Origin: Pseudomonas triclosanedens | GTDB taxonomy: Bacteria; Pseudomonadota; Gammaproteobacteria; Pseudomonadales; Pseudomonadaceae | NCBI RefSeq assembly: GCF_026686735.1 | Contig: NZ_CP113432.1 | Location: 1,364,001-1,428,000 of the forward strand | Length of the DNA: 64,000 bases | Reading direction: 5' to 3' | Shown here: positions 1 through 64,000 of the stretch, one piece after another | How the letters are laid out: every line of letters starts with the position of its first letter | Position numbering within the stretch: position 1 is the first letter of the stretch | Notes under the pieces: model-generated | Database searches by the model: none | What the model saw: only the letters and a program-made list of their open reading frames with translations | What the model was told of the DNA's origin: nothing | Made by a program: the position numbers and the translations under genes

Positions 1-228
1 CACTTGGGCGGGGTGGTGCGCGGCATGCTCGACGGGCGTAGCAACGCCTACGTCGAGGCCATGAACGGCCTGCTGCAGCAGACCAAGACGGCCGCACGCG
101 GATTCCGCGATGTCGGCAACTTCATCGCGGTGGCCTACCTGCGCATGTCCAAGCTCAAGCATCTACCCGCCAATCCTTTGATACCGGCCATCTCCCGTGA
201 GATTGGCCGCTACCGCCATGTCTGTTGA
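1..228 (+). CDS. ISL3-family transposase, C-terminal fragment
   Basis: This is the last 75 codons of a transposase whose beginning lies upstream of the window; the frame is already open at base 1. The residues around 'RSNAYVEAMNGLLQQTKTAARGF' in shortened form (RSNAYVEAMNG ... KTAARGFR) and the end 'AYLRMSKLKHLP' are typical of the C-terminus of DDE transposases of the ISL3 family, where the final catalytic Glu sits in the helix containing VEAMNG. The family cuts and pastes DNA through short terminal inverted repeats, and a likely repeat follows at 241-261. It is partial only because of the window edge; nothing shows that the element itself is broken. Confidence 0.8.
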   Translation, partial: HLGGVVRGMLDGRSNAYVEAMNGLLQQTKTAARGFRDVGNFIAVAYLRMSKLKHLPANPLIPAISREIGRYRHVC

Positions 229-261
229 GAAGTCAATTTCCACTGGAAACGGAATAGAGCC
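1..261 (+). mobile_element. Right end of an ISL3-type insertion sequence
   Basis: The transposase gene stops at 228, and bases 241-261 read CACTGGAAACGGAATAGAGCC. The reverse complement starts GGCTCTATTCCG, the kind of GGCTCT-beginning terminal repeat found in ISL3 elements. I therefore place the element's right edge at 261. The next eight bases, GATTTCAG (262-269), would be the target-site duplication, since ISL3 elements usually make 8-bp duplications. The left end is outside the window, so the inverted repeat and the duplication are unconfirmed. Confidence 0.6.
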
Positions 262-988
262 GATTTCAGGCCCGGCGCATTCGCTGGAGGCCATTCGCGC
301 AGCGCGGATTGAAGATGCCGCGACCAAGACCCTGGGCACGTTGATCGGACAACTGTTTGGTTCGTATGTCGTCACCGATGGAAATGGCGGCGAGGAACGC
401 GACGACGATCTTCCTGGCGACGTGATTTCCTTTCGCACGCGCGTGCAACTGAGCCTGTCTGCGCAGGACTACGCCAAAACCCAGGCCGACCTCAAAGACC
501 TGGTATCGCTGCGCAACACCCTGGTGCACCACTTCATCGACCAGCACGATCTATGGACCGTGGACGGGTGTCGCGCTGCACAGGACGAACTCGGTTCCGC
601 CTACACGCGCATCGATCAACACTTTGAGCAGCTGCGCGGCTGGGCCGAGCACATGGATCAGGCGCGGCGCCTGGCAGCGGAGTTCGTCCAGTCGGATGTG
701 TTCCACGACCTGGTGGTCAATGGCATCGCGCCGGACGGCACGGTGGACTGGCCGGCCGCCGGCATCGTTCGCGCGCTGCGCGAGGCCGCCGCGCAGTTGG
801 CCGTCGAGGGCTGGACACCCATTGCCGCCGCTGGCCGCTGGATCGCGGACCAGCATCCCGAGCAGCTTCCAGCCAAGTACGGCTGCAGCAGTTGGCGGCA
901 GGTGGTGCACGAGTGCCGCCTGTTCGAGCTTCGCTACCGTGAGGTGGAGGGGCAACGGGCCGCCTGGTACAGACCTCGCGAGGCATAG
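218..988 (+). CDS. OST-HTH/LOTUS-domain protein, N-terminus replaced by IS sequence
   Basis: The C-terminal part (about residues 180-255) looks like an OST-HTH/LOTUS fold: an RALREAAAQLA helix, WTPIAAAGRWI, and YGCSSWRQVVHE before a YRPRE end. LOTUS domains are predicted RNA-binding modules, and such genes are common passengers in this ICE family. The middle (LRNTLVHHFIDQHD, FEQLRGWAEHMD) is helical. The open frame runs back through the insertion-sequence end at 261 to an ATG at 218, so the first 14-15 residues come from IS DNA and the native start is lost. The hybrid could still be translated because the frame stays open. Function is unknown, and no catalytic site is visible. Confidence 0.6.
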   Translation: MSVEKSISTGNGIEPISGPAHSLEAIRAARIEDAATKTLGTLIGQLFGSYVVTDGNGGEERDDDLPGDVISFRTRVQLSLSAQDYAKTQADLKDLVSLRNTLVHHFIDQHDLWTVDGCRAAQDELGSAYTRIDQHFEQLRGWAEHMDQARRLAAEFVQSDVFHDLVVNGIAPDGTVDWPAAGIVRALREAAAQLAVEGWTPIAAAGRWIADQHPEQLPAKYGCSSWRQVVHECRLFELRYREVEGQRAAWYRPREA

Positions 989-1037
989 CCCCGCAACGCG
1001 GTCTCACCTCCGCGCGAGCCGCGAACAACTCCGCCGA

Positions 1038-1056
1038 GCTATCCCCAGGGGATAGC
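1038..1056. promoter_or_regulatory. Operator-like palindrome, copy 1
   Basis: The sequence GCTATCCCC-A-GGGGATAGC is a perfect inverted repeat with 9-bp arms around one central base. It lies 120 bp upstream of the TIGR03761 gene. The same 19 bp recurs at 2954-2972 upstream of the topoisomerase gene. No T-run follows, so a protein-binding site is more likely than a terminator. The binding protein is not identified. Confidence 0.5.
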
Positions 1057-1064
1057 CGGCACAC

Positions 1065-1172
1065 ACAGCCTTCCGTGCGGAACAAACCGGGCGCGCATGG
1101 GCTGCGGTTTGTTGACTGACAGCCTTCCGGCCGATGCCGATGCTGGCGACTCGCCCCTTCACCGCGAGTCGC
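1065..1172 (+). promoter_or_regulatory. Structured 5' leader of the TIGR03761 gene
   Basis: Two copies of ACAGCCTTCCG (1065-1075, 1119-1129) flank a hairpin with arms AACAAACCG (1081-1089) and CGGTTTGTT (1105-1113). A second hairpin, GCGACTCG (1146-1153) with CGAGTCGC (1165-1172), ends four bases before the ATG at 1177. That start has no clear purine-rich ribosome-binding site, so the last hairpin would cover the region where the ribosome must load. A translational control role is inferred. Confidence 0.35.
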
Positions 1173-1176
1173 TCCC

Positions 1177-1963
1177 ATGGCCAACGAACGCACAGAACCC
1201 CTGCAACTGAATCTCGGATCGCTGCGCAGCGCGATGTCGCTGACGCTGCACACGCACCACGCTTCGCGCATCTGGCACGGCCGCGCGCCGACCGAGGGGC
1301 GCCCCGGCATCATCGGTCTCAACGGCTTCATCGGCGCCATGAACAAGATGAAGCGCGGCGCCGAGCAGGACGACCCGTACTCGGATTGGTGGATGTTGCG
1401 GATCGAGGACAAGCTCGCCGACACCAAGACCCGTCTGCAGACCCTGCGAACAGGTGGATCAGGCCTTGGCCGACGTGCCAGCGGCGCTGTCCCTGGGCGA
1501 GAACATGAACATGCAGCCGGTTAAGCTGCCGCTGTTCGTGAACGCCCAGCTCGGCTTCATGGCGGTGTACCTGCTGGCTGACTACGACGACCTGGCGCGC
1601 AAACTCATCCTGGCGCACCACACGGCGCTGATCGACCGCAGCACCTTGGAGCGCTGGCTCAATGATGGTGCGCACGCGCTGCGCAGCCTGTTCTCGCTCG
1701 CCCAGCAGTACCGCTACTCGGGCACGACGCGCGACGACTTCGCGGCGAAGAACGCCGCGGCGCGAGCGGCGCTGGAGAAGTTCGGCGAGCTGCCGCAAGA
1801 CGTGCTGGAAGGCACGCGCCGCTCGCGCTTCGCGCCACCGATCGCGCGGCGGACGACCAAGCCCGGCACGCCGCCTGCTGCGCCCGCCATCGTGCCCGAT
1901 GCGCCGGCTCACACGGATGGCGCAGCCAATCCAGCGACGGGTAATGAGGGTGCTGACGCATGA
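1177..1963 (+). pseudogene. TIGR03761 (PFL_4669-type) ICE protein, frameshifted
   Basis: The first reading frame (from ATG 1177) gives MANERTEPLQLNLGSLRSA and reaches KTRLQTLR. The next frame continues with VDQALADVPAALSLG and QPVKLPLFVNAQLGFMAVYLL, ending at 1963. Both halves belong to the integrating conjugative element protein family TIGR03761, a conserved gene of unknown mechanism next to ssb and topoisomerase III. The frames join if two bases are restored near 1447-1448, where CGAACAG would be CGCGAACAG; the break therefore looks like loss of one CG from CGCG. The full protein would be about 262 residues. It may be a true mutation or an assembly error. Confidence 0.75.
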
Positions 1964-2507
1964 CGGCATCGCCCCCATCGGTCACTCCACGCGCTTCGTG
2001 GCGCTGGAACAGGCGGACTTCCAGCGGTTGGAACACGCAGGCTACCTAAAAGGCCTTTTACAGCCTTTTAAGGGTAAGGGGAGTCTGGTGACCTGGGCCA
2101 GCCAGTGCGCAGCGCTGCGCGACGACGTGATTGGCCTGGCGCAGCGGCGTGTGCTGCCCCAGGCACGCGCCTACCCCTTCAGCCTGCTCGACGTGCAACT
2201 GGCCCAGCAGGCCACTGGCGCAGGGACGACCTTCCTGCGCTGGCGCAACCTCGACCGTTCCTCCATGGGCGTGGCGTTGTGGGAGGCCCTGCTGGCCAAC
2301 CCCGCGACGCCGGCCTCGCTGATCGACGAGCTGTACGCGATCGAACTGCAGCGCATCGTGCTGAACATGCAGATCAGCCTGACCCACAGCATCGCTCGCC
2401 AAGCCCTGGAATGCGCCAGCAAGGCCGCCCAGGCCGAAGCGGCTTACCTGCGGCGTGTCCACGGGCATACCGCGGCCGTTCCACCCACCACCAAGGAGTT
2501 ACCATGA
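1944..2507 (+). CDS. DUF3158 family ICE protein
   Basis: This 187-residue protein begins MRVLTHDGIAPIGHST and contains FLRWRNLDRSSMGV, typical of DUF3158 proteins encoded between TIGR03761 and ssb in this ICE family. Function is unknown; no enzyme motif or membrane segment is visible. The start at 1944 lies inside the end of the preceding gene (20-bp overlap), and the stop overlaps the ssb start in an ATGA. Both overlaps suggest translational coupling within one operon. An in-frame longer reading to 1662 only shadows the upstream gene. Confidence 0.8.
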   Translation: MRVLTHDGIAPIGHSTRFVALEQADFQRLEHAGYLKGLLQPFKGKGSLVTWASQCAALRDDVIGLAQRRVLPQARAYPFSLLDVQLAQQATGAGTTFLRWRNLDRSSMGVALWEALLANPATPASLIDELYAIELQRIVLNMQISLTHSIARQALECASKAAQAEAAYLRRVHGHTAAVPPTTKELP

Positions 2508-2887
2508 GCACGCACTTCGTCGGCGAGGGCAACATCGGTTCTGCGCCGGACTACCGCGAATTTCCGAACGGCAACGACGAGCCGCGCCGGCTGCTTCGCC
2601 TGAACGTCTACTTCGACAACCCGATCCCGAAGAAGGACGGCGAGTACGAAGATCGCGGCGGCTTCTGGGCGCCCGTGGAGCTGTGGCACCGCGACGCCGA
2701 GCACTGGAAGACGCTGTACCAGAAAGGTATGCGGGTGCTGGTCGAGGGCCGCACCGTGCGCGACGAATGGGAGGACGCCGACGAGAACGAGCGCGTGACG
2801 TTCAAGGTCGAGGCGCGGCGCGTGGGCATCCTGCCGTACCGCATCGAGTCGGTGGCGCTCAGCACCAAGCCGGCCGGCGGACAGTAA
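2504..2887 (+). CDS. ssb: Single-stranded DNA-binding protein (ICE type)
   Basis: This 127-residue protein has the OB-fold layout of SSB: an N-terminal strand with GEGNIGSAPDYREF, a central FWAPVELWHRDAEHWKTLY region and LVEGRTVRDEWED, the loop equivalent to VEGRLRTR of chromosomal SSB. It ends shortly after the fold and lacks the acidic DDIPF tail that recruits partner proteins in chromosomal SSB. ICE-encoded SSBs protect the transferred strand and assist element replication. The start has a good ribosome-binding site (AAGGAG, 2492-2497). It forms an operon with DUF3158. Confidence 0.85.
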   Translation: MSTHFVGEGNIGSAPDYREFPNGNDEPRRLLRLNVYFDNPIPKKDGEYEDRGGFWAPVELWHRDAEHWKTLYQKGMRVLVEGRTVRDEWEDADENERVTFKVEARRVGILPYRIESVALSTKPAGGQ

Positions 2888-2952
2888 TTCGCCCATCGCC
2901 GTTCCCCCGAGGGCGGCTGTAGCAACCGTCATACGCCCGCGATGCACCAGCG

Positions 2953-2973
2953 AGCTATCCCCAGGGGATAGCT
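2953..2973. promoter_or_regulatory. Operator-like palindrome, copy 2
   Basis: AGCTATCCCC-A-GGGGATAGCT is a perfect palindrome with 10-bp arms. It contains the same 19 bp as the copy at 1038-1056, and flanking bases differ. It lies in the 294-bp gap between ssb and topoisomerase III, 208 bp before the topoisomerase start. Two identical sites upstream of two ICE replication transcripts suggest one shared regulator. Confidence 0.5.
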
Positions 2974-3181
2974 CCAAGGTCGTCCACGGAGTTCCAGCCG
3001 CCCTCCCGAAACGACGCTCTTGCTGTGCCAGCTCCTGCGGTCTATGCACACCGCTGCGGGAACGGGCCGCCTGCCGATCACAAAGCGGTGTCTGCATCAA
3101 TCGGCTTCCTTGCTGCCGGCATCTCCTGGCCCCGCCAAGCTGACGCCCATCCGATGAACCGCACATTTCCAAGGAGGCTTC

Positions 3182-5197
3182 ATGCGCGTGTTCCTGTGCG
3201 AGAAGCCCTCCCAGGGCAAGGACATCGCCCGTGTGCTGGGTGCCGTTCAACGCGGCAACGGCTGCTACAGCGGCGCGGGTGTCGTCGTGACCTGGTGCAT
3301 CGGTCATCTGGTGGAGGCGGTTCCGCCCGAAGGCTACGGCGAGCAATACAAGCGCTGGGCCATCGAGCAACTGCCCATTCTTCCCGAGCGTTGGCGTGTC
3401 GAGCCCAAGGCGGCGACCGCAGCGCAATTCAAGGTCGTGCAGCAGCTCGTCGCCAAGGCGGGCGAGCTGGTGATAGCGACCGACGCCGACCGCGAGGGCG
3501 AGATGATCGCCCGCGAGATCATCGACCTGTGCGGCTACCGCGGGCCGATTCAGCGCCTGTGGCTGTCGGCGCTCAACGATGCGTCGATCCGCAAAGCGCT
3601 GGGTGCGCTCAAGCCGTCCGCCGAGACGCTGCCGCTGTATTTCTCCGCACTCGCCCGATCGCGCGCCGACTGGCTGATCGGGATGAACTTGAGCCGCTTG
3701 TTCACACTGCTGGGGCGTCAGGCCGGCTATACGGGCGTGCTGTCGGTGGGGCGCGTGCAGACGCCGACGCTGAAGTTGGTGGTGGATCGTGATCGCGAGA
3801 TCGCGCGCTTCGTCTCTGTGCCGTATTGGGCCGTGGACGTGCTGCTATCCCATGCCGGCCGGTCCTTCACCGCGAGCTGGATACCGCCCGAAGGCAGCAC
3901 GGATGCAGCGGGTCGCTGCCTTCAGCAGCCGGTGGCGCAGCAGGCTGCGGATTGCATTCGCGCCGCACGCGATGCGCAGGTCGTGTCAGTGGACACCGAG
4001 CGCGTGCGCGAGGCACCGCCGCTGCCGTTCGACCTGGGCACGCTGCAGGAGGTGTGCTCCAAGCAGTTGGGCCTCGACGTGCAGGAGACGCTGGACATTG
4101 CCCAGGCGCTGTACGAGACGCACAAGGCGACAACGTATCCGCGCTCGGATTCGGGCTACCTACCCGAGAGCATGCTGGCCGAGGTGCCGACCGTACTCGA
4201 CAGTCTGGTCAAGACCGACCCCAGCCTGCGGCCGCTGATCGAGCGCCTGGATCGCCAACAGCGCTCGCGTGCATGGAACGACGGCAAGGTGTCGGCTCAC
4301 CACGGCATCATCCCGACGCTGGAGCCCGCCAACCTGTCGGCCATGAACGAGAAGGAGCTGGCCGTCTACCGGCTGATCCGCGCCCATTACCTCGCGCAGT
4401 TCCTCCCGCACCATGAGTTCGACCGGACGGTGGCGCAGTTCTCGTGCGGCAGTCAGTCGCTGGTGGCCGTGGGCAAGCAGATCGCCGTCATCGGCTGGCG
4501 TGAGGTGCTGGCGACGCCGGGGCCGGACGATGCCGGTGGCGAGGATGCGCAGCGCAGCCAGGTGCTGCCCGCCCTGCATGCGGGCCTGTCCTGCCCGGTC
4601 GGAAAGGTGGATCTCAAGGCGCTGAAGACGCTGCCGCCCAAACCCTACACGCAGGGCGAGCTGATCAAGGCCATGAAGACCGTCGCCAAGTTCGTGACCG
4701 ACCCGCGCCTGAAACAGAAGCTGCGCGATACCACCGGCATCGGCACCGAGGCGACACGCGCCAACATCATCAACGGTCTGATCGGTCGAGGCTACCTGGT
4801 CAAGAAAGGCCGCGCCGTCCGCGCTTCCGACGCGGCATTCACGCTCATCGACGCGGTGCCCTCGGCCATCGCCGACCCCGGCACCACGGCGGTGTGGGAG
4901 CAGGCGCTCGACATGATCGAGGCCGGCCAGATGGCGCTGGACACCTTCATCGAGAAGCAGTCCGTGTGGGTCGGCCAGCTCGTGCAGCAGTACCGCGGCG
5001 CAACGCTCTCGCTCAAGCTGCCGCCGGCGCCGGCCTGCCCGCAGTGCGGCGCACCGATGCAGCAGCGCACGGGCAAGAGCGGCGCGTTCTGGTCCTGCTC
5101 GCGCTACCCGGACTGCAAGGGTACGTTGCCGATCGAGTCCCCGACGGGCCGGCGCAGCGCACCGCGCAAGCGGCGCGCTGCCTCCAAGGCGTCCTGA
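3182..5197 (+). CDS. topB: DNA topoisomerase III (type IA)
   Basis: This 671-residue enzyme passes one DNA strand through a break in another and is encoded by most ICEs of this type, probably to resolve replication or transfer intermediates. The TOPRIM domain is N-terminal (MRVFLCEKPSQGKDIA) with the acidic cluster DADREGE at 101-107. The catalytic tyrosine is Tyr319 in TTYPRSDSGYL. A C-terminal zinc ribbon is visible (CPQCGAPMQQ ... CSRYPDCKG), followed by a basic tail. ATG 3182 follows a strong AAGGAGG (3172-3178). It is intact and full length for the family. Confidence 0.95.
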   Translation: MRVFLCEKPSQGKDIARVLGAVQRGNGCYSGAGVVVTWCIGHLVEAVPPEGYGEQYKRWAIEQLPILPERWRVEPKAATAAQFKVVQQLVAKAGELVIATDADREGEMIAREIIDLCGYRGPIQRLWLSALNDASIRKALGALKPSAETLPLYFSALARSRADWLIGMNLSRLFTLLGRQAGYTGVLSVGRVQTPTLKLVVDRDREIARFVSVPYWAVDVLLSHAGRSFTASWIPPEGSTDAAGRCLQQPVAQQAADCIRAARDAQVVSVDTERVREAPPLPFDLGTLQEVCSKQLGLDVQETLDIAQALYETHKATTYPRSDSGYLPESMLAEVPTVLDSLVKTDPSLRPLIERLDRQQRSRAWNDGKVSAHHGIIPTLEPANLSAMNEKELAVYRLIRAHYLAQFLPHHEFDRTVAQFSCGSQSLVAVGKQIAVIGWREVLATPGPDDAGGEDAQRSQVLPALHAGLSCPVGKVDLKALKTLPPKPYTQGELIKAMKTVAKFVTDPRLKQKLRDTTGIGTEATRANIINGLIGRGYLVKKGRAVRASDAAFTLIDAVPSAIADPGTTAVWEQALDMIEAGQMALDTFIEKQSVWVGQLVQQYRGATLSLKLPPAPACPQCGAPMQQRTGKSGAFWSCSRYPDCKGTLPIESPTGRRSAPRKRRAASKAS

Positions 5198-5978
5198 TCC
5201 TCGCTTTCCCCCTGCCGCGCCGGCCACTTCACTGGCGGCGAGGCAAACGTCCCGCACCGCGCGGGACTCCAAAGCGCGCGTCTCCTTCTGCAACGGTGTG
5301 CGCGCCCCGTATGCCCGCCATCGGGCGACGGGGCGAGAAGGTCATTGCTCCCACGAATCGCGCCCGCCGCCATTCCCTTGATCGGTGTGCCTTGCCTCGG
5401 TCACGAGGGGCTTCCTGACGCCTTGCCGCCGCGCGAGCCGTGAGGAGGCCCCTTGGGCCGAGGGTATTCCGTGCCGGTGCCCGCCGGCGGAACAACGGGC
5501 TCCCTTTGTGTGTGGATGCACGCCAGAGGTTTCCGGCCCCAGCCACGAAACGGGCCGGGTGCGATTGCTGACGCAGCGAACGGCTTTGACGACGGCCCGC
5601 GCTGACGCAGCCCACAGGTGGTTTTCCTTCCTCTCCAGCCGAAGGCCCGCGTGGCCTTCGGCGCCCTGGTCCTTGCCTTGTCACGTGACGCGGGCCTGCC
5701 CTAAAGCGGGCCGTCCGCGATTCGGTTTTCCCTGCGACGGCAGCCATGCTTCGCGCCCATCCTCACGCCATGCGTTGCTGACAGTCGTCAGCGGCATGCC
5801 CCGGCAGTCCCGGTCTTCAAGACTGCAACGCGGTTCGCCGCGTCGACCGATCCAGTCCGCTTCGCATCGCCCACCGCGGACGCTCGCCGGCCTGGCGACG
5901 ATGCACTTTTCTCAACCACCCGAGGGGAACTCCATCCTCTACGGGATGCGTGCTCCTCGACCCACCAAGGAGCACGGC
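5198..5978. other. 781-bp intergenic region with one structured repeat
   Basis: No convincing gene is seen here. A hairpin with arms GTCCCGC (5249-5255) and GCGGGAC (5261-5267) follows the topoisomerase gene, without a T-run. The three-stem repeat copy 1 lies at 5777-5842. Before the next gene, the sequence becomes a leader with an AAGGAG ribosome-binding site at 5967-5972. Confidence 0.5.
5777..5842 (+). repeat. Three-stem structured repeat, copy 1
   Basis: Three stem-loops follow one another. Stem 1 is GCTGAC/GTCAGC with loop AGTC (5777-5792). Stem 2 is GCAGTC (5804-5809) with GACTGC (5821-5826) around an 11-base loop ending TTCAA. Stem 3 is ACGCGG/CCGCGT around TTCG, near 5828-5843. Related copies lie at 7747-7812 and 9267-9330. 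The spacing of 11 bases between stems 1 and 2 is the same in copy 3. Similarity also extends about 30 bp upstream. No coding capacity is evident. Confidence 0.65.
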
Positions 5979-6215
5979 ATGTCTGAACCTTCTGCATCTT
6001 CCTCTGCAACCGCAGTGCGCAGTGGTGCGCTGGCGCTGGCCTGGACCGGCAAGCGTTTGCCGCTACAGGTGCTGCGCAGCGCGGCCGGCCACTACATCGG
6101 CACGCAAGACGACGAAGGCCCGGTATCGCGGGAGTCCGTCGAGTATTTCCCGACCCACCTCGCAGCACAGCGCGCCCTGGATACCCATGCCTGGACACAG
6201 CGCGCTCACCCCTGA
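5979..6215 (+). CDS. Small conserved ICE protein, 78 aa
   Basis: This 78-residue protein begins MSEPSASSSATAVRSGALAL and contains LPLQVLRSAAGHYIGT and REsVEYFP-like sequence (actual SRESVEYFPTHLAAQ). A strong ribosome-binding site (AAGGAGC) precedes ATG 5979. Similar short proteins are found at this place in related ICEs, but I know of no function. No membrane segment or metal site is seen. It lies 25 bp before the next gene and is probably cotranscribed with it. Confidence 0.55.
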   Translation: MSEPSASSSATAVRSGALALAWTGKRLPLQVLRSAAGHYIGTQDDEGPVSRESVEYFPTHLAAQRALDTHAWTQRAHP

Positions 6216-6240
6216 TTCCCACCCTTCAAGGAGTTCTCTC

Positions 6241-6633
6241 ATGAATCTGTCTTTACCCGAAGACGTGCTCGATCAGATGGCGCTGGAACAGGCGCACTTC
6301 GACGCTGCACCGCAGGCCTTCTTCGAGGCCTGGAAGCGCGGCGCGCAGATCGCCGGCCACGAGTGGTTCGGCGACGGCACACGCGAAGGTCTGCAGCGTG
6401 CCACCACCAAGTGGGACCTGCGGCCCAACATGCTGATGCTCAACGACGCCCTGGGCGTGCTGAGCAGCGGTCAACGCATGTTCCTGTCCGCGATGGTGAG
6501 CTTCTACAACTCCCGCGAGGGCGGCGCGATGCTCAAGCGTTGCGGCTTCGAGGGGCTGTCCGACTTCGGCGGCCTCGATCTGGAACGGCGCCAGGTCATC
6601 GCCGACCTCACGCTGCACTACAACGGCTGGTGA
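6241..6633 (+). CDS. Conserved ICE protein of unknown function, 130 aa
   Basis: The protein begins MNLSLPEDVLDQMALEQAHF and is mostly helical. The stretch LSSGQRMFLSAMVSFYNS, followed by LKRCGFEGLSDFGGLDLERR, is the most distinctive part. No catalytic motif, signal peptide or membrane segment is visible. ATG 6241 follows AAGGAG (6227-6232). It belongs to the run of small ICE genes between topoisomerase III and the SNF2-like helicase. Function is not known. Confidence 0.6.
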   Translation: MNLSLPEDVLDQMALEQAHFDAAPQAFFEAWKRGAQIAGHEWFGDGTREGLQRATTKWDLRPNMLMLNDALGVLSSGQRMFLSAMVSFYNSREGGAMLKRCGFEGLSDFGGLDLERRQVIADLTLHYNGW

Positions 6634-6673
6634 GCCGCGCCTGGCAACCCACCGTCCTTTCATCCCACCCCAC

Positions 6674-6709
6674 GAGGGACATGCATCCCCGTTCGGGGCC
6701 ATGTCCCTC
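6674..6709 (+). promoter_or_regulatory. Two-part leader hairpin before the 6884 gene
   Basis: Outer arms GAGGGACATG (6674-6683) and CATGTCCCTC (6700-6709) enclose an inner CCCC-GTTC-GGGG stem (6687-6698), and a pyrimidine run CTTCTTG follows. It lies in the 250-bp gap between two ICE genes and could act as terminator or leader. The same architecture recurs before other genes of this region. Confidence 0.45.
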
Positions 6710-6883
6710 CTTCTTGTCGCAGGAGCGGCCATGTCCCGAATCACCATCTTCCACTGACCTGCACCGCCCGCCACCAGGGCGGCCCGACGCCGCGGCCGGC
6801 TGACCGGTTGCCACTTCATCCACTCGCTGGGGTTCAATCCCCGGCAGGGGATTGCCTCGGCCATCCTCTGCTGGAGGAATCCC

Positions 6884-7627
6884 ATGTCTCATTCCAAAAA
6901 CCCCTTCGTCCGCGGCTACGATGGCCTGTCCGTGCAGCGGCTGCTGGCGATTTCTTACGACGACGACTGCCCGCTGAGCTATCTGCCGCTGCACGTCTCG
7001 CAGTCGCACCTGCCGCTGCACGTCTCGCAGTCGCACCTGCCGGACAGCCAGGTCGAGCGCCATGCCTGCGTCTTCTGCGACGACTTCGCGCTGATCACCG
7101 AGGGCCAGAACGTGCCGCCCGAGCTGGACGCGCAGTGCCCCAGCCACGGTATCGCCCGAAACCTCGTCTACGCCGTCATGGCCGAAGAAGCCGGCCAGCC
7201 GCTGCACGTCGGCGATACCTACTCCGAGGAAGCCGCGCGCGAGGTGGTACGCCGCCTGCGCTTCGAGACCGGGTTCTACAGCCGTGCTTGGGAAATCAGT
7301 TCGGCGCATATCACCGAGGAGGCCGGCCGCTTCCTCGCCGAACTGGCGGACATCGCCACGCCGAGCGGTTTTTTGTTTGTGGCCTTCCGCATTCCCTACA
7401 GCCCGGCGGTCGGCGTGAAGCTGATCGCCACCCCCTGGACGGATGCGAACCTGCAGCATGTCGAGGGCATCACCGCCGAAGAGCTGCGGCAGGAGCACCG
7501 GGCCAAGGGCGTGCCGGAGTCCCTCGTGGAAGTGTTGCACCTGGCTGCGCTCGCCGACGTTCGCATGTTGGTGTTCGATGCCGGCGCGCCCGTGCTGGAC
7601 GGGCTGACGCTCTACGACGACGAGTAA
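6884..7627 (+). CDS. Conserved ICE protein of unknown function, 247 aa
   Basis: The protein begins MSHSKNPFVRGYDGLSVQRLLAIS. A CVFCDD cysteine pair (about residues 63-66) and a later CPSHG might bind metal, but only three cysteines are well placed. The middle has SSAHITEEAGRFLAELADIA, and the C-terminal part ends with VFDAGAPVLDGLTLYDDE; this reminds me of DUF5983-type proteins, without certainty. A perfect 27-bp tandem duplication lies within the gene. AGGAG precedes ATG 6884, and a clear terminator follows the stop. Confidence 0.6.
   Translation: MSHSKNPFVRGYDGLSVQRLLAISYDDDCPLSYLPLHVSQSHLPLHVSQSHLPDSQVERHACVFCDDFALITEGQNVPPELDAQCPSHGIARNLVYAVMAEEAGQPLHVGDTYSEEAAREVVRRLRFETGFYSRAWEISSAHITEEAGRFLAELADIATPSGFLFVAFRIPYSPAVGVKLIATPWTDANLQHVEGITAEELRQEHRAKGVPESLVEVLHLAALADVRMLVFDAGAPVLDGLTLYDDE
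6983..7036 (+). repeat. 27-bp tandem duplication inside a gene
   Basis: Two identical 27-bp units (6983-7009 and 7010-7036) encode LPLHVSQSH twice. The duplication keeps the frame and adds nine residues near position 35-52. Perfect identity implies a recent slippage or recombination event, or an assembly artefact. Confidence 0.85.
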
Positions 7628-7641
7628 CCCGCAACCCATTC

Positions 7642-7669
7642 GAGCCCCCACGTCGGGGCTCTTCTTTTT
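7642..7669 (+). terminator. Rho-independent terminator
   Basis: Arms GAGCCCC (7642-7648) and GGGGCTC (7655-7661) around a six-base loop are followed by TTCTTTTT. The hairpin lies 14 bp after the stop at 7627 and should end that transcript. Confidence 0.85.
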
Positions 7670-7746
7670 CGCGGAACGCGGTGCCGGCGCATTGCCGATT
7701 CCCAACGGACGGTCGCCGCCATGTGCCGCACGCTGGCCGCATGTTC

Positions 7747-7812
7747 GCTGGCGTTGCCGGCAGCATGCCCAGGCAGTCGAGACCTTCAAGACTGCGGCGC
7801 GGTTCGCCGTGC
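7747..7812 (+). repeat. Three-stem structured repeat, copy 2
   Basis: Stem 2 is GCAGTC (7773-7778) with GACTGC (7790-7795) around an 11-base loop ending TTCAA, as in copy 1. Stem 3 is CGCGG/CCGTG around TTCG, with one G-T pair, near 7798-7811. Stem 1 is imperfect here (GCTGGCGTTGCCGGCAGC). The copy lies 77 bp after the 7642 terminator, in a 290-bp gap between genes. Confidence 0.6.
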
Positions 7813-7859
7813 TGGTTGCTTCGTTCTCCGGGCGCACCCGCGTCCATCCACCTCACCCT

Positions 7860-7896
7860 CAAGGGACAGACCTCCCTTGCGGGCGGGAGTCCCTTG
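7860..7896 (+). promoter_or_regulatory. Two-part leader hairpin before the 7918 gene
   Basis: Outer arms CAAGGGA (7860-7866) and TCCCTTG (7890-7896) enclose inner arms CTCCC (7872-7876) and GGGAG (7885-7889). It ends 21 bp before the ATG, and an AAGGAG site follows immediately. The position suggests a leader that controls access to the ribosome-binding site. Confidence 0.4.
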
Positions 7897-7917
7897 GTTG
7901 CCACAAGGAGTCTCCCC

Positions 7918-8715
7918 ATGGATACCCAAGCCATCCGCGCACAGATGCCGACGCTCGTTGTCGGTCATGTGCCTTCCAACGTCCGTTCGTTCAAATTCAA
8001 CATCTTCGACGGCCAGCCCAAGGTTTCGACGCTGGGCTTTCACATCGACCCGAAGCCTTTCGAGGGCAAGGTCATCGCCACCACCGACGAGGCCATCGTC
8101 GTCAAGACGGGACGAGCCGAGTTCGCGGTGCTCGATCGCACGCTCGTGACCGAAGTGCCCGACGAGGGCGCCAAGGTGCAGGTCGAACCCTATGTCAGAC
8201 GCCGCTTCGACGGTCAGCGGGCGGACACGCCCGAGGAGCAGACCGAGTTCACCGCCGACGGCCAGCCCTACACGGTGAAGCGGTTCGTGCTCGGGTCCGC
8301 ACCGGCGAAGCTGCCGATCCCCGAGCCGCGCTGCCCCGAGCTGCAGGAACTGATCGTCCAACTGGAGCAGTTGCCCGCTCCCGACGGTTTCCGGCGCATC
8401 ACCCACATGCTGGTGGATGCCGGTGCGCGGGACATCACCTGGGTCGATCCGCTGCCCGCCGACATCATCCGCACGCCACCGGCCATCGGCTTCACCGTCG
8501 CCACGATGAAGTTCCAGGGTCGCGTCACCGTGCTTTATGAGCGTGGCCTCGACCTCTACGCGGTGGAGCTGCACCGCGACGGCGAGCTGGTCGAACGGGT
8601 CGATGAGGTGTTCTTCGACACCCTCGGCGAGACGCTGGAACGGCTGATCGACGACGGGAGCTGGAGACGCATCCGCGTGCAGTGCCTGTCGGGTCGCAAG
8701 GCTGTCCGGCACTGA
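7918..8715 (+). CDS. Conserved ICE protein of unknown function, 265 aa
   Basis: The protein begins MDTQAIRAQMPTLVVGHVPSN. The N-terminal half is beta-rich, with KPFEGKVIATTDEAIVVKTGRAEF and LVTEVPDEGAKVQVEPYVRRRFD, compatible with a small OB- or SH3-like barrel that handles nucleic acid. The C-terminal half contains RRITHMLVDAGARDITWVDP and an acidic strand-rich end. It is found next to DUF3085 in related ICEs. I recognise no enzymatic motif. CAAGGAG precedes ATG 7918, and a terminator-like hairpin follows at 8726. Confidence 0.6.
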   Translation: MDTQAIRAQMPTLVVGHVPSNVRSFKFNIFDGQPKVSTLGFHIDPKPFEGKVIATTDEAIVVKTGRAEFAVLDRTLVTEVPDEGAKVQVEPYVRRRFDGQRADTPEEQTEFTADGQPYTVKRFVLGSAPAKLPIPEPRCPELQELIVQLEQLPAPDGFRRITHMLVDAGARDITWVDPLPADIIRTPPAIGFTVATMKFQGRVTVLYERGLDLYAVELHRDGELVERVDEVFFDTLGETLERLIDDGSWRRIRVQCLSGRKAVRH

Positions 8716-8725
8716 GCTCCCAGCA

Positions 8726-8760
8726 GCTTCCCGCCCTCGCGGCGGGAAGCCTCTCTTCCT
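8726..8760 (+). terminator. Terminator-like hairpin
   Basis: Ten-base arms GCTTCCCGCC (8726-8735) and GGCGGGAAGC (8741-8750) around a five-base loop are followed by the pyrimidine run CTCTCTTCCT. It lies 10 bp after the stop at 8715. The T-run is imperfect, so termination may be partial. Confidence 0.6.
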
Positions 8761-8781
8761 GCCCCCCTGGAGATCACACCC

Positions 8782-9147
8782 ATGACTGTTCGATTCAAAG
8801 GCACGGAGCTGCGGCCCGTGCTCGCCGAAGCGGTGGCGAATCAATGCCGCGTCATCCTGGTCAAGGATCAGGGCGTGTACTTCCTGGCCGAGTGCGGCGA
8901 GCGCCGACCCGATGGTCGCCAGAAGACCATCGCCTATGCCGCCGGTTGCAACCCGGATGTCGATGCCTTCGACGAATGGTGGGAACTGGCGCGTGCCGAG
9001 TTCGGTGGCGACGACTTCGGCGAGTTCTTCGATCCGCAGGAGGGCGTGTTTGCGCGCATCCTGCGCAGCGAGGACGACCTCGACGTGTCCGCCACCGCGA
9101 CACACCTGTCGCTGCAGGCGGTTCCTCCCACGCCCAGCGGTAACTGA
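8782..9147 (+). CDS. DUF3085 domain protein
   Basis: This 121-residue protein begins MTVRFKGTELRPVLAEAVAN and carries the DUF3085 features VILVKDQGVYFLAECGE, YAAGCNPDVDAFDEWWE and GGDDFGEFFD. DUF3085 proteins are conserved in this ICE family and in related islands; their function is unknown. There is no signal peptide or membrane segment, so it is probably cytoplasmic. It has its own upstream and downstream hairpins, which suggests a separate transcription unit. Confidence 0.8.
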   Translation: MTVRFKGTELRPVLAEAVANQCRVILVKDQGVYFLAECGERRPDGRQKTIAYAAGCNPDVDAFDEWWELARAEFGGDDFGEFFDPQEGVFARILRSEDDLDVSATATHLSLQAVPPTPSGN

Positions 9148-9159
9148 CCGCCCATCCCT

Positions 9160-9187
9160 GGCCCCCGCTCCGGGGGCCTCTTTCTTC
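9160..9187 (+). terminator. Terminator-like hairpin
   Basis: Arms GGCCCCC (9160-9166) and GGGGGCC (9172-9178) around GCTCC are followed by TCTTTCTTC. It lies 12 bp after the DUF3085 stop. Confidence 0.7.
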
Positions 9188-9266
9188 CCGGCAATGCGGA
9201 CAGCCGCGAGTGCCGATTGCCGCTCGCCTGCGCGCCGTCCCGGCGCCACGCTTCCGGCCATGTTCC

Positions 9267-9330
9267 GCTGACGTCCGTCAGCGACATGCCCAGGCAGCCA
9301 CGATCTTCAAGGCTGCGATGCGGTTCCGAC
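9267..9330 (+). repeat. Three-stem structured repeat, copy 3
   Basis: Stem 1 is GCTGAC/GTCAGC with loop GTCC (9267-9282). Stem 2 is GCAGCC (9294-9299) with GGCTGC (9311-9316) around an 11-base loop ending TTCAA. Compared with copies 1 and 2, one T-A pair has become C-G, so both arms changed together. Stem 3 is GCGGT/ACCGC around TCCG, near 9319-9332. The compensating changes suggest that pairing is conserved. Confidence 0.65.
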
Positions 9331-9491
9331 CGCGTTGATCACTCCAGTTCGCACCGGCATCCATGCGCGAACGGCCATCGGTTCTCGATGGCGATGCCAC
9401 CAAGCTGTTCCATCAACCCACGCGGGGGTTCCACACCTTCCCCGCCTTGGGTCGGGTGTGTCTCCGCCTCATTGTTCCCAGGAGATTCACC

Positions 9492-10043
9492 ATGACCACT
9501 TCCACCGAAAAGTCCTACTTCGATCTGCACATCACCGGCCTCGGGTATCTCAATCGCATCCGCGAAGTGAAGCCCAAGAAAGGCGATGCGTTCCTGGCCT
9601 GCGACATCGCAGCCCTGAACGGTCCCAGCGATGACGTCTCGTATGTGCGTTTCGACACGCGCGTATCGGGATCGGAAGCGCAGCACCTGGTGCGCCGCTG
9701 CATTCAGGCGGTCGACGCCGAGAAGAAGGTGATGATCGGCTTCCGCCTGGGCGACCTGTGGACCGACACCTTCACCTACTCCAAGGGGAAGCGTGCCGGC
9801 GAGCAGGGTGTGAGCCTCAAGGCCCGCCTGCTGTTCGTCAGTTGGATCAAGGTCGACGGCAAGCTCGTCTACAAGGCCGAACCCAAGCCGACCGAGACCG
9901 ACGAGCGCGACCCGGAAGTCCCTGTGACGTCCGACGCGCCCGCCGCGCAGCAAGCCTCGGCACCGGAGCCTTCCAAGCCCGTCGCCGATGCTGCCGACGA
10001 CGCTGCCGATGCCCCCGCATTGGCCGTTGCCGAGTCGTTCTGA
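9492..10043 (+). CDS. STY4534 family ICE replication protein (DUF3577)
   Basis: This 183-residue protein begins MTTSTEKSYFDLHITGLGYLN and has the DUF3577 core: REVKPKKGDAFLACDIAALNG, FDTRVSGSEAQHLV and FRLGDLWTDTF. The family is annotated as an ICE replication protein, although its mechanism is unclear. The core ends near residue 130. The remaining tail is rich in Ala, Pro and Glu and is probably disordered. ATG 9492 has AGGAG upstream. A terminator-like hairpin follows directly, so the gene ends its own transcript. Confidence 0.85.
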   Translation: MTTSTEKSYFDLHITGLGYLNRIREVKPKKGDAFLACDIAALNGPSDDVSYVRFDTRVSGSEAQHLVRRCIQAVDAEKKVMIGFRLGDLWTDTFTYSKGKRAGEQGVSLKARLLFVSWIKVDGKLVYKAEPKPTETDERDPEVPVTSDAPAAQQASAPEPSKPVADAADDAADAPALAVAESF

Positions 10044-10048
10044 TCCGC

Positions 10049-10080
10049 AAGGCCCCATCCCCGGGGCCTTGTCTTCTCTT
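10049..10080 (+). terminator. Terminator-like hairpin
   Basis: Arms AAGGCCCC (10049-10056) and GGGGCCTT (10063-10070) are followed by GTCTTCTCTT. It lies six bases after the DUF3577 stop and ends about 20 bp before the next start. Confidence 0.65.
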
Positions 10081-10098
10081 CGTCAGCAGGAGACCTTC

Positions 10099-10710
10099 AT
10101 GATCACCATCCCCGGCCAACTGGCCATCAAGACCATCCACGGCAGGAACGGCGACTTCAACGTCGGCCGCCTGGCGACCTCGATCGGCGAGTTCGTCGTG
10201 AAGAACGCCGAACTCGATCAGTACCGCGAGGGCAAGTACGACGGTGATTTCGTCATCGTCGAGATTCGTCCCTCCACGTACAACGCCAACGGCCGCATGG
10301 TCATCGAGATCCGCGCCCATCTGGGCGGGATGACACTGTCCAACATCGACGCCCTGAGCCGCGACGAAGCCCGCCGGCTGAGTCCGCAGGAAGTTGATCC
10401 GATCGACGAGGAGGCGCAGGCCCCCGTGCCGGCAACGCCCCCGGCCAAGCCGAAGGCGAAGCCGCGCAGTCCGCGCGATCCCCTGGTCGATACCACGCCG
10501 TTCGGCAGCGAACCGGCTCGTGTGTCCGCTGCGGCCTCGGCCGAGGCAGACGACGCGGCGCTGTTCGGTGCCTTGTGGCCCCTGGGTGAGACCGTGAAGC
10601 TCGATGCGACCGTGGATCGTCGTGTGCTGCGTCAGCAGCGCGACCGTCTCGACAAGCTCGGCTACGAGTTCGCCCCGTTGTCCCAGGACTGGCACCTCAA
10701 AGCTGCCTGA
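10099..10710 (+). CDS. DUF3275 family ICE protein
   Basis: This 203-residue protein begins MITIPGQLAIKTIHGRNGDFN and has the DUF3275 hallmark GEFVVKNAELDQYREGKYDGDFVI in part (KNAELDQYREGKYDGDF). It is a compact beta-rich N-terminal domain of about 95 residues. A Pro/Ala/Lys-rich linker follows, and a C-terminal segment contains LGETVKLDATVDRRVLRQQ. The function is unknown, and the family is confined to ICEs and islands of this type. AGGAG (10089-10093) lies before the ATG. Confidence 0.85.
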   Translation: MITIPGQLAIKTIHGRNGDFNVGRLATSIGEFVVKNAELDQYREGKYDGDFVIVEIRPSTYNANGRMVIEIRAHLGGMTLSNIDALSRDEARRLSPQEVDPIDEEAQAPVPATPPAKPKAKPRSPRDPLVDTTPFGSEPARVSAAASAEADDAALFGALWPLGETVKLDATVDRRVLRQQRDRLDKLGYEFAPLSQDWHLKAA

Positions 10711-10745
10711 TCCATCTGCCGCCTTGCGCGGCATTCCGCCACCCG

Positions 10746-10777
10746 CCGGGGTTCTTCCCCGACGGGGAGGGCTCCGG
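10746..10777 (+). promoter_or_regulatory. Two-part leader hairpin before the 10800 gene
   Basis: An inner CCCC-GAC-GGGG stem (10757-10767) sits inside a longer, wobble-containing stem closed by CCGG (10746-10749) and CCGG (10774-10777). CCTTTTCTTC follows, and then AAGGAG. It resembles a combined terminator and leader. Confidence 0.4.
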
Positions 10778-10799
10778 CCTTTTCTTCAAGGAGACCCTC

Positions 10800-11165
10800 A
10801 TGGGCTGGACCTTCGTTCGTCAGACGCGCGATCAGTTGATCCGCGAGCTGCTCGCTCCGCAGGCGTCCGAACGCGCTTGCTGCGAAGTCATCGACCACAC
10901 ACTGGACGGCGACGTTCTGTGGACCGTGGTTCGCGTCACCGCCAGGCAGGCGGGCGTCATGGGCCTCGCGGCCGGTGAGTCCGTCTGCTACATCGGCTGC
11001 CATCTGCTGGAAAGCTCGGGCGGCGATTGGGGCTACAAGTCCCTCGATGAGTCCGTGCATCCGTACTACTACTCGTGCCCGCTGCGCTATCTCGACATGG
11101 CGCCGGTGCAAAGCTCCGAGTGGCGCGAGCGGGTTCACCGCTTCCACGCGGGACGCGCTGTCTAG
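10800..11165 (+). CDS. Small conserved ICE protein, 121 aa (DUF6927-like)
   Basis: The protein begins MGWTFVRQTRDQLIRELLAP and contains GDVLWTVVRV, YIGCHLLES and a YYYSCPLRYLDMAP segment. The opening MGWTF and the CPLRYLD motif fit my recollection of DUF6927 proteins, but this is not certain. There is no signal peptide. ATG 10800 lies eight bases after AAGGAG. It is one of the single-gene units with its own leader. Confidence 0.6.
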   Translation: MGWTFVRQTRDQLIRELLAPQASERACCEVIDHTLDGDVLWTVVRVTARQAGVMGLAAGESVCYIGCHLLESSGGDWGYKSLDESVHPYYYSCPLRYLDMAPVQSSEWRERVHRFHAGRAV

Positions 11166-11190
11166 CGGCACGCATCTTCCTTCACCCAAC

Positions 11191-11209
11191 CGGGGCGAGC
11201 ATGGCCCCG
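11191..11209 (+). promoter_or_regulatory. Leader hairpin before the 11250 gene
   Basis: Arms CGGGGC (11191-11196) and GCCCCG (11204-11209) are extended outside by CAAC/GTTG (11187-11190, 11219-11222). There is no T-run close behind. Confidence 0.3.
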
Positions 11210-11249
11210 CGGGCTGTGGTTGCTCCTTCATTTTCAAGAGGACATCACC

Positions 11250-11900
11250 ATGCCTGCACCTTCTTCCGCGAAACCGCTGTACCGCATCGACGAATGCCCC
11301 GACCTCATGGCCGACGGTTGCGTCGGTGACGAGCAGGGCAATCTCGTCTTTCTCTCGATCTGGGCGCGCGACACCGCCGTTCAGGAGTTCCTCGCCCGCC
11401 TGACCCTCGGCCGGGACGAACAGGGACTCGATCAGTTCCACGTCATCACCGAGCAGGGCGCATCCATCCCCGTCTTCGTCGGCAACGTCGAGAACCTGGA
11501 AAAGCGCATCACCCGCGCCTATCGGCGAACGCTGTTCGGTTCGCTGACGAACGTGTGGCTGTTCGATCGTCGCTGCGTGAAGCCAGACAAGGCCAACGCC
11601 AGCGCGCTGGCGCTTCTGCCCAGGGATTCCGCTCACCGGCTCGACCGGCTGTGGACGCTGGTGCAGGACACCTGCCCGCTGCCACTGCTCGACCACTGGC
11701 GCGACACCGTGCTGGAGCTGTTGCAGTCACGGCGGATGCTGACCGGTCTTCCCTTGGCCCTCGGGCCGCTGGAAGGCCATCGGCTGGCCCTCAATGTCCC
11801 GGCGCTGACGAAGGCGTTGGGCGAGCTGATCCGCAACGGCACCCTCGGCGCCACGCAGTACGAACTGGCCGCGAACGCACCGCTTCGGCGTGTGGCGTGA
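11250..11900 (+). CDS. Conserved ICE protein of unknown function, 216 aa
   Basis: The protein begins MPAPSSAKPLYRIDECPDLMA. The first half has a compact fold with GNLVFLSIWARDTAVQEFLAR. The second half is helical and leucine-rich (LDRLWTLVQDTCPLPLLDHW, LPLALGPLEGHRLALNVPAL). No catalytic or membrane motif is seen. It is a regular member of this part of PFGI-1-type ICEs. GAGGACATCACC precedes ATG 11250. Function is unknown. Confidence 0.6.
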   Translation: MPAPSSAKPLYRIDECPDLMADGCVGDEQGNLVFLSIWARDTAVQEFLARLTLGRDEQGLDQFHVITEQGASIPVFVGNVENLEKRITRAYRRTLFGSLTNVWLFDRRCVKPDKANASALALLPRDSAHRLDRLWTLVQDTCPLPLLDHWRDTVLELLQSRRMLTGLPLALGPLEGHRLALNVPALTKALGELIRNGTLGATQYELAANAPLRRVA

Positions 11901-11910
11901 GCCATCCCCA

Positions 11911-11935
11911 CGGGCATGCGCGCCGCGCGTGCCCG
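11911..11935 (+). promoter_or_regulatory. Leader hairpin before the methyltransferase-like gene
   Basis: Twelve-base arms CGGGCATGCGCG (11911-11922) and CGCGCGTGCCCG (11924-11935) pair with one T-G wobble and almost no loop. The hairpin lies 11 bp after the previous stop and 30 bp before the ATG at 11966. Confidence 0.4.
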
Positions 11936-11965
11936 CCTTCCCTCATCCATCATCAGGAGAAATCC

Positions 11966-13075
11966 ATGGCTCTCATGTTTCCGCGCCTGGCGCGCAACTT
12001 CATTCGTAACGGCTACTTCCCCACCGACGAGCCGACGCTGGAGCGGGCCTTGTCCGCACTGGCGCCGTCTCCCGGCTCGATGTCCATCCTCGATCCCTGC
12101 GCCGGCGAAGGCGTGGCGATTGCCGAAGCCGCCCACGCCCTCGGGCGCGAGCAGGTCCAGGCCTTCGCCGTCGAATACGACGCCGAGCGTGCCCGCCACG
12201 CACGGCAACTGGTCGATCGCTGCATCCACGGTGACCTGATGGACACACTGATCTCGCGCCAGTCCTTCGGGCTGCTGTGGCTGAACCCGCCGTATGGCGA
12301 CCTGAGCAAGGACGTGAACGGCAACATCGGCTATCAGGGCCAGGGCCGTGCGCGGCTGGAAAAGCTGTTCTATCAGCGCGCGCTGCCGCTGCTGCAGTAC
12401 GGTGGCGTGCTGATCTTCATCGTGCCGTCCTACGTGCTCGACGCCGAGCTGGTCGGATGGCTGACGCGCCACTTTGCCGAACTGCGCATCTACCGTGCGG
12501 TGGAGACGCAGTTCAAGCAGGTGGTGATCTTTGGCCGCCGGGTTCGCCAGCGCGACCAGGCGTCGGAGTCGGCCAAGGCCCTGCGTGGTCTGCTGCTGCA
12601 GATCGGACAAGGCGATGCCGAAGCCGAGGAGCTGCCGCTCGAATGGCCGTTCCTGCCGTACACCGTCCCCGCCAGCCCGGCCGAGCCGGAGCACTTCTAT
12701 CGCGTCACGATGGAGCCCGAGCAGTTCGCCGATGAAGTCGGCCGGCTGCAAGGACTCTGGCCGGCGCTCGATACCCACCTGGGCGCCGCGCAGCAGTCGC
12801 TGCGTCCGCCCGCGCGGGCCTTGTCGCACTGGCATCTCGCCCTGGCCTTGGCCGCAGGCGCGATCTCCGGCGTAGTGAAGTCCAAGAGCGGGCGCGTGCT
12901 CGTCGTCAAAGGTGATACCCACAAGGAGAAGACCCTCCAGACGGAATACACCGAACGCGACGACGGCTCCGTGGCCGAGACGCGCATCCTCACCGACAAG
13001 TTCGTGCCGGTCATTCGTGCATGGGACTTGACGCTGGGCTCGCCCACGTGGGGCGAAGTGCTGATCATCCGCTGA
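11966..13075 (+). CDS. DUF6094-type methyltransferase-like ICE protein
   Basis: This 369-residue protein has the fold signature of an N6-adenine DNA methyltransferase. Motif I is ILDPCAGEGVAIAEA (about residues 46-60), and motif IV is NPPY at 107-110 (LLWLNPPYGD). A hydrophobic strand LIFIVPSYVL follows. No target-recognition domain is obvious. The C-terminal part (KSGRVLVVKGDTHKE) is family-specific. These proteins are standard in the ICE family. They may methylate element DNA, but activity is unproven. AGGAG (11956-11960) precedes ATG 11966. Confidence 0.75.
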   Translation: MALMFPRLARNFIRNGYFPTDEPTLERALSALAPSPGSMSILDPCAGEGVAIAEAAHALGREQVQAFAVEYDAERARHARQLVDRCIHGDLMDTLISRQSFGLLWLNPPYGDLSKDVNGNIGYQGQGRARLEKLFYQRALPLLQYGGVLIFIVPSYVLDAELVGWLTRHFAELRIYRAVETQFKQVVIFGRRVRQRDQASESAKALRGLLLQIGQGDAEAEELPLEWPFLPYTVPASPAEPEHFYRVTMEPEQFADEVGRLQGLWPALDTHLGAAQQSLRPPARALSHWHLALALAAGAISGVVKSKSGRVLVVKGDTHKEKTLQTEYTERDDGSVAETRILTDKFVPVIRAWDLTLGSPTWGEVLIIR

Positions 13076-13118
13076 TCGCTGTTCCCTGACGGTTCGCCGT
13101 CGCTTTCATCCACCCACC

Positions 13119-13153
13119 GGGGTCACGTCGCCCCGATGGGGTGCCGTGGCCCC
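13119..13153 (+). promoter_or_regulatory. Two-part leader hairpin before the 13177 gene
   Basis: Outer arms GGGGTCACG (13119-13127) and CGTGGCCCC (13145-13153) pair with one wobble. They enclose CCCC-GAT-GGGG (13131-13141). TTCTTCC and then AAGGAG follow. Confidence 0.45.
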
Positions 13154-13176
13154 TTCTTCCAGAAGGAGAAATCACC

Positions 13177-13482
13177 ATGGCACTCGCAGTCCTCAACCTC
13201 GCGTCACAAGCACGCTTTTCGCCCGGGCAGGTGGTCATGACCGCCGGCGTCGACGAGCTGGTCCGACAGGGCCGGCTCAACCCCACGCCGTACCTGCGCC
13301 GCCATCTTCATGGCGATTGGGGCGACCTGGACGACAGCGATCGACGGCAGAACGATGCCGCGCTGAAGTCCGGCGAGGATCGTCTGTTCTCGTCCTACCA
13401 GGTCACGCGCGACCTGAAGCTCTGGATCATCACCGAATGGGATCGCAGCGTCACCACACTGCTGCTGCCCAGCGAATACTGA
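13177..13482 (+). CDS. Small conserved ICE protein, 101 aa
   Basis: The protein begins MALAVLNLASQARFSPGQVV. The central RRHLHGDWGDLDDSDRRQND and the end LFSSYQVTRDLKLWIITEWD are the features that recur in ICE and plasmid-related proteins of this size. No function is known. The protein is probably cytoplasmic, with no signal peptide. AGAAGGAGAAATCACC precedes the start. It lies directly before the helicase gene. Confidence 0.6.
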   Translation: MALAVLNLASQARFSPGQVVMTAGVDELVRQGRLNPTPYLRRHLHGDWGDLDDSDRRQNDAALKSGEDRLFSSYQVTRDLKLWIITEWDRSVTTLLLPSEY

Positions 13483-13524
13483 TCCGCATCCAGCGGTCTC
13501 GCGCCGCTTCTTTCTTCCCACCCA

Positions 13525-13562
13525 GGGGCATGTCACCGCCCCGTGGGGGAGGTGCATGCCCC
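13525..13562 (+). promoter_or_regulatory. Two-part leader hairpin before the helicase gene
   Basis: Outer arms GGGGCATG (13525-13532) and CATGCCCC (13555-13562) are perfect. The inner stem is CACCGCCCC with GGGGAGGTG-like pairing around GT (13534-13554). The ATG lies 19 bp further on at 13582. Confidence 0.45.
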
Positions 13563-13581
13563 ATTGCTTTGGAGCATCACC

Positions 13582-15852
13582 ATGTCCCTCGATCTCGAAA
13601 CCGTTCCCGAAACCGCTGTGCAGGGCGACCTGCTCGAAGCGGCAGCTTCACCCCTCACGCTCAGCCTGCAGGACTTCGTATCGGAGTTCGGCGACGAGCT
13701 GCTCGATTCGCTCAACCGCGCCAATCCTCCGGTCTACACCGGCCAGGTGCGGGTGCATCGGCAACTGATCCTCGCCGCGCTCAAGCGCAAGCTGTTCCCG
13801 GCGCAAGCCGATGTGGTCCACGCCGTCACCGAGCTGTTGGTCGATCGCGGCGAACGCGCCGCGATCGTCAATGGCGAGATGGGCTGCGGCAAGACGACGG
13901 TGGGTATTGCCACCGCCGCCGTGCTCAACGCCGAAGGCTACCGCCGCACCCTGGTGCTCTCGCCACCCCACCTGGTCTACAAGTGGCGGCGCGAAATCCA
14001 GGAGACGGTGGCCGGTGCCAAGGTCTGGGTGCTCAATGGCCCGGACACGCTGGTCAAGCTGCTAAAACTGCGCGAGCAGTTAGGCGTGCCGGCCCAGGGC
14101 CAGGAGTTCTTCGTCCTGGGCCGCGTGCGGATGCGGATGGGGTTCCACTGGAAGCCTGTCTTCGTTCGGCGGCGCACGCCTCACGGCGACGTGGGGGCCT
14201 GCCCGGATTGCGGGCATGTCATCACCGACCTCGACGGCGAGCCGATCAACCCGGTCGCGCTCGAAGCCGAGGAGTCCCGCCGCAAGTGCAGTCACTGCCG
14301 TGCACCGCTGTGGTCGTTGATCCGTCCCAGAGGCCTGTCCGCCAGCGACCAGTCCTCGACCGTGCTCAAGGCACTGAAGCGCATTCCAACCATTGGCGAA
14401 GTCACCGCGCAGAAGCTGATGCAGAAGTTCGGTGACGCCTTCCTCGCGTCGATGCTCGGGGACAACATCCACGAGTTCATCAACCTGATGGATGGCAACG
14501 GCGAGCTGGTCTTCTCGGACCGGCAAGCCCACCGGATGGAACGCGCGATGGCCAACATGGAGTTCGGCTTCGGCGAGGGCGGCTACCAGCCGTCCGAGTT
14601 CATCAAGAGGCAGCTTCCCCAAGGCACGTTCGACCTGCTCATCGCCGACGAGGCGCACGAGTACAAGAACGGCGGCTCCGCACAGGGCCAGGCCATGGGG
14701 GTGTTGGCGGCCAAGGCGCGCAAGACGCTATTGCTCACCGGCACGCTGATGGGCGGCTACGGCGACGACCTGTTCCACCTGCTGTTCCGCGCCCTGCCGG
14801 GGCGGATGATCGAAGACGGCTACCGGCCGACGAAGAGCGGCAGCATGACCTCGGCCGCGATGGCGTTCATGCGCGATCACGGTGTCTTGAAGGACATCTA
14901 CTCCGAGAGCACCGGCACGGCGCACAAGACGGCCAAGGGCACCAAGGTATCGGTGCGCACGGTCAAGGCGCCGGGTTTCGGTCCCAAGGGCGTACTGCGT
15001 TGCGTCCTGCCGTTCACGGTCTTCCTCAAGTTGAAGGACATCGGTGGCAACGTGCTGCCGCCCTACGACGAGGAGTTCCGCGAAGTCGCGATGGACACGG
15101 CGCAAGCCGCGGCCTACCGCGATCTGGCGGGTCGCCTGACCCAGGAGCTGAAGCAGGCCCTGGCGAAGCGCGACACGACGCTGCTCGGTGTAGTCCTCAA
15201 TGTGCTGCTGGCCTGGCCGGACTGCTGCTTCCGGTCGGAAACGGTGGTACATCCGCGCACGCGCAACACCTTGGCGTTCGTACCGGCTCAGTTCAACGAG
15301 CTGGAGGTGATGCCCAAGGAGCGCGAGCTGATCGAGATCTGCAAGCAAGAGAAGGCGGAAGGTCGCAAGACCCTGGTCTATTCGGTCTACACCGGCACGC
15401 GCGACACCACGTCGCGTTTGAAGGTGCTGCTGGAGCAGGAAGGCTTCAAGGTGGCGGTGCTGCGCGCGAGCGTGGATGCTTCCCGCCGCGAGGACTGGAT
15501 CGCCGAGCAGTTGGACCGTGGCATCGACGTGCTCATCACCAATCCCGAGCTGGTGAAAACCGGCCTGGACCTGCTGGAGTTCCCGACCATCGTATTCCTC
15601 CAGTCCGGCTACAACGTGTATTCGCTGCAGCAGGCCGCCCGGCGCTCATGGCGCATCGGCCAGAAGCAGCCGGTGCGCGTGATCTACCTGGGCTACGCCA
15701 ACTCCTCGCAGATGACCTGCCTGGGGTTGATGGCCCGGAAGATCATGGTGTCGCAAAGCACGTCGGGCGACGTGCCGGAGTCCGGGCTTGATGTCCTGAA
15801 TCAGGACGGAGACTCGGTGGAAGTCGCGCTGGCACGGCAGTTGGTGTGCTGA
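13582..15852 (+). CDS. SNF2/DEAD-type ICE helicase
   Basis: This 756-residue superfamily 2 ATPase has Walker A GEMGCGKT at 98-105, Walker B DEAH at 356-359 (LLIADEAHEYKNGG), motif III LLLTGTLMGG and motif VI QAARRSWRIGQKQPV near the C-terminus, the order seen in SNF2-like proteins. Between motifs I and II is a four-cysteine zinc-binding insertion (CPDC at 207-210, CSHC at 236-239). The protein is constant in this ICE family and presumably helps element replication or transfer by moving along DNA. A terminator follows at 15873. Confidence 0.85.
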   Translation: MSLDLETVPETAVQGDLLEAAASPLTLSLQDFVSEFGDELLDSLNRANPPVYTGQVRVHRQLILAALKRKLFPAQADVVHAVTELLVDRGERAAIVNGEMGCGKTTVGIATAAVLNAEGYRRTLVLSPPHLVYKWRREIQETVAGAKVWVLNGPDTLVKLLKLREQLGVPAQGQEFFVLGRVRMRMGFHWKPVFVRRRTPHGDVGACPDCGHVITDLDGEPINPVALEAEESRRKCSHCRAPLWSLIRPRGLSASDQSSTVLKALKRIPTIGEVTAQKLMQKFGDAFLASMLGDNIHEFINLMDGNGELVFSDRQAHRMERAMANMEFGFGEGGYQPSEFIKRQLPQGTFDLLIADEAHEYKNGGSAQGQAMGVLAAKARKTLLLTGTLMGGYGDDLFHLLFRALPGRMIEDGYRPTKSGSMTSAAMAFMRDHGVLKDIYSESTGTAHKTAKGTKVSVRTVKAPGFGPKGVLRCVLPFTVFLKLKDIGGNVLPPYDEEFREVAMDTAQAAAYRDLAGRLTQELKQALAKRDTTLLGVVLNVLLAWPDCCFRSETVVHPRTRNTLAFVPAQFNELEVMPKERELIEICKQEKAEGRKTLVYSVYTGTRDTTSRLKVLLEQEGFKVAVLRASVDASRREDWIAEQLDRGIDVLITNPELVKTGLDLLEFPTIVFLQSGYNVYSLQQAARRSWRIGQKQPVRVIYLGYANSSQMTCLGLMARKIMVSQSTSGDVPESGLDVLNQDGDSVEVALARQLVC

Positions 15853-15872
15853 ACTTCACTGCTTCACTTCAA

Positions 15873-15899
15873 CGGCTCCTCCGGGAGCCGTACTTTTTT
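15873..15899 (+). terminator. Rho-independent terminator
   Basis: Arms CGGCTCC (15873-15879) and GGAGCCG (15884-15890) around TCCG are followed by TACTTTTTT. It lies 20 bp after the helicase stop and closes the ICE transcript before the panE-like insertion. Confidence 0.85.
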
Positions 15900-15945
15900 G
15901 GTCATCCAGACGGTGACCTTGATCCGGGAAGCGGAAGACAGGGCC

Positions 15946-16872
15946 TCATCCACCGCCATGGGCCATGCGGGTCGCCTCGTAGGCCTGCATGTGTGCAAGG
16001 CTCACCCTCAGCAGCGGCGCATCCAGTCGAGCTTCATGCGCGCGTCGCAGCATGTCCCCAATGATGTGCTCATGCTCGGTGGGGCCACCACGTTGCAGAT
16101 CGCGCAGCATCGATGCGGTGCCGGTGGACCCGCGCTCGGACAACGTCGTGAACATGCGGGCATAGGCGTCCTGCGATGGGATGTACCCTGAGGCGGCGGC
16201 GGTCGCCACGCATTCGCCGAGCATCTGGCGCACCAGCGCTTCGCCATCTTGTGCCTGCACGATTGCGCCAACTGGCGCGCGCATCAGCGTGGTCATGCCG
16301 GCATAGGTCGTGAGGAATACGAACTTCTCCCACATCTCCTGCAGGATGTCCTGGCTCAACACCGGTGCGAAACCGCCGCGCTCCATCAATCCATGCAACG
16401 CCTGCGCCGCGTCCTGCTGGCTGTGGGTGCGTGCGCCGAGGGCGAGGCGCTGCAGCGTGTTGAGATGCTGGATTTCACCGGCCGGGCCGAGCGCCACACC
16501 GATGTGGCACAGGCCGCCCAGAACGCGCTCGGCGCCGAAGCGCGCATCCAGGTGATCCAGATGCCGCACCCCATTGAGCAGCGGAACGATGCATGTCGAG
16601 GGGCCGATGGCGGGCGCGATGGCAGTCATCGCGCCCTCAAGATCGTAGGCCTTGCAGGCCAGCAGCACGGCATCCACGGACGGCGGTGCCTCGACGACTG
16701 TTTTCACGGGAAGGGTCAGGTCACCCAAAGGGCTCTTGATGACGAGCCCGGTCTCGGCGAGTTGTGCGGCGCGTCTCGGCCGGACCAGGAAACGCACGTC
16801 CACGCCGGCCGCGGCCAGACGCCCGCCGAAATAGCCCCCGATCCCACCTGCACCCAGCACCAGAAGACGCAT
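15946..16872 (-). CDS. Ketopantoate reductase-like (PanE/ApbA) oxidoreductase
   Basis: This 308-residue protein begins MRLLVLGAGGIGGYFGGRLA, the NADPH-binding GxGxxG motif of ApbA/PanE enzymes, which reduce 2-dehydropantoate to pantoate. The middle has LLACKAYDLEGAM and LLNGVRHLD (usually NG at the substrate site). The C-terminal domain carries WEKFVFLTTYAGMTTLMRAPVGAI, the family helix. I chose 16872 over an ATG six bases upstream because AGGAG (16880-16884) is then seven bases away. It is divergent from an XRE-cupin regulator. The true substrate of such solitary paralogues is often not pantoate. Confidence 0.8.
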   Translation of the reverse strand: MRLLVLGAGGIGGYFGGRLAAAGVDVRFLVRPRRAAQLAETGLVIKSPLGDLTLPVKTVVEAPPSVDAVLLACKAYDLEGAMTAIAPAIGPSTCIVPLLNGVRHLDHLDARFGAERVLGGLCHIGVALGPAGEIQHLNTLQRLALGARTHSQQDAAQALHGLMERGGFAPVLSQDILQEMWEKFVFLTTYAGMTTLMRAPVGAIVQAQDGEALVRQMLGECVATAAASGYIPSQDAYARMFTTLSERGSTGTASMLRDLQRGGPTEHEHIIGDMLRRAHEARLDAPLLRVSLAHMQAYEATRMAHGGG

Positions 16873-16896
16873 GGCCATGCTCCTGTTTGAATTTGA

Positions 16897-16920
16897 GAAT
16901 TTCTACTATAGTAGAAATTC
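16897..16920. promoter_or_regulatory. Perfect 24-bp palindrome between divergent genes
   Basis: GAATTTCTACTA (16897-16908) is followed immediately by its exact reverse complement (16909-16920). It lies 24 bp from the panE-like start and 63 bp from the XRE-cupin start. The AT-rich site is the obvious operator for the neighbouring regulator and would cover a promoter. Confidence 0.7.
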
Positions 16921-16983
16921 GTGGCGCGATCGATTTCAGCGCCATTGATACCCCACGCATCCATCCTGACTTGATTGCGGCCC

Positions 16984-17580
16984 ATGCCGAATTCCTCCGC
17001 TCCTCAGACCACGCCGAAAGGCGAGCGCGCCGAAGCGCTCCCGAGCAATCTTCGGCGTCTGCGCCTGGAGGCGCAGCTCACCCTCGATCGGCTCGGGGCG
17101 TTGTCGGGTGTGAGCCGCGCGATGATCTCCAAGATCGAACGTGGCGCGTCGGTTCCCACTGCCACGGTGCTGGGCAAGCTTGCCGCCGCACTGCAGGTCA
17201 GTCTGTCTCAACTCCTGGGGGGATTCCATGCGCGCCAGCCCAGGCTGCATGGCAGGGAGCGCCAGGCGGTCTATCACGACCCCGCTTCCGGCTTTGAACG
17301 CCGTTCTCTTTCGCCGCTGTTCGAGGATGGCGCGGTCGATCTGGCCTTCAACGTGTTGCCTCCGGGCAAGTCCGTCGAGTTCCCCCCGCACCATGCGGGC
17401 GTGGAGGAGTTTCTCGTCGTGCATGAGGGGGCGCTTACCGTGGTCATCGACGGAAGGCGCTTCGACGTCGCTGCCGGAGATACGTTGTTCTTTCCTTCGG
17501 ATTGCGTGCATGAGTTCCGCAATGAAGGCGGCGAGCCGGCTGTCTTCTATATCGTGATCAACGATCGGACGCGGCGTTAG
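16984..17580 (+). CDS. XRE-family regulator with C-terminal cupin sensor
   Basis: This 198-residue protein has an N-terminal helix-turn-helix (LRRLRLEAQLTLDRLGALSG, then VSRAMISKIERGASVPT) at about residues 20-75. A cupin_2 domain at about 110-190 contains HHAGVEEFLVVHEGALTVVI and GDTLFFPSDCVHEF. This architecture is common in regulators that sense a small metabolite and repress a divergent enzyme gene. The neighbour is a PanE-like reductase, and the perfect palindrome between them is the likely binding site. The ICE helicase before it and the PilL-like gene after it show that the pair is an insertion. Confidence 0.85.
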   Translation: MPNSSAPQTTPKGERAEALPSNLRRLRLEAQLTLDRLGALSGVSRAMISKIERGASVPTATVLGKLAAALQVSLSQLLGGFHARQPRLHGRERQAVYHDPASGFERRSLSPLFEDGAVDLAFNVLPPGKSVEFPPHHAGVEEFLVVHEGALTVVIDGRRFDVAAGDTLFFPSDCVHEFRNEGGEPAVFYIVINDRTRR

Positions 17581-17759
17581 GCGGCGAGATCCCCCCGGCA
17601 CGACCATTCGCCGCGGCATGATCCCGACATGCGTCCTGGCGACCGCGCGGTTGCCGGCATTGCTTTCGGCAAATCGGGAGCCGACGGATTCGCTTTGTTT
17701 GCTGTGACAAAGGGCCGGCGCGGCGATGGTGATGGCTCGTTGTTTCAGGACACCGATCC

Positions 17760-18344
17760 ATGCGCCCATCCCGCCAGCCCTTCCGTATTGCCGGACGCAG
17801 CCATCCGATCCGTTTGCCCGGCTTGCTCCTGGCCGCCATGGCCAGCGGCTGCGCGATGACGAACGCCGTGCCACCGACGCCCGTATCCAAAGTCACCGAC
17901 ATCGCGCCCGAAGCCGTGATGGAGTTCGTGCCGGTGACGCGGTATGGCCGCTACACCCTGGTCGAACTCGCGCCCACAGCGGCCCAGCACGACCTGTTGC
18001 TGCAGGTGGTGGATGTGGAGATCCCCGGCACGCTGGGCGCCACCGTCGGGGATGCCCTCCGGCACCTCGTTCTGCGTTCCGGCTACCGGCTGTGCGATGA
18101 GCAGTCCACCGATCTGTTGGCCTTGCCGCTGCCGGCGGCTCACTACCGGCTCGGCCCGCTCCTGCTGCGCGATGCGCTCTTGACACTGGCCGGCCCCGTC
18201 TGGGATCTGCAGGTCGACGACGGTGAGCGGAAGGTGTGCTTCATCCGCAGCCTCAGGGAGGCTCATACGCCACACGAGCCCAAGCCACCGGAAATCAACC
18301 GTTCGGCGGAGCCCCCTCCGCTGATCCGGGAGGTTTCGCCATGA
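17760..18344 (+). CDS. PilL-like ICE lipoprotein (TIGR03748)
   Basis: This 194-residue protein has an N-terminal signal with a lipobox-like end (LLLAAMASGC, about residues 24-33), so it should be an outer-membrane lipoprotein. The core has FVPVTRYGRYTLVELAP and GDALRHLVLRSGYRLC, which match the PilL N-terminal family of ICE proteins related to type IV pilus and conjugation machinery. It opens the transfer operon in this window and ends in an ATGA overlap with the next gene. The 179-bp gap before it shows nothing clear. Confidence 0.75.
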   Translation: MRPSRQPFRIAGRSHPIRLPGLLLAAMASGCAMTNAVPPTPVSKVTDIAPEAVMEFVPVTRYGRYTLVELAPTAAQHDLLLQVVDVEIPGTLGATVGDALRHLVLRSGYRLCDEQSTDLLALPLPAAHYRLGPLLLRDALLTLAGPVWDLQVDDGERKVCFIRSLREAHTPHEPKPPEINRSAEPPPLIREVSP

Positions 18345-18988
18345 CCATCCGGGACTCGGCGACGGGCCAGCGCACGACGCTGCTGCGGGTCGCGGCCGCA
18401 ACCTGGTTGTTGCTCGTCAGCGCGGTGGTGCTGGTGGATCACATGGCCTTGTCCGGGCTGGCGGAACAGACCCAGGCCTTCGCGCCCACCGCGCAGGTGT
18501 CCCTGCTCGAATCCCGACTGGACGGCCTCTCGCATCGGATCGAACAACGCCATACTCAGCCCGCCGCCTTGCCGCAGGCGCGCTACGAGCAGGACACCGC
18601 GGCGTTGGACCAGCGGCTGGCGGCGATCGAGCTGGCGCAGGCCCAATACGCCGCCACCGATGCGCTGCACGCATTGGAAACCCGCGTCACGCGACTGGAA
18701 GCCCGCCTGGTCTCGCGCCAGCCCAAGCTGCCCGCACCACGGCCATCCCAACCTGTGGCGGCCCAACCCAAGCCTGTTGAGCCTTCATTCCGCCTGATCG
18801 GAGTGGAACTGCGTGCGGGAGAACACTTCGTGTCGGTGATGCCTGCCGATGGCACCGGGCTGGCCGATGTCCGCCTGCTGCGCGCCGGAGAGTCGGAGGG
18901 TGGCTGGCGACTGGACGGGATCGAGCGCGATGGCGCCGTCTTCCGGCAGGGAGACGAGATCCGCAGGCTGCCCATCCCGCCCCGATAA
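18341..18988 (+). CDS. Membrane-anchored ICE transfer protein, PilP-like
   Basis: The 215-residue protein has one N-terminal membrane segment (LLRVAAATWLLLVSAVVLVD, about residues 14-33). A helical stalk, probably coiled coil (residues 50-120), and a Pro-rich linker follow. The small C-terminal domain (RLIGVELRAGEHFVSVMPAD ... RRLPIPPR) resembles pilus-assembly or periplasmic connector proteins. It is probably an inner-membrane protein with a periplasmic domain. The start overlaps the upstream stop (ATGA). I do not recognise a more exact family. Confidence 0.55.
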   Translation: MTIRDSATGQRTTLLRVAAATWLLLVSAVVLVDHMALSGLAEQTQAFAPTAQVSLLESRLDGLSHRIEQRHTQPAALPQARYEQDTAALDQRLAAIELAQAQYAATDALHALETRVTRLEARLVSRQPKLPAPRPSQPVAAQPKPVEPSFRLIGVELRAGEHFVSVMPADGTGLADVRLLRAGESEGGWRLDGIERDGAVFRQGDEIRRLPIPPR

Positions 18989-19002
18989 GGAGGCCCACAC
19001 CG

Positions 19003-19749
19003 ATGGTCCCGCGCCACTTGACCCCGCCGTTGCTGGTTGCATTGCTGGCCGCCTCCGCCATGCAGGCGGCGCTCGCGCAGCCCACCGGCGCAACCACCGC
19101 GGCCAGGACGGCGCCGAGCCGTGAAGCGCCTGCGGCCATCGCTCGCAGCGACGAACAGCGGGCGCAGGACTGGGGGCTGCGCACGGATGAATGGACGCGC
19201 TATCGCGAGTTGATGCAGGGGCCGCTGGGCGTCTACTCGCCCAGCCTCGACCCGCTCACGGCCCTCGGTATCGAAGCACGTTCCGACGAGGAGCGCCGCC
19301 GCTACGCGGAATTGCAGGTTCGGGCTGAAGCCCGGCGGGTCGAGAAGACGCTGGCCTACCAGCGTGCCTACGACGCCGCCTGGCAACGGATCGCGCCGGG
19401 CATGGCGAGGGTCAACCTACCCGGTGCCAAGCCGACCGGCGCGGGCACCACCATCGCATCAGGCACCGACCGAACCGCCGTCTTCGTGAAGGACGGCTGT
19501 ACCGCCTGCGACCAGGCCGTGCAGCGGCTGCAAGCGTCGGGCGTCGAGTTCGATGTCTATGTCGTCGGCAGTCGCACCGACGACGCGCGCATTCGTGAAT
19601 GGGCACGCCGGGCCCGTATTGACCCGGCGAAAGTGCGCGCACGGCACATCACCCTCAACCACGACGGTGGCCGCTGGCTGTCCCTCGGCCTGCAGGGCGA
19701 ACTGCCCGCCGTCGTGCGCCAGGTCGGCGGTCAATGGCAGCGGCAGTAG
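19003..19749 (+). CDS. TIGR03759 family ICE protein
   Basis: This 248-residue exported protein has a signal peptide ending near ALAQ (residues 1-25). Its conserved core is SDEQRAQDWGLRTDEWTRY and MQGPLGVYSPSLDPL TALGIEA. A C-terminal thioredoxin-like segment carries CTAC (Cys166, Cys169) in VFVKDGCTACDQAV. TIGR03759 proteins are periplasmic components of the PFGI-1-type transfer system. The CxxC motif suggests a thiol role or disulphide. The end overlaps the transglycosylase start by 16 bp. Confidence 0.85.
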   Translation: MVPRHLTPPLLVALLAASAMQAALAQPTGATTAARTAPSREAPAAIARSDEQRAQDWGLRTDEWTRYRELMQGPLGVYSPSLDPLTALGIEARSDEERRRYAELQVRAEARRVEKTLAYQRAYDAAWQRIAPGMARVNLPGAKPTGAGTTIASGTDRTAVFVKDGCTACDQAVQRLQASGVEFDVYVVGSRTDDARIREWARRARIDPAKVRARHITLNHDGGRWLSLGLQGELPAVVRQVGGQWQRQ

Positions 19750-20312
19750 GCCTCGCGCGTCTCGCGCTCCTGCTGCTGGCTTGCTGGCCACTCGGCCAGG
19801 CGAAGGCCGGGGAGGTTCCGCCGCCGGCCTACCAGTTCGCGGCACAGCGTGCGGGCATTCCGGCGGCGGTGTTGTACGCGGTGGCCTTGCAGGAGAGTGG
19901 CACCCGGTACCACGACCGCCTCGTGCCCTGGCCCTGGACGCTCAACGTGGCTGGGGCATCGCGTCGATTCGCCACCCGTACCGAGGCCTGCGCCGGCCTG
20001 CACCAGGCATTGCGCGACGTGCCGCGCACCCGCATCGACGCCGGCCTGGGCCAGATCAACCTGGGCTACCAGCGTCACCGCTACGACCACCCCTGCGAAC
20101 TGCTCGATCCCTATCGGAACCTAGCGCTGGCCGCGCAGATCCTGCGCGAGCAGCACGCGCCGGGCCAGGACTGGCTGATCACGATCGGCCGCTACCACCG
20201 TCCCGCTGGTGGCGCACCCGCTGCGCGCTACCGACAGAGTGTTGGCCGCCACTTGGCCCGCGTACTGGGCGAGCCAGCGCGGGGCGCGGATACCCGGAGA
20301 ACCCTGCCATGA
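19734..20312 (+). CDS. Conjugation-associated lytic transglycosylase
   Basis: This 192-residue protein has a signal peptide (LARLALLLLACWPLGQAKA). An SLT-type domain follows, with AVALQESGTRYH; Glu54 is the likely catalytic residue. GLGQINLGYQRHRYD, corresponding to the GlmQi motif, and LAAQILREQH complete it. Such enzymes open peptidoglycan for assembly of the transfer apparatus in the periplasm. The gene overlaps its neighbours on both sides (16 bp and ATGA), so it is tightly coupled to the operon. Confidence 0.85.
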   Translation: MAAAVGLARLALLLLACWPLGQAKAGEVPPPAYQFAAQRAGIPAAVLYAVALQESGTRYHDRLVPWPWTLNVAGASRRFATRTEACAGLHQALRDVPRTRIDAGLGQINLGYQRHRYDHPCELLDPYRNLALAAQILREQHAPGQDWLITIGRYHRPAGGAPAARYRQSVGRHLARVLGEPARGADTRRTLP

Positions 20313-20860
20313 AGCCTCGAATCTTCCGTCCGGCTACGCGGTGGCTGCTCGGCTTGCTGCCGCTCGTGTCCGTGCCAGCCGCTTTCGCACAATCGCCGCC
20401 CTTGATCGTCGTCGAGGATCACGGCGGTGCCTCCGCGCTGCCTTACTACCAAGCCCTGGACCTGCAACCGCGCACCGGAAGCAGGCCATCTCCCAGGATC
20501 GAGATGCCACGCCTGCCCGAAGGGCCTTCTGGCGAGGCGGCCATGCTGCCGGTGCGTTCTGCCCATTTGGCCCCTGGCGATGTGGCTCCCCGGGCGATCC
20601 AGGCGCCGGGGCTCACGCCGATGTTCCTGGTTGGTGATGACCAGCGCTCCCATGCCTGGCTGCGCCAGCGTGCCCCGGCGCTGCGCGAGCTCGGGGCCGT
20701 GGGGTTGGTGGTCCAGGTCGAGTCACCGCAGGCACTGGCGTCACTGCGTGCCCTGGCGCCCGGGCTGATGCTGGCACCGGCGTCCGGGGACGAACTGGCC
20801 GAGCGCCTGGGGCTGCGCCACTACCCGGTGCTGGTGACCGCCACCGGCATCGAACAGTGA
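20309..20860 (+). CDS. TIGR03765 family ICE protein (PFL_4695 type)
   Basis: This 183-residue protein has a signal peptide ending AAFAQ. Its core contains VVEDHGGASALPYYQAL, IEMPRLPEG and FLVGDDQRSHAWLRQRAPAL, with a thioredoxin-like C-terminus (LRHYPVLVTATGIEQ). It is a standard gene immediately before TraD in PFGI-1-type elements. Its exact role in transfer is unknown. ATGA coupling to the transglycosylase gene is visible, and only ten bases separate it from TraD. Confidence 0.85.
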   Translation: MKPRIFRPATRWLLGLLPLVSVPAAFAQSPPLIVVEDHGGASALPYYQALDLQPRTGSRPSPRIEMPRLPEGPSGEAAMLPVRSAHLAPGDVAPRAIQAPGLTPMFLVGDDQRSHAWLRQRAPALRELGAVGLVVQVESPQALASLRALAPGLMLAPASGDELAERLGLRHYPVLVTATGIEQ

Positions 20861-20870
20861 GAACTGCCCG

Positions 20871-23027
20871 ATGGCCCAGCCGCACGCCGTCGAAGTCCTG
20901 CTGCGGCCAGCGGTGGAGCTATACACCGTTGCCGTATGCGCAGGCGCCGCGGTGGTGTGCGTGGTGGCACCGTGGTCGCTCGCGTTGAATCCGGTACTCG
21001 GCCTCGGCAGCGCGCTGGCCTTCCTGGCCTTCGGCGCGATTCGCCTGCGCGACGCCTGGGCCATCCTGCGGTACCGCCGCCACATCCGTCGTCTGCCTCG
21101 CTACGTGATGACGAGCCGTGACGTGCCAGTGAGCCAGTACCGTCTGTTCGTTGGGCGTGGCTTCCGCTGGGAGCAACGACACACCCATCGGCTGACGCAG
21201 ACCTACAAGCCCGAGTTCCGGCGCTACGCCGAACCGACGACGTTCTACCGCCTGGCGCGCCGCCTGGAGGAGCGGCTGGAGTTCGCGCCGCCGCCGCTGC
21301 CTAGGCTGGCGCGGGCACTGGCCTGGGACAACCCGCTCAACCCGGTCCGGCCTTTGCCGCCAGTGGGTGGCATGCCGCGCCTGCATGGCATCGAGCCGCA
21401 CGAGACCGACGTCACCCTGCCGCTGGGCGAGCGTGTGGGCCACACCCTGGTGCTCGGTACCACGCGCGTGGGCAAGACGCGCCTGGCCGAACTGTTCATC
21501 ACGCAGGACATCCGCCGCAAGGTCCATGGCGAGCACGAGGTGGTGATCGTCTTCGATCCCAAGGGCGATGCCGATCTGCTCAAGCGCATGTATGTCGAGG
21601 CCAGGCGAGCCGGACGCGAGGGCGAAATGTACGTGTTCCACCTGGGCTGGCCCGACATCTCGGCACGCTACAACGCCGTGGGCCGGTTCGGGCGCATCTC
21701 GGAGGTCGCCACGCGCGTTGCGGGGCAGCTTTCCGGCGAGGGCAACAGCGCCGCGTTCCGCGAGTTCGCCTGGCGCTTCGTCAACATCATCGCGCGCGCC
21801 CTAGTGGAACTGGGGCAGCGGCCAGACTACCTGCTGATCCAGCGCCATGTCGTCAACATCGACGCGCTGTTCATCGAGTACGCCCAGCACTTCTTCGCCC
21901 GAACCGAGCCCAAGGCCTGGGAGGTGATCGTCCAGCTCGAAGGACGCCTCAACGACAAGACCATCCCGCGCCACATGGTCGGGCGAGAAAAGCGGGTGGT
22001 GGCACTGGAGCAGTACCTGTCGCAGACGCGAACCTATGACGCGGTGCTCGACGGCCTGCGCTCCGCGGTGCGCTACGACCGCACCTACTTCGACAAGATC
22101 GTCGCCTCGCTGTTGCCGCTGCTGGAGAAGCTCACCACCGGCAAGATCGCGCAACTGCTCGCGCCGAACTATTCCGACCTGTCCGACCCGCGCCCGATCT
22201 TCGACTGGATGCAGATCATCAGGAAGCGGGCCGTGGTCTATGTGGGACTGGATGCGCTGTCCGACGCCGAAGTGGCGGCGGCCGTCGGCAACAGCATGTT
22301 CAGCGACCTGGTGTCGGTAGCGGGGCACATCTACAAGCACGGCATCGACGATGGCTTGCCTGGAGCATCGGCCAATGCCAAGGTCGCCATCAATGTCCAT
22401 GCGGACGAGTTCAACGAACTGATGGGCGATGAGTTCATCCCGCTCATCAACAAGGGTGGCGGTGCAGGCATGCAGGTCACGGCCTATACGCAGACGCTCT
22501 CGGACATCGAGGCGCGCATCGGCAATCGCGCCAAGGCCGGCCAGGTCATCGGCAACTTCAACAACCTGTTTATGCTGCGGGTGCGCGAGACCGCCACCGC
22601 CGAACTGCTGACACGACAACTGCCGAAGGTGGAGGTCTACACCACCACGCTGGTCAGCGGCGCCACCGACAGTTCCGACATCCACGGTCCGACCGACTTC
22701 ACCAGCAACGCGCAGGACCGCATCAGCACGTCGAGCGTGCCACTCATCGAGCCTGCGCACGTGGTCGGCCTGCCCAAGGGGCAGTGTTTCGCCCTCATCG
22801 AAGGCGGTAACCTGTGGAAGGTCCGCATGCCGTTGCCTGCGCCCGATCCGGACGAAGCCATGCCCCGGGACCTGCAACAACTGGCCGGCTACATGCGCCA
22901 GCACTACGCCGAGGCGGGGGAATGGTGGGAGGGCAACGGGCTGCCCCGGTCGCACGACGACGCGTTGCCAGCGGATCTGGCCGAGGAAGTGCAAGAAGGC
23001 ACGCCGGATGAAGAGGCGCCATCGTGA
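20871..23027 (+). CDS. traD: TraD-type conjugative coupling protein (TIGR03743)
   Basis: This 718-residue VirD4/TraD-like ATPase links the relaxosome to the transfer channel. Two membrane segments lie at about residues 15-60 (YTVAVCAGAAVVCVVAPWSL and ALAFLAFGAI). Walker A is GTTRVGKT at 196-203, and Walker B lies near VVIVFDPKGDAD. A TraG-type C-terminal motif includes KVAINVHADEFNELMGDEF and GGAGMQVTAYTQT. The acidic tail may contact the relaxase. It is complete and typical in length, and its stop overlaps the GTG start of TIGR03747. Confidence 0.92.
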   Translation: MAQPHAVEVLLRPAVELYTVAVCAGAAVVCVVAPWSLALNPVLGLGSALAFLAFGAIRLRDAWAILRYRRHIRRLPRYVMTSRDVPVSQYRLFVGRGFRWEQRHTHRLTQTYKPEFRRYAEPTTFYRLARRLEERLEFAPPPLPRLARALAWDNPLNPVRPLPPVGGMPRLHGIEPHETDVTLPLGERVGHTLVLGTTRVGKTRLAELFITQDIRRKVHGEHEVVIVFDPKGDADLLKRMYVEARRAGREGEMYVFHLGWPDISARYNAVGRFGRISEVATRVAGQLSGEGNSAAFREFAWRFVNIIARALVELGQRPDYLLIQRHVVNIDALFIEYAQHFFARTEPKAWEVIVQLEGRLNDKTIPRHMVGREKRVVALEQYLSQTRTYDAVLDGLRSAVRYDRTYFDKIVASLLPLLEKLTTGKIAQLLAPNYSDLSDPRPIFDWMQIIRKRAVVYVGLDALSDAEVAAAVGNSMFSDLVSVAGHIYKHGIDDGLPGASANAKVAINVHADEFNELMGDEFIPLINKGGGAGMQVTAYTQTLSDIEARIGNRAKAGQVIGNFNNLFMLRVRETATAELLTRQLPKVEVYTTTLVSGATDSSDIHGPTDFTSNAQDRISTSSVPLIEPAHVVGLPKGQCFALIEGGNLWKVRMPLPAPDPDEAMPRDLQQLAGYMRQHYAEAGEWWEGNGLPRSHDDALPADLAEEVQEGTPDEEAPS

Positions 23028-23773
23028 AAGAGCCCGCCGCGACCGCCGAGCGACAGCAGGCACGCCAGCGCGGCCTGGTCGCCAGCGTGGTCACGCTGCC
23101 ATGGCGCCTGTTCGGCGTGTTGGTCGCCTCGCTGCTGCTGTCCATCGTCATCGAATGCGTCGGCATGCACCTGTTCTGGCCCGACCAGGGCTGGCGCCAC
23201 GCGCAGGGCATGCTCGACTACGAACTGAACCAGCTCTCCACCCATTTCACCCGGAGCGCCGTTGTGCAGGAGCCGGGACGCACCGCGCGCTGGCTGGTGG
23301 AGAGCACCTACGAGTGGGTTTTCGTGAAGACGGGCTTGTTGGACTGGATGCGCGACGCCTCGGCGCAGGCTAGCGCACCTAGCCGAGGCGTGCACCGGGA
23401 CTTCCGCTATTACCTCGCCCAGGTCTATGTCTGGACCGAGCGCTATCTGATTGCCGCCGGCTTCACCGTCCTGACATTCATCGTCCGCCTGCTGGTCTTG
23501 GTGCTCACGCTGCCGCTGTTCCTGCTCGCGGCCTTCGTCGGCCTGGTCGATGGACTGGTTCGCCGCGACATCCGCAAGTTCGGCGCGGGGCGGGAATCGG
23601 GCTTCGTCTACCACCGGGCGAAGGCGGCCTTGATGCCGCTGGCGGTGTTGCCGTGGGTGACCTACCTGGCGTTACCGGTGTCATTGCACCCTTTGATGAT
23701 TCTGCTGCCTGCGGCGTTTCTGCTGGGACTGGCGGTGAACATCGTGGCGGCGAGCTTCAAGAAGTACATTTAG
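23024..23773 (+). CDS. TIGR03747 family ICE membrane protein
   Basis: This 249-residue protein starts with GTG at 23024, overlapping the TraD stop as GTGA. Several membrane segments are visible: LFGVLVASLLLSIVIECVGM, FTVLTFIVRLLVLVLTLPLF with AAFVGL, and the C-terminal PLMILLPAAFLLGLAVNIVA. The GLVDGLVRRDIRKFGAGRESGF loop (shortened DGLVRRDIRKFGAGRESG) is typical of the family. It normally precedes RAQPRD directly. Here its stop codon touches the stop of the convergent helicase gene, marking the left edge of the defence island. Confidence 0.88.
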   Translation: MKEPAATAERQQARQRGLVASVVTLPWRLFGVLVASLLLSIVIECVGMHLFWPDQGWRHAQGMLDYELNQLSTHFTRSAVVQEPGRTARWLVESTYEWVFVKTGLLDWMRDASAQASAPSRGVHRDFRYYLAQVYVWTERYLIAAGFTVLTFIVRLLVLVLTLPLFLLAAFVGLVDGLVRRDIRKFGAGRESGFVYHRAKAALMPLAVLPWVTYLALPVSLHPLMILLPAAFLLGLAVNIVAASFKKYI

Positions 23774-25188
23774 CCGATTGTTGGACCAGGACTACACACT
23801 ACGACCTTCATCGACCCACGGGTCATGGCGACGTAAAGGTTCTGTGCGCTCATACCCTCGATATTTAGCAGCACCGCGACTTCGGCTTCCAGCCCCTTGA
23901 GCAACAGCGTGCTGCCGACGGCGCGTTTTGGTAGCGGGCGCCCCAACAGCCGGTTCTCTTCCCGCACGCGCCGGGCCGCTTCTGCCAGAGGGACGGCCCC
24001 CGACGAGGCTTCCCGGAGCGCCTTAAGCATCCCGTAGAGGATGACCGGCCGATGCACACGTACGTTCGGCAGTGCCCGCAGTTCCGACAACAGCGCGGCG
24101 GCCGCAGCGAGAGAGGGCGCGCGCCCGAACGCCAGTGCGCGGCTTTCTGCCTCGTTCGGAGGATTCCTTGCAGTTCCCTTTGCCAACGACTCCAGGCGCC
24201 GCGTCAACTCCGCCACGCCCACATTGGTCATAACGCTCTGCGCCAGCGCCAGTAACTGCGCGAGAGCATTCGGTGCCCCCGCATCAAAGTTGCTAGCGAA
24301 GGCGATGAGGTCTTGCAGATCGACGGCCTCGACCGTCGAAGCGCCCGGCGTCTGGCTCGCAAAGTTCTGCTGTGCTGCTCGGTTGCGGCTATCGGCGATG
24401 ATGAGCACGCGCCCGTCAGCGGTTGGCGATGCCGTCCTCGCAGCGGCTAGGCGCTGGGCATGGTCGTTGGGTGGTACGGCCTGCATCCAGGTCACATGCT
24501 CCGGTGGCCCACTACGCAGATCCACCGACTGCCCTGCCGCCAACAACCGGCGGGCCTCCAACAACCATTGTCCCAGCGCTTCCGCGCCGGCGTTGCGCCA
24601 TCGCCAGGGCGTTGCCAGTTCCCCGACGACAGGAAAATGCGCGCACACGTGCTGGTTCCAGTCGGCCAGCGTATTGCCCCGGAACCCGAAGATCGCCTGC
24701 ATGGGGTCGCCCAGCACGCAGGTCGGCAGGATCAACGAGAGGAAATAGACGATGTAGTGCTGAGGCACCGAACAATCCTGGTACTCATCCACGATCAGAT
24801 GCGCATACGAGGCTTTCAGCACCTCACTGACGTGCCCGGCCTGCAGGAGCTTCCAGGCGTCGTCGCGGATAGCCGGGTAGTCCCGCGCAGGTGCAGCCAG
24901 CCGCAGAATCTCTGGATCGTGGGCGCTGCGGCCCGGAAAGGTCGAGATGAGCCGGATAGCCCAGCCATCGATCGTGCTCAATCGATAGGCGCTGGCTGGC
25001 ACACCGGCGCGGTCCAGCCGGCCACGCAAGGCCGCGACCCCGGCATTCGTGTGTGTCAGCACGAGAATGGGCTTGTTGCCCCGATGACCGGCAAGCGCGT
25101 GGGCAATCAGCTGTGTCTTGCCGCAGCCGGCCGGTGCGGTGACGGTTCCGCGTTGGATTGCACGAAGGTCGATTTCAACGTGGTCCAT
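23770..25188 (-). CDS. gajB: Gabija GajB-like UvrD-family helicase
   Basis: This 472-residue superfamily 1 ATPase has Walker A APAGCGKT at 18-25, Walker B/II LIVDEYQDCS, motif III CVLGDPMQAIFGFRGN, motif IV ATPWRWRNAG and motif VI NLYVAMTRG. It lacks the long insertions of housekeeping UvrD, and its length is close to GajB (about 490 residues). GajB pairs with the nuclease GajA in Gabija anti-phage defence. The start lies 14 bp inside the nuclease gene, showing coupling. Its stop overlaps the TIGR03747 stop on the other strand. Confidence 0.85.
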   Translation of the reverse strand: MDHVEIDLRAIQRGTVTAPAGCGKTQLIAHALAGHRGNKPILVLTHTNAGVAALRGRLDRAGVPASAYRLSTIDGWAIRLISTFPGRSAHDPEILRLAAPARDYPAIRDDAWKLLQAGHVSEVLKASYAHLIVDEYQDCSVPQHYIVYFLSLILPTCVLGDPMQAIFGFRGNTLADWNQHVCAHFPVVGELATPWRWRNAGAEALGQWLLEARRLLAAGQSVDLRSGPPEHVTWMQAVPPNDHAQRLAAARTASPTADGRVLIIADSRNRAAQQNFASQTPGASTVEAVDLQDLIAFASNFDAGAPNALAQLLALAQSVMTNVGVAELTRRLESLAKGTARNPPNEAESRALAFGRAPSLAAAAALLSELRALPNVRVHRPVILYGMLKALREASSGAVPLAEAARRVREENRLLGRPLPKRAVGSTLLLKGLEAEVAVLLNIEGMSAQNLYVAMTRGSMKVVVCSPGPTIG

Positions 25189-26908
25189 CAGTGGCCCACC
25201 CGAATACCTGGTCCATCAGAGCGCGGAATCCCTGATCGCAAAGATGCAGGTCCGGTGCAACGATGGTCCTCGCCACGTCCTCCATCCACGAGATTTGCTT
25301 GAACCAGCCAGCTTTTCGGATGCGCGCCGCCTGACCAAGAATGGCCCTGCGTTCGGCCGACAGGAGGCCGGTGTTCTGGATCTCGTCCCAGATCTGCTGG
25401 AAGGTGAGCGTGTTGTTCGAGACAGTGCGCAGGTGTTCGACGATCAGGTCGCCATGCAATTCGTTGGCGTAGCCGATCAGCCTCTGGCAGGCAACCGGCG
25501 TGAGACTTCCGAACAGCTCGTCCTCCAGCGCACGGCCCGCGCGGTAGGCGACGACGGTGCCACCGTTCTCGACAAAAGCCTGCTCGACCGCAGGTGTGGG
25601 CTTCTTGTCGTCGTCGCGCAGCACCATCACCCGGTAGCCCAGAGACTGGAATGCGGAGGCGCGCGCATACGGTCGATCCGGCTCCCCGCCACCGCAGTCG
25701 ACGAGCGCCACGCCCAATGCAGCCAGTGACGCATTCCTCTGGTCAAGCCTGTATAAGTCCAGCCCGCGCAGCAGGCCTATCTCGCTGGCTCCCTCGCACA
25801 CGACCACGGAGCCAGCCAGAAAGGCCTCGGGATAGAGGCGGATCGTGCTCTGGATGTCATTGTCGGCGCCGACCAGGCGAGCCTCATGGCCGAGGGGGCC
25901 GCGGCGCAATACGAAGAGCTGGTCGCCCGACAGTTCTCTCAGCGCCACGGGTGAGTGGGTGGTGAGGAACACCTGCAGCGGAGCAGCGGCCTCCTTGGCT
26001 CCGAGGGAGCCCAAGAACCTCGCGATGCGGTGCGGCTCCAGCCCGTACTCCAGTTCGTCCGAGAGCACGATTGACGCCTGACCGGCCGCCTTGCGCTGTA
26101 GGCCAGCGACAAGCAGACGCGTGGACCCGACGCCCAGGCTGCGAAGCGGGATGCCGCTTTCGTTGTGCAGGGAGATGGTGCCGCCACCGAACGACACCGA
26201 ATGCGAATCCAGCAGCGCCTTGGCCTTGGCGCCGATGTTGACGCCCAGCTCCTGAGCAGTGGTGGTGACGATCCCCAGCGCTTCTCCCAACTGTTGTTCG
26301 GCCTGGTCTCCGAAGCCACTCCGCGCATCTCTGGCGGCCTTGACGAGGGCGGCCGAAGCGTCGGCTCGCTCTTCCGAGATGCGGTTCAGTACCGAGCCGC
26401 GCTGCCATCCCAGGTTGAAGTCCGTCAGCGCGCCGATGCGAGTGGGCGCCAGGGCGACGCGATCCTTCCATGCGAGCGTCTTGACGATGCCTTGCTGTGC
26501 GGCGCGGTCGGAGACGAGGGTCCACGAGGGCTCCAGGTCACTGGCGACCGTCAGGTTCAGGCAGAGCACAACCTCCGCGCCGGCAGAGGGCTCGTCTTCG
26601 ACGACGCCAGTGTTGGCGTGGTATCCGCGCAGGAATGCACCAAAGCCCTCCAGCGTCCTCATGCTGTCATCGAGGTCGCCGAGCGTCAGCGTGATGCTGA
26701 TTGGGGTTGTGATGTCCAGGCCGAAGAAGTCCGCATCCGAGAACTGGACATTGCGTCTGGCCCCCAGACATAGGTCGATCGCGTCCAGCACCGTGGACTT
26801 GCCGCTGTCGCCCGGACCGATCAGGCAGTTGATGCCAGGCGTCGGGCACCAGGTCAGCAGCTGGATGCCGCGGAAGTTGGCGATCTGGATTTTTCTGATT
26901 CGTGCCAT
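25175..26908 (-). CDS. gajA: Gabija GajA-like OLD-family ATPase/TOPRIM nuclease
   Basis: This 577-residue protein, nearly the length of reference GajA (578), begins MARIRKIQIANFRGIQLLTW with Walker A GPGDSGKST at 31-39. The ABC-type signature and Walker B region (VLSDELEYGL) are central. The C-terminal TOPRIM domain has VVCEGASEIG with Glu372 and VLRDDDKKP with the metal-binding Asp432/Asp434. GajA nicks DNA at specific sites when nucleotides fall during infection. I chose the ATG at 26908 because the family motif starts there; an upstream in-frame extension to 26959 is not conserved-looking. Confidence 0.85.
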   Translation of the reverse strand: MARIRKIQIANFRGIQLLTWCPTPGINCLIGPGDSGKSTVLDAIDLCLGARRNVQFSDADFFGLDITTPISITLTLGDLDDSMRTLEGFGAFLRGYHANTGVVEDEPSAGAEVVLCLNLTVASDLEPSWTLVSDRAAQQGIVKTLAWKDRVALAPTRIGALTDFNLGWQRGSVLNRISEERADASAALVKAARDARSGFGDQAEQQLGEALGIVTTTAQELGVNIGAKAKALLDSHSVSFGGGTISLHNESGIPLRSLGVGSTRLLVAGLQRKAAGQASIVLSDELEYGLEPHRIARFLGSLGAKEAAAPLQVFLTTHSPVALRELSGDQLFVLRRGPLGHEARLVGADNDIQSTIRLYPEAFLAGSVVVCEGASEIGLLRGLDLYRLDQRNASLAALGVALVDCGGGEPDRPYARASAFQSLGYRVMVLRDDDKKPTPAVEQAFVENGGTVVAYRAGRALEDELFGSLTPVACQRLIGYANELHGDLIVEHLRTVSNNTLTFQQIWDEIQNTGLLSAERRAILGQAARIRKAGWFKQISWMEDVARTIVAPDLHLCDQGFRALMDQVFGWATDGPR

Positions 26909-27001
26909 GCGTATCCCCCGCGCATTGAAGCCGCTCCCACTGAAATCGCAACACCTCACTATCCACTCGGGCCGCCTGCTGCAGGCCTCCTGCCCAGTTC
27001 T

Positions 27002-27352
27002 CTACTTGGTAGGGCGAGACAGCGACTCGGCAAGCTCCAACAACTTTGCGACGTCCTCTGCGGGCAATGACGCCTCCTTGAGGTATCGCACTAAAGCCAT
27101 CGCTTCAGGCTGCGTGTGCAAGTAGTCGACGACTTCAGGGTCAGTCGAAGGCGATAGGCGGAACAACACGTCGGGATCTGCCGCCAGCACCTTCGCTAGA
27201 GCTTTGATGACCTCAGGCCTAGGCGGAGACTCCTTACCACGCTCGATACGGCTCAAGTAGGCCGGCGAAATGCCGACTAAGCCTGCCGCCTCGCGTAAGC
27301 CAAGGCTCTGTGCCACCCGAAGGTCGCGAATCGTCTCTCCAAAGCTACTCAT
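27002..27352 (-). CDS. XRE-family repressor of the defence island
   Basis: The 116-residue protein begins MSSFGETIRDLRVAQSLGLR and has a helix-turn-helix LREAAGLVGISPAYLSRIERGKE at about residues 17-40. A C-terminal helical segment (EVVDYLHTQPEAMALVRYL ... KLLELAESL) probably dimerises. An in-frame ATG nine bases upstream (27361) sits directly against AGG, so 27352 is preferred. It is divergent from the methyltransferase operon and lies 93 bp before gajA on the same strand. It could repress both groups through the inverted repeat at 27373-27398. Confidence 0.8.
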   Translation of the reverse strand: MSSFGETIRDLRVAQSLGLREAAGLVGISPAYLSRIERGKESPPRPEVIKALAKVLAADPDVLFRLSPSTDPEVVDYLHTQPEAMALVRYLKEASLPAEDVAKLLELAESLSRPTK

Positions 27353-27372
27353 ACCGCGCATCCTACCTCAGG

Positions 27373-27398
27373 TGTTTAGTGTTGTGCAACACTTAACA
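27373..27398. promoter_or_regulatory. Inverted repeat, probable XRE operator
   Basis: Arms TGTTTAGTGTTG (27373-27384) and CAACACTTAACA (27387-27398) pair over 11 of 12 positions around a TG spacer. The site is 20 bp upstream of the XRE start and overlaps the best -35 candidate for the plus-strand operon. Binding here would control both directions. Confidence 0.65.
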
Positions 27399-27411
27399 CG
27401 CTTAGTAGACT
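27382..27411 (+). promoter_or_regulatory. Candidate sigma-70 promoter of the MADS-like operon
   Basis: TTGTGC (27382-27387) and TAGACT (27406-27411) are separated by 18 bases, a weak but acceptable match to the consensus. The -35 lies inside the inverted repeat. The first operon start is at 27509, so the leader would be about 90 bases. Confidence 0.35.
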
Positions 27412-27508
27412 ACTCCATTGTTTGGTAAAGTTTGCTCTTTCCTGCCGATCTTGGGCCAGGACCATGCCGGCCAATCTGCCCACGTCGTCACTTTTCAGGA
27501 GCGAACAG

Positions 27509-27716
27509 ATGCTTGGGGAAGAAGTGTTCACGGTTAAAGAGGTCGCCACGCTCTTAAAGGTCGGCGAGAAGACCGGTCTACTCCATGGCCCAGGCTGGAG
27601 AACTACCTGCGTTCAAGGTGCGAGGTCAGTGGCGATTCGCCCGAAAGGACATCGATACATGGATAGAGCAGCAGAAACACACAACCCATGATTTCGGCGA
27701 GGAAGACCAGAAATGA
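27509..27716 (+). pseudogene. Excisionase-like HTH protein, frameshifted
   Basis: From ATG 27509, after AGGAG (27497-27501), the frame gives MLGEEVFTVKEVATLLKVGEKT, the start of a MerR/excisionase-type helix-turn-helix. Beyond 27575 the match continues one frame away as VYSMAQAGELPAFKVRGQW and RFARKDIDTWIEQQ, ending at TGA 27714-27716. One extra G at 27575-27576 (ACCGGTC instead of ACCGTC) explains the break. Restored, the product is about 68 residues. Unrepaired, the peptide stops at 27691 with an unrelated tail. This HTH gene belongs to the methyltransferase operon. Confidence 0.75.
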
Positions 27717-27744
27717 CCCCAGCCTCGGTGAGCGGAGTTTTTAT

Positions 27745-29748
27745 ATGAGCAGAAAGAAGAACAAGCAGGCCGAGAACACCATCCCAGCTGGATACACGCT
27801 CGACTACGTTTCCGGCAGACAGATCAAGGAAACGAAGAAAGAGCTCGTTCGGCAGCGGGTAGTTCGTGCCCTGATCCATGAATACGGATTCTCTCCGGAA
27901 GACATGGAGTTGGATTTCTCCATTGGCGGGCGCAAGAAGGTGGATGTGGCCATCTTCCACCACGGCAAGGACCACACAATTGAGAATCTCAGCCGCGCAG
28001 TGATTTGCCGCCAAGAACCGAACGTCGGCAAAAATGCCATGCGCATCCGCGATTACGAGCAGGCCGCCAAAGACCTCGAAGAGATCGAAACCATCATGCG
28101 CGAGGTCGATGCCGTTCAGTACGGCTTGTGGACCAACGGCCTGGAGTTCTTCTTTGTCGAGAAAGAGCAAAAGCGCTTCGAAACCAAGTGCAACCCCATC
28201 GGCGACTGGCCGATGGCCGAAGAGTCGGTCGGCACTAAGGAGGTCATCTCCGATGCCCATACCCGTGTCGCCGACAACGAGATGCTGAAGATCACCTTCC
28301 GGCGTTGCCACAACTTCATTCATGGCAACGAGGGCATGCCCAAGGACGCCGCCTTCTGGCAATTCCTGTACCTAATATTCTGCAAGATGCACGACGAGAA
28401 CCTGCGTGCCAAGCAGCGGCAGGCCTGGCAGCGCCGTTTCTGGGCTGGACCCAAGGAGCAGTTCGAGCCACAAGGGCGCAAAGCCATCCGCGTCCGGATC
28501 GAGGAGCTCTTCACCGAGGTCAAGAAGCAGTACAAGAATATTTTCCGAGGCAACGAGGAGATCACTCTCTCCGACCGGGCGCTGGCCTTTATCGTTTCGG
28601 AACTGGCCAAGTACGACTTCACCCGAACTGACGTCGATGCCAAGGGCGTGGCCTACCAGGAGCTAGTTGGCGTTAACCTGCGTGGCGACCGGGGCCAGTA
28701 TTTCACTCCTAGAGGCGTCGTGAAGCTGGTCATTGAGATGCTCGACCCCAAAGAGACCGAGACTCTGCTGGACCCGGCCTGTGGCACCGGCGGCTTCTTG
28801 GTCGCGACCCTGGGGCACATGCTGAAGAAGTTCCGCGAAGAGCAAAACATCCAGGCCGGAAACGAGAACACCACCGAGTTCCTGAACATCCACGAACGGC
28901 TGAAAGAGTATGCCGCCGCCAATGTCTTCGGCACCGACTTCGACCCGTTCCTGATCCGCGCCGCTCAGATGAACATGGTGCTGGCGGGCGATGGCCGTGG
29001 ACATATCTACAACATCAACTCATTGGAGTTTCCGCTGGGGCATCTAGCCGACCTGCCCAGCGTCAAGAAGGAGATCCCGCTGGCGTCGGTGGATATCATC
29101 GCCACCAACCCTCCCTTCGGCTCCGACATCCCGATTACGGACAAGCACATTCTGGAGCAGTACGAGCTGGCTCATGGCTGGGAGCCGGACGGCGAAGGCG
29201 GGTTCCGCAACACCGGCGTCCTCAAGGGCAGCGTTGCCCCCGAAATTCTCTTTATCGAGCGCTGCATCAAGTGGCTCAAGCCGGGAACCGGCCGCATGGG
29301 CATCGTTCTTCCCGACGGAGTTCTTGGCAATCCGGCCGCGGAATACATCCGCTGGTGGATCATGCGCGAAACGCAGGTGCTTGCTTCCGTCGACCTGCCG
29401 GTAGAAGCCTTCATTGCCGAAGCCAACGTCAACATCCTCACCAGCTTGCTGTTCCTGCGCCGCAAGGACGACCAGGAGAAGCATCGCGAGGCCCTAGGTC
29501 GTGCCGAGGAATACCCAGTCTTCATGGCCGTTGCCGACAAGGTTGGCTTCGACCGCCGTGGTAACAAACTCTACAAGCGCACCCCGGACGGCGAAGAGAT
29601 TGTCGAGCCCAAGCAGCATATCGAGCGCATCCGTATCGGCGGGCGCTTCGTGGAACGGACCCTGACCCGCAGTGAAAAGATCGAGGACAACGATCTGCCG
29701 GTCATCGCTGAGAAGTACCGCGAATTTCTCAAGGAGCAGAACGGGTGA
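27745..29748 (+). CDS. N6-adenine DNA methyltransferase with HsdR_N-like domain (MADS-like)
   Basis: This 667-residue protein is the likely active methyltransferase of the operon. The N-terminal region (about 35-140; EYGFSPEDMELDFSIGGR, KKVDVAIF) resembles the HsdR_N fold, but the nuclease motif reads VICRQE instead of ECK. The methyltransferase core has motif I DPACGTGGF at 343-351 and motif IV NPPF at 455-458 (IIATNPPFGSD). It resembles HsdM of type I systems. ATG 27745 (MSRKKNKQAEN) is preferred over 27688, which lies inside the preceding gene. It overlaps the next gene by four bases. Confidence 0.85.
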   Translation: MSRKKNKQAENTIPAGYTLDYVSGRQIKETKKELVRQRVVRALIHEYGFSPEDMELDFSIGGRKKVDVAIFHHGKDHTIENLSRAVICRQEPNVGKNAMRIRDYEQAAKDLEEIETIMREVDAVQYGLWTNGLEFFFVEKEQKRFETKCNPIGDWPMAEESVGTKEVISDAHTRVADNEMLKITFRRCHNFIHGNEGMPKDAAFWQFLYLIFCKMHDENLRAKQRQAWQRRFWAGPKEQFEPQGRKAIRVRIEELFTEVKKQYKNIFRGNEEITLSDRALAFIVSELAKYDFTRTDVDAKGVAYQELVGVNLRGDRGQYFTPRGVVKLVIEMLDPKETETLLDPACGTGGFLVATLGHMLKKFREEQNIQAGNENTTEFLNIHERLKEYAAANVFGTDFDPFLIRAAQMNMVLAGDGRGHIYNINSLEFPLGHLADLPSVKKEIPLASVDIIATNPPFGSDIPITDKHILEQYELAHGWEPDGEGGFRNTGVLKGSVAPEILFIERCIKWLKPGTGRMGIVLPDGVLGNPAAEYIRWWIMRETQVLASVDLPVEAFIAEANVNILTSLLFLRRKDDQEKHREALGRAEEYPVFMAVADKVGFDRRGNKLYKRTPDGEEIVEPKQHIERIRIGGRFVERTLTRSEKIEDNDLPVIAEKYREFLKEQNG

Positions 29749-31763
29749 GCGATCAAGACGACATCATCGAGACCCCGCAGGATGCTGCCGAAGAGAGCGG
29801 CCCGGATAACTTTTTCATCGACATCCTGACCGGCAACAAGGAAAGCGCCTCGGCCAAGAAGCTGCTGGTGCAGAAAGTTCTGCGCCAGCTCATCGAGAGC
29901 TATGGCTTTGACCGAAACGATCTGGAGGTCAACTACAACCCGCAGATCCCCGGCCAGGGGCGCAAGCGCATCGACATCGCGATTTTCCGCCCCGATGCCG
30001 AGCACAATAACGACAACCTGCAGCGGATCATCGTCTGCAAAAATCAGAAAAAGCGAGACAAGCTCCGCTCCATTGCCGAGGCCGACGCCGACCTGCGCGA
30101 GCTCAAGGAGCTGCTGGAACTGATCCCGGGCGCGACGCTGGGCATGTGGACCAACGGTCAAGAAGAGTTCCTGTTCCAGGTCGAGCGCACCCGTTTTGAA
30201 GTCCGGCCCAAACCGCTGGGTGTCTGGCCGGTTCCGGGCGAACGCACCTCCGATCTCGATCGCACCGGCGGTGTCATTCAGGTCAGCGCCGAAGCGGAAG
30301 ATCTGGAAGACGCCCTGATGCGCTGCCGTCAATATCTGAACCGGAATCTTGGTCTCGATCACAAGGATTCCTTCAAGCAGTTGGCCGTGCTGATGCTGGC
30401 CAAGATCCATGACGAGACCCTGCCCACCGGTGGGCGCAAGTTCTGGATCAGGGGTGACGAGCCTTTCACCGAGGCGGGCCAACAGGCCATTGCCCAGCGC
30501 ATCACCGAATCCATTGCCGCCGCCAAGGCCTGGCAACCGAACCTGCTGACCCGTGGCTGGGATCTGACGCTGGAACCCCACGAGACCGCCCGCGTGGTCA
30601 TGGAGCTGGCCCGTTACTCACTGAGCGAAACCCAGCCACGTTACCGTACCGAGGCCTTCCGTGCGGTTGCCCGCAGCGTGATGGACGGCCGCGAGGGCCG
30701 CTACCCTACGCCGCTCAACGTGGCCGAAATGGCGGTGGAGATGCTCGACCCGCAACCCGGCGAACGCATCATGGACTGCTCCAGCGGCACCGGCACCTTC
30801 CTGGCCATGACCGCTGCGCACATCTTCAGGAAAAAGCTGGCGGCCGTGGGCACGACGCCTGAAGAGGCCACCAACGAACAGATCCGCCAGGCGCAAAACG
30901 AAACCGCCGCCTGGGCGGCCAGCAATGCCCTCGGCTGCGACATTGATCCCTTCCTGGCCGTGGCCAGCCGCATGAACCTGCTGTTCACCACCGGCAATCC
31001 CGGTCGTGTGTTCCGCATCGATGCTCGCACCTTCCCGGACGGCGATCTGGATGGCATTGAGGCCGCTCGCCCGGCCATGCCGCTAGGCAGCATGGATATG
31101 GTTCTGCTCAACCCCTGGTTCTCGACACAAGACACGGTCAGCGACACCTCCATCCTGGAGCGCTACGACCTGGGCAACAACTGGGAGCGCGACGAAGAAG
31201 GTGGATTCCGCAACACCGGCAATCTAAACATCGGCGGTGTGCCGCCCGAGGTGCTATTTATCGAACGCGCCCTGCAATGGGTGAAGCCTGGCACCGGCCG
31301 CGTGGGCATCCTGTTGCCCGATGGTTTGCTGGGCAATCCGGGCGATGAGCACGTGCGCTGGTGGATTCTGCGCCACTGCGAGGTCCTGGCCTCGGTTGAC
31401 CTGCCGGTGGAGCCGTTCAAGGTCACGGTGAAGGAATATGGCCTGACGCCCGCCTTGCCCAGTCTCCTGGTACTGCGCCGCCGCAGCCAGGAAGAGCTCA
31501 TCAATACCGAACACCCGGAATACAAGGTCTTCATGGCCGTGGTGGACCGGGCTGGTGTCGACGCCCGGGGCAATCTCCTGTTCCAGCGAGCCCCCGATGG
31601 AGAGGAACTGGTTTTCGATGAGGAAGTGATCGAGCGGGTTCGAGAAGGTGGTGAAGTAGAAATCCGCCGGACCACACGTCGCAACCGCCGCGTTCATGAC
31701 GAGCTGCCGCTGGTGGCAGAGAAATACAAGGAATTCCGCGCAACCGGCGAGGTGACGTTATGA
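29745..31763 (+). CDS. Second methyltransferase-like protein, degenerate motif IV (MADS-like)
   Basis: This 672-residue protein is a diverged paralogue of the preceding gene, in the same layout. It has an HsdR_N-like start (RKRIDIAIF, then RIIVCKNQKKR, where the nuclease Glu is Val) and a methyltransferase core. Motif I is DCSSGTGTF rather than DPACGTGGF, and motif IV is NPWF at 456-459 in place of NPPF/Y. The changed catalytic loop suggests lost or altered activity and a structural role beside the first enzyme. It overlaps both neighbours by four bases (GTGA and ATGA types), indicating coupled translation and a possible heterodimer. Confidence 0.8.
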   Translation: MSDQDDIIETPQDAAEESGPDNFFIDILTGNKESASAKKLLVQKVLRQLIESYGFDRNDLEVNYNPQIPGQGRKRIDIAIFRPDAEHNNDNLQRIIVCKNQKKRDKLRSIAEADADLRELKELLELIPGATLGMWTNGQEEFLFQVERTRFEVRPKPLGVWPVPGERTSDLDRTGGVIQVSAEAEDLEDALMRCRQYLNRNLGLDHKDSFKQLAVLMLAKIHDETLPTGGRKFWIRGDEPFTEAGQQAIAQRITESIAAAKAWQPNLLTRGWDLTLEPHETARVVMELARYSLSETQPRYRTEAFRAVARSVMDGREGRYPTPLNVAEMAVEMLDPQPGERIMDCSSGTGTFLAMTAAHIFRKKLAAVGTTPEEATNEQIRQAQNETAAWAASNALGCDIDPFLAVASRMNLLFTTGNPGRVFRIDARTFPDGDLDGIEAARPAMPLGSMDMVLLNPWFSTQDTVSDTSILERYDLGNNWERDEEGGFRNTGNLNIGGVPPEVLFIERALQWVKPGTGRVGILLPDGLLGNPGDEHVRWWILRHCEVLASVDLPVEPFKVTVKEYGLTPALPSLLVLRRRSQEELINTEHPEYKVFMAVVDRAGVDARGNLLFQRAPDGEELVFDEEVIERVREGGEVEIRRTTRRNRRVHDELPLVAEKYKEFRATGEVTL

Positions 31764-33154
31764 GCAGAAAATTCCAGGTAAAAGCTGTGCCAAGTTCTTG
31801 GCTGGAGCACAATGGCCGTCGCTTGGACTGCGGGCCTTATATGTCTGGCGCTATAGAAGCTGCCGAACTAATGAGGCAGTTCAGCGTAGAACCACTTGAG
31901 AGCCTTACAAAAGACATATTTCATGCAGGCAGAGAGGGCAGACAGTATGTTCTGGATGCTCAGCATGGTGTTCCCTTTATGGGAAGCACAGATATTTTGG
32001 CTTTCGACCTCACGTACCAACCCCTGCTTTCCAAGAAGCAGGTAAACAGAAACCCACAGTTCACCATACGGAAAGGCTGGACGCTGATTACTCGTTCAGG
32101 TACGACAGGGAGGATGGCGTTTGCTCGCGAGAGCATGGATGGCATGGCCTGCTCTGAGCACGTAATGCGGATAGTTCCCGACGCGAATAAAGTGCCAGAA
32201 GGCTACATCTTTGCTTATCTGTCATCTCGCTTTGGAATTCCTCTTGTTGTCTCTGGCACTTACGGCTCGATAATTCAAAGTATAGAACCACACCATGTCA
32301 GCAACTTGCCTGTGCCACGATTAGGAGAAGTAGAGTCTGTTGCAGACCGGTTAATCCAGCGCTCTGGAAGCCTTCTTAGTAACAGTCAAGCAAAGCTTAA
32401 CGAAGCTACGGAACTCTATTTTGATTCTGTTGGGCTTTCAGATATTAATCCAACGGAGTGGCACTCGTGGGGTAGCGATCTTGGATTTGCCACCCCTGTA
32501 AGTTCGAAGTCTTTGCGGGCTTTAAACTTTAATCCTCGATTCGAGCGGCTTTGCTCGCAAATTAAAGAAGGACAGCATAAGTTGCTTGGCGAATTATGCC
32601 TTGAAGGAACATTGCGCCGGGGCAATATATTCAAGCGAATTGATGCAGCTCCAGAACACTCGTATCAACTGGTTGGCCAGAAACAAATTTTTTGGCTGCG
32701 ACCAGAAGGTCGCTGGATTTCTAAAGCATCCGTTCGCGAGGAAGTTCTCGTTTCCGATGGAACGATTCTGGTGGCCGCTCAAGGAACGCTTGGTGAGGGA
32801 GAGCTATTCTGCCGTGCCGAGTTTATAACTGGAAGTACGCTGGAGAGGGCCTATTCGGAGCACTTCCTACGAGTCATTGCCGACGAGTCGCAGATCGAAC
32901 GGGGGGCGCTGTTTGCATTTATGCGTTCAGAAACGGCATTCCGTATGCTTCGCTCCGCCTCGACAGGAAGCAAACTCCAAGATTTTCACTATGCAGTTTT
33001 GCCGTCTTTACCGATCCCTTACCCAGAACAGGCGGTCCGCAAGAAGTGCCATGACTTGGTCATGGAGGCTTATGAGGCCCGCGATGAGGCCATAAGGTTC
33101 GAAGACGAAGCCCGTTCCCTCGTCGAGCGCACCATTGAGGAGGGGGCTCGCTAA
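31760..33154 (+). CDS. Type I-like specificity subunit (MADS-like)
   Basis: The 464-residue protein has the two-part architecture of HsdS. Each half has a target-recognition region followed by a conserved helix. Typical pieces are KGWTLITRSGTTGRMAF, VSNLPVPRLGEVESVADRLI and, in the second half, VSDGTILVAAQGTLGEGELF and LPIPYPEQAVRKK. It should direct methylation to a bipartite DNA site. The region is visibly more AT-rich than its neighbours, as is usual for rapidly exchanged specificity genes. It overlaps the upstream gene by four bases and the kinase gene by one. Confidence 0.85.
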   Translation: MSRKFQVKAVPSSWLEHNGRRLDCGPYMSGAIEAAELMRQFSVEPLESLTKDIFHAGREGRQYVLDAQHGVPFMGSTDILAFDLTYQPLLSKKQVNRNPQFTIRKGWTLITRSGTTGRMAFARESMDGMACSEHVMRIVPDANKVPEGYIFAYLSSRFGIPLVVSGTYGSIIQSIEPHHVSNLPVPRLGEVESVADRLIQRSGSLLSNSQAKLNEATELYFDSVGLSDINPTEWHSWGSDLGFATPVSSKSLRALNFNPRFERLCSQIKEGQHKLLGELCLEGTLRRGNIFKRIDAAPEHSYQLVGQKQIFWLRPEGRWISKASVREEVLVSDGTILVAAQGTLGEGELFCRAEFITGSTLERAYSEHFLRVIADESQIERGALFAFMRSETAFRMLRSASTGSKLQDFHYAVLPSLPIPYPEQAVRKKCHDLVMEAYEARDEAIRFEDEARSLVERTIEEGAR

Positions 33155-36100
33155 TGGCAAAAGTCATACCCATCGGGCAGCCCGCGAACGAATCTGAACG
33201 CCAGGCCATCGGCTTCCTTCGGGATCATCTGCCCGATGGTTGGTTGATCTTCCACAACTTCGAGATGCGCCAAGGCCAGGAGGTATTCGAGATCGACATC
33301 GCCATCCTCGCGCCTCACGCGGTGTATCTGGTGGATGTCAAAGGGACGCGGGGCAACATCGATGTGTATGGCTCCAAGTGGTATCCGCAGGGGCGGCAAC
33401 CGTTTCACTCGCCCCTCGCGAAGCTTCGTCACCACGCGAAGGTGATGGCCAGCTTCATCCGCGATAGCAATCCCGGACAGATCGAGCTGCGCAAGGCTCA
33501 TGTCCATGCCGCCGTGTTGCTTACTGCCGATGACGCCACCGTGTTCGATCAGGCGGGCATCGACAGCCCGGACGTGACCGACTTCAAGCACTGCCTGAAA
33601 TACTTCCGCGACGCGAGCCGCATTCCTGACAACCGGCTGGATAACATCACCCGCTTCCACTCCCAGATCGCCAAGGCGATCACCGGCAACGCCAAGCCCA
33701 AGAGCGCGGCGCTGGTGTTCCGCGACTGGCAGGTGGAAGAGAAGCTGGGCGGCACCGACCGCTACACCGAGTACCGCGCCAAACACAACCTGTTGGGCAA
33801 GAGCGGCGGCATGGCCCGCCTGCGGGTCTACCAGGCTGACCCGTACCAGGACGAGGCCGCCCGCAAGGAAGAGTTCAAGAAGATCAGCAACGCCTATCGC
33901 GCCGTGGCACACATGCCGACCCACGCCAATGTGCTGGCGGTGAAGGATCTGTTCGTCTCCGACGATGAAGACAAGGTGGTGCTGGTCACTGAGGATCTGC
34001 CTGGCCAGGCCCTGCGCCTGCACATCAACAAGGTCTCGATGGCGCTGACCTTCGATCAGAAGCTCCAAGTGATGCGCGACGTGCTGTCGGCCCTGGACCA
34101 TGCGCACCGGCATGAGGTGATCCACCGCAACCTGACCCCGGACGCCATTCTGCTGACCAAGGGCGGCCAGGCCCGGGTAACCGATTTCGATTTCGCCAGG
34201 GTGGGCAAGAACCGCACCTCTACCATCGCCGATCAGGTGGTGGATGATCTGGATGCTACCTACCAGGCTCCAGAGTGCTTTAAGGACCCGACCCAGGCCA
34301 GCATTGCCTCCGACCTCTATGCCGCCGGGCTGATCTTTTTTGAACTGCTGACCGGCGAGCTGCCCTTTGAAAGCGTCGACCAGATGATGGAGGCCGACGG
34401 CAAGTTCCCCATCAAGCCCTCGGAGCACAAGCCGGACCTGCCCAAGGGGATCGACGAGTGGTTGCAGAAGTTCTGCGAGTTTGACCCGGAGGAACGGCAC
34501 ACGAGCGCAGCCATCGCTCGCAAGGCCCTGGATGATCTGATTCTGCCTGAGGCCAAGAACGACTCAGGCCCGGATGTGAGCGGCCCGGCCGTGGTTGTGC
34601 CACAGCTCCCAGATAACCTGATGAACTTGCCGCAGGATTTCATCCTGGCGGATCGCTTCCGCATTCAGAAGAAGCTGGGCAGCGGCGGCTTCGGCGTCGC
34701 CTACAAGGTGTTCGATTCCCTGGGCGATGTGGTGCGCGTCATCAAACTGGTGACCAAGGACCGCCGCAGCGTGTACGAACGGCTGCGCCGCGAGTACAAG
34801 ACCCTGACCAATCTCCCCGAACATCCGCATGTGGTGAAGGTGATCTGGGCGGATCGCATGGCCGATGCCAAGCAGACGCCTTACATTGTCTTTGAGTATG
34901 TGGAAGGTTTGGATGTTTCCGATCTGATCGATGCCGAGGCGTTGTCGCTGGATGATGCCGTACGCATCGTGCGCGAGGCCGCCGAGGGGCTGGCCCATCT
35001 CCACAAGCACGGCGTTTACCATCAGGACGTCAAGCCCTCCAATCTGCTTTGGACGGACAAAGGCGTCCGCATCATCGATTTCAACGTCGCGGTCTCCGAG
35101 AACGATGAGGTTCAAGGTGGTGGCGGCACGCGCCGTTACCTGCCGCCGGATTACGACTACTCCTCCGAGCCGGATGCTTCGGATCGAATGGATCGTGACC
35201 TCTATGCCTTGGGCATCTCCTTCTATGAGTGCCTGACCGGCAAGTATCCATTCGACGATCCCACGCCGCCGATCAAGACTCAGCCCAGGGACCCCAAGCA
35301 GTTCAAAGGCTGCGCCGACCTCAGCTCGTCGCTGGTCAATGTGCTGGCGAAGATGATCGCGCCGGAGCGCAAGGATCGTTTTGCGTCGGCGGAGGAGTTC
35401 TTGATTGCCCTGGCCGAGGTCAAGCGCCTGCGCTCGGTGCTGACGACCGGCGAGATTGGTGCCGGACCCAAGGTGGTATCCAAGCTGGGTTTCGAGCCGA
35501 CCAAGCCCAACACCAACCCCTTTGTAACCCACCTGCTGACGCTCTATAGCCAGAGCCAGGTGTCCAACGCAGGCACCCGTGGCCTCGACGAAGTTGGCAA
35601 GGCCACCTACGTGTCGACTTATCTGGACGAAAAGCTCAAGCCCGCGCTGCTCAAGGGCGAGTTCCGTTTGGTCATCATCAGCGGTAACGCCGGCGACGGC
35701 AAGACGGCCTTCATCCAGCAGTTCGAGGCCTTTGCCGAGAGCAAGGGCGCACAGATACAGCGCGGCGCGAACGGGGCTGTGTTCCAGCTCAAGGGGCATA
35801 CCTACCAAAGCAACTACGACGGCAGCCAGGATGAAGGCGACGAGCGCAACGATGCCGTGCTTCAGAAGTTCTTCGCTCCCTTCGCGGGCAAGGATGCCTC
35901 CGGCTGGCCCGAGAATCAGACCCGCCTAATCGCCATCAACGAGGGACGGCTGGTCGACTTCTTCCTTGAGCATGAAGAAGAGTTCCCGTTGCTTGCCAAG
36001 CAGATCCAGCAGGGCTTGGCCGGAGCTGCTCCGGAAGGTGGTATCGCAGTTATCAACCTCAACCTGCGCTCGGTGGTCGCCGAACCCGAGGAAGGTCAGC

Positions 36101-37311
36101 CTTCGATTCTGGAGCGACTGATCGCCCGCATGACGCAGCAGGAATACTGGCAGGCATGCGACAAGTGCGATCTCAAGGGCAAATGCTACGCCTATCACAA
36201 CGCCCGGACCTTCCAGGACCCGGTTGCCGGTCCCAAGGTGATCGAGCGCCTGAAGATGCTCTACACCATTACGCACCTGCGCGGCCGACTGCACATCACC
36301 ATGCGCGACCTTCGTTCGGCGCTGGCCTTCATGCTGGTAGGCACCCAGGATTGCGACGGCATTCACCACCTCTATCAGAACGGCGGAGAAGAAACCCAGA
36401 ATCGCATCCTTGACGGTTTCTATTTCAACTCGTGGCTTGGCGGGGCGGAAGGATCCAATGACCGGCTGATTGCCTTGCTGCGCGAAATTGACGTTGCCGA
36501 AGTCAGCAATCCCGATCTGGACCGCGAGCTTGGCTTCCTCAATCCCAAGACCAAGGCCATGAGCCGCTTCTCGTTCGCGGAGCGGGCTGGGTATGACGAT
36601 GAACTTGTGGCAACGCTGTTCCGCAATCTGCCTCGCGATTACTCGTCGAAGAACCGTGATCGACTGATCGCCAAGCACCGCAATTATCTATCGCATATGC
36701 GCCGTCGCCATTTCTTTGAGCGACGCGACACCGGCTGGAAGGAGATGCTGCCATATGGAAGCATCGATCCCTTCCTGGATGCCATTGAGCAGCCGGGAGC
36801 GAAAAGCGCAGATGAGGTTACGGCCATTCTTCGAGCCATCAACCGGGGCGAAGGTCTGAGCGATCCGGCGCGTTTGGGCAACCAGTTGGCGCTGCGTGTT
36901 CGCCAGGTGGATAAGGGCACCATCCGCAGTTACCGTCTCTTTGACGGCGACCATTTCACGCTCCGCACCGAGCAGGAAACAGCGGCTCATCCTTTCCTTG
37001 AATGCCTGTCTCAGGCGCTGGTGCTGCTTTACGACTCCGGCGACGGGCACAAGGCCAGCCTGCGCATCAATCTTGATATCTATGAAATGCTGATGCGGCT
37101 CAACAACGGCTACCGTCCCAGCATCGAGGAACAGGAAGGTTTCCTGTTAAGTCTGGCGGTATTTAAAAACCTGTTATCTGCTGCACTCTATCAAGAAGTT
37201 CTGCTGACGGAAAATGGGCTCCGGTTCTACCAGATAAACAGAAAAGAGGATGGCGTATTGGCATTGGGTGTTTCTGAAAAGGGGGCTGAATATCATGTCA
37301 ATCAAGGGTAG
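33154..37311 (+). CDS. NERD / pseudokinase / Ser-Thr kinase / P-loop protein, 1385 aa (MADS-like)
   Basis: Four parts are visible in order. A NERD-like nuclease fold (about 10-115) shows EVFEIDIAILAPHAVYLVDVKG. A first kinase-like domain (about 185-460) lacks a clear glycine loop and has HRN at 324-326 in place of HRD, so it is probably inactive. A second kinase (about 500-760) has GSGGFG at 509-514, VRVIKL, HQDVKPSN with Asp625 and DFN. A C-terminal ATPase has Walker A GNAGDGKT at 844-851. It probably senses infection and phosphorylates partners. The stop overlaps the next gene by 17 bp. Confidence 0.85.
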   Translation: MAKVIPIGQPANESERQAIGFLRDHLPDGWLIFHNFEMRQGQEVFEIDIAILAPHAVYLVDVKGTRGNIDVYGSKWYPQGRQPFHSPLAKLRHHAKVMASFIRDSNPGQIELRKAHVHAAVLLTADDATVFDQAGIDSPDVTDFKHCLKYFRDASRIPDNRLDNITRFHSQIAKAITGNAKPKSAALVFRDWQVEEKLGGTDRYTEYRAKHNLLGKSGGMARLRVYQADPYQDEAARKEEFKKISNAYRAVAHMPTHANVLAVKDLFVSDDEDKVVLVTEDLPGQALRLHINKVSMALTFDQKLQVMRDVLSALDHAHRHEVIHRNLTPDAILLTKGGQARVTDFDFARVGKNRTSTIADQVVDDLDATYQAPECFKDPTQASIASDLYAAGLIFFELLTGELPFESVDQMMEADGKFPIKPSEHKPDLPKGIDEWLQKFCEFDPEERHTSAAIARKALDDLILPEAKNDSGPDVSGPAVVVPQLPDNLMNLPQDFILADRFRIQKKLGSGGFGVAYKVFDSLGDVVRVIKLVTKDRRSVYERLRREYKTLTNLPEHPHVVKVIWADRMADAKQTPYIVFEYVEGLDVSDLIDAEALSLDDAVRIVREAAEGLAHLHKHGVYHQDVKPSNLLWTDKGVRIIDFNVAVSENDEVQGGGGTRRYLPPDYDYSSEPDASDRMDRDLYALGISFYECLTGKYPFDDPTPPIKTQPRDPKQFKGCADLSSSLVNVLAKMIAPERKDRFASAEEFLIALAEVKRLRSVLTTGEIGAGPKVVSKLGFEPTKPNTNPFVTHLLTLYSQSQVSNAGTRGLDEVGKATYVSTYLDEKLKPALLKGEFRLVIISGNAGDGKTAFIQQFEAFAESKGAQIQRGANGAVFQLKGHTYQSNYDGSQDEGDERNDAVLQKFFAPFAGKDASGWPENQTRLIAINEGRLVDFFLEHEEEFPLLAKQIQQGLAGAAPEGGIAVINLNLRSVVAEPEEGQPSILERLIARMTQQEYWQACDKCDLKGKCYAYHNARTFQDPVAGPKVIERLKMLYTITHLRGRLHITMRDLRSALAFMLVGTQDCDGIHHLYQNGGEETQNRILDGFYFNSWLGGAEGSNDRLIALLREIDVAEVSNPDLDRELGFLNPKTKAMSRFSFAERAGYDDELVATLFRNLPRDYSSKNRDRLIAKHRNYLSHMRRRHFFERRDTGWKEMLPYGSIDPFLDAIEQPGAKSADEVTAILRAINRGEGLSDPARLGNQLALRVRQVDKGTIRSYRLFDGDHFTLRTEQETAAHPFLECLSQALVLLYDSGDGHKASLRINLDIYEMLMRLNNGYRPSIEEQEGFLLSLAVFKNLLSAALYQEVLLTENGLRFYQINRKEDGVLALGVSEKGAEYHVNQG

Positions 37312-38938
37312 AGACAAGGAATTCAGAACACCTAAGGTCAGTTATTTGCATTGGCAGCACACGGAAATGGATCGTGTGCTGACCATGCTATTTCCTCGCC
37401 TCAAATTCAATGGCTATGGCAGTCGCAAGCCGCCACGCGCAAATATTTTGCAGCCAGAAGAATTTGCAGATGAAATGATGCTGTCCGAAGAGGTTAAGCA
37501 GTATTTTGAGGGCTTTGACGAACATCCATCCATTGTCCACAAGTGGGTAGAGACCGAACTTCTTGATGTGGTAAATCGGGGCAAGTCGAATCAGGCTGTC
37601 GCCTCTCCGCGCCCGCTTCATGGAGAGACCTATAAGTTTCGAAATGCAAAGCACTGCCGTGACTATGGGGCAGCCGAGCAGATTTATTGGATGCTCTACT
37701 ATGCCCGCAAAGGCAAGGGCCAGGCCGCCCGAGACACGCTAAAACGCTTCTTTTTCCCTGGGATTGACCATGTAACCGGCAGGCATGAATCCGGCACGGT
37801 CGTCGATGTAGAAACCCAAGCGCTACTTCGCTTCGACTCCCAAGTTACTCAGGACACACAGGACTCCAAGGAGCCAGAGCGCTTTCCACCACTTCTGATC
37901 GATCAGGCCGACATCATGGCCGACGACATTCTGCGGCTACTGGCCTATGAGCCCTATATTCCTCGCTCGGTGCTGGTGGATTACCTCAAGACCCTGATGG
38001 CATTCCATCTGGCGCTCTACCACCTCAAGTTGTTGCAGATACTGCCCAAGCTGGTGAAGCAGCGCTCGGACAATGCGCTGGAGAGTTCACCTGATCCCGT
38101 GGCGCTGGTCGTGGATATGGGGGACGTCAACAATCCGCATATGGTCGAGCTGGCTCGCAAGTCCACTGACCGGCTCTATCGCCAAATTCCTGCCTTTGTG
38201 CAGGCCAATTTCGTCGTCAAGAAGCTCGATGAGATGGCGGAATACCTGAGCAAGAAGACGGGCAAGCTGGCTACTCCAGGGGGCGGCGTGTTCACCGTCG
38301 GCGATCTGGTTTCTCTACTGAAGCCCGAGCACGACGCCGAGCTCCAAGCCTACTTCAAGTTCCGCCTGGCCAGCCTGATCGAGGAATCGACCTCTGGAAA
38401 CGAGGACATCGATCCGGAGATCCGGGAAGTCACCGCCATGGGCCTTGGTGAGTTCGAATCCTTCATCGAAATCCTTATGGCATATCGCGGCAAGTATCAC
38501 CGCCAGTACATCACTGAGTGCCTGGACTCACTGCTGCTGAAGAACAAGGAGAACGGCCTGCTGGCCCAATCCCGAACCAAGGGAAGTCCTCGGCGGTTTG
38601 TGCTGGGAAGCAAGCTTCTTGAAGTGCTCCTTCAGGTGGCTGTGCTCACTCAGGATGACGGGCGTTTCGTGACCCGCGAGGTTCGCATCGAGGAGTTGCT
38701 GGCCTTTTTGAGAAGCCGCTACGGCCTTCACATCGACCGGCTGCCGGAAGGAGCACAGGCCAACAGCAGCATCCTCGACAGACGCGCCCTGCGCCTCAAC
38801 CTCGAAGCCTTCAAGCGTCGCCTGCGTGAAATCGGGTTCTACGAGGACCTGTCGGATGCCTACGTGACCCAGAAGGTATCGCCCCGCTATGCGATTGAGA
38901 GAAATGACGGAACAGATAAAAACGGGAGGCACGCATGA
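37295..38938 (+). CDS. Unknown protein of the MADS-like operon, 547 aa
   Basis: The protein begins MSIKGRDKEFRTPKVSYLHW. It is mostly helical, with long amphipathic stretches (LVDYLKTLMAFHLALYHLKL, then LLQILPKLV; DEMAEYLSKKTGKL; LEAFKRRLREIGFYEDL). No Walker, nuclease or methyltransferase motif is seen, and no signal peptide. ATG 37295 lies inside the kinase gene end. The stop overlaps the ATPase gene by four bases, so it is coupled to both. Its place between kinase and ATPase suggests an adaptor or structural role, as for the unnamed protein of this type in MADS operons. Confidence 0.75.
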   Translation: MSIKGRDKEFRTPKVSYLHWQHTEMDRVLTMLFPRLKFNGYGSRKPPRANILQPEEFADEMMLSEEVKQYFEGFDEHPSIVHKWVETELLDVVNRGKSNQAVASPRPLHGETYKFRNAKHCRDYGAAEQIYWMLYYARKGKGQAARDTLKRFFFPGIDHVTGRHESGTVVDVETQALLRFDSQVTQDTQDSKEPERFPPLLIDQADIMADDILRLLAYEPYIPRSVLVDYLKTLMAFHLALYHLKLLQILPKLVKQRSDNALESSPDPVALVVDMGDVNNPHMVELARKSTDRLYRQIPAFVQANFVVKKLDEMAEYLSKKTGKLATPGGGVFTVGDLVSLLKPEHDAELQAYFKFRLASLIEESTSGNEDIDPEIREVTAMGLGEFESFIEILMAYRGKYHRQYITECLDSLLLKNKENGLLAQSRTKGSPRRFVLGSKLLEVLLQVAVLTQDDGRFVTREVRIEELLAFLRSRYGLHIDRLPEGAQANSSILDRRALRLNLEAFKRRLREIGFYEDLSDAYVTQKVSPRYAIERNDGTDKNGRHA

Positions 38939-41900
38939 GTAATGCGTTCACCAAGCTTTCCCAGGATAAGTTGAACGCGGCGGTCGCTTGTCTGCTGTGC
39001 CCCCGTATCGAAGCGATCCTGGGTGACCGTGGCCCAGGCCACTGCATGCGGGTCACCGATCTCGATGACGAGGTAATGGAGTCGGTCTGCAAGGAACTAC
39101 GTCGGACCCGGCCCGACGGAAACATCTTTATCCTCGGCAGCCATGATCAGGAGGGCCAGCCCTTCCGAGTCACTTCCACCAAACTGGTGGAGTTGCGCAA
39201 CCCGGACGCGAACGGCGAGCTGCGTCAGCCGTTGCTGGTCTTCATACCGACTTCGCTTCGCACCAGCGCCGAGGACTCTTTCGGTGTGGCGACCTTCGAG
39301 GAGCTGACCTTCGCCGGTATCTACGAGGACCTTATCGACTCGCTGCTTGATCGGCTCCCGACAACACTGGTTGGCCATGCTCGCGATCTTCTGGGCATCC
39401 TCACCGAGGAGGAGTGGCTGTTTGCCGACCATGTTTCCCGCGTGCGGTACCTCCTCACTGCGCTCGAAAACGGGATTGATGGAGAAACCCTCGGGGCCAG
39501 CCTGTATGAATTGACGTTGATTCCAGACTTCAAGCTCTTTGCTGATCCCGGCATGGTCAATGGCAAGATTCGCCGTAACCTCGGCAGCGTCCGCAGTCTG
39601 ATGGCCTCGCACAAGTCGGTTCGTGGTCGTATCGCCGATCTGGGACTCAGCGACAAGGCATTGGAGTCGCGACTATTCACCTACTTTGAAAAGTACGATG
39701 TCCAGGAGCCCGAATCCTGGACGCCGCCCATCGCGACCGACAAGAGCTGGTGGAGCATTTCTTTCGACAAATGGACGTTCCAGGAAGAGCTTTCGCTGGA
39801 CAAGGTCCTGCTGACAGTGCTGGAGACCGACTTGCCGGTCGTTCAGGAGGATGAGACCGACGACCAACTCTCCGGCCTCATCGGGCAACAGGTTCTGGTG
39901 CCGAACGACCGCCGCAAAATGAACGTGGTGTTCGAGGTTAGCCCTCACCCCGGCAAGGTCAGCGGGCTTGATCATTTTACGGTTCAGATCATTTCGCAGA
40001 ACGACGGCCCGGTAGGAAAATCTAAAAAAGTCAAGGCCTGGACGCCGAACCGCCTGCAGTGCACGACCAACTTGGCCAAGCTCAATAAGATCGAATTCGA
40101 GGAAGGATGGCATTTCATCCGTGTAATGCCTTGGACGGCCGATGGCGATCCGATTCCGCTGGAAGCGGATTCCGCCTCCGAGGGCGCAAGACGTTCCTAC
40201 GAGAGCGAACCTTTCTACGTCCTGCCCGGTGGCAACATCGAGGAAGAACCACCCCAACGCGCCATACCCATTGAGCAGAGCCTGGAGCATGCGCGTTTCC
40301 GGCTGCAACTGACTGCCCTGGGCGATGAACGCGATCCCGATGATATCGCCATCAGTGGTGTCGCCTGGGCCGAGGGCGGTCGTTCCAAGAAGACCTCTCG
40401 CCAGGAAACCCTACACGCAAAATTCGGTCGTGAGGGCGCGGTTCAGATTCCGCTTTCGCGTATGCTCAAAACCATCGAGCAGCGCGTCTTGGCGGAGCCT
40501 AAGCACCCGTCAGGCTGGCGAATGCAGATCAATCTGGATACCGCGGAGCCGCCTTCCGAGGTTGGACTCACGCTGCCATCTTCCGCCGCGATGGCTTCCT
40601 TCTTGGCTGCCCGCGAAGAGTTTTTTGCAGCAGTGCGCAAAGACACTGCCGAGCTGATCATGCAGGGGCTTTCGTTCCGCGACTCGGAAAGGGAATGCCT
40701 CGCGTATGCTGAAAGCTACCTTGACTTGGTCAGGAACCTCATCCGTCAGGCCGAGACGACTTCTGGTGCCGAGCGTCAGCAACACTTGCAAGCGCTCAAA
40801 AATGTGCTGGCCGTCGATTCCATTCATGTCATCTTGACCGACTTCGGTGGAAGGCACCGGGAGGCTGTTTTGGTCTCCCCAACCCATCCGCTTCGTGCCT
40901 TGTGGCTGAGCAGTTGGGTCGCCCTGGGTAAGGATTGGATTGAGAAGATCAAGTCAGGCGGAAAGGATCACATTCCTCACGTCCGTTCCGCGCTGTTGGA
41001 TGGCCTTGTGCCCTCTGCCTATCCGGTCGGTATTCCCGTCGAGGATGGCCGCATCTTCACTCCGGTGGACAACCTGAATGCTTTCTGGGCGCTCTACGCC
41101 CCGACGACCGAGGAAAATTCCCGTGGTCTGATGGCGGAAATCTGTTCAGCGCTCGGCTTGGCCGAGCCCTCTGCGGCGGGATCAGATATTTCCGGACAAG
41201 TCATTGCGGACAAGATCGAGCGCTATCTCTCTCAGCATCCCTATGTTCGAGAGTTATCACTGAACATCTTCAACCCTGGTGCCGGATCGGTGATTGCGGA
41301 GGCTCTGCTATCGCTCCAGCAGAAGCGCGAGCATGCCGATTTGCGCTATGACGTGCGGCTCTTTACCACCGATCCCGACTCACCTGTTTTGGGCGAGGCT
41401 CTTGAGTCGATGGTCCGTCCCGGAGCCACGGTAAACGAGGCCGCCGACGCATTTGCGACCTCAACGGGCAGCCATCTGTTCTCCAAACTGAACTTGGCCA
41501 AGCACCCCCTGAATGAATTCCATGCAAATTCCAAGGAGTTCCCGGCCCACATCAGTGTTCTTCTGGATGTGTTTCCCGCCGAGGAGCTTTCCATTGCAGA
41601 GAAGCCGATGGGCGTGACCCCACTGCATGGGCTGATACAGGACTTTGACACTGAATTCGTTGATGACGATTCGGGAACCTTCTGGAACAAGCGGCCGATT
41701 GTCGGGCGCTCCCTCGGCGCGGACAACCATGCGGCGTGCTTCGATTTGCTGTCGTCCCTGAGCCGACACCTCTGCTTTGCTACCTCAGCGGTTGCTGCTT
41801 CTGGTGCCAGCTTCAAAGCTGTGCCTGTGGTGACCCTTGGCCTCGATGTGGCCCAACGAGAACTGATCTACGAGGTTCACCAGATCAGCGATTGGGTGTT

Positions 41901-44394
41901 CACCATCGACCGAAATATGGGGATTGAGTTCTTCGACCACGGCGGCCGGAAGAACAGACCGGACTATCTGATTGACTATGTGCCGGGAGCCAGCTCCCAG
42001 GCGACACACAACCTGATCATCTCGTCGCGCTCGAACGATGAACTGGAGGCGATGCTGAAGCCGGTGCTGCTTGAGCATGGCTTGTCCGCCGACGGCGAGC
42101 AGTCGGTTCAGATCCTGGCAAATCTGCGGTCGCTGTCCGGTCAACTAGCGCTCAAGCTGATTTCTGCTCGCACACAACAGGCGGAGGCACTTGGTCTGGC
42201 TTTGGCTCGGCTCTACCTCGAATATCAGGGCGCATTGAGCAATCAGGTCATTGTGCCGTTGGATGCGCACACGGACCTTTACCGCTCAAGCGGTGAGTCA
42301 GACGATGTCAATGATGCAATCAGTCTGCAACGCACCGACTTGGGATTGTTCGACTTGGATTTGAACACCAGAACGATCACTTGCAACCTGGTCGAGGTGA
42401 AATGCTATTCGCAAGTGGGCGACTTTGCGGCCTTCAACCAACTGAAGGAGCGGATTTCCGCCCAGATCAATCAGAGCGAGCGCATCCTCCAGCGCCACTT
42501 TGACCCGGCCTTGAAGAAGCCCGACCGGCCGGATAGGTTGCTCAAGAGCCGGGAGTTGGCTCAGATCCTTCGTTTCTATCTAGAGCGCTCACTACGTTAC
42601 GGGATCTTTGATGCGACTGCTGCGCAGGAAGCACGAGGGCTACTTGAATCCATCGAGCAGGGCTACTCGCTTCAGTTCAGACGCTGCGCCCTGATCTTCG
42701 ACTTCGACAAGACCGGAACCGAGGCCCCCGACAACGAGGTTGGCATTGAATTCCACCGCATCGGTAAGGATCTCATTCGCGCCTTACTGGAGAACTGCCG
42801 CAAGCCTGTTTCCGTCGAGATTGAGGAAGAACCGACCACACACCTTCTTAGCGAGCAGTTCATACCGAACGTGCCAAAACTTGAGACAGCGGCCTTTATC
42901 GCACCCAAGAGAGCGCGGTCAACGTCCTGGACGGTGGATGAGCTCTGGGACGATGATCCGGAGGTACCAATCACCGCGCCAGCACCCCCGGCCGCAGAGG
43001 GAGCACCTGCGCCTACTCACCAAGAGGCAGAAGAACAGGCGAGCCCTGTCGAGCCAACCCCTCCGTCTTCTATCGCTTCGGAAGTCGAAAAGGATGACGA
43101 ACAACCTGCCGTGGCTGCCGTACCGGAAGCGCATGCTGAACCAGAGCATGGAGGGCACCCGGCGTCCGAGCCTGTGCCTCAAGCAGAGGCCTGCTATGAC
43201 ATCATGCTCGGCGTCAATGGCGACTCGCCTCAGTACGGATTACTCGGAGAGGTCTCCGGTAGAAAGGTCGCGCTAGATCTCAACCACACCCACACGATCA
43301 GTCTCTTTGGGGTTCAAGGCGGCGGCAAGAGCTACACACTTGGAACGGTGATCGAGATGGCCTCCATGCCGTTCCAGCATATCAACGTGCTGCCAAGCCC
43401 GCTTGCCACGGTCATCTTCCATTACAGCCCGACGCAGGATTATGCGCCGGAGTTTACCTCGATGATCAATTCGAACTCGGTGGATGAGGAGATTCGCGTC
43501 CTTCGCGAACGTTACAAGGCCAACCCAGAAGCGCTGAAAGATGTGCTGATTCTTACCCCTGCGAACAAGGTGGATGATCGCCGGGCCGAATACCCGGATA
43601 TCGAGGTTAAGCCGATTGCTTTCTCTGCCTCCGAGCTTAAGGCCACCCACTGGAAATTCCTGATGGGTGCGATTGGCAGCCAGAGCATGTACATGCGCCA
43701 AATCAATCTCATAATGAGGGGGCTGCGCGACAACCTGACCTTGGACGCCCTACGAGCAGGCATTGATAACTCTGGCCTGTCCGATCACCTGAAGGAGCTG
43801 GCCCAGACGCGCCTGCTGTTCGCCAGTGAATACATCAACGATAACCAACGGCTTCAAGACCTGATTCGTCCGGGCCGCTTGATCATTGTGGATCTGCGTG
43901 ACGAGTACATTGAAAAGGATGAAGCGCTCGGTCTGTTCGTGGTGATGTTGCAGATTTTCTCGGAAGCCACTTACCAAGGAGGCGCCTTTAACAAGCTCGT
44001 GGTATTTGACGAAGCCCACAAGTACATAGAGAACGATGATCTAGTTTCCGGATTGGTTGAAGTGGTTCGGGAAATGCGACATAAAGGCACCAGCATCATG
44101 GTCGCGTCCCAAGACCCGCCATCGGTTCCCGTTTCTCTAATTGAGCTGTCCTCACAGATCATCATGCACAAGTTCAACTCACCAGCCTGGCTTAAGCATA
44201 TCCAGAAGGCCAATGCCGCCCTCGGAGAGTTGACTTCCGAGAAAATGAGTCACCTCGGTGCAGGCGAAGCCTATGTTTGGTCAAGCAAGGCCTCAGATGA
44301 CTCGTTCACCCGCGGCGCAGTGAGAATCAAATGCCGTCCACGCATCACCCAGCATGGCGGCAGCACAAAGACGGCAGTTGCTAACCAGCAATAG
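38935..44394 (+). CDS. PD-(D/E)xK nuclease / HerA-like ATPase, 1819 aa (MADS-like)
   Basis: This very long protein has three regions. The N-terminal 1100 residues are unassigned. A nuclease-like motif lies at 1140-1156, with LFDLDLN giving Asp1140/Asp1142 and NLVEVKCYS giving Glu1154-Val-Lys1156. An acidic Pro-rich linker (about 1340-1410) precedes a HerA/FtsK-type ATPase with Walker A GVQGGGKS at 1459-1466 and Walker B VVFDEAHKY, DEAH at 1692-1695. It is probably the effector that loads on and degrades invading DNA. It closes the operon; no T-rich terminator follows. Confidence 0.8.
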   Translation: MSNAFTKLSQDKLNAAVACLLCPRIEAILGDRGPGHCMRVTDLDDEVMESVCKELRRTRPDGNIFILGSHDQEGQPFRVTSTKLVELRNPDANGELRQPLLVFIPTSLRTSAEDSFGVATFEELTFAGIYEDLIDSLLDRLPTTLVGHARDLLGILTEEEWLFADHVSRVRYLLTALENGIDGETLGASLYELTLIPDFKLFADPGMVNGKIRRNLGSVRSLMASHKSVRGRIADLGLSDKALESRLFTYFEKYDVQEPESWTPPIATDKSWWSISFDKWTFQEELSLDKVLLTVLETDLPVVQEDETDDQLSGLIGQQVLVPNDRRKMNVVFEVSPHPGKVSGLDHFTVQIISQNDGPVGKSKKVKAWTPNRLQCTTNLAKLNKIEFEEGWHFIRVMPWTADGDPIPLEADSASEGARRSYESEPFYVLPGGNIEEEPPQRAIPIEQSLEHARFRLQLTALGDERDPDDIAISGVAWAEGGRSKKTSRQETLHAKFGREGAVQIPLSRMLKTIEQRVLAEPKHPSGWRMQINLDTAEPPSEVGLTLPSSAAMASFLAAREEFFAAVRKDTAELIMQGLSFRDSERECLAYAESYLDLVRNLIRQAETTSGAERQQHLQALKNVLAVDSIHVILTDFGGRHREAVLVSPTHPLRALWLSSWVALGKDWIEKIKSGGKDHIPHVRSALLDGLVPSAYPVGIPVEDGRIFTPVDNLNAFWALYAPTTEENSRGLMAEICSALGLAEPSAAGSDISGQVIADKIERYLSQHPYVRELSLNIFNPGAGSVIAEALLSLQQKREHADLRYDVRLFTTDPDSPVLGEALESMVRPGATVNEAADAFATSTGSHLFSKLNLAKHPLNEFHANSKEFPAHISVLLDVFPAEELSIAEKPMGVTPLHGLIQDFDTEFVDDDSGTFWNKRPIVGRSLGADNHAACFDLLSSLSRHLCFATSAVAASGASFKAVPVVTLGLDVAQRELIYEVHQISDWVFTIDRNMGIEFFDHGGRKNRPDYLIDYVPGASSQATHNLIISSRSNDELEAMLKPVLLEHGLSADGEQSVQILANLRSLSGQLALKLISARTQQAEALGLALARLYLEYQGALSNQVIVPLDAHTDLYRSSGESDDVNDAISLQRTDLGLFDLDLNTRTITCNLVEVKCYSQVGDFAAFNQLKERISAQINQSERILQRHFDPALKKPDRPDRLLKSRELAQILRFYLERSLRYGIFDATAAQEARGLLESIEQGYSLQFRRCALIFDFDKTGTEAPDNEVGIEFHRIGKDLIRALLENCRKPVSVEIEEEPTTHLLSEQFIPNVPKLETAAFIAPKRARSTSWTVDELWDDDPEVPITAPAPPAAEGAPAPTHQEAEEQASPVEPTPPSSIASEVEKDDEQPAVAAVPEAHAEPEHGGHPASEPVPQAEACYDIMLGVNGDSPQYGLLGEVSGRKVALDLNHTHTISLFGVQGGGKSYTLGTVIEMASMPFQHINVLPSPLATVIFHYSPTQDYAPEFTSMINSNSVDEEIRVLRERYKANPEALKDVLILTPANKVDDRRAEYPDIEVKPIAFSASELKATHWKFLMGAIGSQSMYMRQINLIMRGLRDNLTLDALRAGIDNSGLSDHLKELAQTRLLFASEYINDNQRLQDLIRPGRLIIVDLRDEYIEKDEALGLFVVMLQIFSEATYQGGAFNKLVVFDEAHKYIENDDLVSGLVEVVREMRHKGTSIMVASQDPPSVPVSLIELSSQIIMHKFNSPAWLKHIQKANAALGELTSEKMSHLGAGEAYVWSSKASDDSFTRGAVRIKCRPRITQHGGSTKTAVANQQ

Positions 44395-44660
44395 CAATGC
44401 GAGCAGGCCTCACCAATCTGAACAAAACGAAGGCGACCTCCACCAAATGAGAACTCCCTTCCTGTGGGAGTGAGTTAGGCACTTTAGCCCCCTCCTGGAA
44501 CCCATTTAAGGACGGGGTGCGGCTCTCCTGCTCCCGCACCCCAACCGCGCCACGCCAACCACGAACGTAAATCCGGCACCCTGCCGATTCCGATTGTTTG
44601 CGGCAGGTTCCAGCCGACCACCGCAGCATTCCGCCATCCAGACGACTGCGGAATGGCGTG
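44395..44660. other. Gap between the defence island and the resumed transfer operon
   Basis: Two hairpins without T-runs are present: ACTCCC/GGGAGT near 44456-44472, and GGGGTGCGG (44514-44522) with CCGCACCCC (44534-44542). The right junction of the island must lie here or just upstream. No promoter, gene or target repeat is clear. Confidence 0.4.
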
Positions 44661-45032
44661 ATGACGACCACAGGCAAACCAACGACCGACTGCCGCGGCG
44701 CGCCGGCATTGGCCCTAGTCCTAGCCGTCGCGCTGACCAATGCCACGCCCGCGTCAGCGGGCGATGCCTCCCCAGAGCATGCGCAGTTGGCGACCCTCGC
44801 GCGCCAGCTCGATCTGATCGACCGCCTCGCCGAGCACGCCGCCCATACCGCTCCGCAGGAGCGCGCCCGCTACCACTTCGACCATGCCCGCCTGCGCGAG
44901 GACCTCCAGCGCGTTCGGGCCGGTATCCAGGACTACCTGACGCCGCCGCGCGCCCAGCCGCGCGATTCGGTCGAGCTGTCCGGTGACTACCGCCAGTCCA
45001 GCCCGCCCTCCGACCAGGAGGCACCCCAATGA
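44661..45032 (+). CDS. RAQPRD family ICE protein (TIGR01690)
   Basis: The 123-residue protein carries the family name motif itself, PPRAQPRDSVELSGDYR. A signal peptide (ALALVLAVALTNATPASAG) precedes it, and a helical core has LDLIDRLAEHAAHTAP and RARYHFDHARLREDLQRV. It is a small periplasmic protein of the conjugation machinery, of unknown action. ATG 44661 (MTTTGKP) is chosen because the sequence upstream is not protein-like. The stop overlaps the next start by four bases. Confidence 0.88.
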   Translation: MTTTGKPTTDCRGAPALALVLAVALTNATPASAGDASPEHAQLATLARQLDLIDRLAEHAAHTAPQERARYHFDHARLREDLQRVRAGIQDYLTPPRAQPRDSVELSGDYRQSSPPSDQEAPQ

Positions 45033-45262
45033 ACGCCGCCCAGGTCAGCGCCTTCCAGGCCAACGGCGGCTTCGCCCCCGCCGCCGTGGCCACGGTGGTG
45101 CTCGGTCTGGTGTTCGCCGTCCTGCTCCTGTGGGGCGTGTGGGCCATGCGTACCGCCTACACCGGCTGGGCCGAGCAGCGCCTGTCCCAGCGTCAGTTCC
45201 TGGGTGTCGTCGTGCGCTTCGTCGCGATGTACCTGGTGCTGACCTATTTCCTCCTGTCCTGA
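45029..45262 (+). CDS. TIGR03758 family ICE membrane protein
   Basis: The 77-residue protein has two membrane segments, AAVATVVLGLVFAVLLLWGVW and VVVRFVAMYLVLTYFLLS, and a short central loop with YTGWAEQRLSQRQF. The family is a fixed member of the operon between RAQPRD and TIGR03745. Its size and two-helix layout recall small VirB3/TraL-type membrane components. The start overlaps the RAQPRD stop. Confidence 0.88.
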   Translation: MNAAQVSAFQANGGFAPAAVATVVLGLVFAVLLLWGVWAMRTAYTGWAEQRLSQRQFLGVVVRFVAMYLVLTYFLLS

Positions 45263-45285
45263 CCACCACGAAAGGCCCGACCGCC

Positions 45286-45645
45286 ATGAAGACCCATCCG
45301 ATTCCCCATCGCATTGCCACCACCATCCTCGCGCCATTGATGCTGATGGGCTTGCCATTGGCGGCCCGGGCGCAGGGCCTGCCGACCATCGAGGACCCCT
45401 CGCGCGGCCAGGGCAGCGGCATCATGCAGACGCTGCAGAACTACGGCTACGACATCGTGCTGCTGGTCGCGCTGCTGGTGGTCGCCTCGATGTTCGTCGG
45501 TGTGTGCTACCACGCCTACACGCGCTACTCGGAGATCCATACCGGCCGCGCCACCTGGGGCCAGTTCGGTCTCACCGTGGCCGTGGGTGCGATCCTGCTG
45601 GTGGTCGGCATCTGGCTGCTGACCAAGGCCACCGGCGTGCTCTGA
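45286..45645 (+). CDS. TIGR03745 family ICE membrane protein
   Basis: The 119-residue protein has a signal peptide (ILAPLMLMGLPLAARAQG). Two further membrane segments follow: YDIVLLVALLVVASMFVGVC and FGLTVAVGAILLVVGIWLL. The organisation resembles VirB2/TraA pilin-like subunits: a cleaved signal, a short periplasmic part and two helices. A pilin role is inferred, not shown. It lies 23 bp after TIGR03758 and six bases before TIGR03750. Confidence 0.88.
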   Translation: MKTHPIPHRIATTILAPLMLMGLPLAARAQGLPTIEDPSRGQGSGIMQTLQNYGYDIVLLVALLVVASMFVGVCYHAYTRYSEIHTGRATWGQFGLTVAVGAILLVVGIWLLTKATGVL

Positions 45646-45651
45646 GCGGCG

Positions 45652-46062
45652 ATGGCTGCCTTGAACGATATCGCGCGCGACGGGCTGGTCACCTTCCTGC
45701 CGCACAGGCTGAACCGGCAGCCCGTGGTGGTGAGGGGCCTGACCGCCGACGAACTCTGGATCTGCGCCGGCCTGTCCGCGGTGGCGGGGTTCATCGCCGG
45801 CGTGCCGCTGGCCTGGGCCACGCACAGCGTCGCCATGGTGCCGACCCTGGTCGTGGCCGGCGTGGCGGCTGGCGTGTTCGGGGGTGGCGGATTCCTGCGC
45901 CGGCAGAAGCGCGGCCGCCCGGACACCTGGCTGTACCGGCAACTGCAGTGGCGCCTGGCGCTGCGCCATCCGCTGGCAGCGTCCTGGCTCGGTGGGCACC
46001 GTCTCATCACGCGGTCGGGTTACTGGACCACCCGGCGCTCACGCGGAGCAGCCGCCTCATGA
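45652..46062 (+). CDS. TIGR03750 family ICE membrane protein
   Basis: The 136-residue protein begins MAALNDIARDGLVTFLPHRL. Two membrane segments lie at about residues 37-80 (ICAGLSAVAGFIAGVPLAWA; MVPTLVVAGVAAGVFGGGGF). A basic tail KRGRPDTWLYRQLQWRLAL follows. It resembles VirB3/TraL-type inner-membrane proteins that pair with the VirB4-like ATPase. It overlaps the next gene by four bases. Confidence 0.85.
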   Translation: MAALNDIARDGLVTFLPHRLNRQPVVVRGLTADELWICAGLSAVAGFIAGVPLAWATHSVAMVPTLVVAGVAAGVFGGGGFLRRQKRGRPDTWLYRQLQWRLALRHPLAASWLGGHRLITRSGYWTTRRSRGAAAS

Positions 46063-46748
46063 GCCGTTTCAGGAACGAAGTCCATCACCTGCAGGCCCAT
46101 GTGCGCACGCTGCGCCTGGGCGCCGGTGCGTTGTTCGTGGTGGCGCTGCTGCTCGGTTTCGGCTGGTGGAGTGCGCCGAGGCAACTGACGATCCACGTGC
46201 CCCCCGATCTGCGCTCGGGCAGCACCCGCGCCTGGTGGGATGTGCCGCCCGAGAATGTCTATGCGTTCGCCTTCTACGTCTGGCAGCAGGTCCAGCGCTG
46301 GCCGACGGATGGCGAACAGGACTACCCGCGCAACCTCCACGCGCTGTCGGCCTATTTCACACCGGCCTGCCAGGCCTTCCTGCGCCAGGACTACGAGCAC
46401 CGGCGCAGCAGTGGTGAACTGCGCCAGCGGGTGCGTGGCATCTACGAGATTCCGGGGCGCGGCTTCGGCGACAACCCCACGATGCGGGTGAAGACGGTTT
46501 CAAGCCGCGACTGGATCGTCACGCTCGACGTCAGCGCTGACGAGTACTACGGCGCCGAGCAGGTCAAGCGGGCCCTGGTGCGCTATCCGCTGAAGGTGGT
46601 GCGGCTGGACGTCGATCCCCAGCACAACCCCTTCGGCCTTGCGCTGGACTGCTATGACGGCGCGCCGCAGCGGATTGAGGCACCGTCGCCGGCAGTGCCT
46701 CCGTCCGGCACGCCCGACGGCGGCCTTTCGCAGGGAAGCAACCCATGA
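46059..46748 (+). CDS. TIGR03746 family ICE protein (TraE/VirB8-like)
   Basis: The 229-residue protein has one N-terminal membrane helix (LGAGALFVVALLLGFGWWSA). A periplasmic domain contains LTIHVPPDLRSGSTRAWWDV, YVWQQVQRWPTDGEQDY and YYGAEQVKRALVRYPLKVV. The topology and size match TraE/VirB8-type scaffold proteins of the inner-membrane complex. It overlaps both neighbours by four bases. Confidence 0.87.
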   Translation: MSRFRNEVHHLQAHVRTLRLGAGALFVVALLLGFGWWSAPRQLTIHVPPDLRSGSTRAWWDVPPENVYAFAFYVWQQVQRWPTDGEQDYPRNLHALSAYFTPACQAFLRQDYEHRRSSGELRQRVRGIYEIPGRGFGDNPTMRVKTVSSRDWIVTLDVSADEYYGAEQVKRALVRYPLKVVRLDVDPQHNPFGLALDCYDGAPQRIEAPSPAVPPSGTPDGGLSQGSNP

Positions 46749-47632
46749 AACACCACGTCTTCACCATCGTGGCGAGCCTGGCCCTTGGCTTCGGCTTGGT
46801 GCCGGACAGCCATGCCATCGAGATCCTGCGCTGGCAGCGGTTGCCGCTGGCCGTCCCGCTGGTCGTCGGGCAGGAACGCGTGGTCTTCATCGACCGCAAC
46901 GTGCGCGTCGGCCTGCCCCCGAGCCTGGGCGAGCGGCTGCGCGTGCAGAGCGCGGGCGGCGCCATCTACCTGCGCGCCAGCGAGGCCATCGCGCCGACGC
47001 GGCTGCAGCTGCAGGACGTGGAATCCGGCGCCATCGTGCTGGTCGACATCGCAGCCACGGACGCCGGGGAAGGCGAGCCGCCGCTGGAGCCTGTACGCAT
47101 CGTCCTGCAGGACGCCGCCGAGGATGCCAGCGGTGACACTGCCGCCGGTCCGACCCAAGCAGCGCAACCCGGCAGGCGTCGGCAGACGCCGATAACCGTT
47201 GTCCTGACGCGCTACGCGGCGCAGAACCTTTACGCACCGCTGCGCACCGTCGAGCCCGTGGCCGGCATCGGGCGCGTGCCGCTGCGGCGCCCGCTCGCGC
47301 TGGACACACTGCTGCCAACGCTGCCGCTCAAGGCGCGGGCACTGGCGGCCTGGCGACTCGAAGACCAGTGGGTCACCGCCGTGCGCCTGACCAACACCTC
47401 GCCTCACCGTATCGATCTCGACCCAAGGGCGCTGCAAGGCGACTTCGTGGCCGCGACCTTCCAGCATCCCGACCTGGGGCCTGCGGGCGCTTCGACCGAC
47501 ACCACGGTGGTCTATCTGGTCACGCGCGGCCGTGGCCTGGCCGAGTCCCTGATGCCGGTGCTCGGCCCCATCGATGCCGGCACGAACTTGCCGCCGGCCG
47601 CCGCTGCGGGGAGGACGTCAGATGAGGAGTAA
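46745..47632 (+). CDS. TIGR03749 family ICE protein (TraK/VirB9-like)
   Basis: The 295-residue protein has a signal peptide (VASLALGFGLVPDSHA) and then ILRWQRLPLAVPLVVGQER and FIDRNVRVGLPPSL, the start of the TIGR03749 family. It occupies the place of the secretin-like TraK/VirB9 outer-membrane core component. The C-terminal half has AWRLEDQWVTAVRLTNTSPH. It is complete and overlaps TIGR03752 by 11 bp. Confidence 0.87.
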   Translation: MKHHVFTIVASLALGFGLVPDSHAIEILRWQRLPLAVPLVVGQERVVFIDRNVRVGLPPSLGERLRVQSAGGAIYLRASEAIAPTRLQLQDVESGAIVLVDIAATDAGEGEPPLEPVRIVLQDAAEDASGDTAAGPTQAAQPGRRRQTPITVVLTRYAAQNLYAPLRTVEPVAGIGRVPLRRPLALDTLLPTLPLKARALAAWRLEDQWVTAVRLTNTSPHRIDLDPRALQGDFVAATFQHPDLGPAGASTDTTVVYLVTRGRGLAESLMPVLGPIDAGTNLPPAAAAGRTSDEE

Positions 47633-49040
47633 TCCCCTGTTGAAGTGGCTGCTGATTCCGATGGCATTGTTGCTGGTGTTCGTCGGTGCCAGGCTGTTCT
47701 CAGGCAGTGACGCTGCACCTGGCAAGCAGGATGTCCCGGGGCAGCTCACTCCCGAGGAAATGAAGGCGCTCGGCATCGCGGGCGACACCCCGCGCGATAC
47801 CGTCGCCACCCTGGTCGCGCAGGTCAAGCAGCTCCGCACCGAGCTGCAGACCGCGCTGAGCGACAACCGCCAGCACAAGGCCGAGAACGAGCGCCTGCGT
47901 ACCCGCGAGGGTGCGATCGACCAGCGCATCCAGAACGCCCTCGACAGCGAACGTCGCCGCCTGGAACAGGAGCGAACCCAGGCCGCCAGCGACCGGCAGC
48001 ACACGCAAGGGCTGATGCAGGAATTGCAGCGCCGCCTGGACGGACTGTCCGGCAAGGGCGATGTCGCCGACCTGCCGATCGGCCTTGGGCTGGACGGGCA
48101 TGACGGCGGACCGCTCAAGGATGGCAGCATGCGCTGGATCGAACCGGCTGACGCCCGGCCCGATCCGAAGGGCGGTTCGAGCAGCCTGCGCTTGCCCGCC
48201 TTTCCCTCCAGCTTCGGCCCGGCCTCGCCGGAGCTGTCGGCTGCGGCGGAGGCCGTCAGCGACAGGACTGCGCAAGCCGTTGGCGGCACCGCCCAGGCGG
48301 TCTATACGGTGCCCGCCAATGCCACGCTGATGGGCTCGGTCGCCATGACCGCGCTGATCGGTCGCATTCCCATCGACGGCACCGTCAACGACCCGTTTCC
48401 CTTCAAGGTGCTGATCGGGGCCGACAACCTGGCGGCCAACGGCATCGAGATTCCCGACGTGGCCGGTGCGGTGGTGAGCGGTACGGCCTCGGGCGACTGG
48501 ACGCTCTCGTGCGTGCGTGGGCAGGTCCGTTCCATCACCTTCGTGTTCAGCGACGGCACCATCCGCACGGTGCCGGAAGACGACGGCAAGCGCAGTCGAA
48601 GCCAGAACAGCACCAGTCTGCTGGATGGCCTGGGCTGGATCAGCGATCCCTACGGCATCCCGTGCGTCTCGGGCGAGCGCCGCAGCAATGCCCAGCAGTA
48701 CCTGGGATCGCAGGCGTTGATCACCGCGGCCGGCGCGGGCGCCGCCTCGCTCATCAAGTCCGACAACGGCAGCGTGGCCGTGGTCGCCAACAACAACGGT
48801 TCGCTGGGCACGGTCGGCATTTCGGGCAACGAGGCCATGGGCCGCATCCTGGCCGGTGGCGTGCGCGACATGGCCGACTGGGTCAACAAGCTCTACGGCC
48901 AGGCCTTCGCTGCGGTCTACGTGCAGCCCGGCGCCAGGGTGGCCGTGCACCTGGAGCAGCCGATCGCCATCGACCACGACGCCAAGGGGCGCCGGGTGAA
49001 TCACCTCATGGGAGAAGCACATGCGTCGGACCTGGATTGA
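47622..49040 (+). CDS. TIGR03752 family ICE protein (TraB/VirB10-like)
   Basis: The 472-residue protein has an N-terminal membrane anchor (LLIPMALLLVFVGARLF). A long coiled coil follows at about residues 60-140 (VKQLRTELQTALSDN, NALDSERRRLEQERT). The beta-rich C-terminal domain contains TVPANATLMGSVAMTALIGR and FSDGTIRTVPEDDGKR. This is the bridge between inner and outer membrane in the transfer channel, like TraB/VirB10. ATG 47622 overlaps TIGR03749, and its end overlaps the lipoprotein gene by 20 bp. Confidence 0.9.
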   Translation: MRSNPLLKWLLIPMALLLVFVGARLFSGSDAAPGKQDVPGQLTPEEMKALGIAGDTPRDTVATLVAQVKQLRTELQTALSDNRQHKAENERLRTREGAIDQRIQNALDSERRRLEQERTQAASDRQHTQGLMQELQRRLDGLSGKGDVADLPIGLGLDGHDGGPLKDGSMRWIEPADARPDPKGGSSSLRLPAFPSSFGPASPELSAAAEAVSDRTAQAVGGTAQAVYTVPANATLMGSVAMTALIGRIPIDGTVNDPFPFKVLIGADNLAANGIEIPDVAGAVVSGTASGDWTLSCVRGQVRSITFVFSDGTIRTVPEDDGKRSRSQNSTSLLDGLGWISDPYGIPCVSGERRSNAQQYLGSQALITAAGAGAASLIKSDNGSVAVVANNNGSLGTVGISGNEAMGRILAGGVRDMADWVNKLYGQAFAAVYVQPGARVAVHLEQPIAIDHDAKGRRVNHLMGEAHASDLD

Positions 49041-49452
49041 CCGTCCCCTTGTCCTGCTCGCCGCCGCCGTTCTCGCGGGTTGTGCCACCAGCTCGGAAAA
49101 GCTGCTGCCCCGGGGCGAGCACACCATGCTGGACATCTGGCAGCACGAGACTGGCGGCTATAGCGGCGGCCAGGCCGGCCGCCTGCTGCTCGACGCACGC
49201 CAGGACCTGCGCCGTCCGCTGACCGACGCTGACACCCTCGCGGCGCCCGCCCGGAACGCGGCCTACACCCGCACCGCAGCGAACGAGATCCAGCGACAGT
49301 TCCATCGACTGCCAAACCCCGATCTGGTCATGTACGTCTTTCCGCACCTGGCCGGTACCGACCCGGTACCGGTGCCCGGCTACAGCACCGTCTTCCCGCT
49401 CTACCAGCGCGTGCAGTACGCGATGCCCGGCGAGCGGCTGGAGGACTACTGA
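49021..49452 (+). CDS. TIGR03751 family ICE lipoprotein (TraV/VirB7-like)
   Basis: The 143-residue protein has a lipoprotein signal with lipobox LAGC (residues 18-21: LLAAAVLAGCATSS). It continues TMLDIWQHETGGYSGGQAG and ends FPLYQRVQYAMPGERLEDY. It should be an outer-membrane lipoprotein supporting the core complex, like TraV/VirB7. It overlaps TIGR03752, and its TGA shares one base with the next ATG. Confidence 0.9.
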   Translation: MRRTWIDRPLVLLAAAVLAGCATSSEKLLPRGEHTMLDIWQHETGGYSGGQAGRLLLDARQDLRRPLTDADTLAAPARNAAYTRTAANEIQRQFHRLPNPDLVMYVFPHLAGTDPVPVPGYSTVFPLYQRVQYAMPGERLEDY

Positions 49453-52331
49453 TGGGCTGGCGACTGCCGTGGCCGCGTCGTCCGGCCCCCAGGCCAGGCC
49501 AGGCCGACACCGAGCCGGACGCCTGGACGCGACATGTCGCCCGCCTTGCCGCGCACGGCATTGAGGCACCTGGAGCCGCCCCTGGGCGGCATCATCGGCG
49601 ACCCGCGACGCAGGCCGACCACGTGGCGCTCTACGACGTGGCGCCGTCCTTCGCCGACCTGCTGCCCTGGGTCGAGTACCTGCCAGCCACGAGGTGCATG
49701 CTGCTCGAAGATGGCCAATCGGTGGCGGCGTTCTTCGAGTTGCAGCCGATCGGTACCGAAGGGCGCGAGACCGCCTGGCTGTGGCAGGCCCGCGATGCCC
49801 TGGAGAACGCGCTGCAGGACTCCTTCGACGAACTGGACGAGAACCCGTGGGTGGTGCAGCTCTATGCGCAGGACGAAGCCTATTGGGACCACTACCTGCG
49901 CACGCTGGGGGCGTACCTGCATCCACGCGCGCAGGGCAGCGCGTTCAGTGAGTTCTATCTGCGCTTCTTCGGTCACCACCTGCGCGCGATCGCCAAGCCG
50001 GGCGGCCTGTTCGAGGACACCACGGTCACTCGCCTGCCGTGGCGCGGCCAGACCCGGCGCGTGCGCATGGTGGTTTATCGGCGCACCCCGGACGCAGCAT
50101 CGGCCCGGCGGGGGCAATCGCCCGAGCAGGCCCTGGCGACGATTTGCGACCGCCTGGTCGGCGGCCTGGCGAATGCCGGTGTCAAGGCCCGGCGCCTTGG
50201 CGCGGCGGACATTCACGACTGGCTGCTGCGCTGGTTCAACCCGAATCCCGGCGCGCTGGGCAGCACGGCCGAAGACCGGGAACGCTTCTACGCGCTCGCC
50301 CGCTACCCGGAGGAACAGGAAGAGGGCGAGATCGAACTGGCCAGCGGCGACTTCGCGCAACGCCTGTTCTTCGGCCAGCCGCGCTCGGATGTCGCCCGCG
50401 GCCTGTGGTTCTTCGACGGCATGCCGCACCGGGCCATCGTCATGGATCGTCTGCGCTCGCCGCCCGCGACCGGACACGTGACCGGCGAGACGCGCAAGGG
50501 CGGCGATGCGATGAACGCGCTGTTCGACCAGATGCCCGAGGACACGGTGATGTGCCTGACCCTGGTCGCCACGCCGCAGGACGTGCTGGAGGCGCACCTC
50601 AACCACCTGGCCCGCAAGGCGGTCGGCGAGACGCTCGCCAGCGAGCAGGCGCGCCAAGACGTGCAGCAGGCCCGCGGCCTCATCGGCAGTGCGCACAAGC
50701 TGTACCGGGGTACGCTGGCGTTCTACCTGCGCGGCCGCGACATGGCGCAGCTCGACGCCCGCGGCCTGCAACTGGTCAACGTCATGCTCAATGCGGGCTT
50801 GCAGCCGGTGCGCGAAGAGGATGAGGTGGCGCCGCTCAACACCTACCTCCGCTGGCTGCCTTGTCTGTTCGACCCGGCGGCGGACAAGCGGCAGTGGTAC
50901 ACGCAACTGATGTTCGCGCAGCACGCGGCCAATCTGGCGCCGGTGTGGGGGCGCAGCCAGGGCACCGGCCATCCGGGCATTACCTTCTTCAACCGGGGCG
51001 GCGGCACGATCACCTTCGACCCACTGAACCGGCTCGACCGGCAGATGAACGCCCACCTGTTCCTCTTCGGTCCCACCGGTTCCGGCAAGAGCGCCACGCT
51101 GAACAACATCCTCAACCAGGTCACGGCGATCTACCGGCCCAGGTTGTTCATCGTCGAGGCCGGCAACAGCTTTGGCCTGTTCGGTGACTTCGCCGCTCGG
51201 CTGGGCCTGAGCGTGCATCGCGTGAAGCTGGCACCCGGCGCGGGCGTGAGCCTGGCGCCATTCGCCGATGCCTGGCGACTGGTCGATACACCGGGCCAGG
51301 TGCAGACGCTGGATGCCGACGCTCTGGACGAGGACGGCGACACCCATCAGGCCGACGACGGGGATGACCAGCGGGACGTGCTCGGCGAACTCGAAATCAC
51401 CGCCCGGCTGATGATCACCGGCGGCGAGGACAAGGAGGAAGCGCGCATGACGCGCGCCGACCGCAGCCTGATTCGCCAGTGCATCCTGGGCGCCGCCCAG
51501 CGCTGCGTGGCACAGGCGCGCACGGTGCTGACCCGCGACGTGCGCGACGCGCTGCGCGAACGCGCCCGCGACGCCAACCTGCCGGATGCCCGGCGCGCGC
51601 GGCTGCTGGAGATGGCCGATGCGATGGACATGCTCTGCCAGGGCGCAGACGGCGAGATGTTCGACCGTCCGGGCACGCCCTGGCCCGAGGCGGACATCAC
51701 CATCGTGGACCTGGCCACCTTCGCGCGCGAGGGCTACAACGCGCAGCTCTCCATTGCCTACATCTCGCTGATCAACACTGTGAACAACATCGCCGAGCGC
51801 GACCAGTTCCTGGGCCGGCCGATCATCAACGTCACCGACGAAGGCCACATCATCACCAAGAACCCGCTGCTCGCGCCCTACGTGGTCAAGATCACCAAGA
51901 TGTGGCGCAAGCTCGGTGCGTGGTACTGGCTGGCGACGCAGAACATCGACGACCTGCCCAAGGCCGCCGAGCCCATGCTCAACATGATCGAGTGGTGGAT
52001 CTGCCTGTCGATGCCGCCCGACGAGGTGGAGAAGATCGCCCGGTTCCGCGAACTTTCACCCGCGCAGAAGGCGCTGATGCTGTCCGCGCGCAAGGAGGCG
52101 GGCAAGTTCAGCGAGGGCGTCATCCTGTCCAAGTCGATGGAAGTGCTGTTCCGCGCCGTGCCGCCCAGCCTCTATCTGGCCCTTGCGCAGACCGAACCGG
52201 AAGAGAAGGCCGAACGCTACCAGCTCATGCGCCAGTACGGCATCGGCGAACTGGATGCCGCCTTCAAGGTGGCCGAAAAGATCGACCAGGCGCGTGGCAT
52301 CGCATCGCCTCCGCTGTTCCTGCCGAAATAA
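49452..52331 (+). CDS. TIGR03744 family conjugative transfer ATPase (VirB4/TraC-like)
   Basis: The 959-residue ATPase energises assembly of the transfer channel. The N-terminal half (TRCMLLEDGQSVAAFFELQP; FSEFYLRFFGHHLRA) is the VirB4-type domain that contacts the membrane complex. Walker A GPTGSGKS is at 540-547. The Walker B region contains IINVTDEGHIITKNPLLAPY, and a C-terminal WYWLATQNIDDLPKAAEPML segment follows. It is complete and of usual length. A gap of 12 bp separates it from the DsbA-like gene. Confidence 0.92.
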   Translation: MGWRLPWPRRPAPRPGQADTEPDAWTRHVARLAAHGIEAPGAAPGRHHRRPATQADHVALYDVAPSFADLLPWVEYLPATRCMLLEDGQSVAAFFELQPIGTEGRETAWLWQARDALENALQDSFDELDENPWVVQLYAQDEAYWDHYLRTLGAYLHPRAQGSAFSEFYLRFFGHHLRAIAKPGGLFEDTTVTRLPWRGQTRRVRMVVYRRTPDAASARRGQSPEQALATICDRLVGGLANAGVKARRLGAADIHDWLLRWFNPNPGALGSTAEDRERFYALARYPEEQEEGEIELASGDFAQRLFFGQPRSDVARGLWFFDGMPHRAIVMDRLRSPPATGHVTGETRKGGDAMNALFDQMPEDTVMCLTLVATPQDVLEAHLNHLARKAVGETLASEQARQDVQQARGLIGSAHKLYRGTLAFYLRGRDMAQLDARGLQLVNVMLNAGLQPVREEDEVAPLNTYLRWLPCLFDPAADKRQWYTQLMFAQHAANLAPVWGRSQGTGHPGITFFNRGGGTITFDPLNRLDRQMNAHLFLFGPTGSGKSATLNNILNQVTAIYRPRLFIVEAGNSFGLFGDFAARLGLSVHRVKLAPGAGVSLAPFADAWRLVDTPGQVQTLDADALDEDGDTHQADDGDDQRDVLGELEITARLMITGGEDKEEARMTRADRSLIRQCILGAAQRCVAQARTVLTRDVRDALRERARDANLPDARRARLLEMADAMDMLCQGADGEMFDRPGTPWPEADITIVDLATFAREGYNAQLSIAYISLINTVNNIAERDQFLGRPIINVTDEGHIITKNPLLAPYVVKITKMWRKLGAWYWLATQNIDDLPKAAEPMLNMIEWWICLSMPPDEVEKIARFRELSPAQKALMLSARKEAGKFSEGVILSKSMEVLFRAVPPSLYLALAQTEPEEKAERYQLMRQYGIGELDAAFKVAEKIDQARGIASPPLFLPK

Positions 52332-52343
52332 CCGGAGCGCGTG

Positions 52344-53138
52344 ATGTCCTCGAAGCGAACCACCTTGCCGAGCCGATCCCAGGCCATTCGCAAGCGCGCC
52401 GGGCGCCTCCCACGGCTGTCCTGGGTGGTCGCTGGCATCCTTGTAGCCGGCCTGCTGGGCTGGCTCCTGTACCGCACTCCCGGTGCGCCGACACCGCGCA
52501 CGGGGCCTGAGGTCGCGCAGGCGCATCCGGCCGGCCCACCCTGGCGCCACGGCCCCGCCGATGCGCGCTTCACGCTGACGCTGTACGCCGACCTGGAGTG
52601 TCCGTTCTGCAAGGCCTACTACCCGACTCTGATGGCCTGGATCGATGCCCACCCCGAGGCCAGCCTGCGGTGGCATCACCTGCCGCTGGCGATGCACGAT
52701 CCCGAGGCGAGTCGGCTGGCCGGCGTGGCCGAGTGCGCAGGCGAAGCGCAAGGCCACGAGGCCTTCTTCAGTGCCATCGCCTGGCTCTACCAGAACACCC
52801 GCGGCGATGGCCAGGGGCTGCCGACCGATCAGGCCTGGCCGGGTCTGACGACCGCCATGCGGACCTGCCTGGACAGCGACCGCCCCACAGCCATCGTTCG
52901 CGCGCAGGCCCACGAGGCTGTGCGTAGCGGCATCAACGCCACGCCCACCGTGCGGCTTGACGACGGCCTGACGGGGAAATCGCTGCTGCTGCACGGTCCG
53001 GTCGAGGGCGATGCGCTGCTGTCGGCGCTCGATCTGGTGGCGTCGCCGGACAGGCCGGACGCTCGTTCAGTGGGGGCCGCCGACGCCGCCGGCACGGCGG
53101 TCCGTGGCCGCCGTCATGGCCTCGCCGAGGCCCAGTAG
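52344..53138 (+). CDS. DsbA-like thioredoxin-fold protein of the transfer operon
   Basis: The 264-residue protein has a membrane anchor (LSWVVAGILVAGLLGWLLY, about residues 30-48). Its periplasmic thioredoxin fold has CPFC at 86-89 in LTLYADLECPFCKAYYPTLM and a cis-proline segment NATPTVRL. It probably forms or isomerises disulphides in transfer proteins. After LLSALDLVASP (near residue 234) the tail PDARSVGAADAAG ... GLAEAQ looks unlike a natural end and overlaps the convergent gene by 25 bp, so the native C-terminus may have been replaced at a junction. Confidence 0.75.
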   Translation: MSSKRTTLPSRSQAIRKRAGRLPRLSWVVAGILVAGLLGWLLYRTPGAPTPRTGPEVAQAHPAGPPWRHGPADARFTLTLYADLECPFCKAYYPTLMAWIDAHPEASLRWHHLPLAMHDPEASRLAGVAECAGEAQGHEAFFSAIAWLYQNTRGDGQGLPTDQAWPGLTTAMRTCLDSDRPTAIVRAQAHEAVRSGINATPTVRLDDGLTGKSLLLHGPVEGDALLSALDLVASPDRPDARSVGAADAAGTAVRGRRHGLAEAQ

Positions 53139-53911
53139 TCGCGGAGCGCGCGCACGCTGTCCGATGGCGAAGGCATGTAGCCGCTCAGGTTGACGAGCCC
53201 GACGTTCATGCCGCGTTCGTCGGTGGTGCCCCTGAGCATCAGCCGTTGGAAGCGGCCGGTGTTCAGGCCATATCGATGCGGATCATCGACTTTCAGCGCC
53301 AGTAGGTGCAGGTGCGAGTTCCAGATTCGGAACTTCGCATGTTCGATGGACTGTATTGCCTGCCAGGGAACGAAGACCCGCTGGGGGCCTTCGCGCGTGA
53401 GGCCGAGGGCATCGGCCACGAGGTCGGCGGGTGGGTCGAGGCGACGCAACCGCCGCACGAGTGTTCGCACGATCGCCCGTGTGAGCGCCACGGCCAGGAT
53501 GACGCCGCCCAGCGCAAGAGCGAGCACGACAGGGTCCGTCTCGTGGATGTCCTTGACGAGGGGCCGCAGCACGACGACCAGCAGAGGGAACACGATCCCC
53601 ATGCCCATGAACAGCACTTCCCACCACGCGGCGCGCGCGATGGGAATGCGCAGCGTCGCCGGGAAGCGGGGCAAGGGCATGTGCCTACCTCGCCAGCGCA
53701 GGCGGCGTCCATACTGTCGGACCAGGACCATGAGCCCCATGACGGAGGTGACGAGGAAGACGGCGGCAGCCAGTCTGGCGGGGCCAGGGTCCGCGCGCAG
53801 GGACGACAGCAACGCAAGCACCAGCGTCAGGCCCGACACCAGGAGCACCGGCTCCACCACGAAGACGTAGATCCTTGTCCACCAAACGCTCCCTGCCTGC
53901 TGCTCGCTCAT
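53114..53911 (-). CDS. Membrane protein with PH-like C-terminal domain
   Basis: The 265-residue protein (MSEQQAGSVWWTRIYVFVVE) has about five membrane segments (LLVSGLTLVLALLSSL, LAAAVFLVTSVMGLMVLV, MGMGIVFPLLVVVL, ALALGGVILAVALTRAIV). A soluble C-terminal domain contains VFVPWQAIQSIEHAKFRIWN, of the kind seen in bacterial PH-like domains. The function is unknown. Its start overlaps the stop of the SnoaL-like gene (ATGA), so the pair is cotranscribed. It is the first non-ICE gene after the transfer operon. Confidence 0.6.
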   Translation of the reverse strand: MSEQQAGSVWWTRIYVFVVEPVLLVSGLTLVLALLSSLRADPGPARLAAAVFLVTSVMGLMVLVRQYGRRLRWRGRHMPLPRFPATLRIPIARAAWWEVLFMGMGIVFPLLVVVLRPLVKDIHETDPVVLALALGGVILAVALTRAIVRTLVRRLRRLDPPADLVADALGLTREGPQRVFVPWQAIQSIEHAKFRIWNSHLHLLALKVDDPHRYGLNTGRFQRLMLRGTTDERGMNVGLVNLSGYMPSPSDSVRALRDYWASARP

Positions 53912-54330
53912 GGCCCTCCGTCCCGATCCCGCTTCGATGCCGCTCCCATCCTGGTCATCCACTCGCTGCAGTCGAAATACACTTCGTTGCGGCGAATCTT
54001 GCCCGCATGGTCCAGTTGTACCAGGCATACGCCGACCACGGTCAACACCTCGCCACCGACCGGGATGTCGGCACACCATTTGTTGAGGAAGCCATCCTGC
54101 ATGGGGATGCCCTCGACCTGCGTCCAGACCCACGCCGGATTGCGCGCCAATAGGCGCTCGAAATAGCCCAGCAACGCGGGCTTTCCCCGCAGCCCTTGGG
54201 GTACGGCAGGGTCGAGATAGAAGGCATCCTCGGAATAGAAGGCAGCCAGCCGCTGAGGATCGTTGCCGGTCCAGGCGGGCAGCCACGCCAGCGCAAAGCG
54301 CCGCGCCTGCTCCGCATCGAGGGCGTTCAT
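53908..54330 (-). CDS. SnoaL-like / NTF2-fold protein
   Basis: The 140-residue protein begins MNALDAEQARRFALAWLPAW. It carries the NTF2-like pattern AAFYSEDAFYLDPAVPQGLR and GKPALLGYFERLLARNPAW, followed by strand-rich sequence with VVGVCLVQLDHAGKI. NTF2-fold proteins are either small enzymes (isomerases, cyclases) or ligand-binding proteins. No substrate can be inferred. A second member of this fold lies at 57107. Confidence 0.7.
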   Translation of the reverse strand: MNALDAEQARRFALAWLPAWTGNDPQRLAAFYSEDAFYLDPAVPQGLRGKPALLGYFERLLARNPAWVWTQVEGIPMQDGFLNKWCADIPVGGEVLTVVGVCLVQLDHAGKIRRNEVYFDCSEWMTRMGAASKRDRDGGP

Positions 54331-54361
54331 CGTGATGTACCGGGCCGACCCGGAACGCGCG

Positions 54362-54955
54362 TCATCGGTGCGCCGCTTTGCGGGTACCGCTGTCGATGGC
54401 CTTGAGCAGCGCTGCACCAAGCACCGACTTGAGCGCGCCGCCGAGGACGAAGGGGGCCACGCCCACGGCGATCGCTTTCTGCACGCCAACCATCGCGGCC
54501 AGCCAGGCGCCGCCGAGCAGCAGGCACAGGGCGTTGCCGATCAGCATCGCCGCGAAGGCCAACACGACGCGCCCGCCATGCCAGCCGCGTTCGACCAGCC
54601 AGCCGGTCAGCGCGCCGGCCACGGGAAAAGCCAGCAGGTAGCCACCCGTCGGTCCCAGGAAGCGCGCCAGACCTCCCGTGCCGCCGGCGAACACCGGCAA
54701 GCCGAGCGCGCCCTGGGCCAGCCAGACGAGGATCGTCAGGCCACCCAGGCGCCAGCCGTACAGTGCGCCGACCAGCGTGACGGCCAGCGTCTGCATGGTC
54801 ATTGGCACCGGCACCATAGGCACGCTGACGTGGGACGACGCGGTGAGCACGAGGGTGCCGAACAGCACCGCCAGCACCTTGGTCGCGTTGGACTGTCCGC
54901 GCAGCCAGCGGGTTGTGTCGAGGGTCCCGAGGGTTTGGGTCGAGGTTGGGGTCAT
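54362..54955 (-). CDS. bioY: BioY-family transporter substrate-binding component
   Basis: The 197-residue membrane protein has the BioY pattern: VSVPMVPVPMTMQTLAVTLV near the N-terminus, GALYGWRLGGLTILVWLAQG, and LPVFAGGTGGLARFLGPTGG with YLLAFPVAGALTGWL. BioY captures biotin as the S component of an ECF transporter, or acts alone. No EcfA/EcfT genes are beside it. ATG 54955 has AAGGAG seven to twelve bases upstream (minus strand). Confidence 0.85.
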   Translation of the reverse strand: MTPTSTQTLGTLDTTRWLRGQSNATKVLAVLFGTLVLTASSHVSVPMVPVPMTMQTLAVTLVGALYGWRLGGLTILVWLAQGALGLPVFAGGTGGLARFLGPTGGYLLAFPVAGALTGWLVERGWHGGRVVLAFAAMLIGNALCLLLGGAWLAAMVGVQKAIAVGVAPFVLGGALKSVLGAALLKAIDSGTRKAAHR

Positions 54956-55019
54956 GGGTTCTCCTTCATGAATGGCGGCACTGGCCGCCGAGCGCATCCT
55001 TGCGCGGACACCGGAAACG

Positions 55020-55478
55020 TCATCGATCCTGCTTGCCCTGCAGGCAGATCAGGGTTTGCTGGCCGAGCGCCACCTGGGCCCGTCCCTGCTCGGTGACGCC
55101 GAAGACTTCGAGTTGGCAGATGGTCAGGGTGCGTCCGGAGCGCACCACCGTGCCGACCGCTTCGAGGTAGTCGCCCTGCGCGGGGGCGAGCAGGTTGATC
55201 TTGAACTCGACGGTCAGCACGGAGCTGTCCGGTGGAAACAGCGTGAAGCCCGCGTAGCCACCGGCCGAGTCGGCGATGGCGCTGGTGCCGCCGGCATGGA
55301 AGTAGCCATGCTGCTGGGTGAGGGTTTCGCGGAACGGCAACCGGATGCTGACCCGCCCGCGCGCAACCTCGTGCAGTTCGGCGCCCAGGTGGTGCATCAG
55401 GCCCTGGCGGGCGAAGCTGTCGCGGACGATTCGCTCGACCTGGGGATCGAGCGGCAAGGATGGGGCGGCTTGGGTCAT
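55020..55478 (-). CDS. PaaI-family hotdog thioesterase
   Basis: The 152-residue protein has the hotdog-fold order of PaaI-type acyl-CoA thioesterases: a long helix (VERIVRDSFARQGLMHHLG), the HGG-containing QQHGYFHAGGTSAIADSAGG motif and VEFKINLLAPAQGDYLEAVG. It would hydrolyse a CoA thioester. The start lies four bases after the enoyl-CoA hydratase stop, so the two enzymes are an operon and may act on the same acyl-CoA. Confidence 0.85.
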   Translation of the reverse strand: MTQAAPSLPLDPQVERIVRDSFARQGLMHHLGAELHEVARGRVSIRLPFRETLTQQHGYFHAGGTSAIADSAGGYAGFTLFPPDSSVLTVEFKINLLAPAQGDYLEAVGTVVRSGRTLTICQLEVFGVTEQGRAQVALGQQTLICLQGKQDR

Positions 55479-55482
55479 CGTT

Positions 55483-56277
55483 CTAAGGTTCCTTTGCAGT
55501 GGAGAGGGGGTTGAATCGAGGTGGCCGCTTCTCCAGGAATGCACGCATGCCTTCCTCGTGGTCGGGCAGCGAAAGGGTGTGGTGGAAGGCGGCCCGCTCG
55601 CGGCGCAGTCCTTCGTCCATGGGCAGGCTGGCGCTGGCACGCGCGGCCTGCTTGATCAGGACCAGCACCTCGCCCGACAGCGACGCCATGTCGGCGGCGA
55701 GCCGGCGGCCCTCTTCGAGCAGGTGATCGGGGGGCACGATGCGCGAGACCAGCCCGCTGCGTTCGGCCTCGCGGGCGTCCATGCGGCGCCCGGTCAGCAG
55801 CAGGTCCATCGCCTTGGCCATGCCGAGCAGGCGCGGCAGGCGCTGCGTGCCGCCCGCACCGGGCATGGTGCCGACGCGAACCTCCGGGTGGCCGAACACG
55901 GCGTTCTCGGCCGCCAGCACGATGTCGCACATCTCGACCAGTTCGCAGCCGCCGCCGAGCGCGAAGCCCTGCACCAGCGCCACCACGGGCTTGGGGAACG
56001 TGCCCAGCGGCGCGCAGCAACCGGCGAAGTCAGTGGCCCGCGCCTGCTCCGCGCTGATGCCCAGCATTTCCTTGAGATCGGCACCGGCCGCGAAGTGTTC
56101 GCCTTCGGCACGCAGCAGGACCACCCGCACGGCGGCGTCGGCCGCCAGCCTGTCGAGGTGCGCGGCCATCGCATCGGTCAGTGAGCGGCACAGGGCGTTG
56201 CGGGCTGCCGGCCGGTCGATGACCAACTCGGCATAGCCGTCTGGGTGCGACGCGCATCGAATGAAATCGGAAGACAT
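55483..56277 (-). CDS. Enoyl-CoA hydratase/isomerase family protein
   Basis: The 264-residue crotonase-fold protein has FAAGADLKEMLGISAEQA (oxyanion loop), GFALGGGCELVEMCDIVLAA, and FGHPEVRVGTMPGAGGTQRL with the glutamates of hydratases in the expected place (about residues 112 and 132). It would add water to a 2-enoyl-CoA. ATG 56277 follows AGGAGA. It leads the minus-strand operon with the thioesterase, opposite the LysE-type exporter. Confidence 0.85.
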   Translation of the reverse strand: MSSDFIRCASHPDGYAELVIDRPAARNALCRSLTDAMAAHLDRLAADAAVRVVLLRAEGEHFAAGADLKEMLGISAEQARATDFAGCCAPLGTFPKPVVALVQGFALGGGCELVEMCDIVLAAENAVFGHPEVRVGTMPGAGGTQRLPRLLGMAKAMDLLLTGRRMDAREAERSGLVSRIVPPDHLLEEGRRLAADMASLSGEVLVLIKQAARASASLPMDEGLRRERAAFHHTLSLPDHEEGMRAFLEKRPPRFNPLSTAKEP

Positions 56278-56508
56278 GGGTTCTCCTGCGAGGAACCGCC
56301 CGAAGTGCCGGGCCGTCATCGATTCGGCAGCGCCGGGCAGTACCTGCGAAGTCTGCTGCGCGATGACGCTTGCGGCCAAGCGCGAATATCTCAGGTGGGA
56401 CTGAAAATTTCTCGCTGGAGCCGACGCCATGCCCGGCCCAGAATCAATTCGCGGACGGGCCTCGTCTTTCCCTCAACGCCCCGGTACTCCCCGTCCCAGC
56501 GAACTCCC

Positions 56509-57102
56509 ATGGAACATACCGCCCTCGTGGCGCTGATCGTCTACGCCTTCGTCATGTCGATCACGCCCGGCCCCAACAACGTGATGCTGATGTCCTCGGG
56601 CCTGCTCTTCGGCCTGGGCCGAACCTGGCCGCACCTGCTGGGCATCCCTGCGGGCGTGATGGTGCAGCTCGGGATCACCGGCGCCGGCCTCGGCGCGGTG
56701 TTCGCCCTCGAACCGCGCCTGCAGGTCGCATTGAAGGTCGTGGGCAGCCTCTACCTGCTCTGGCTGGCCGCGCGACTGTGGCGCGCGGCCGAACTGGAGG
56801 AGACCGAGGCCGGCCGGCCCATCGGCTTCATGCAGGCGCTGGCCTTCCAGTTCGTCAATCCGAAGGCCTGGCTGATCTCGGTGACGGTGGTGTCCACCTT
56901 CCTGCCGCCGGGCGAAGGCTACGCACTGCGCCTGCTGGTGGTCAGCCTGGTGTTCGCCGCCATCGGACTGCCCTGCATGCTGGTCTGGGCCGCCTTCGGC
57001 GCCGGCCTGCGGCCCTGGCTGCGCGACCGCACCGTCGCTCGCGTGGTCAATCGTGCCATGGCGACCCTGGCTGCCCTGACCGTTCTTCTCTTCTGGATGT
57101 GA
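56509..57102 (+). CDS. LysE-family exporter
   Basis: The 197-residue protein has the RhtB/LysE signature SITPGPNNVMLMSSG in the first helix and about six membrane segments in total. A conserved FQFVNPKAWLISVTVVSTF lies in the second half. The family exports amino acids or related metabolites. It is divergent from the enoyl-CoA hydratase across 231 bp, which hold no gene, and leads a plus-strand group. Confidence 0.85.
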   Translation: MEHTALVALIVYAFVMSITPGPNNVMLMSSGLLFGLGRTWPHLLGIPAGVMVQLGITGAGLGAVFALEPRLQVALKVVGSLYLLWLAARLWRAAELEETEAGRPIGFMQALAFQFVNPKAWLISVTVVSTFLPPGEGYALRLLVVSLVFAAIGLPCMLVWAAFGAGLRPWLRDRTVARVVNRAMATLAALTVLLFWM

Positions 57103-57106
57103 TGCC

Positions 57107-57499
57107 ATGACGACACTCTCTCATGATCAACTCCGGGCCCATGCGCTGGCCTGGATCGATGACTGGAACCGGCGCGACGTGCCGGCGGTGTTGGTCGCCT
57201 ACGCCGACGACGCACTGTTCGTGAGCGCGCTGGCCCAGCCCTATACCGGTGGCACGCGGGTACAAGGCAAGGACGCGCTGCGCCGCTACTGGCTGGCCGC
57301 GCTCGCCGACAGGCCGGACCTGCGGTTCGAACTCATCTCGGCCATCTGCGACGTCGAGGCGCAGACCGTCGTCGTCCATTACGTGGCGCAGGCTGGCGGC
57401 AAGCGCACGCGCATGTGCGAGATCATGCGTTTCGAGAATGGACGGCAGGTCCAAGGCGAGGCCCTGCACGGCGTCCCCGCCGAGGAGGGCACGTCATGA
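57107..57499 (+). CDS. SnoaL-like / NTF2-fold protein, second copy
   Basis: The 130-residue protein begins MTTLSHDQLRAHALAWIDDW and contains DVPAVLVAYADDALFVSALA and VQGKDALRRYWLAALADRPD, the helix-strand pattern of SnoaL-like proteins. The ATG lies four bases after the LysE stop, and its stop overlaps the cupin start. The function is unknown. Confidence 0.75.
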   Translation: MTTLSHDQLRAHALAWIDDWNRRDVPAVLVAYADDALFVSALAQPYTGGTRVQGKDALRRYWLAALADRPDLRFELISAICDVEAQTVVVHYVAQAGGKRTRMCEIMRFENGRQVQGEALHGVPAEEGTS

Positions 57500-57897
57500 C
57501 GGCGCTGCTGCGCGCCGTCCGGCCCGACGACGGCAACCGCTATGACTGGGGTGGGGTCTGCCTGGGCTGGCGACTGCTGGAACTGCAACACATGCAGGTG
57601 CGGCAGGAATGGATGCCCGCAGGCGGCGCCGAGGCACCCCACTGGCACGCCAGGGCTCACCAGTTCTTCTACGTGCTCGGTGGCCACCTGCGCCTGAGCA
57701 CGCCCGACCAGGACGTGTTGCTGGAAGCCGGTCAAGGCGTACATGTCCCGGCCGGCACTCGCCACATTGCCGCCAATGGTGGCGACGAGGACGTGAATTT
57801 TCTGGTGTTCTCCAGCCCCAGCACACAGGGCGACCGCATCGAATCGGCCTCGGCCGCCAAACCGGATCGCCGTCGCGACGAGGAGCCTGCGTCATGA
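57496..57897 (+). CDS. Small cupin protein
   Basis: The 133-residue single-domain cupin has the metal motif HWHARAHQFFYVLGGHLRLS and the second box GVHVPAGTRHIAANG. The His residues suggest a bound metal. Such proteins are dioxygenase-like enzymes or binding proteins; no substrate can be named. It overlaps both neighbours by four bases. Confidence 0.8.
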   Translation: MTALLRAVRPDDGNRYDWGGVCLGWRLLELQHMQVRQEWMPAGGAEAPHWHARAHQFFYVLGGHLRLSTPDQDVLLEAGQGVHVPAGTRHIAANGGDEDVNFLVFSSPSTQGDRIESASAAKPDRRRDEEPAS

Positions 57898-58193
57898 CCG
57901 TTTTCGCCATTGCTCAACTCACCATCCACGACCGGACCGCCTACGACCGCTACCAGGCCCGCTTCATGGAGGTGTTCCGCCACCACCGGGGACGTCTGCT
58001 GGCCGCGGACGAGCAGCCTCGCACCATCGAAGGCACCTGGCCGCACCAGAAGCTCGTGCTCATGTCCTTTCCCGACGAAGCCGCCTTCCATGACTGGGCG
58101 GAATCGGACGAGTACCAACGCATTGCCCAGGATCGCATGGCCGGCGCGCAGGCCGTGGTGCTGCTGGTCCAGGGTCTCGCTGTGAATGACTGA
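57894..58193 (+). CDS. DUF1330 family protein
   Basis: The 99-residue protein begins MTVFAIAQLTIHDRTAYDRY. It shows the DUF1330 ferredoxin-like pattern with LVLMSFPDEAAFHDWAESDE and a final VVLLVQGL strand. Function is unknown; the fold is related to small stress-response barrel proteins. It is coupled to the cupin and overlaps the hydrolase start by eight bases. Confidence 0.8.
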   Translation: MTVFAIAQLTIHDRTAYDRYQARFMEVFRHHRGRLLAADEQPRTIEGTWPHQKLVLMSFPDEAAFHDWAESDEYQRIAQDRMAGAQAVVLLVQGLAVND

Positions 58194-59148
58194 GCCCATC
58201 GACATTCGCGCCGCCGACGGCTATGCACTGGGTGGATTCGCCTGGCGCCGCCCCTGCGATCCACGACGCCCGCATCCGGTCGCGGTCATCAACGCTGCCA
58301 CCTCGGTGCGCTGCCGGTACTACGGGCGCTTTGCCGACTGGCTCCACAGCCACGGATGGGACGTGGTGACCTACGACTACCGCGGCATCGGCGAATCGCG
58401 ACACCGTGGGCTGCGTCGGCTGCAGGCCGACTGGATCGACTGGGGGCAGCACGATTTCGAGGGTGTGCTGCAGTACCTCGCCTGGCGATTCCCCGGCCAG
58501 CCGATCGACGTGGTCGGCCACTCCGCTGGGGGCTTCGTGATCGGGCTGGCCGCGTCCGCACACCGCGTGCGGCGCATCTTCACCATGGGGGCGCAGTACG
58601 CCTACTGGCGCGACTATGCGCCCGCCGCACGCCGCGCCATGTTCCTGCGCTGGCACGTGGCCATGCCGCTGCTGGCGCGGGTGCTTGGCTACGTGCCAGC
58701 CAAGCGCCTGGGATGGATGGAGGACACGCCCAAGGGCGTGGCACTGGACTGGGCACGCATGGGTCCCCGCTTCGAGGGCACGGTGCGCCGAGGCCGGGAG
58801 ACACTGGAAGGTGAGCCCGAAGCCGAAATGCTGGCACGGCGCTTCGGCCAGGTGCGCGCACCGATCCTGGCGCTGGGCATCGAGGACGATCCATTCGGCA
58901 CGGTACCGGCGCTGGACCGCCTGCTGGATTACTACACCGGCAGCGAGCGCCATCACCTGCGCTTGGCTCCCGCGGCCATCGAGCAGGCCGAAATCGGCCA
59001 TTTCGCCTTCTTCCACGAGCGCTTCCGCGAGGCGCTGTGGCCCCTGGCGCTGGACTGGTTGCGTACCGGCGAGCCACCAACCCACCCACTCGGCGCACTG
59101 AAGCATCGACCTGCGGACGATCCTCGGGCAGCGAGAGGTACGGCATGA
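58186..59148 (+). CDS. Alpha/beta hydrolase
   Basis: The 320-residue protein has the nucleophile elbow GHSAGG with Ser113 and the family opening IDIRAADGYALGGFAWR. WDVVTYDYRGIGESRHRG and a C-terminal His (IGHFAFFHERF) complete a possible triad with an acidic residue near IEDDPFGTVPALD. It is close in pattern to hydrolases annotated as serine aminopeptidase-like. It ends the five-gene plus-strand group. Confidence 0.8.
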   Translation: MTEPIDIRAADGYALGGFAWRRPCDPRRPHPVAVINAATSVRCRYYGRFADWLHSHGWDVVTYDYRGIGESRHRGLRRLQADWIDWGQHDFEGVLQYLAWRFPGQPIDVVGHSAGGFVIGLAASAHRVRRIFTMGAQYAYWRDYAPAARRAMFLRWHVAMPLLARVLGYVPAKRLGWMEDTPKGVALDWARMGPRFEGTVRRGRETLEGEPEAEMLARRFGQVRAPILALGIEDDPFGTVPALDRLLDYYTGSERHHLRLAPAAIEQAEIGHFAFFHERFREALWPLALDWLRTGEPPTHPLGALKHRPADDPRAARGTA

Positions 59149-59339
59149 CTGTGGATGAGGCCCATTCACCACGACTGAAGCGGAAGCGCTGGCCGATCAA
59201 GATCACATCAGTAGCGATTCTGCGGCTTGACTGAACGTGATCGTGGGGTGCTCACTGACATGCACCTGTCGCGATCATTCAATACAGGGGATGAAGCCTG
59301 GCCCAGAATCCATTTCTCCATCTAACTTGGAGAGCTGAG

Positions 59340-59735
59340 ATGATTTTCAGATACACGATTCTCTACGTCGAAGACGTGGCCGCCTCGCTGGCCTTTTACG
59401 AACGTGCTTTTGCCATGGAGCGGGGTTTTCTGCACGAGTCGGGGGACTATGGTGAACTCGTCACGGGGGCAACCAAGCTGGCTTTTTCTTCCGTCAAATT
59501 GATGCGAACTCTGGGCAAGACACCCGGCAAGCCCGCACCCGAAACCCCGGTATTCGAGATCGCCTTTGAAACGGAAGACGTATATGCGGCCTATACGCGT
59601 GCCGTAGCCGCCGGCGCACAAGCTGTGCAGGAGGTTAGAAGTGAACCTTGGGGGCAGACGACGTGTTACGTCACCGATATCAACGGTTATCTGGTGGAGA
59701 TTTGTTCGCCCGCCCAGTTGCCCAGCCCGGGTTGA
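59340..59735 (+). CDS. VOC-family (glyoxalase-like) protein
   Basis: The 131-residue protein has the two-repeat vicinal oxygen chelate layout: MIFRYTILYVEDVAASLAFY at the start and VFEIAFETEDVYAAYTRAVA, PWGQTTCYVTDINGYLVEIC near the end. The terminal Glu is the usual metal ligand, but the N-terminal ligand is a Tyr/Leu stretch without His. Its 3' end overlaps the convergent AraC gene by 49 bp. ATG 59340 has TTGGAGAG upstream. Confidence 0.8.
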   Translation: MIFRYTILYVEDVAASLAFYERAFAMERGFLHESGDYGELVTGATKLAFSSVKLMRTLGKTPGKPAPETPVFEIAFETEDVYAAYTRAVAAGAQAVQEVRSEPWGQTTCYVTDINGYLVEICSPAQLPSPG

Positions 59736-60394
59736 CGCAGGCGCTCAAGGACGTCGGCTTGCCTGCGCAACTGCGCCGGAGAATGGCCGAACCAGCGGAC
59801 AAGTTCGCGGGTCATGTGGGCTTGGTCACTGAAGCCACATATGCTGGCTATTTCGGCAAGAGGTTCACCCGACGAAAGCAGTCCGGTTGCCCGGCGCGCT
59901 CGTCCCAAGAGCCGCCAGTAGTCCGGCGGTGGGAGTCTTCTGCCCAGAAAGACTCTTTGCATCGTTCGGATGGAAATGCCAATGCTGCGGCAGGCGGCGC
60001 CAACCGTTGCACCCGGAAAACTGAGCGCCAGGATGGCCTCGTCCAGATGCGTCCAGGCTTCGCACTGCTCGTCGAGAATTTCCCCGATTCGATCATGGTC
60101 TGCGGCAATCGCCTGCATGGCAGGCGCGCTCACGCCCGCGCCCGGGCGCAACCTATAGCCTGTGATCGTGGTGCCGGGGAGCAGATCGACCAGCCGAGGC
60201 CGAACATCAAACCCGGTTGACACGATCTGAACCAAGCCATCCGCATGGCGGATGCACAGTACGTCTCGGCATCCGTCGGGCAGCACCAGATAGCGCTCGG
60301 CCCTGTTCACCGGGTGAACCCAGCGGTGGAAGCTGGCAATGTCTTGCATGTCGGGAAATTCACTCCAGGAACCGCCGAACGATCCGATATTCAT
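59687..60394 (-). CDS. AraC-family transcriptional regulator
   Basis: The 235-residue protein has an N-terminal effector domain (FHRWVHPVNRAERYLVLPDG) and a C-terminal double helix-turn-helix (LAEIASICGFSDQAHMTREL, then VRWFGHSPAQLRRQA). It is translationally coupled to the peroxiredoxin (ATGA overlap) and probably controls that operon or the convergent VOC gene. Confidence 0.85.
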   Translation of the reverse strand: MNIGSFGGSWSEFPDMQDIASFHRWVHPVNRAERYLVLPDGCRDVLCIRHADGLVQIVSTGFDVRPRLVDLLPGTTITGYRLRPGAGVSAPAMQAIAADHDRIGEILDEQCEAWTHLDEAILALSFPGATVGAACRSIGISIRTMQRVFLGRRLPPPDYWRLLGRARRATGLLSSGEPLAEIASICGFSDQAHMTRELVRWFGHSPAQLRRQADVLERLRQPGLGNWAGEQISTR

Positions 60395-60975
60395 GGTTTG
60401 CCGGATTGATTGGCATGATGGCCTTTGAGCCACTCGATGACATCGTCGGCATTCCGGTCCGGCGGGAACACCGGATAGAACACATGCTCGATCACGCCAT
60501 CGTGCGCAATCAGGGTCAGCCGCTTGAGCAGCGTCAGGCCTTGCACCTCGAAGACCGGCAGACCGAGCGCGGTTGCGAATGAAAGGCGGTTGTCGGACAG
60601 CAACGGGAAAGGCAGGTGGAGGCGCGCCACCGCCTCGCATTGGTACGCGGTGTCCTGCGTCGACACGCCGAACAATTGGGCGACGCCCAAGGACTTCAGT
60701 TCGGCGAAATGATCCCTGAAGGCACAGGATTGCGGGGTGCAGCCCCGTGCTCCTGGAATCTCGTCCCAGCCTGGAGGCAGTGCGATATCCGGCCGGCCCG
60801 TCATCGGGAAGAGATAAAGCACCGTGCGTCCGCGCAGGCGCGAAGGGTCGACACGGCCACCATCCGTCGATGCCAGTTCAAGCGTGGGCAGGCGCATGCC
60901 CGCGAGGTGGCGGGCGCCGCCATCATCCTCCGGCTGCGGAAGACGCGACCAATCGACCTGCTGCAGGTTATTCAT
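60391..60975 (-). CDS. Peroxiredoxin (AhpC/TSA type)
   Basis: The 194-residue thioredoxin-fold protein has LRGRTVLYLFPMTGRPDIAL. An active-site region GARGCTPQSCAFRDHF holds two cysteines four residues apart, as in BCP/PrxQ-type enzymes (CTPQSC). QLFGVSTQDTAYQCEAVARL and LPFPLLSDNRLSFA follow. It would reduce peroxides. Four bases separate it from the GNAT gene, and it overlaps AraC. Confidence 0.85.
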   Translation of the reverse strand: MNNLQQVDWSRLPQPEDDGGARHLAGMRLPTLELASTDGGRVDPSRLRGRTVLYLFPMTGRPDIALPPGWDEIPGARGCTPQSCAFRDHFAELKSLGVAQLFGVSTQDTAYQCEAVARLHLPFPLLSDNRLSFATALGLPVFEVQGLTLLKRLTLIAHDGVIEHVFYPVFPPDRNADDVIEWLKGHHANQSGKP

Positions 60976-60979
60976 GGCT

Positions 60980-61483
60980 TCACCACCGCTCGCTACCGGC
61001 CAGCCAAAGCACGTAGCTCTTCCAGCCGGCGGGTTCGGCGAAGCGCGCGTAGGCCCGGATGGCATCGGGGTTGTCCTCGGGGACCAGCCAGCGCAGATGG
61101 ATCCAGGCGCGTGATCGACCGGTATCGGCGATGGCCGCGATGAGCCGCTGAGCGAGTCGTTTTCCGCGCGCGGCGGGCAGGACGTACAGGTCGTCGAGCT
61201 GGCCCGACCGCCCTCCGGAGATCGCCTCGGGCAGATCGAAGAACACTGCGAAGGCGACGAGTTCGTCGCCGAGAAAGCCACCCAGCACTTCCGCGATCGG
61301 ATCGGCGATCAAGGCATTGGCATGAGCCAGTGCATTCGCCCCGGCGCCTTGCCCGTGGCGCATCTCGTCGCCATAGGCGGCCAGCAGGGAGGCAAGCGCA
61401 ACGGCTTCATGGGCAACGAGCCGTCGAAGCGTCACATCGTCATCCGGCGGTGCTTTCTGGTCTTTCGGATATGCGGTATTCAT
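60980..61483 (-). CDS. GNAT-family N-acetyltransferase
   Basis: The 167-residue protein has the GNAT core LGGFLGDELVAFAVFFDLPE, DDLYVLPAARGKRLAQRLIA (acetyl-CoA loop, R-G-K variant of Q/RxxGxG/A) and WIHLRWLVPEDNPDAIRAYA. The substrate is unknown. It lies six bases after the LysR stop and four before the peroxiredoxin, so it is part of one operon. Confidence 0.85.
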   Translation of the reverse strand: MNTAYPKDQKAPPDDDVTLRRLVAHEAVALASLLAAYGDEMRHGQGAGANALAHANALIADPIAEVLGGFLGDELVAFAVFFDLPEAISGGRSGQLDDLYVLPAARGKRLAQRLIAAIADTGRSRAWIHLRWLVPEDNPDAIRAYARFAEPAGWKSYVLWLAGSERW

Positions 61484-61489
61484 ACGTGT

Positions 61490-62404
61490 CTATGCTGTCC
61501 GCGCTTCTGGGTTCCGAGTTCCGCTTTCCGACTGACATTGCTCGCGCAGCCAGCCGCGCAGGTTCTCCAGCCGTCGATCCTCGGATAGCGCCTCGGGATA
61601 GACGAGCCAAAAGCCGACACCCGCGCTCACGGGGTGGTCGAAGACCGAGGCCAGGCGTCCGAGCCGGACGGCACTCTCGGCCAGTTCGCAGACGGCGATC
61701 GACACGCCAGCCCCATCGGCGGCCGCCTGCATCGTCAGGCCGCCCGAATCCACGCGGGTCACGACAGCCGGCTCGAACGGCCCGCCGGGCAGGCTGTCCA
61801 TCCAGCGCTGCCAAGTGAGGCAATGCCGCGAAACGAACAGGTTGGCGCGCGCGACCTGCTTGAGGCGTTCCCGGCGCGAGCCGGTGGCAAAGCCCGGGCG
61901 CGCGTACAGATCGATGGTGGCCTCGAACAACAGGTCGGCCTGCAGGCCGGCCCACTGGCCGTCGCCATACCAGATGCCGGCATCGGCCACGCCGGCGGCC
62001 AGATCCACGTCGTCCTGCGTGGTGGAGATGTCCAGCGAGAAGCCGCGCCGCTCGAACGGATACAGGCTCAGGCGGGGCGACAGCCAGTTGGTCGCGAAGG
62101 TAGGCAGCATGTTCACGCGCAGGGGCCCGTCGCGCCGCTCCTCGCGCAAGCTGCTCACGCCCTCGGCGATCAGGGCGAAACCCTCGTTGAGGCTAGGTGC
62201 CAGCCGGCGGCCGGCGCTGGTCAATTCCAGCCGCGTACCGATGCGGCGCAGCAGTTCGACGCCGAGCATGTCCTCCAGCGTGCGCAACTGGTGGCTGACC
62301 GCCGAGGGGGTGACCGCCAGTTCCAGGGCCGCGTCCTTGATCGAGAGATGGCGCGCCGCAGCCTCGAAGGCGCGCAAGGCATTCAACGGGACAGGGATGC
62401 GCAT
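61490..62404 (-). CDS. LysR-family regulator (GcvA-like)
   Basis: The 304-residue protein begins MRIPVPLNALRAFEAAARHL, with the winged HTH LSIKDAALELAVTPSAVSHQ and LRTLEDMLGVELLRR. The GcvA-type features LTSAGRRLAPSLNEGF and VNMLPTFATNWLSPRLSLYP are present. It is divergent from the branched-chain aminotransferase across 181 bp and leads the GNAT-peroxiredoxin-AraC operon. It may control either side. Confidence 0.88.
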   Translation of the reverse strand: MRIPVPLNALRAFEAAARHLSIKDAALELAVTPSAVSHQLRTLEDMLGVELLRRIGTRLELTSAGRRLAPSLNEGFALIAEGVSSLREERRDGPLRVNMLPTFATNWLSPRLSLYPFERRGFSLDISTTQDDVDLAAGVADAGIWYGDGQWAGLQADLLFEATIDLYARPGFATGSRRERLKQVARANLFVSRHCLTWQRWMDSLPGGPFEPAVVTRVDSGGLTMQAAADGAGVSIAVCELAESAVRLGRLASVFDHPVSAGVGFWLVYPEALSEDRRLENLRGWLREQCQSESGTRNPEARTA

Positions 62405-62585
62405 GGGGGATTCACCCTCCTGGAAGTCATTGGTCGTTCATGGACTCATTAAACCGGAAATCGTCGTCTCCACGCTCGCCGACACGAGGACCAAAACTCA
62501 GCATCGTCTGAGATTTGCTCACTCGTGCCGACGGCGAACCGGCCGCACACTGACGCCATCGACAACCTGTACAGCGGTGCGCACC

Positions 62586-63563
62586 ATGCTCAATTCCCTT
62601 GACGATCGCGATGGCCTGATCTGGCTCGATGGCGAGCTGCTGCCCTGGCGCGAAGCACGCCTGCACGTGCTCACGCATGCGCTGCATATGGGCGGGGCCG
62701 TCTTCGAGGGCATGCGCGCCTATGGCGGTCATGTCTTCCTCAATGCGCCTCACCTGGAACGCTTCCAGCAGTCCGCCGCGCTGCTGGACTACCACCTGCC
62801 GTGGTCGCAAGGCGAACTGACACAGGCCATCGAGGCGGTGCTGTGGGCCAACCAGCTCGACGACGCCTACATCCGCCCGGTGGCCTGGCGCGGCGCGGAG
62901 AGTGTTTCCATCGCTTCGCCGCGCGCCCGCATCCACGTGGCGATCGCGGCCTGGGACTGGCCCACGGCGGCGTCCCAGGGCCGCGCCGAGGAAGGCATCC
63001 GGCTGCAGCTGGCGAGTTGGCGGCGTCCCCGTCCTGACACCGCACCCACCGCGGCCAAGTGCTCGGGGCTGTACATGATCGGTACCCTTGCGCGCCATGC
63101 CGCCGCAGCGGCGGGCTGCGACGACGCACTGCTGCTCGACAGCGAAGGCCGGGTCGCCGAGACCACGGCAACCAACCTGTTGATGGTCCATGACGGGGTG
63201 CTGGTGACCCCATTGCCGACCTGCTTCCTCGACGGCATCACCAAGCGGCACGTGATGGGACTGGCGCGCCAGCGCGGGCTGCGGGTCGAGGAGCGGACCG
63301 TGACGCTGGACGAACTGCGCGCCGCCTCCGAGGTATTCACCGCCGGCACCTCGGTCGAACTGCAGCCGGTGGTGGCGCTGGTCGAGGATGCGGCGACCAC
63401 CGAATGGCCCGTGGGGCCGGTGACGCGACAACTGATCCGGGACTTTCGCGCGTCCGTGACCGAGGCGAGCCAGGTCGGCCGGACGCTGCGGGAACGGGAG
63501 ACCGGCTTGTTGGAACGGCGCCCGTGGCCCGCTCGCGTCGCCTCCGCCTTGCAGGCGCCGTAG
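62586..63563 (+). CDS. ilvE: Branched-chain aminotransferase family protein
   Basis: The 325-residue fold-type IV PLP enzyme has HVLTHALHMGGAVFEGMRAY and PTAAKCSGLYMIGTLARHAA, with Lys158 as the likely cofactor lysine. DDALLLDSEGRVAETTATNL (class IV signature), LPTCFLDGITKRHVMGLARQ and EVFTAGTSVELQPV follow. It transfers amino groups of branched-chain or related amino acids. D-amino-acid transaminase or aminodeoxychorismate lyase are less likely given the FTAGTSVELQPV motif. ATG 62586 follows no strong ribosome site. Confidence 0.85.
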   Translation: MLNSLDDRDGLIWLDGELLPWREARLHVLTHALHMGGAVFEGMRAYGGHVFLNAPHLERFQQSAALLDYHLPWSQGELTQAIEAVLWANQLDDAYIRPVAWRGAESVSIASPRARIHVAIAAWDWPTAASQGRAEEGIRLQLASWRRPRPDTAPTAAKCSGLYMIGTLARHAAAAAGCDDALLLDSEGRVAETTATNLLMVHDGVLVTPLPTCFLDGITKRHVMGLARQRGLRVEERTVTLDELRAASEVFTAGTSVELQPVVALVEDAATTEWPVGPVTRQLIRDFRASVTEASQVGRTLRERETGLLERRPWPARVASALQAP

Positions 63564-63628
63564 CGCGCCATGGACCGGTACGCAGACGGACCCGCGAGAG
63601 GACAGGCACGATGCCATGCAGACTGGCT

Positions 63629-64000
63629 TCATACACGCCCCAGACAGTCGCGCAGTTGCGCGGCAAAGCGCGCCGCGTCCCCGGGTTCGAGCGTCGAGAC
63701 CGTGACTCGCAGCGCGGGGGCCGCGGGCGCGATCGCGAAGGCATCGCCGGTTCGCACGGCCCAGCCGCAGCGTGCGAGGCTTTGCGCGGTGCGGTGAACG
63801 TCACGGTCTTCCGGCAACGGAATCCACACATTGAACCCGTCGCAGGGCTGCCTGGCGGCGATGCCCACGGCGCCGAGTGCATCGATCAGGGCCTTGCGAC
63901 GCATGGCGTAGGCGGTCTTGGCCGCATGCAGGCGCGCCGTGGCCGCGTCGGATCCGAGCAGGCCGCGCACGGCCGCCTGCAGCAGGTGGCTGACCCAGGT
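63629..64000 (-). CDS. PLP-fold (aminotransferase class I/II, possibly MocR-type) protein, C-terminal part
   Basis: Only the last 123 codons are in the window; the rest lies beyond base 64000. TWVSHLLQAAVRGLLGSDAA, YAMRRKALIDALGAVGIAAR and GFNVWIPLPEDRDV are typical of the C-terminal domain of aspartate-aminotransferase-like proteins, including MocR/PdxR regulators, in which an N-terminal GntR HTH is fused. Without the N-terminus these cannot be separated. It is convergent with the aminotransferase gene, which fits either reading. Confidence 0.7.
   Translation of the reverse strand, partial: TWVSHLLQAAVRGLLGSDAATARLHAAKTAYAMRRKALIDALGAVGIAARQPCDGFNVWIPLPEDRDVHRTAQSLARCGWAVRTGDAFAIAPAAPALRVTVSTLEPGDAARFAAQLRDCLGRV

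Follow-up and report, generated by a model that had tools for sequence, protein, structure and literature searches.

Organization and setting of the locus

In the window, the 64,000-nucleotide stretch of Pseudomonas triclosanedens DNA analysed here, eight closely packed or overlapping open reading frames are present at the coordinates given by an earlier note made from the sequence alone: an XRE-family gene on the minus strand, then seven genes on the plus strand (Table 1). From mad1 onward, plus-strand neighbours overlap by 4, 4, 4, 1, 62 and 4 nt. The scores of the encoded proteins against family HMMs lie well above chance, as for MAD2 and MAD7 (Table 1). Homology makes a start at 27745 likelier than 27688 for mad2a and one at about 37295 likelier than 37250 for mad7. 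A promoter and terminator scan found nothing between the XRE gene and mad1 and, downstream of mad8, four terminator-like sites on the minus strand and no promoter.

MADS, which Maestri et al. are said to have described in 2024, reportedly consists of mad1 to mad8, and the earlier note had assigned the locus to it as an eight-gene match. The kinship held: MAD2 (twice), MAD5, MAD6, MAD7 and MAD8 are recognised above NCBIfam cut-offs and in MADS order, no other named system gave the best matches in this order, and both the kinase and the 1819-aa protein have MADS homologues. The canonical set of eight did not hold, MAD3 and MAD4 being absent and mad1 frameshifted; the eight frames are a different eight, the count being reached by including the XRE gene. 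Full-length matches for at least six genes in order had been sought; six were found, and they span nearly the whole protein for MAD2a, mad2b, MAD5 and MAD7 but, in the case of MAD6 and MAD8, the entire model, which there covers only 612 and 200 residues.

The proposed location on an ICE was borne out by models for TraD, TIGR03765, TIGR03750, TIGR03749, TIGR03752 and TraC, all above their cut-offs on the window. The cargo is bounded on the right by a frame with no PADLOC match, downstream of which conjugation genes (matched by TIGR03750, 03749, 03752 and 03744) extend up to 52331; these hotspot borders are as in PMC12629846. Directly upstream of the operon lies a Gabija pair on the minus strand, a separate defence system in the same cargo that the earlier note left unmentioned.

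Table 1. Features of the operon and its surroundings, with positions in the window.
Feature	Position	Strand	Evidence
traD and DUF4400 gene, left ICE boundary	20871..23773	+	TIGR03754, 1105 bits; PF14348
Gabija pair, gajB (23770-25188) and gajA (25175-26959)	23770..26959	-	PADLOC GajA 776 bits, GajB 640 bits
XRE-family regulator, CapH-like by PADLOC, divergent from operon	27002..27361	-	PF13560, 59 bits; PADLOC capH, 46 bits
Palindromic operator-like site AGTGTTGTGCAACACT, 16 bp	27378..27393		about 17 nt from XRE start
mad1 (HTH), frameshifted, N- and C-terminal pieces in two frames	27509..27715	+	E. coli MAD1 match
mad2a, N6-adenine-type DNA methyltransferase, motif IV NPPF	27688..29748	+	NF047738, 1023 bits (cut-off 720)
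mad2b, second MAD2-like methyltransferase, motif IV NPWF, in the position of mad3-mad4	29745..31763	+	NF047738, 816 bits
mad5, HsdS-like specificity subunit	31760..33154	+	NF047740, 578 bits (cut-off 400)
mad6, NERD nuclease domain, pseudokinase (HRN), Ser/Thr kinase and SspF/DndF-like P-loop domain	33154..37311	+	NF047741, 872 bits (cut-off 460); NERD and Pkinase matches; motifs
mad7, SspG-like subunit	37250..38938	+	NF047733, 665 bits (cut-off 410); SspG, E 8e-9
mad8, SspH/DndH-like, PD-(D/E)XK-like motif and C-terminal HerA/FtsK ATPase	38935..44394	+	NF047742, 236 bits (cut-off 175); PADLOC mad8, 144 bits; motif alignment
Frame with RAQPRD in its translation, right ICE boundary	44598..45032	+	translation reading

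A recurrent XRE gene and a broken mad1

A genome-contig search retrieved 32 loci of the type carrying mad2b, and an XRE homologue adjoins the operon in 25 of them; it is also present in all four E. coli loci opened, none of which carries Gabija. The palindrome beside the XRE gene has the consensus AGTGTTNNGCAACACT, found with at most two mismatches in 28 of 30 loci, which are related and not independent, and situated 15-18 nt from the XRE gene in 26 of those; the three E. coli loci tested have it. As a control, 600 stretches were drawn at random from these loci, of which 5 reached this level of similarity, some of them possibly being the site itself. Because the XRE gene recurs beside the operon and has a conserved operator, its membership in the MADS system is supported. 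We rejected the view that it belongs to Gabija only, since the E. coli loci carry it without Gabija, with the palindrome in the three tested.

The HTH gene of the earlier note is present as mad1, but it is not intact. Residues 1-22 and 21-70 of E. coli MAD1 align to the window in different frames, the first 22 codons being out of frame with the remainder; both halves are thus present, and the open frame scores 19 bits against NF047737 (cut-off 80). Elsewhere mad1 was detected in 27 loci, and it occupies a single frame in all of them. Since mad1 is broken, the copy in the window may be misregulated or dead. A nonfunctional operon, silenced by this frameshift, would agree with the two frames and with the comparison to a near-identical Luteimonas copy (locus L006), in which the only gap over 22,017 bp falls between the XRE gene and mad2. 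We nevertheless regard such silencing as unlikely, given that the remaining operon genes are open, that 3 of the 25 loci of the genome-contig search having both XRE and mad2 yielded no mad1, and that one gap is possibly a single sequencing error.

A second methyltransferase in place of MAD3 and MAD4

The two methyltransferases each carry a short HSDR_N_2-like N-terminal domain, and they differ at motif IV. NPPF was found in all 34 MAD2 copies, canonical ones included, and NPWF in all 31 mad2b copies, both counts being restricted to matches over 600 aa; motif I of mad2b is changed as well. In a tree of 32 chosen rows mad2b forms one separate clade (support 100/100) outside the other MAD2 rows, with 36-38% identity to MAD2a. 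An AlphaFold2 model of mad2b (pLDDT 85) gave BsaXI, PacII and HsdM-type M subunits as best folds.

The loci with mad2b come from many phyla, and in many of these mad2b sits between mad2a and mad5; in E. coli the two-methyltransferase form was present in 4 of 4 loci opened, of 10 found. We conclude that mad2b marks a widespread MADS subtype. MAD3 and MAD4 were detected in none of 37 mad2b loci (the 32 genome-contig loci, four from E. coli and the window), several of which are incomplete (e.g. L026, L028, L033, L035 and L036). No operon protein in the window matches the MAD3 model NF047739 at E 0.01; the neighbouring GajA matches it at 38 bits against a cut-off of 420, and a true MAD3 gene is present in loci L061 and L069. 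Neither NF047734 nor PADLOC mad4 is among the matches listed for the operon, and tblastn with two MAD4 proteins also gave none; NF047734 recognises the Piscinibacter MAD4 at 233 bits, and both models recognise that of L061. A MAD3 search among relatives was uninformative (181 of 193 genomes at E 0.001, 0 of 193 above the cut-off). MAD7 as a marker retrieved few loci: in samples that both include the genome of the window, 4 of 398 genomes exceeded the cut-off in the phylum sample (8 at E 0.001), whereas the class sample gave 1 of 369 (5 at E 0.001). The earlier note had suggested that departures from the original system may reveal dispensable parts; candidates are MAD3 and MAD4, detected in none of these 37 loci, some incomplete, and mad1, undetected in 3 of 25.

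Several explanations of this arrangement were weighed. Gabija as the replacement of MAD3-MAD4 was rejected, as it adjoins only 4 of the 32 loci (L006, L008, L009 and L011). The locus might also be a canonical MADS that lost two genes by decay in this strain, with mad2b a redundant duplicate of mad2: both methyltransferases exceed the MAD2 model cut-off, and of the four E. coli records opened, three have both labelled mads2 by RefSeq. We consider this very improbable in view of the separate clade, the low identity to MAD2a, the invariant motif of its own and the position conserved over many phyla, and the lack of MAD3 and MAD4 extends beyond the strain of the window to all 37 loci, some incomplete. 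A point against the model proposed below is that swaps at the mad2-mad5 junction could mean unrelated roles for MAD3-MAD4 and mad2b.

What mad2b does is less clear-cut. No printed precedent for NPWF was found in the accessible literature searched, and mad2b could therefore be inactive. As a catalytically dead, structural partner it would leave only one half-site or strand marked, the attack genes then reading a one-strand mark. This is a serious though doubtful possibility, consistent with motif IV, whose second proline has become tryptophan in all 31 copies, with the changed motif I, with BREX functioning on a one-strand mark (PMC11842806) and with the eroded methyltransferase domain of DndH, a precedent for dead ones in such machines (PMC10853773). 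On the other side, none of the 31 copies departs from the asparagine, first proline and phenylalanine of motif IV, the pocket tyrosine or the GTG, a constancy that would be needless in a dead enzyme. These residues are expected to contact the cofactor and the target base, and because they do not vary our initial idea of a plainly dead mad2b was dropped.

A rather unlikely alternative is that mad2b methylates cytosine at N4, or another base, leaving self DNA with marks of two types. The precedent is PacII, according to PMC9613975 a non-canonical type I R-M system with an M1M2S methyltransferase, where M1 (NPPF) yields m6A and M2, with the altered motif NPPY, yields m4C; the motif of mad2b is altered at the same place and its modelled fold is similar. 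However, PacII M2 carries NPPY and not NPWF, and as mad2b matches the MAD2 family an m4C activity would have an independent origin.

Exchange of the specificity gene

The mad5 gene is far more variable than its neighbours, with a median identity across loci of 40% versus 82-92% for the other genes (copies below 88% of query length left out, mad8 rows cut by locus ends), and MAD5 has been exchanged between nearly identical operons. Such operons lend themselves, as they occur in nature, to the mapping of sequence specificity.

The putative attack genes resemble SspFGH and DndFGH

Homologues of F, G and H are adjacent and in F-G-H order in the operon. For residues 780-1385 of mad6 all matches were to SspF/DndF models, the best with E 3.5e-30, and profile comparison paired the MAD6 C-terminus with SspF (E 3e-16), MAD7 with SspG (E 1.4e-8) and MAD8 with SspH (E 6.5e-10), mismatched pairs giving 0.1-0.6. 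The similarities of MAD7 to SspG and of MAD8 to SspH are remote and partial: an SspG (locus L074) had no match to PADLOC mad7, an SspH (L073) none from the NCBIfam MAD8 model, and the predicted MAD7 structure, at pLDDT 53, was of unusable quality. As the homology is remote, it points to kinship with SspFGH/DndFGH, not membership. PMC8092258 gives SspFGH as lacking homology to DndFGH, and the accessible part of PMC10853773 describes DndF fusions to NERD, pseudokinase and kinase within stand-alone DndFGH systems and contains no link to MADS. Phosphorothioation genes (SspABCD, DndABCDE) were absent from the PADLOC matches listed for the gajB to mad8 products, ten proteins in all.

A working model

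We propose, with a probability of about 0.7, that the operon encodes MADS-family restriction-modification of a distinct subtype, in which an M1-M2-S enzyme marks self, a kinase-bearing machine resembling SspFGH/DndFGH attacks unmarked DNA and the XRE protein exerts restraint. MAD2a, MAD2b and MAD5 would form the methyltransferase, MAD5 recognising a bipartite target in which the M subunits, different from each other, each mark one half-site; the MAD2a mark is most likely N6-methyladenine, and MAD2b would leave a mark of unspecified kind, or none. MAD6, MAD7 and MAD8 would constitute the attack machine, with MAD8 moving along DNA by its HerA/FtsK ATPase and cutting with its PD-(D/E)XK-like domain, MAD7 acting as a DNA-binding adaptor and MAD6 as a sensor whose SspF-like P-loop half bears a NERD nuclease together with paired pseudokinase and kinase domains, by which the response would be gated or broadened. 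By binding the palindrome beside its own gene, the XRE protein would repress the operon, probably letting marking come before attack once the ICE enters a new cell. Of this picture the sequences themselves show the homologies, the motifs, the order of the genes, the conserved operator and the swapping of specificity, whereas the formation of complexes, the marks, cutting, gating by the kinase, repression and protection against phages are predicted.

A broader reading, which we hold tentatively and at somewhat short of even odds, is that MADS is a methylation-guarded branch of SspFGH/DndFGH and that the mad2b subtype marks self asymmetrically, its two M subunits (one with NPWF, a catalytic motif that would be new) placing two unlike marks or a one-strand mark read by the kinase-gated machine. 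If true, NERD-kinase DndF proteins, so far placed in stand-alone DndFGH systems, would gain a dedicated modification module.

A 2026 review (PMC12904381) lists the MADS restriction mechanism as unknown. The homology of MAD6-MAD7-MAD8 to SspFGH/DndFGH provides a concrete, testable mechanism, and the resemblance of the attack genes to a known restriction machine hints at a way in which unmarked DNA may be destroyed by MADS. The mad2b subtype shows that a second methyltransferase can take the place of MAD3-MAD4 and so identifies the core components, and current RefSeq annotation conceals it by calling both genes mads2. Neither a named two-methyltransferase MADS nor a link between MADS and SspFGH/DndFGH was found in the portion of the literature searched, most subscription papers, preprints and supplements being outside reach. 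A Halococcus paper describes a mixed 'DMS_other' class whose genes resemble those of MADS, phosphorothioation and BREX (PMC13321033).

Comparison with known systems

As the earlier note had held in setting the locus apart from type I R-M, BREX and DISARM, HsdR helicase, PglZ and BrxC appear to be lacking here: PglZ, BrxC, DrmA/B and full HsdR are absent from the NCBIfam, PADLOC and Pfam matches listed for the operon proteins (for three of them, the best 25 of 38-53 PADLOC families), and no PglZ, BrxC or PglX exceeds its cut-off. MAD6 shares with PglW of BREX type 2 the arrangement of NERD, pseudokinase and kinase (NF033442, 227 bits, below the cut-off of 990) but differs in its SspF/DndF-like C-terminal half. 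The type IIB R-M enzyme BsaXI differs in that alignments including the N-terminal part fit badly (11-17 A) and in that MAD2a and mad2b lack the Glu of the nuclease ExK motif in its commonest forms. PacII also has two different M subunits beside one S and the catalytic motif altered in one M; here, in contrast, the operon matches include no HsdR, both M subunits are MAD2-family proteins that begin with an HSDR_N-like domain, and the motifs are NPPF in MAD2a as in M1 but NPWF in mad2b versus NPPY in M2.

With SspFGH/DndFGH the operon shares the three-gene order, similar sizes, an F-like P-loop, a G-like subunit and an H-like nuclease motif with HerA/FtsK ATPase, whereas the sequence similarity is remote and the partner genes in the same operon encode a type I-like DNA methyltransferase and not phosphorothioation enzymes. 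With MADS, whose composition was compared via family models and a Piscinibacter locus, it shares an HTH gene at the start and, in unchanged order, the families MAD2, MAD5, MAD6, MAD7 and MAD8; it differs in lacking MAD3 (an AAA ATPase) and MAD4, in a broken mad1 and in a divergent XRE gene with its operator. Set apart from MADS in this way, what appears to be new here, as judged from sequence, is a MADS variant carrying mad2b in place of mad3-mad4.

An ICE-borne operon in a Pseudomonas host

The eight ORFs described in the earlier note were present at the coordinates given there and closely packed, in a genome of 6.25 Mb assembled as a single contig, of which the window covers 1,364,001-1,428,000. 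Their proposed location on an ICE was borne out by conjugation genes flanking the operon on both sides: to the left lie traD and an adjoining DUF4400 gene, to the right an ORF with the letters RAQPRD in its translation and then TIGR03750, TIGR03749, TIGR03752 and the TraC ATPase. Among named cluster representatives, Pseudomonas delhiensis had the GyrB closest to that of the host (94%), followed by a P. aeruginosa cluster (92%), which probably places this Pseudomonas near the P. aeruginosa group. G+C content was 58% in the MADS genes, 50% in mad5, 65% in gajAB and 67-69% in the ICE genes. A gajA-gajB pair next to mad2b-type MADS was also observed in Luteimonas, Pseudoxanthomonas, Zoogloea and Cupriavidus (L006, L008, L009 and L011). 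Because the 22,017-bp alignment between the window and L006 contains just 4 mismatches, it indicates that a segment of the ICE passed very recently between Pseudomonas and Luteimonas. On this ICE, a methyltransferase-like ORF also precedes a helicase ORF; the two possibly belong to the ICE backbone or form another defence pair.

Features located in the window and in comparison loci from other genomes
Locus	Coordinates	Feature	Remark
Window	11555-15852	Methyltransferase-like ORF, then helicase ORF	PADLOC mad2, 60 bits, partial
Window	19744-41760	Alignment with L006 1-22016 (Luteimonas huabeiensis)	99.977% identity, 4 mismatches and 1 gap
Window	23770-26959	Gabija gajA-gajB	Part of the same ICE cargo, adjoins MADS genes
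Window	27002-27361 (-)	XRE regulator gene	Divergent from the operon
L017	8877-10004	ORF between mad2a and mad2b	M78-peptidase match below Pfam cut-off
L033	281-1402	Fic-domain protein gene between mad2a and mad2b	
L035	8762-9886	Fic-domain protein gene between mad2a and mad2b	
L063	23097-23762	PP2C phosphatase gene directly after mad8	Bacteroides plasmid MADS without MAD3, MAD4 or mad2b
L068	11274-25439	MAD6-7-8-like triad, then two other DNA methyltransferase genes	Rhizobium plasmid
L070	2649-4319	556-aa ORF between mad1 and mad2	Locus with MAD3 and MAD4
L071	11907-19270	MAD6 C-terminus-like ORF, then MAD7-, MAD2- and MAD5-like genes	ORF without NERD/kinase domains

The operon is a variant of MADS

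NCBIfam models for MAD2 (twice), MAD5, MAD6, MAD7 and MAD8 matched the operon proteins above curated cut-offs and in MADS order, while the MAD3 and MAD4 models matched none of them; models did detect MAD3 and MAD4 in Piscinibacter L061, and MAD3 in L069. The L061 operon reads HTH, MAD2, MAD3, MAD4, MAD5, MAD6, MAD7, MAD8, a series shared (by BLAST) by L070 apart from an additional ORF. The window operon differs in its gene set: XRE, a broken mad1, mad2a, mad2b, mad5, mad6, mad7 and mad8. The claim of MADS membership thus held as kinship, with five MADS families over cut-off and in order, but not as the canonical set; likewise, there are eight genes, but they reach this number by counting XRE, with mad1 broken, and are not the canonical eight. 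On this gene content the operon is a MADS relative or variant and not canonical MADS, so that the observation of the earlier note was confirmed and its interpretation only in part.

Using the second methyltransferase as a query, we found at least 32 loci among 84,980 species genomes, a lower bound because the scan reaches close relatives only. Their hosts include Proteobacteria, Thermodesulfobacteriota, Acidobacteria, Chloroflexi, Gemmatimonadetes, Verrucomicrobia, Bacillota, Patescibacteria and others, with 61-100% identity, and gene order, as far as the contigs extend, is XRE, (mad1), mad2a, mad2b, mad5, mad6, mad7, mad8. Some copies are split between frames (mad2a and mad5 in L017; mad2b in L033, L035 and L037), and in L020 mad2b stops early with a transposase gene adjoining. 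In E. coli, a mad7 relative was found in 10 of 5426 genomes, and all four loci examined (L064-L067) carry the two-methyltransferase operon, RefSeq labelling both methyltransferase genes mads2 in three. These four loci adjoin an integrase gene and tRNA-Leu or tRNA-Phe, and several hold conjugation-gene remnants. MAD3 and MAD4 were found in none of the 37 mad2b loci (32, the four from E. coli and the window), several of which are cut short, and the sole weak MAD3 signal among them (L006 and window) falls within gajA.

The close relative L069 shares the same kinds of mad2 (76% identity) and mad6 (72%) but has MAD3-MAD4 in place of mad2b, and its mad2 is nested among mad2a sequences in a 32-row tree. 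Because L069 pairs a mad2a-type mad2 with MAD3-MAD4, the mad2-mad5 junction is an exchange site. Neither MAD3-MAD4 nor mad2b was found in two Bacteroidota plasmid loci; in one, L063, a PP2C phosphatase is a possible counterpart of the MAD6 kinase. Three mad2b loci hold an additional gene between mad2a and mad2b.

Regulatory region and specificity gene

In 28 of 30 loci the palindrome AGTGTTNNGCAACACT, allowing 2 mismatches at most, adjoins the XRE start (15-18 nt away in 26 of these); the loci are related and hence not independent trials. The palindrome occurs in 5 of 600 control stretches from the same loci, some possibly the site itself. XRE was found in 25 of the 32 genome_contigs loci. Of the other seven, three (L026, L028 and L033) are truncated, L036 comprises only parts of the two methyltransferase genes, and there was no match in L022, L034 and L037 despite their having upstream sequence. 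Apart from the window, the small gene mad1 was found in 27 loci, relatives of the window locus included, and occupies one frame in each. It was not found in L012, L017, L021 and L069, whose XRE and mad2 genes are near each other. The window frameshift, which coincides with the single gap of the L006 alignment, may be a true mutation or an error.

Median identity to the window among the genome_contigs loci was 88% for mad2a (n = 27), 90% for mad2b (27), 89% for mad6 (27), 82% for mad7 (26), 92% for the first half of mad8 (24) and 40% for mad5 (28). When the window is aligned at the DNA level with L007, L008 or L011, the biggest hole lies inside mad5, L007 having a small one near mad7 as well. 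MAD5 is swapped between operons in the manner of HsdS.

MAD6-MAD7-MAD8 resemble SspFGH and DndFGH

All eight PADLOC families returned for residues 780-1385 of MAD6 were SspF or DndF models (best E 3.5e-30). Profile comparisons paired the MAD6 C-terminal part with SspF (E 3.2e-16), MAD7 with SspG (1.4e-8) and MAD8 with SspH (6.5e-10), as against 0.11-0.64 for six mismatched pairings; each Ssp profile comprised two sequences (L073 and L074), whose proteins fit the PADLOC SspF, SspG and SspH models near full length. In reverse searches, L073 SspG matched the MAD7 model (E 1.8e-12) and both SspH proteins matched PADLOC mad8, but L074 SspG did not match PADLOC mad7, nor L073 SspH the N-terminal NCBIfam MAD8 model. 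The MAD8 D...EVK motif aligned with D...ESK of SspH, and Walker A and B are kept in the five full-length MAD8 copies compared. In the commonest forms among 32 copies, the NERD motif of MAD6 is intact, its first kinase carries HRN, as in a pseudokinase, and its second carries HQDVKPSN. L071 is possibly a kinase-free MADS relative.

Comparison with known systems

SspFGH damages DNA lacking the cognate modification and is toxic in the absence of the modification genes (PMC8092258). Rakesh et al. 2024 (PMC10853773) report DndF variants that combine NERD with an inactive and an active kinase in tandem, and they regard DndFGH as a stand-alone system without an inbuilt modification module; the same architecture recurs in a 2026 BREX paper (PMC12839542). 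The NERD-kinase DndF architecture is thus already in print, but the word MADS occurs in the accessible text of neither paper, and within the literature excerpts we found no statement of its identity with MAD6-8, nor therefore of its pairing with a methylase. A 2026 review gives the MADS restriction mechanism as unknown (PMC12904381). With activities predicted from the homologies observed, the best-supported reading is that an M1-M2-S methylase would provide modification and a kinase-bearing SspFGH/DndFGH-like machine would attack, XRE controlling the genes for both.
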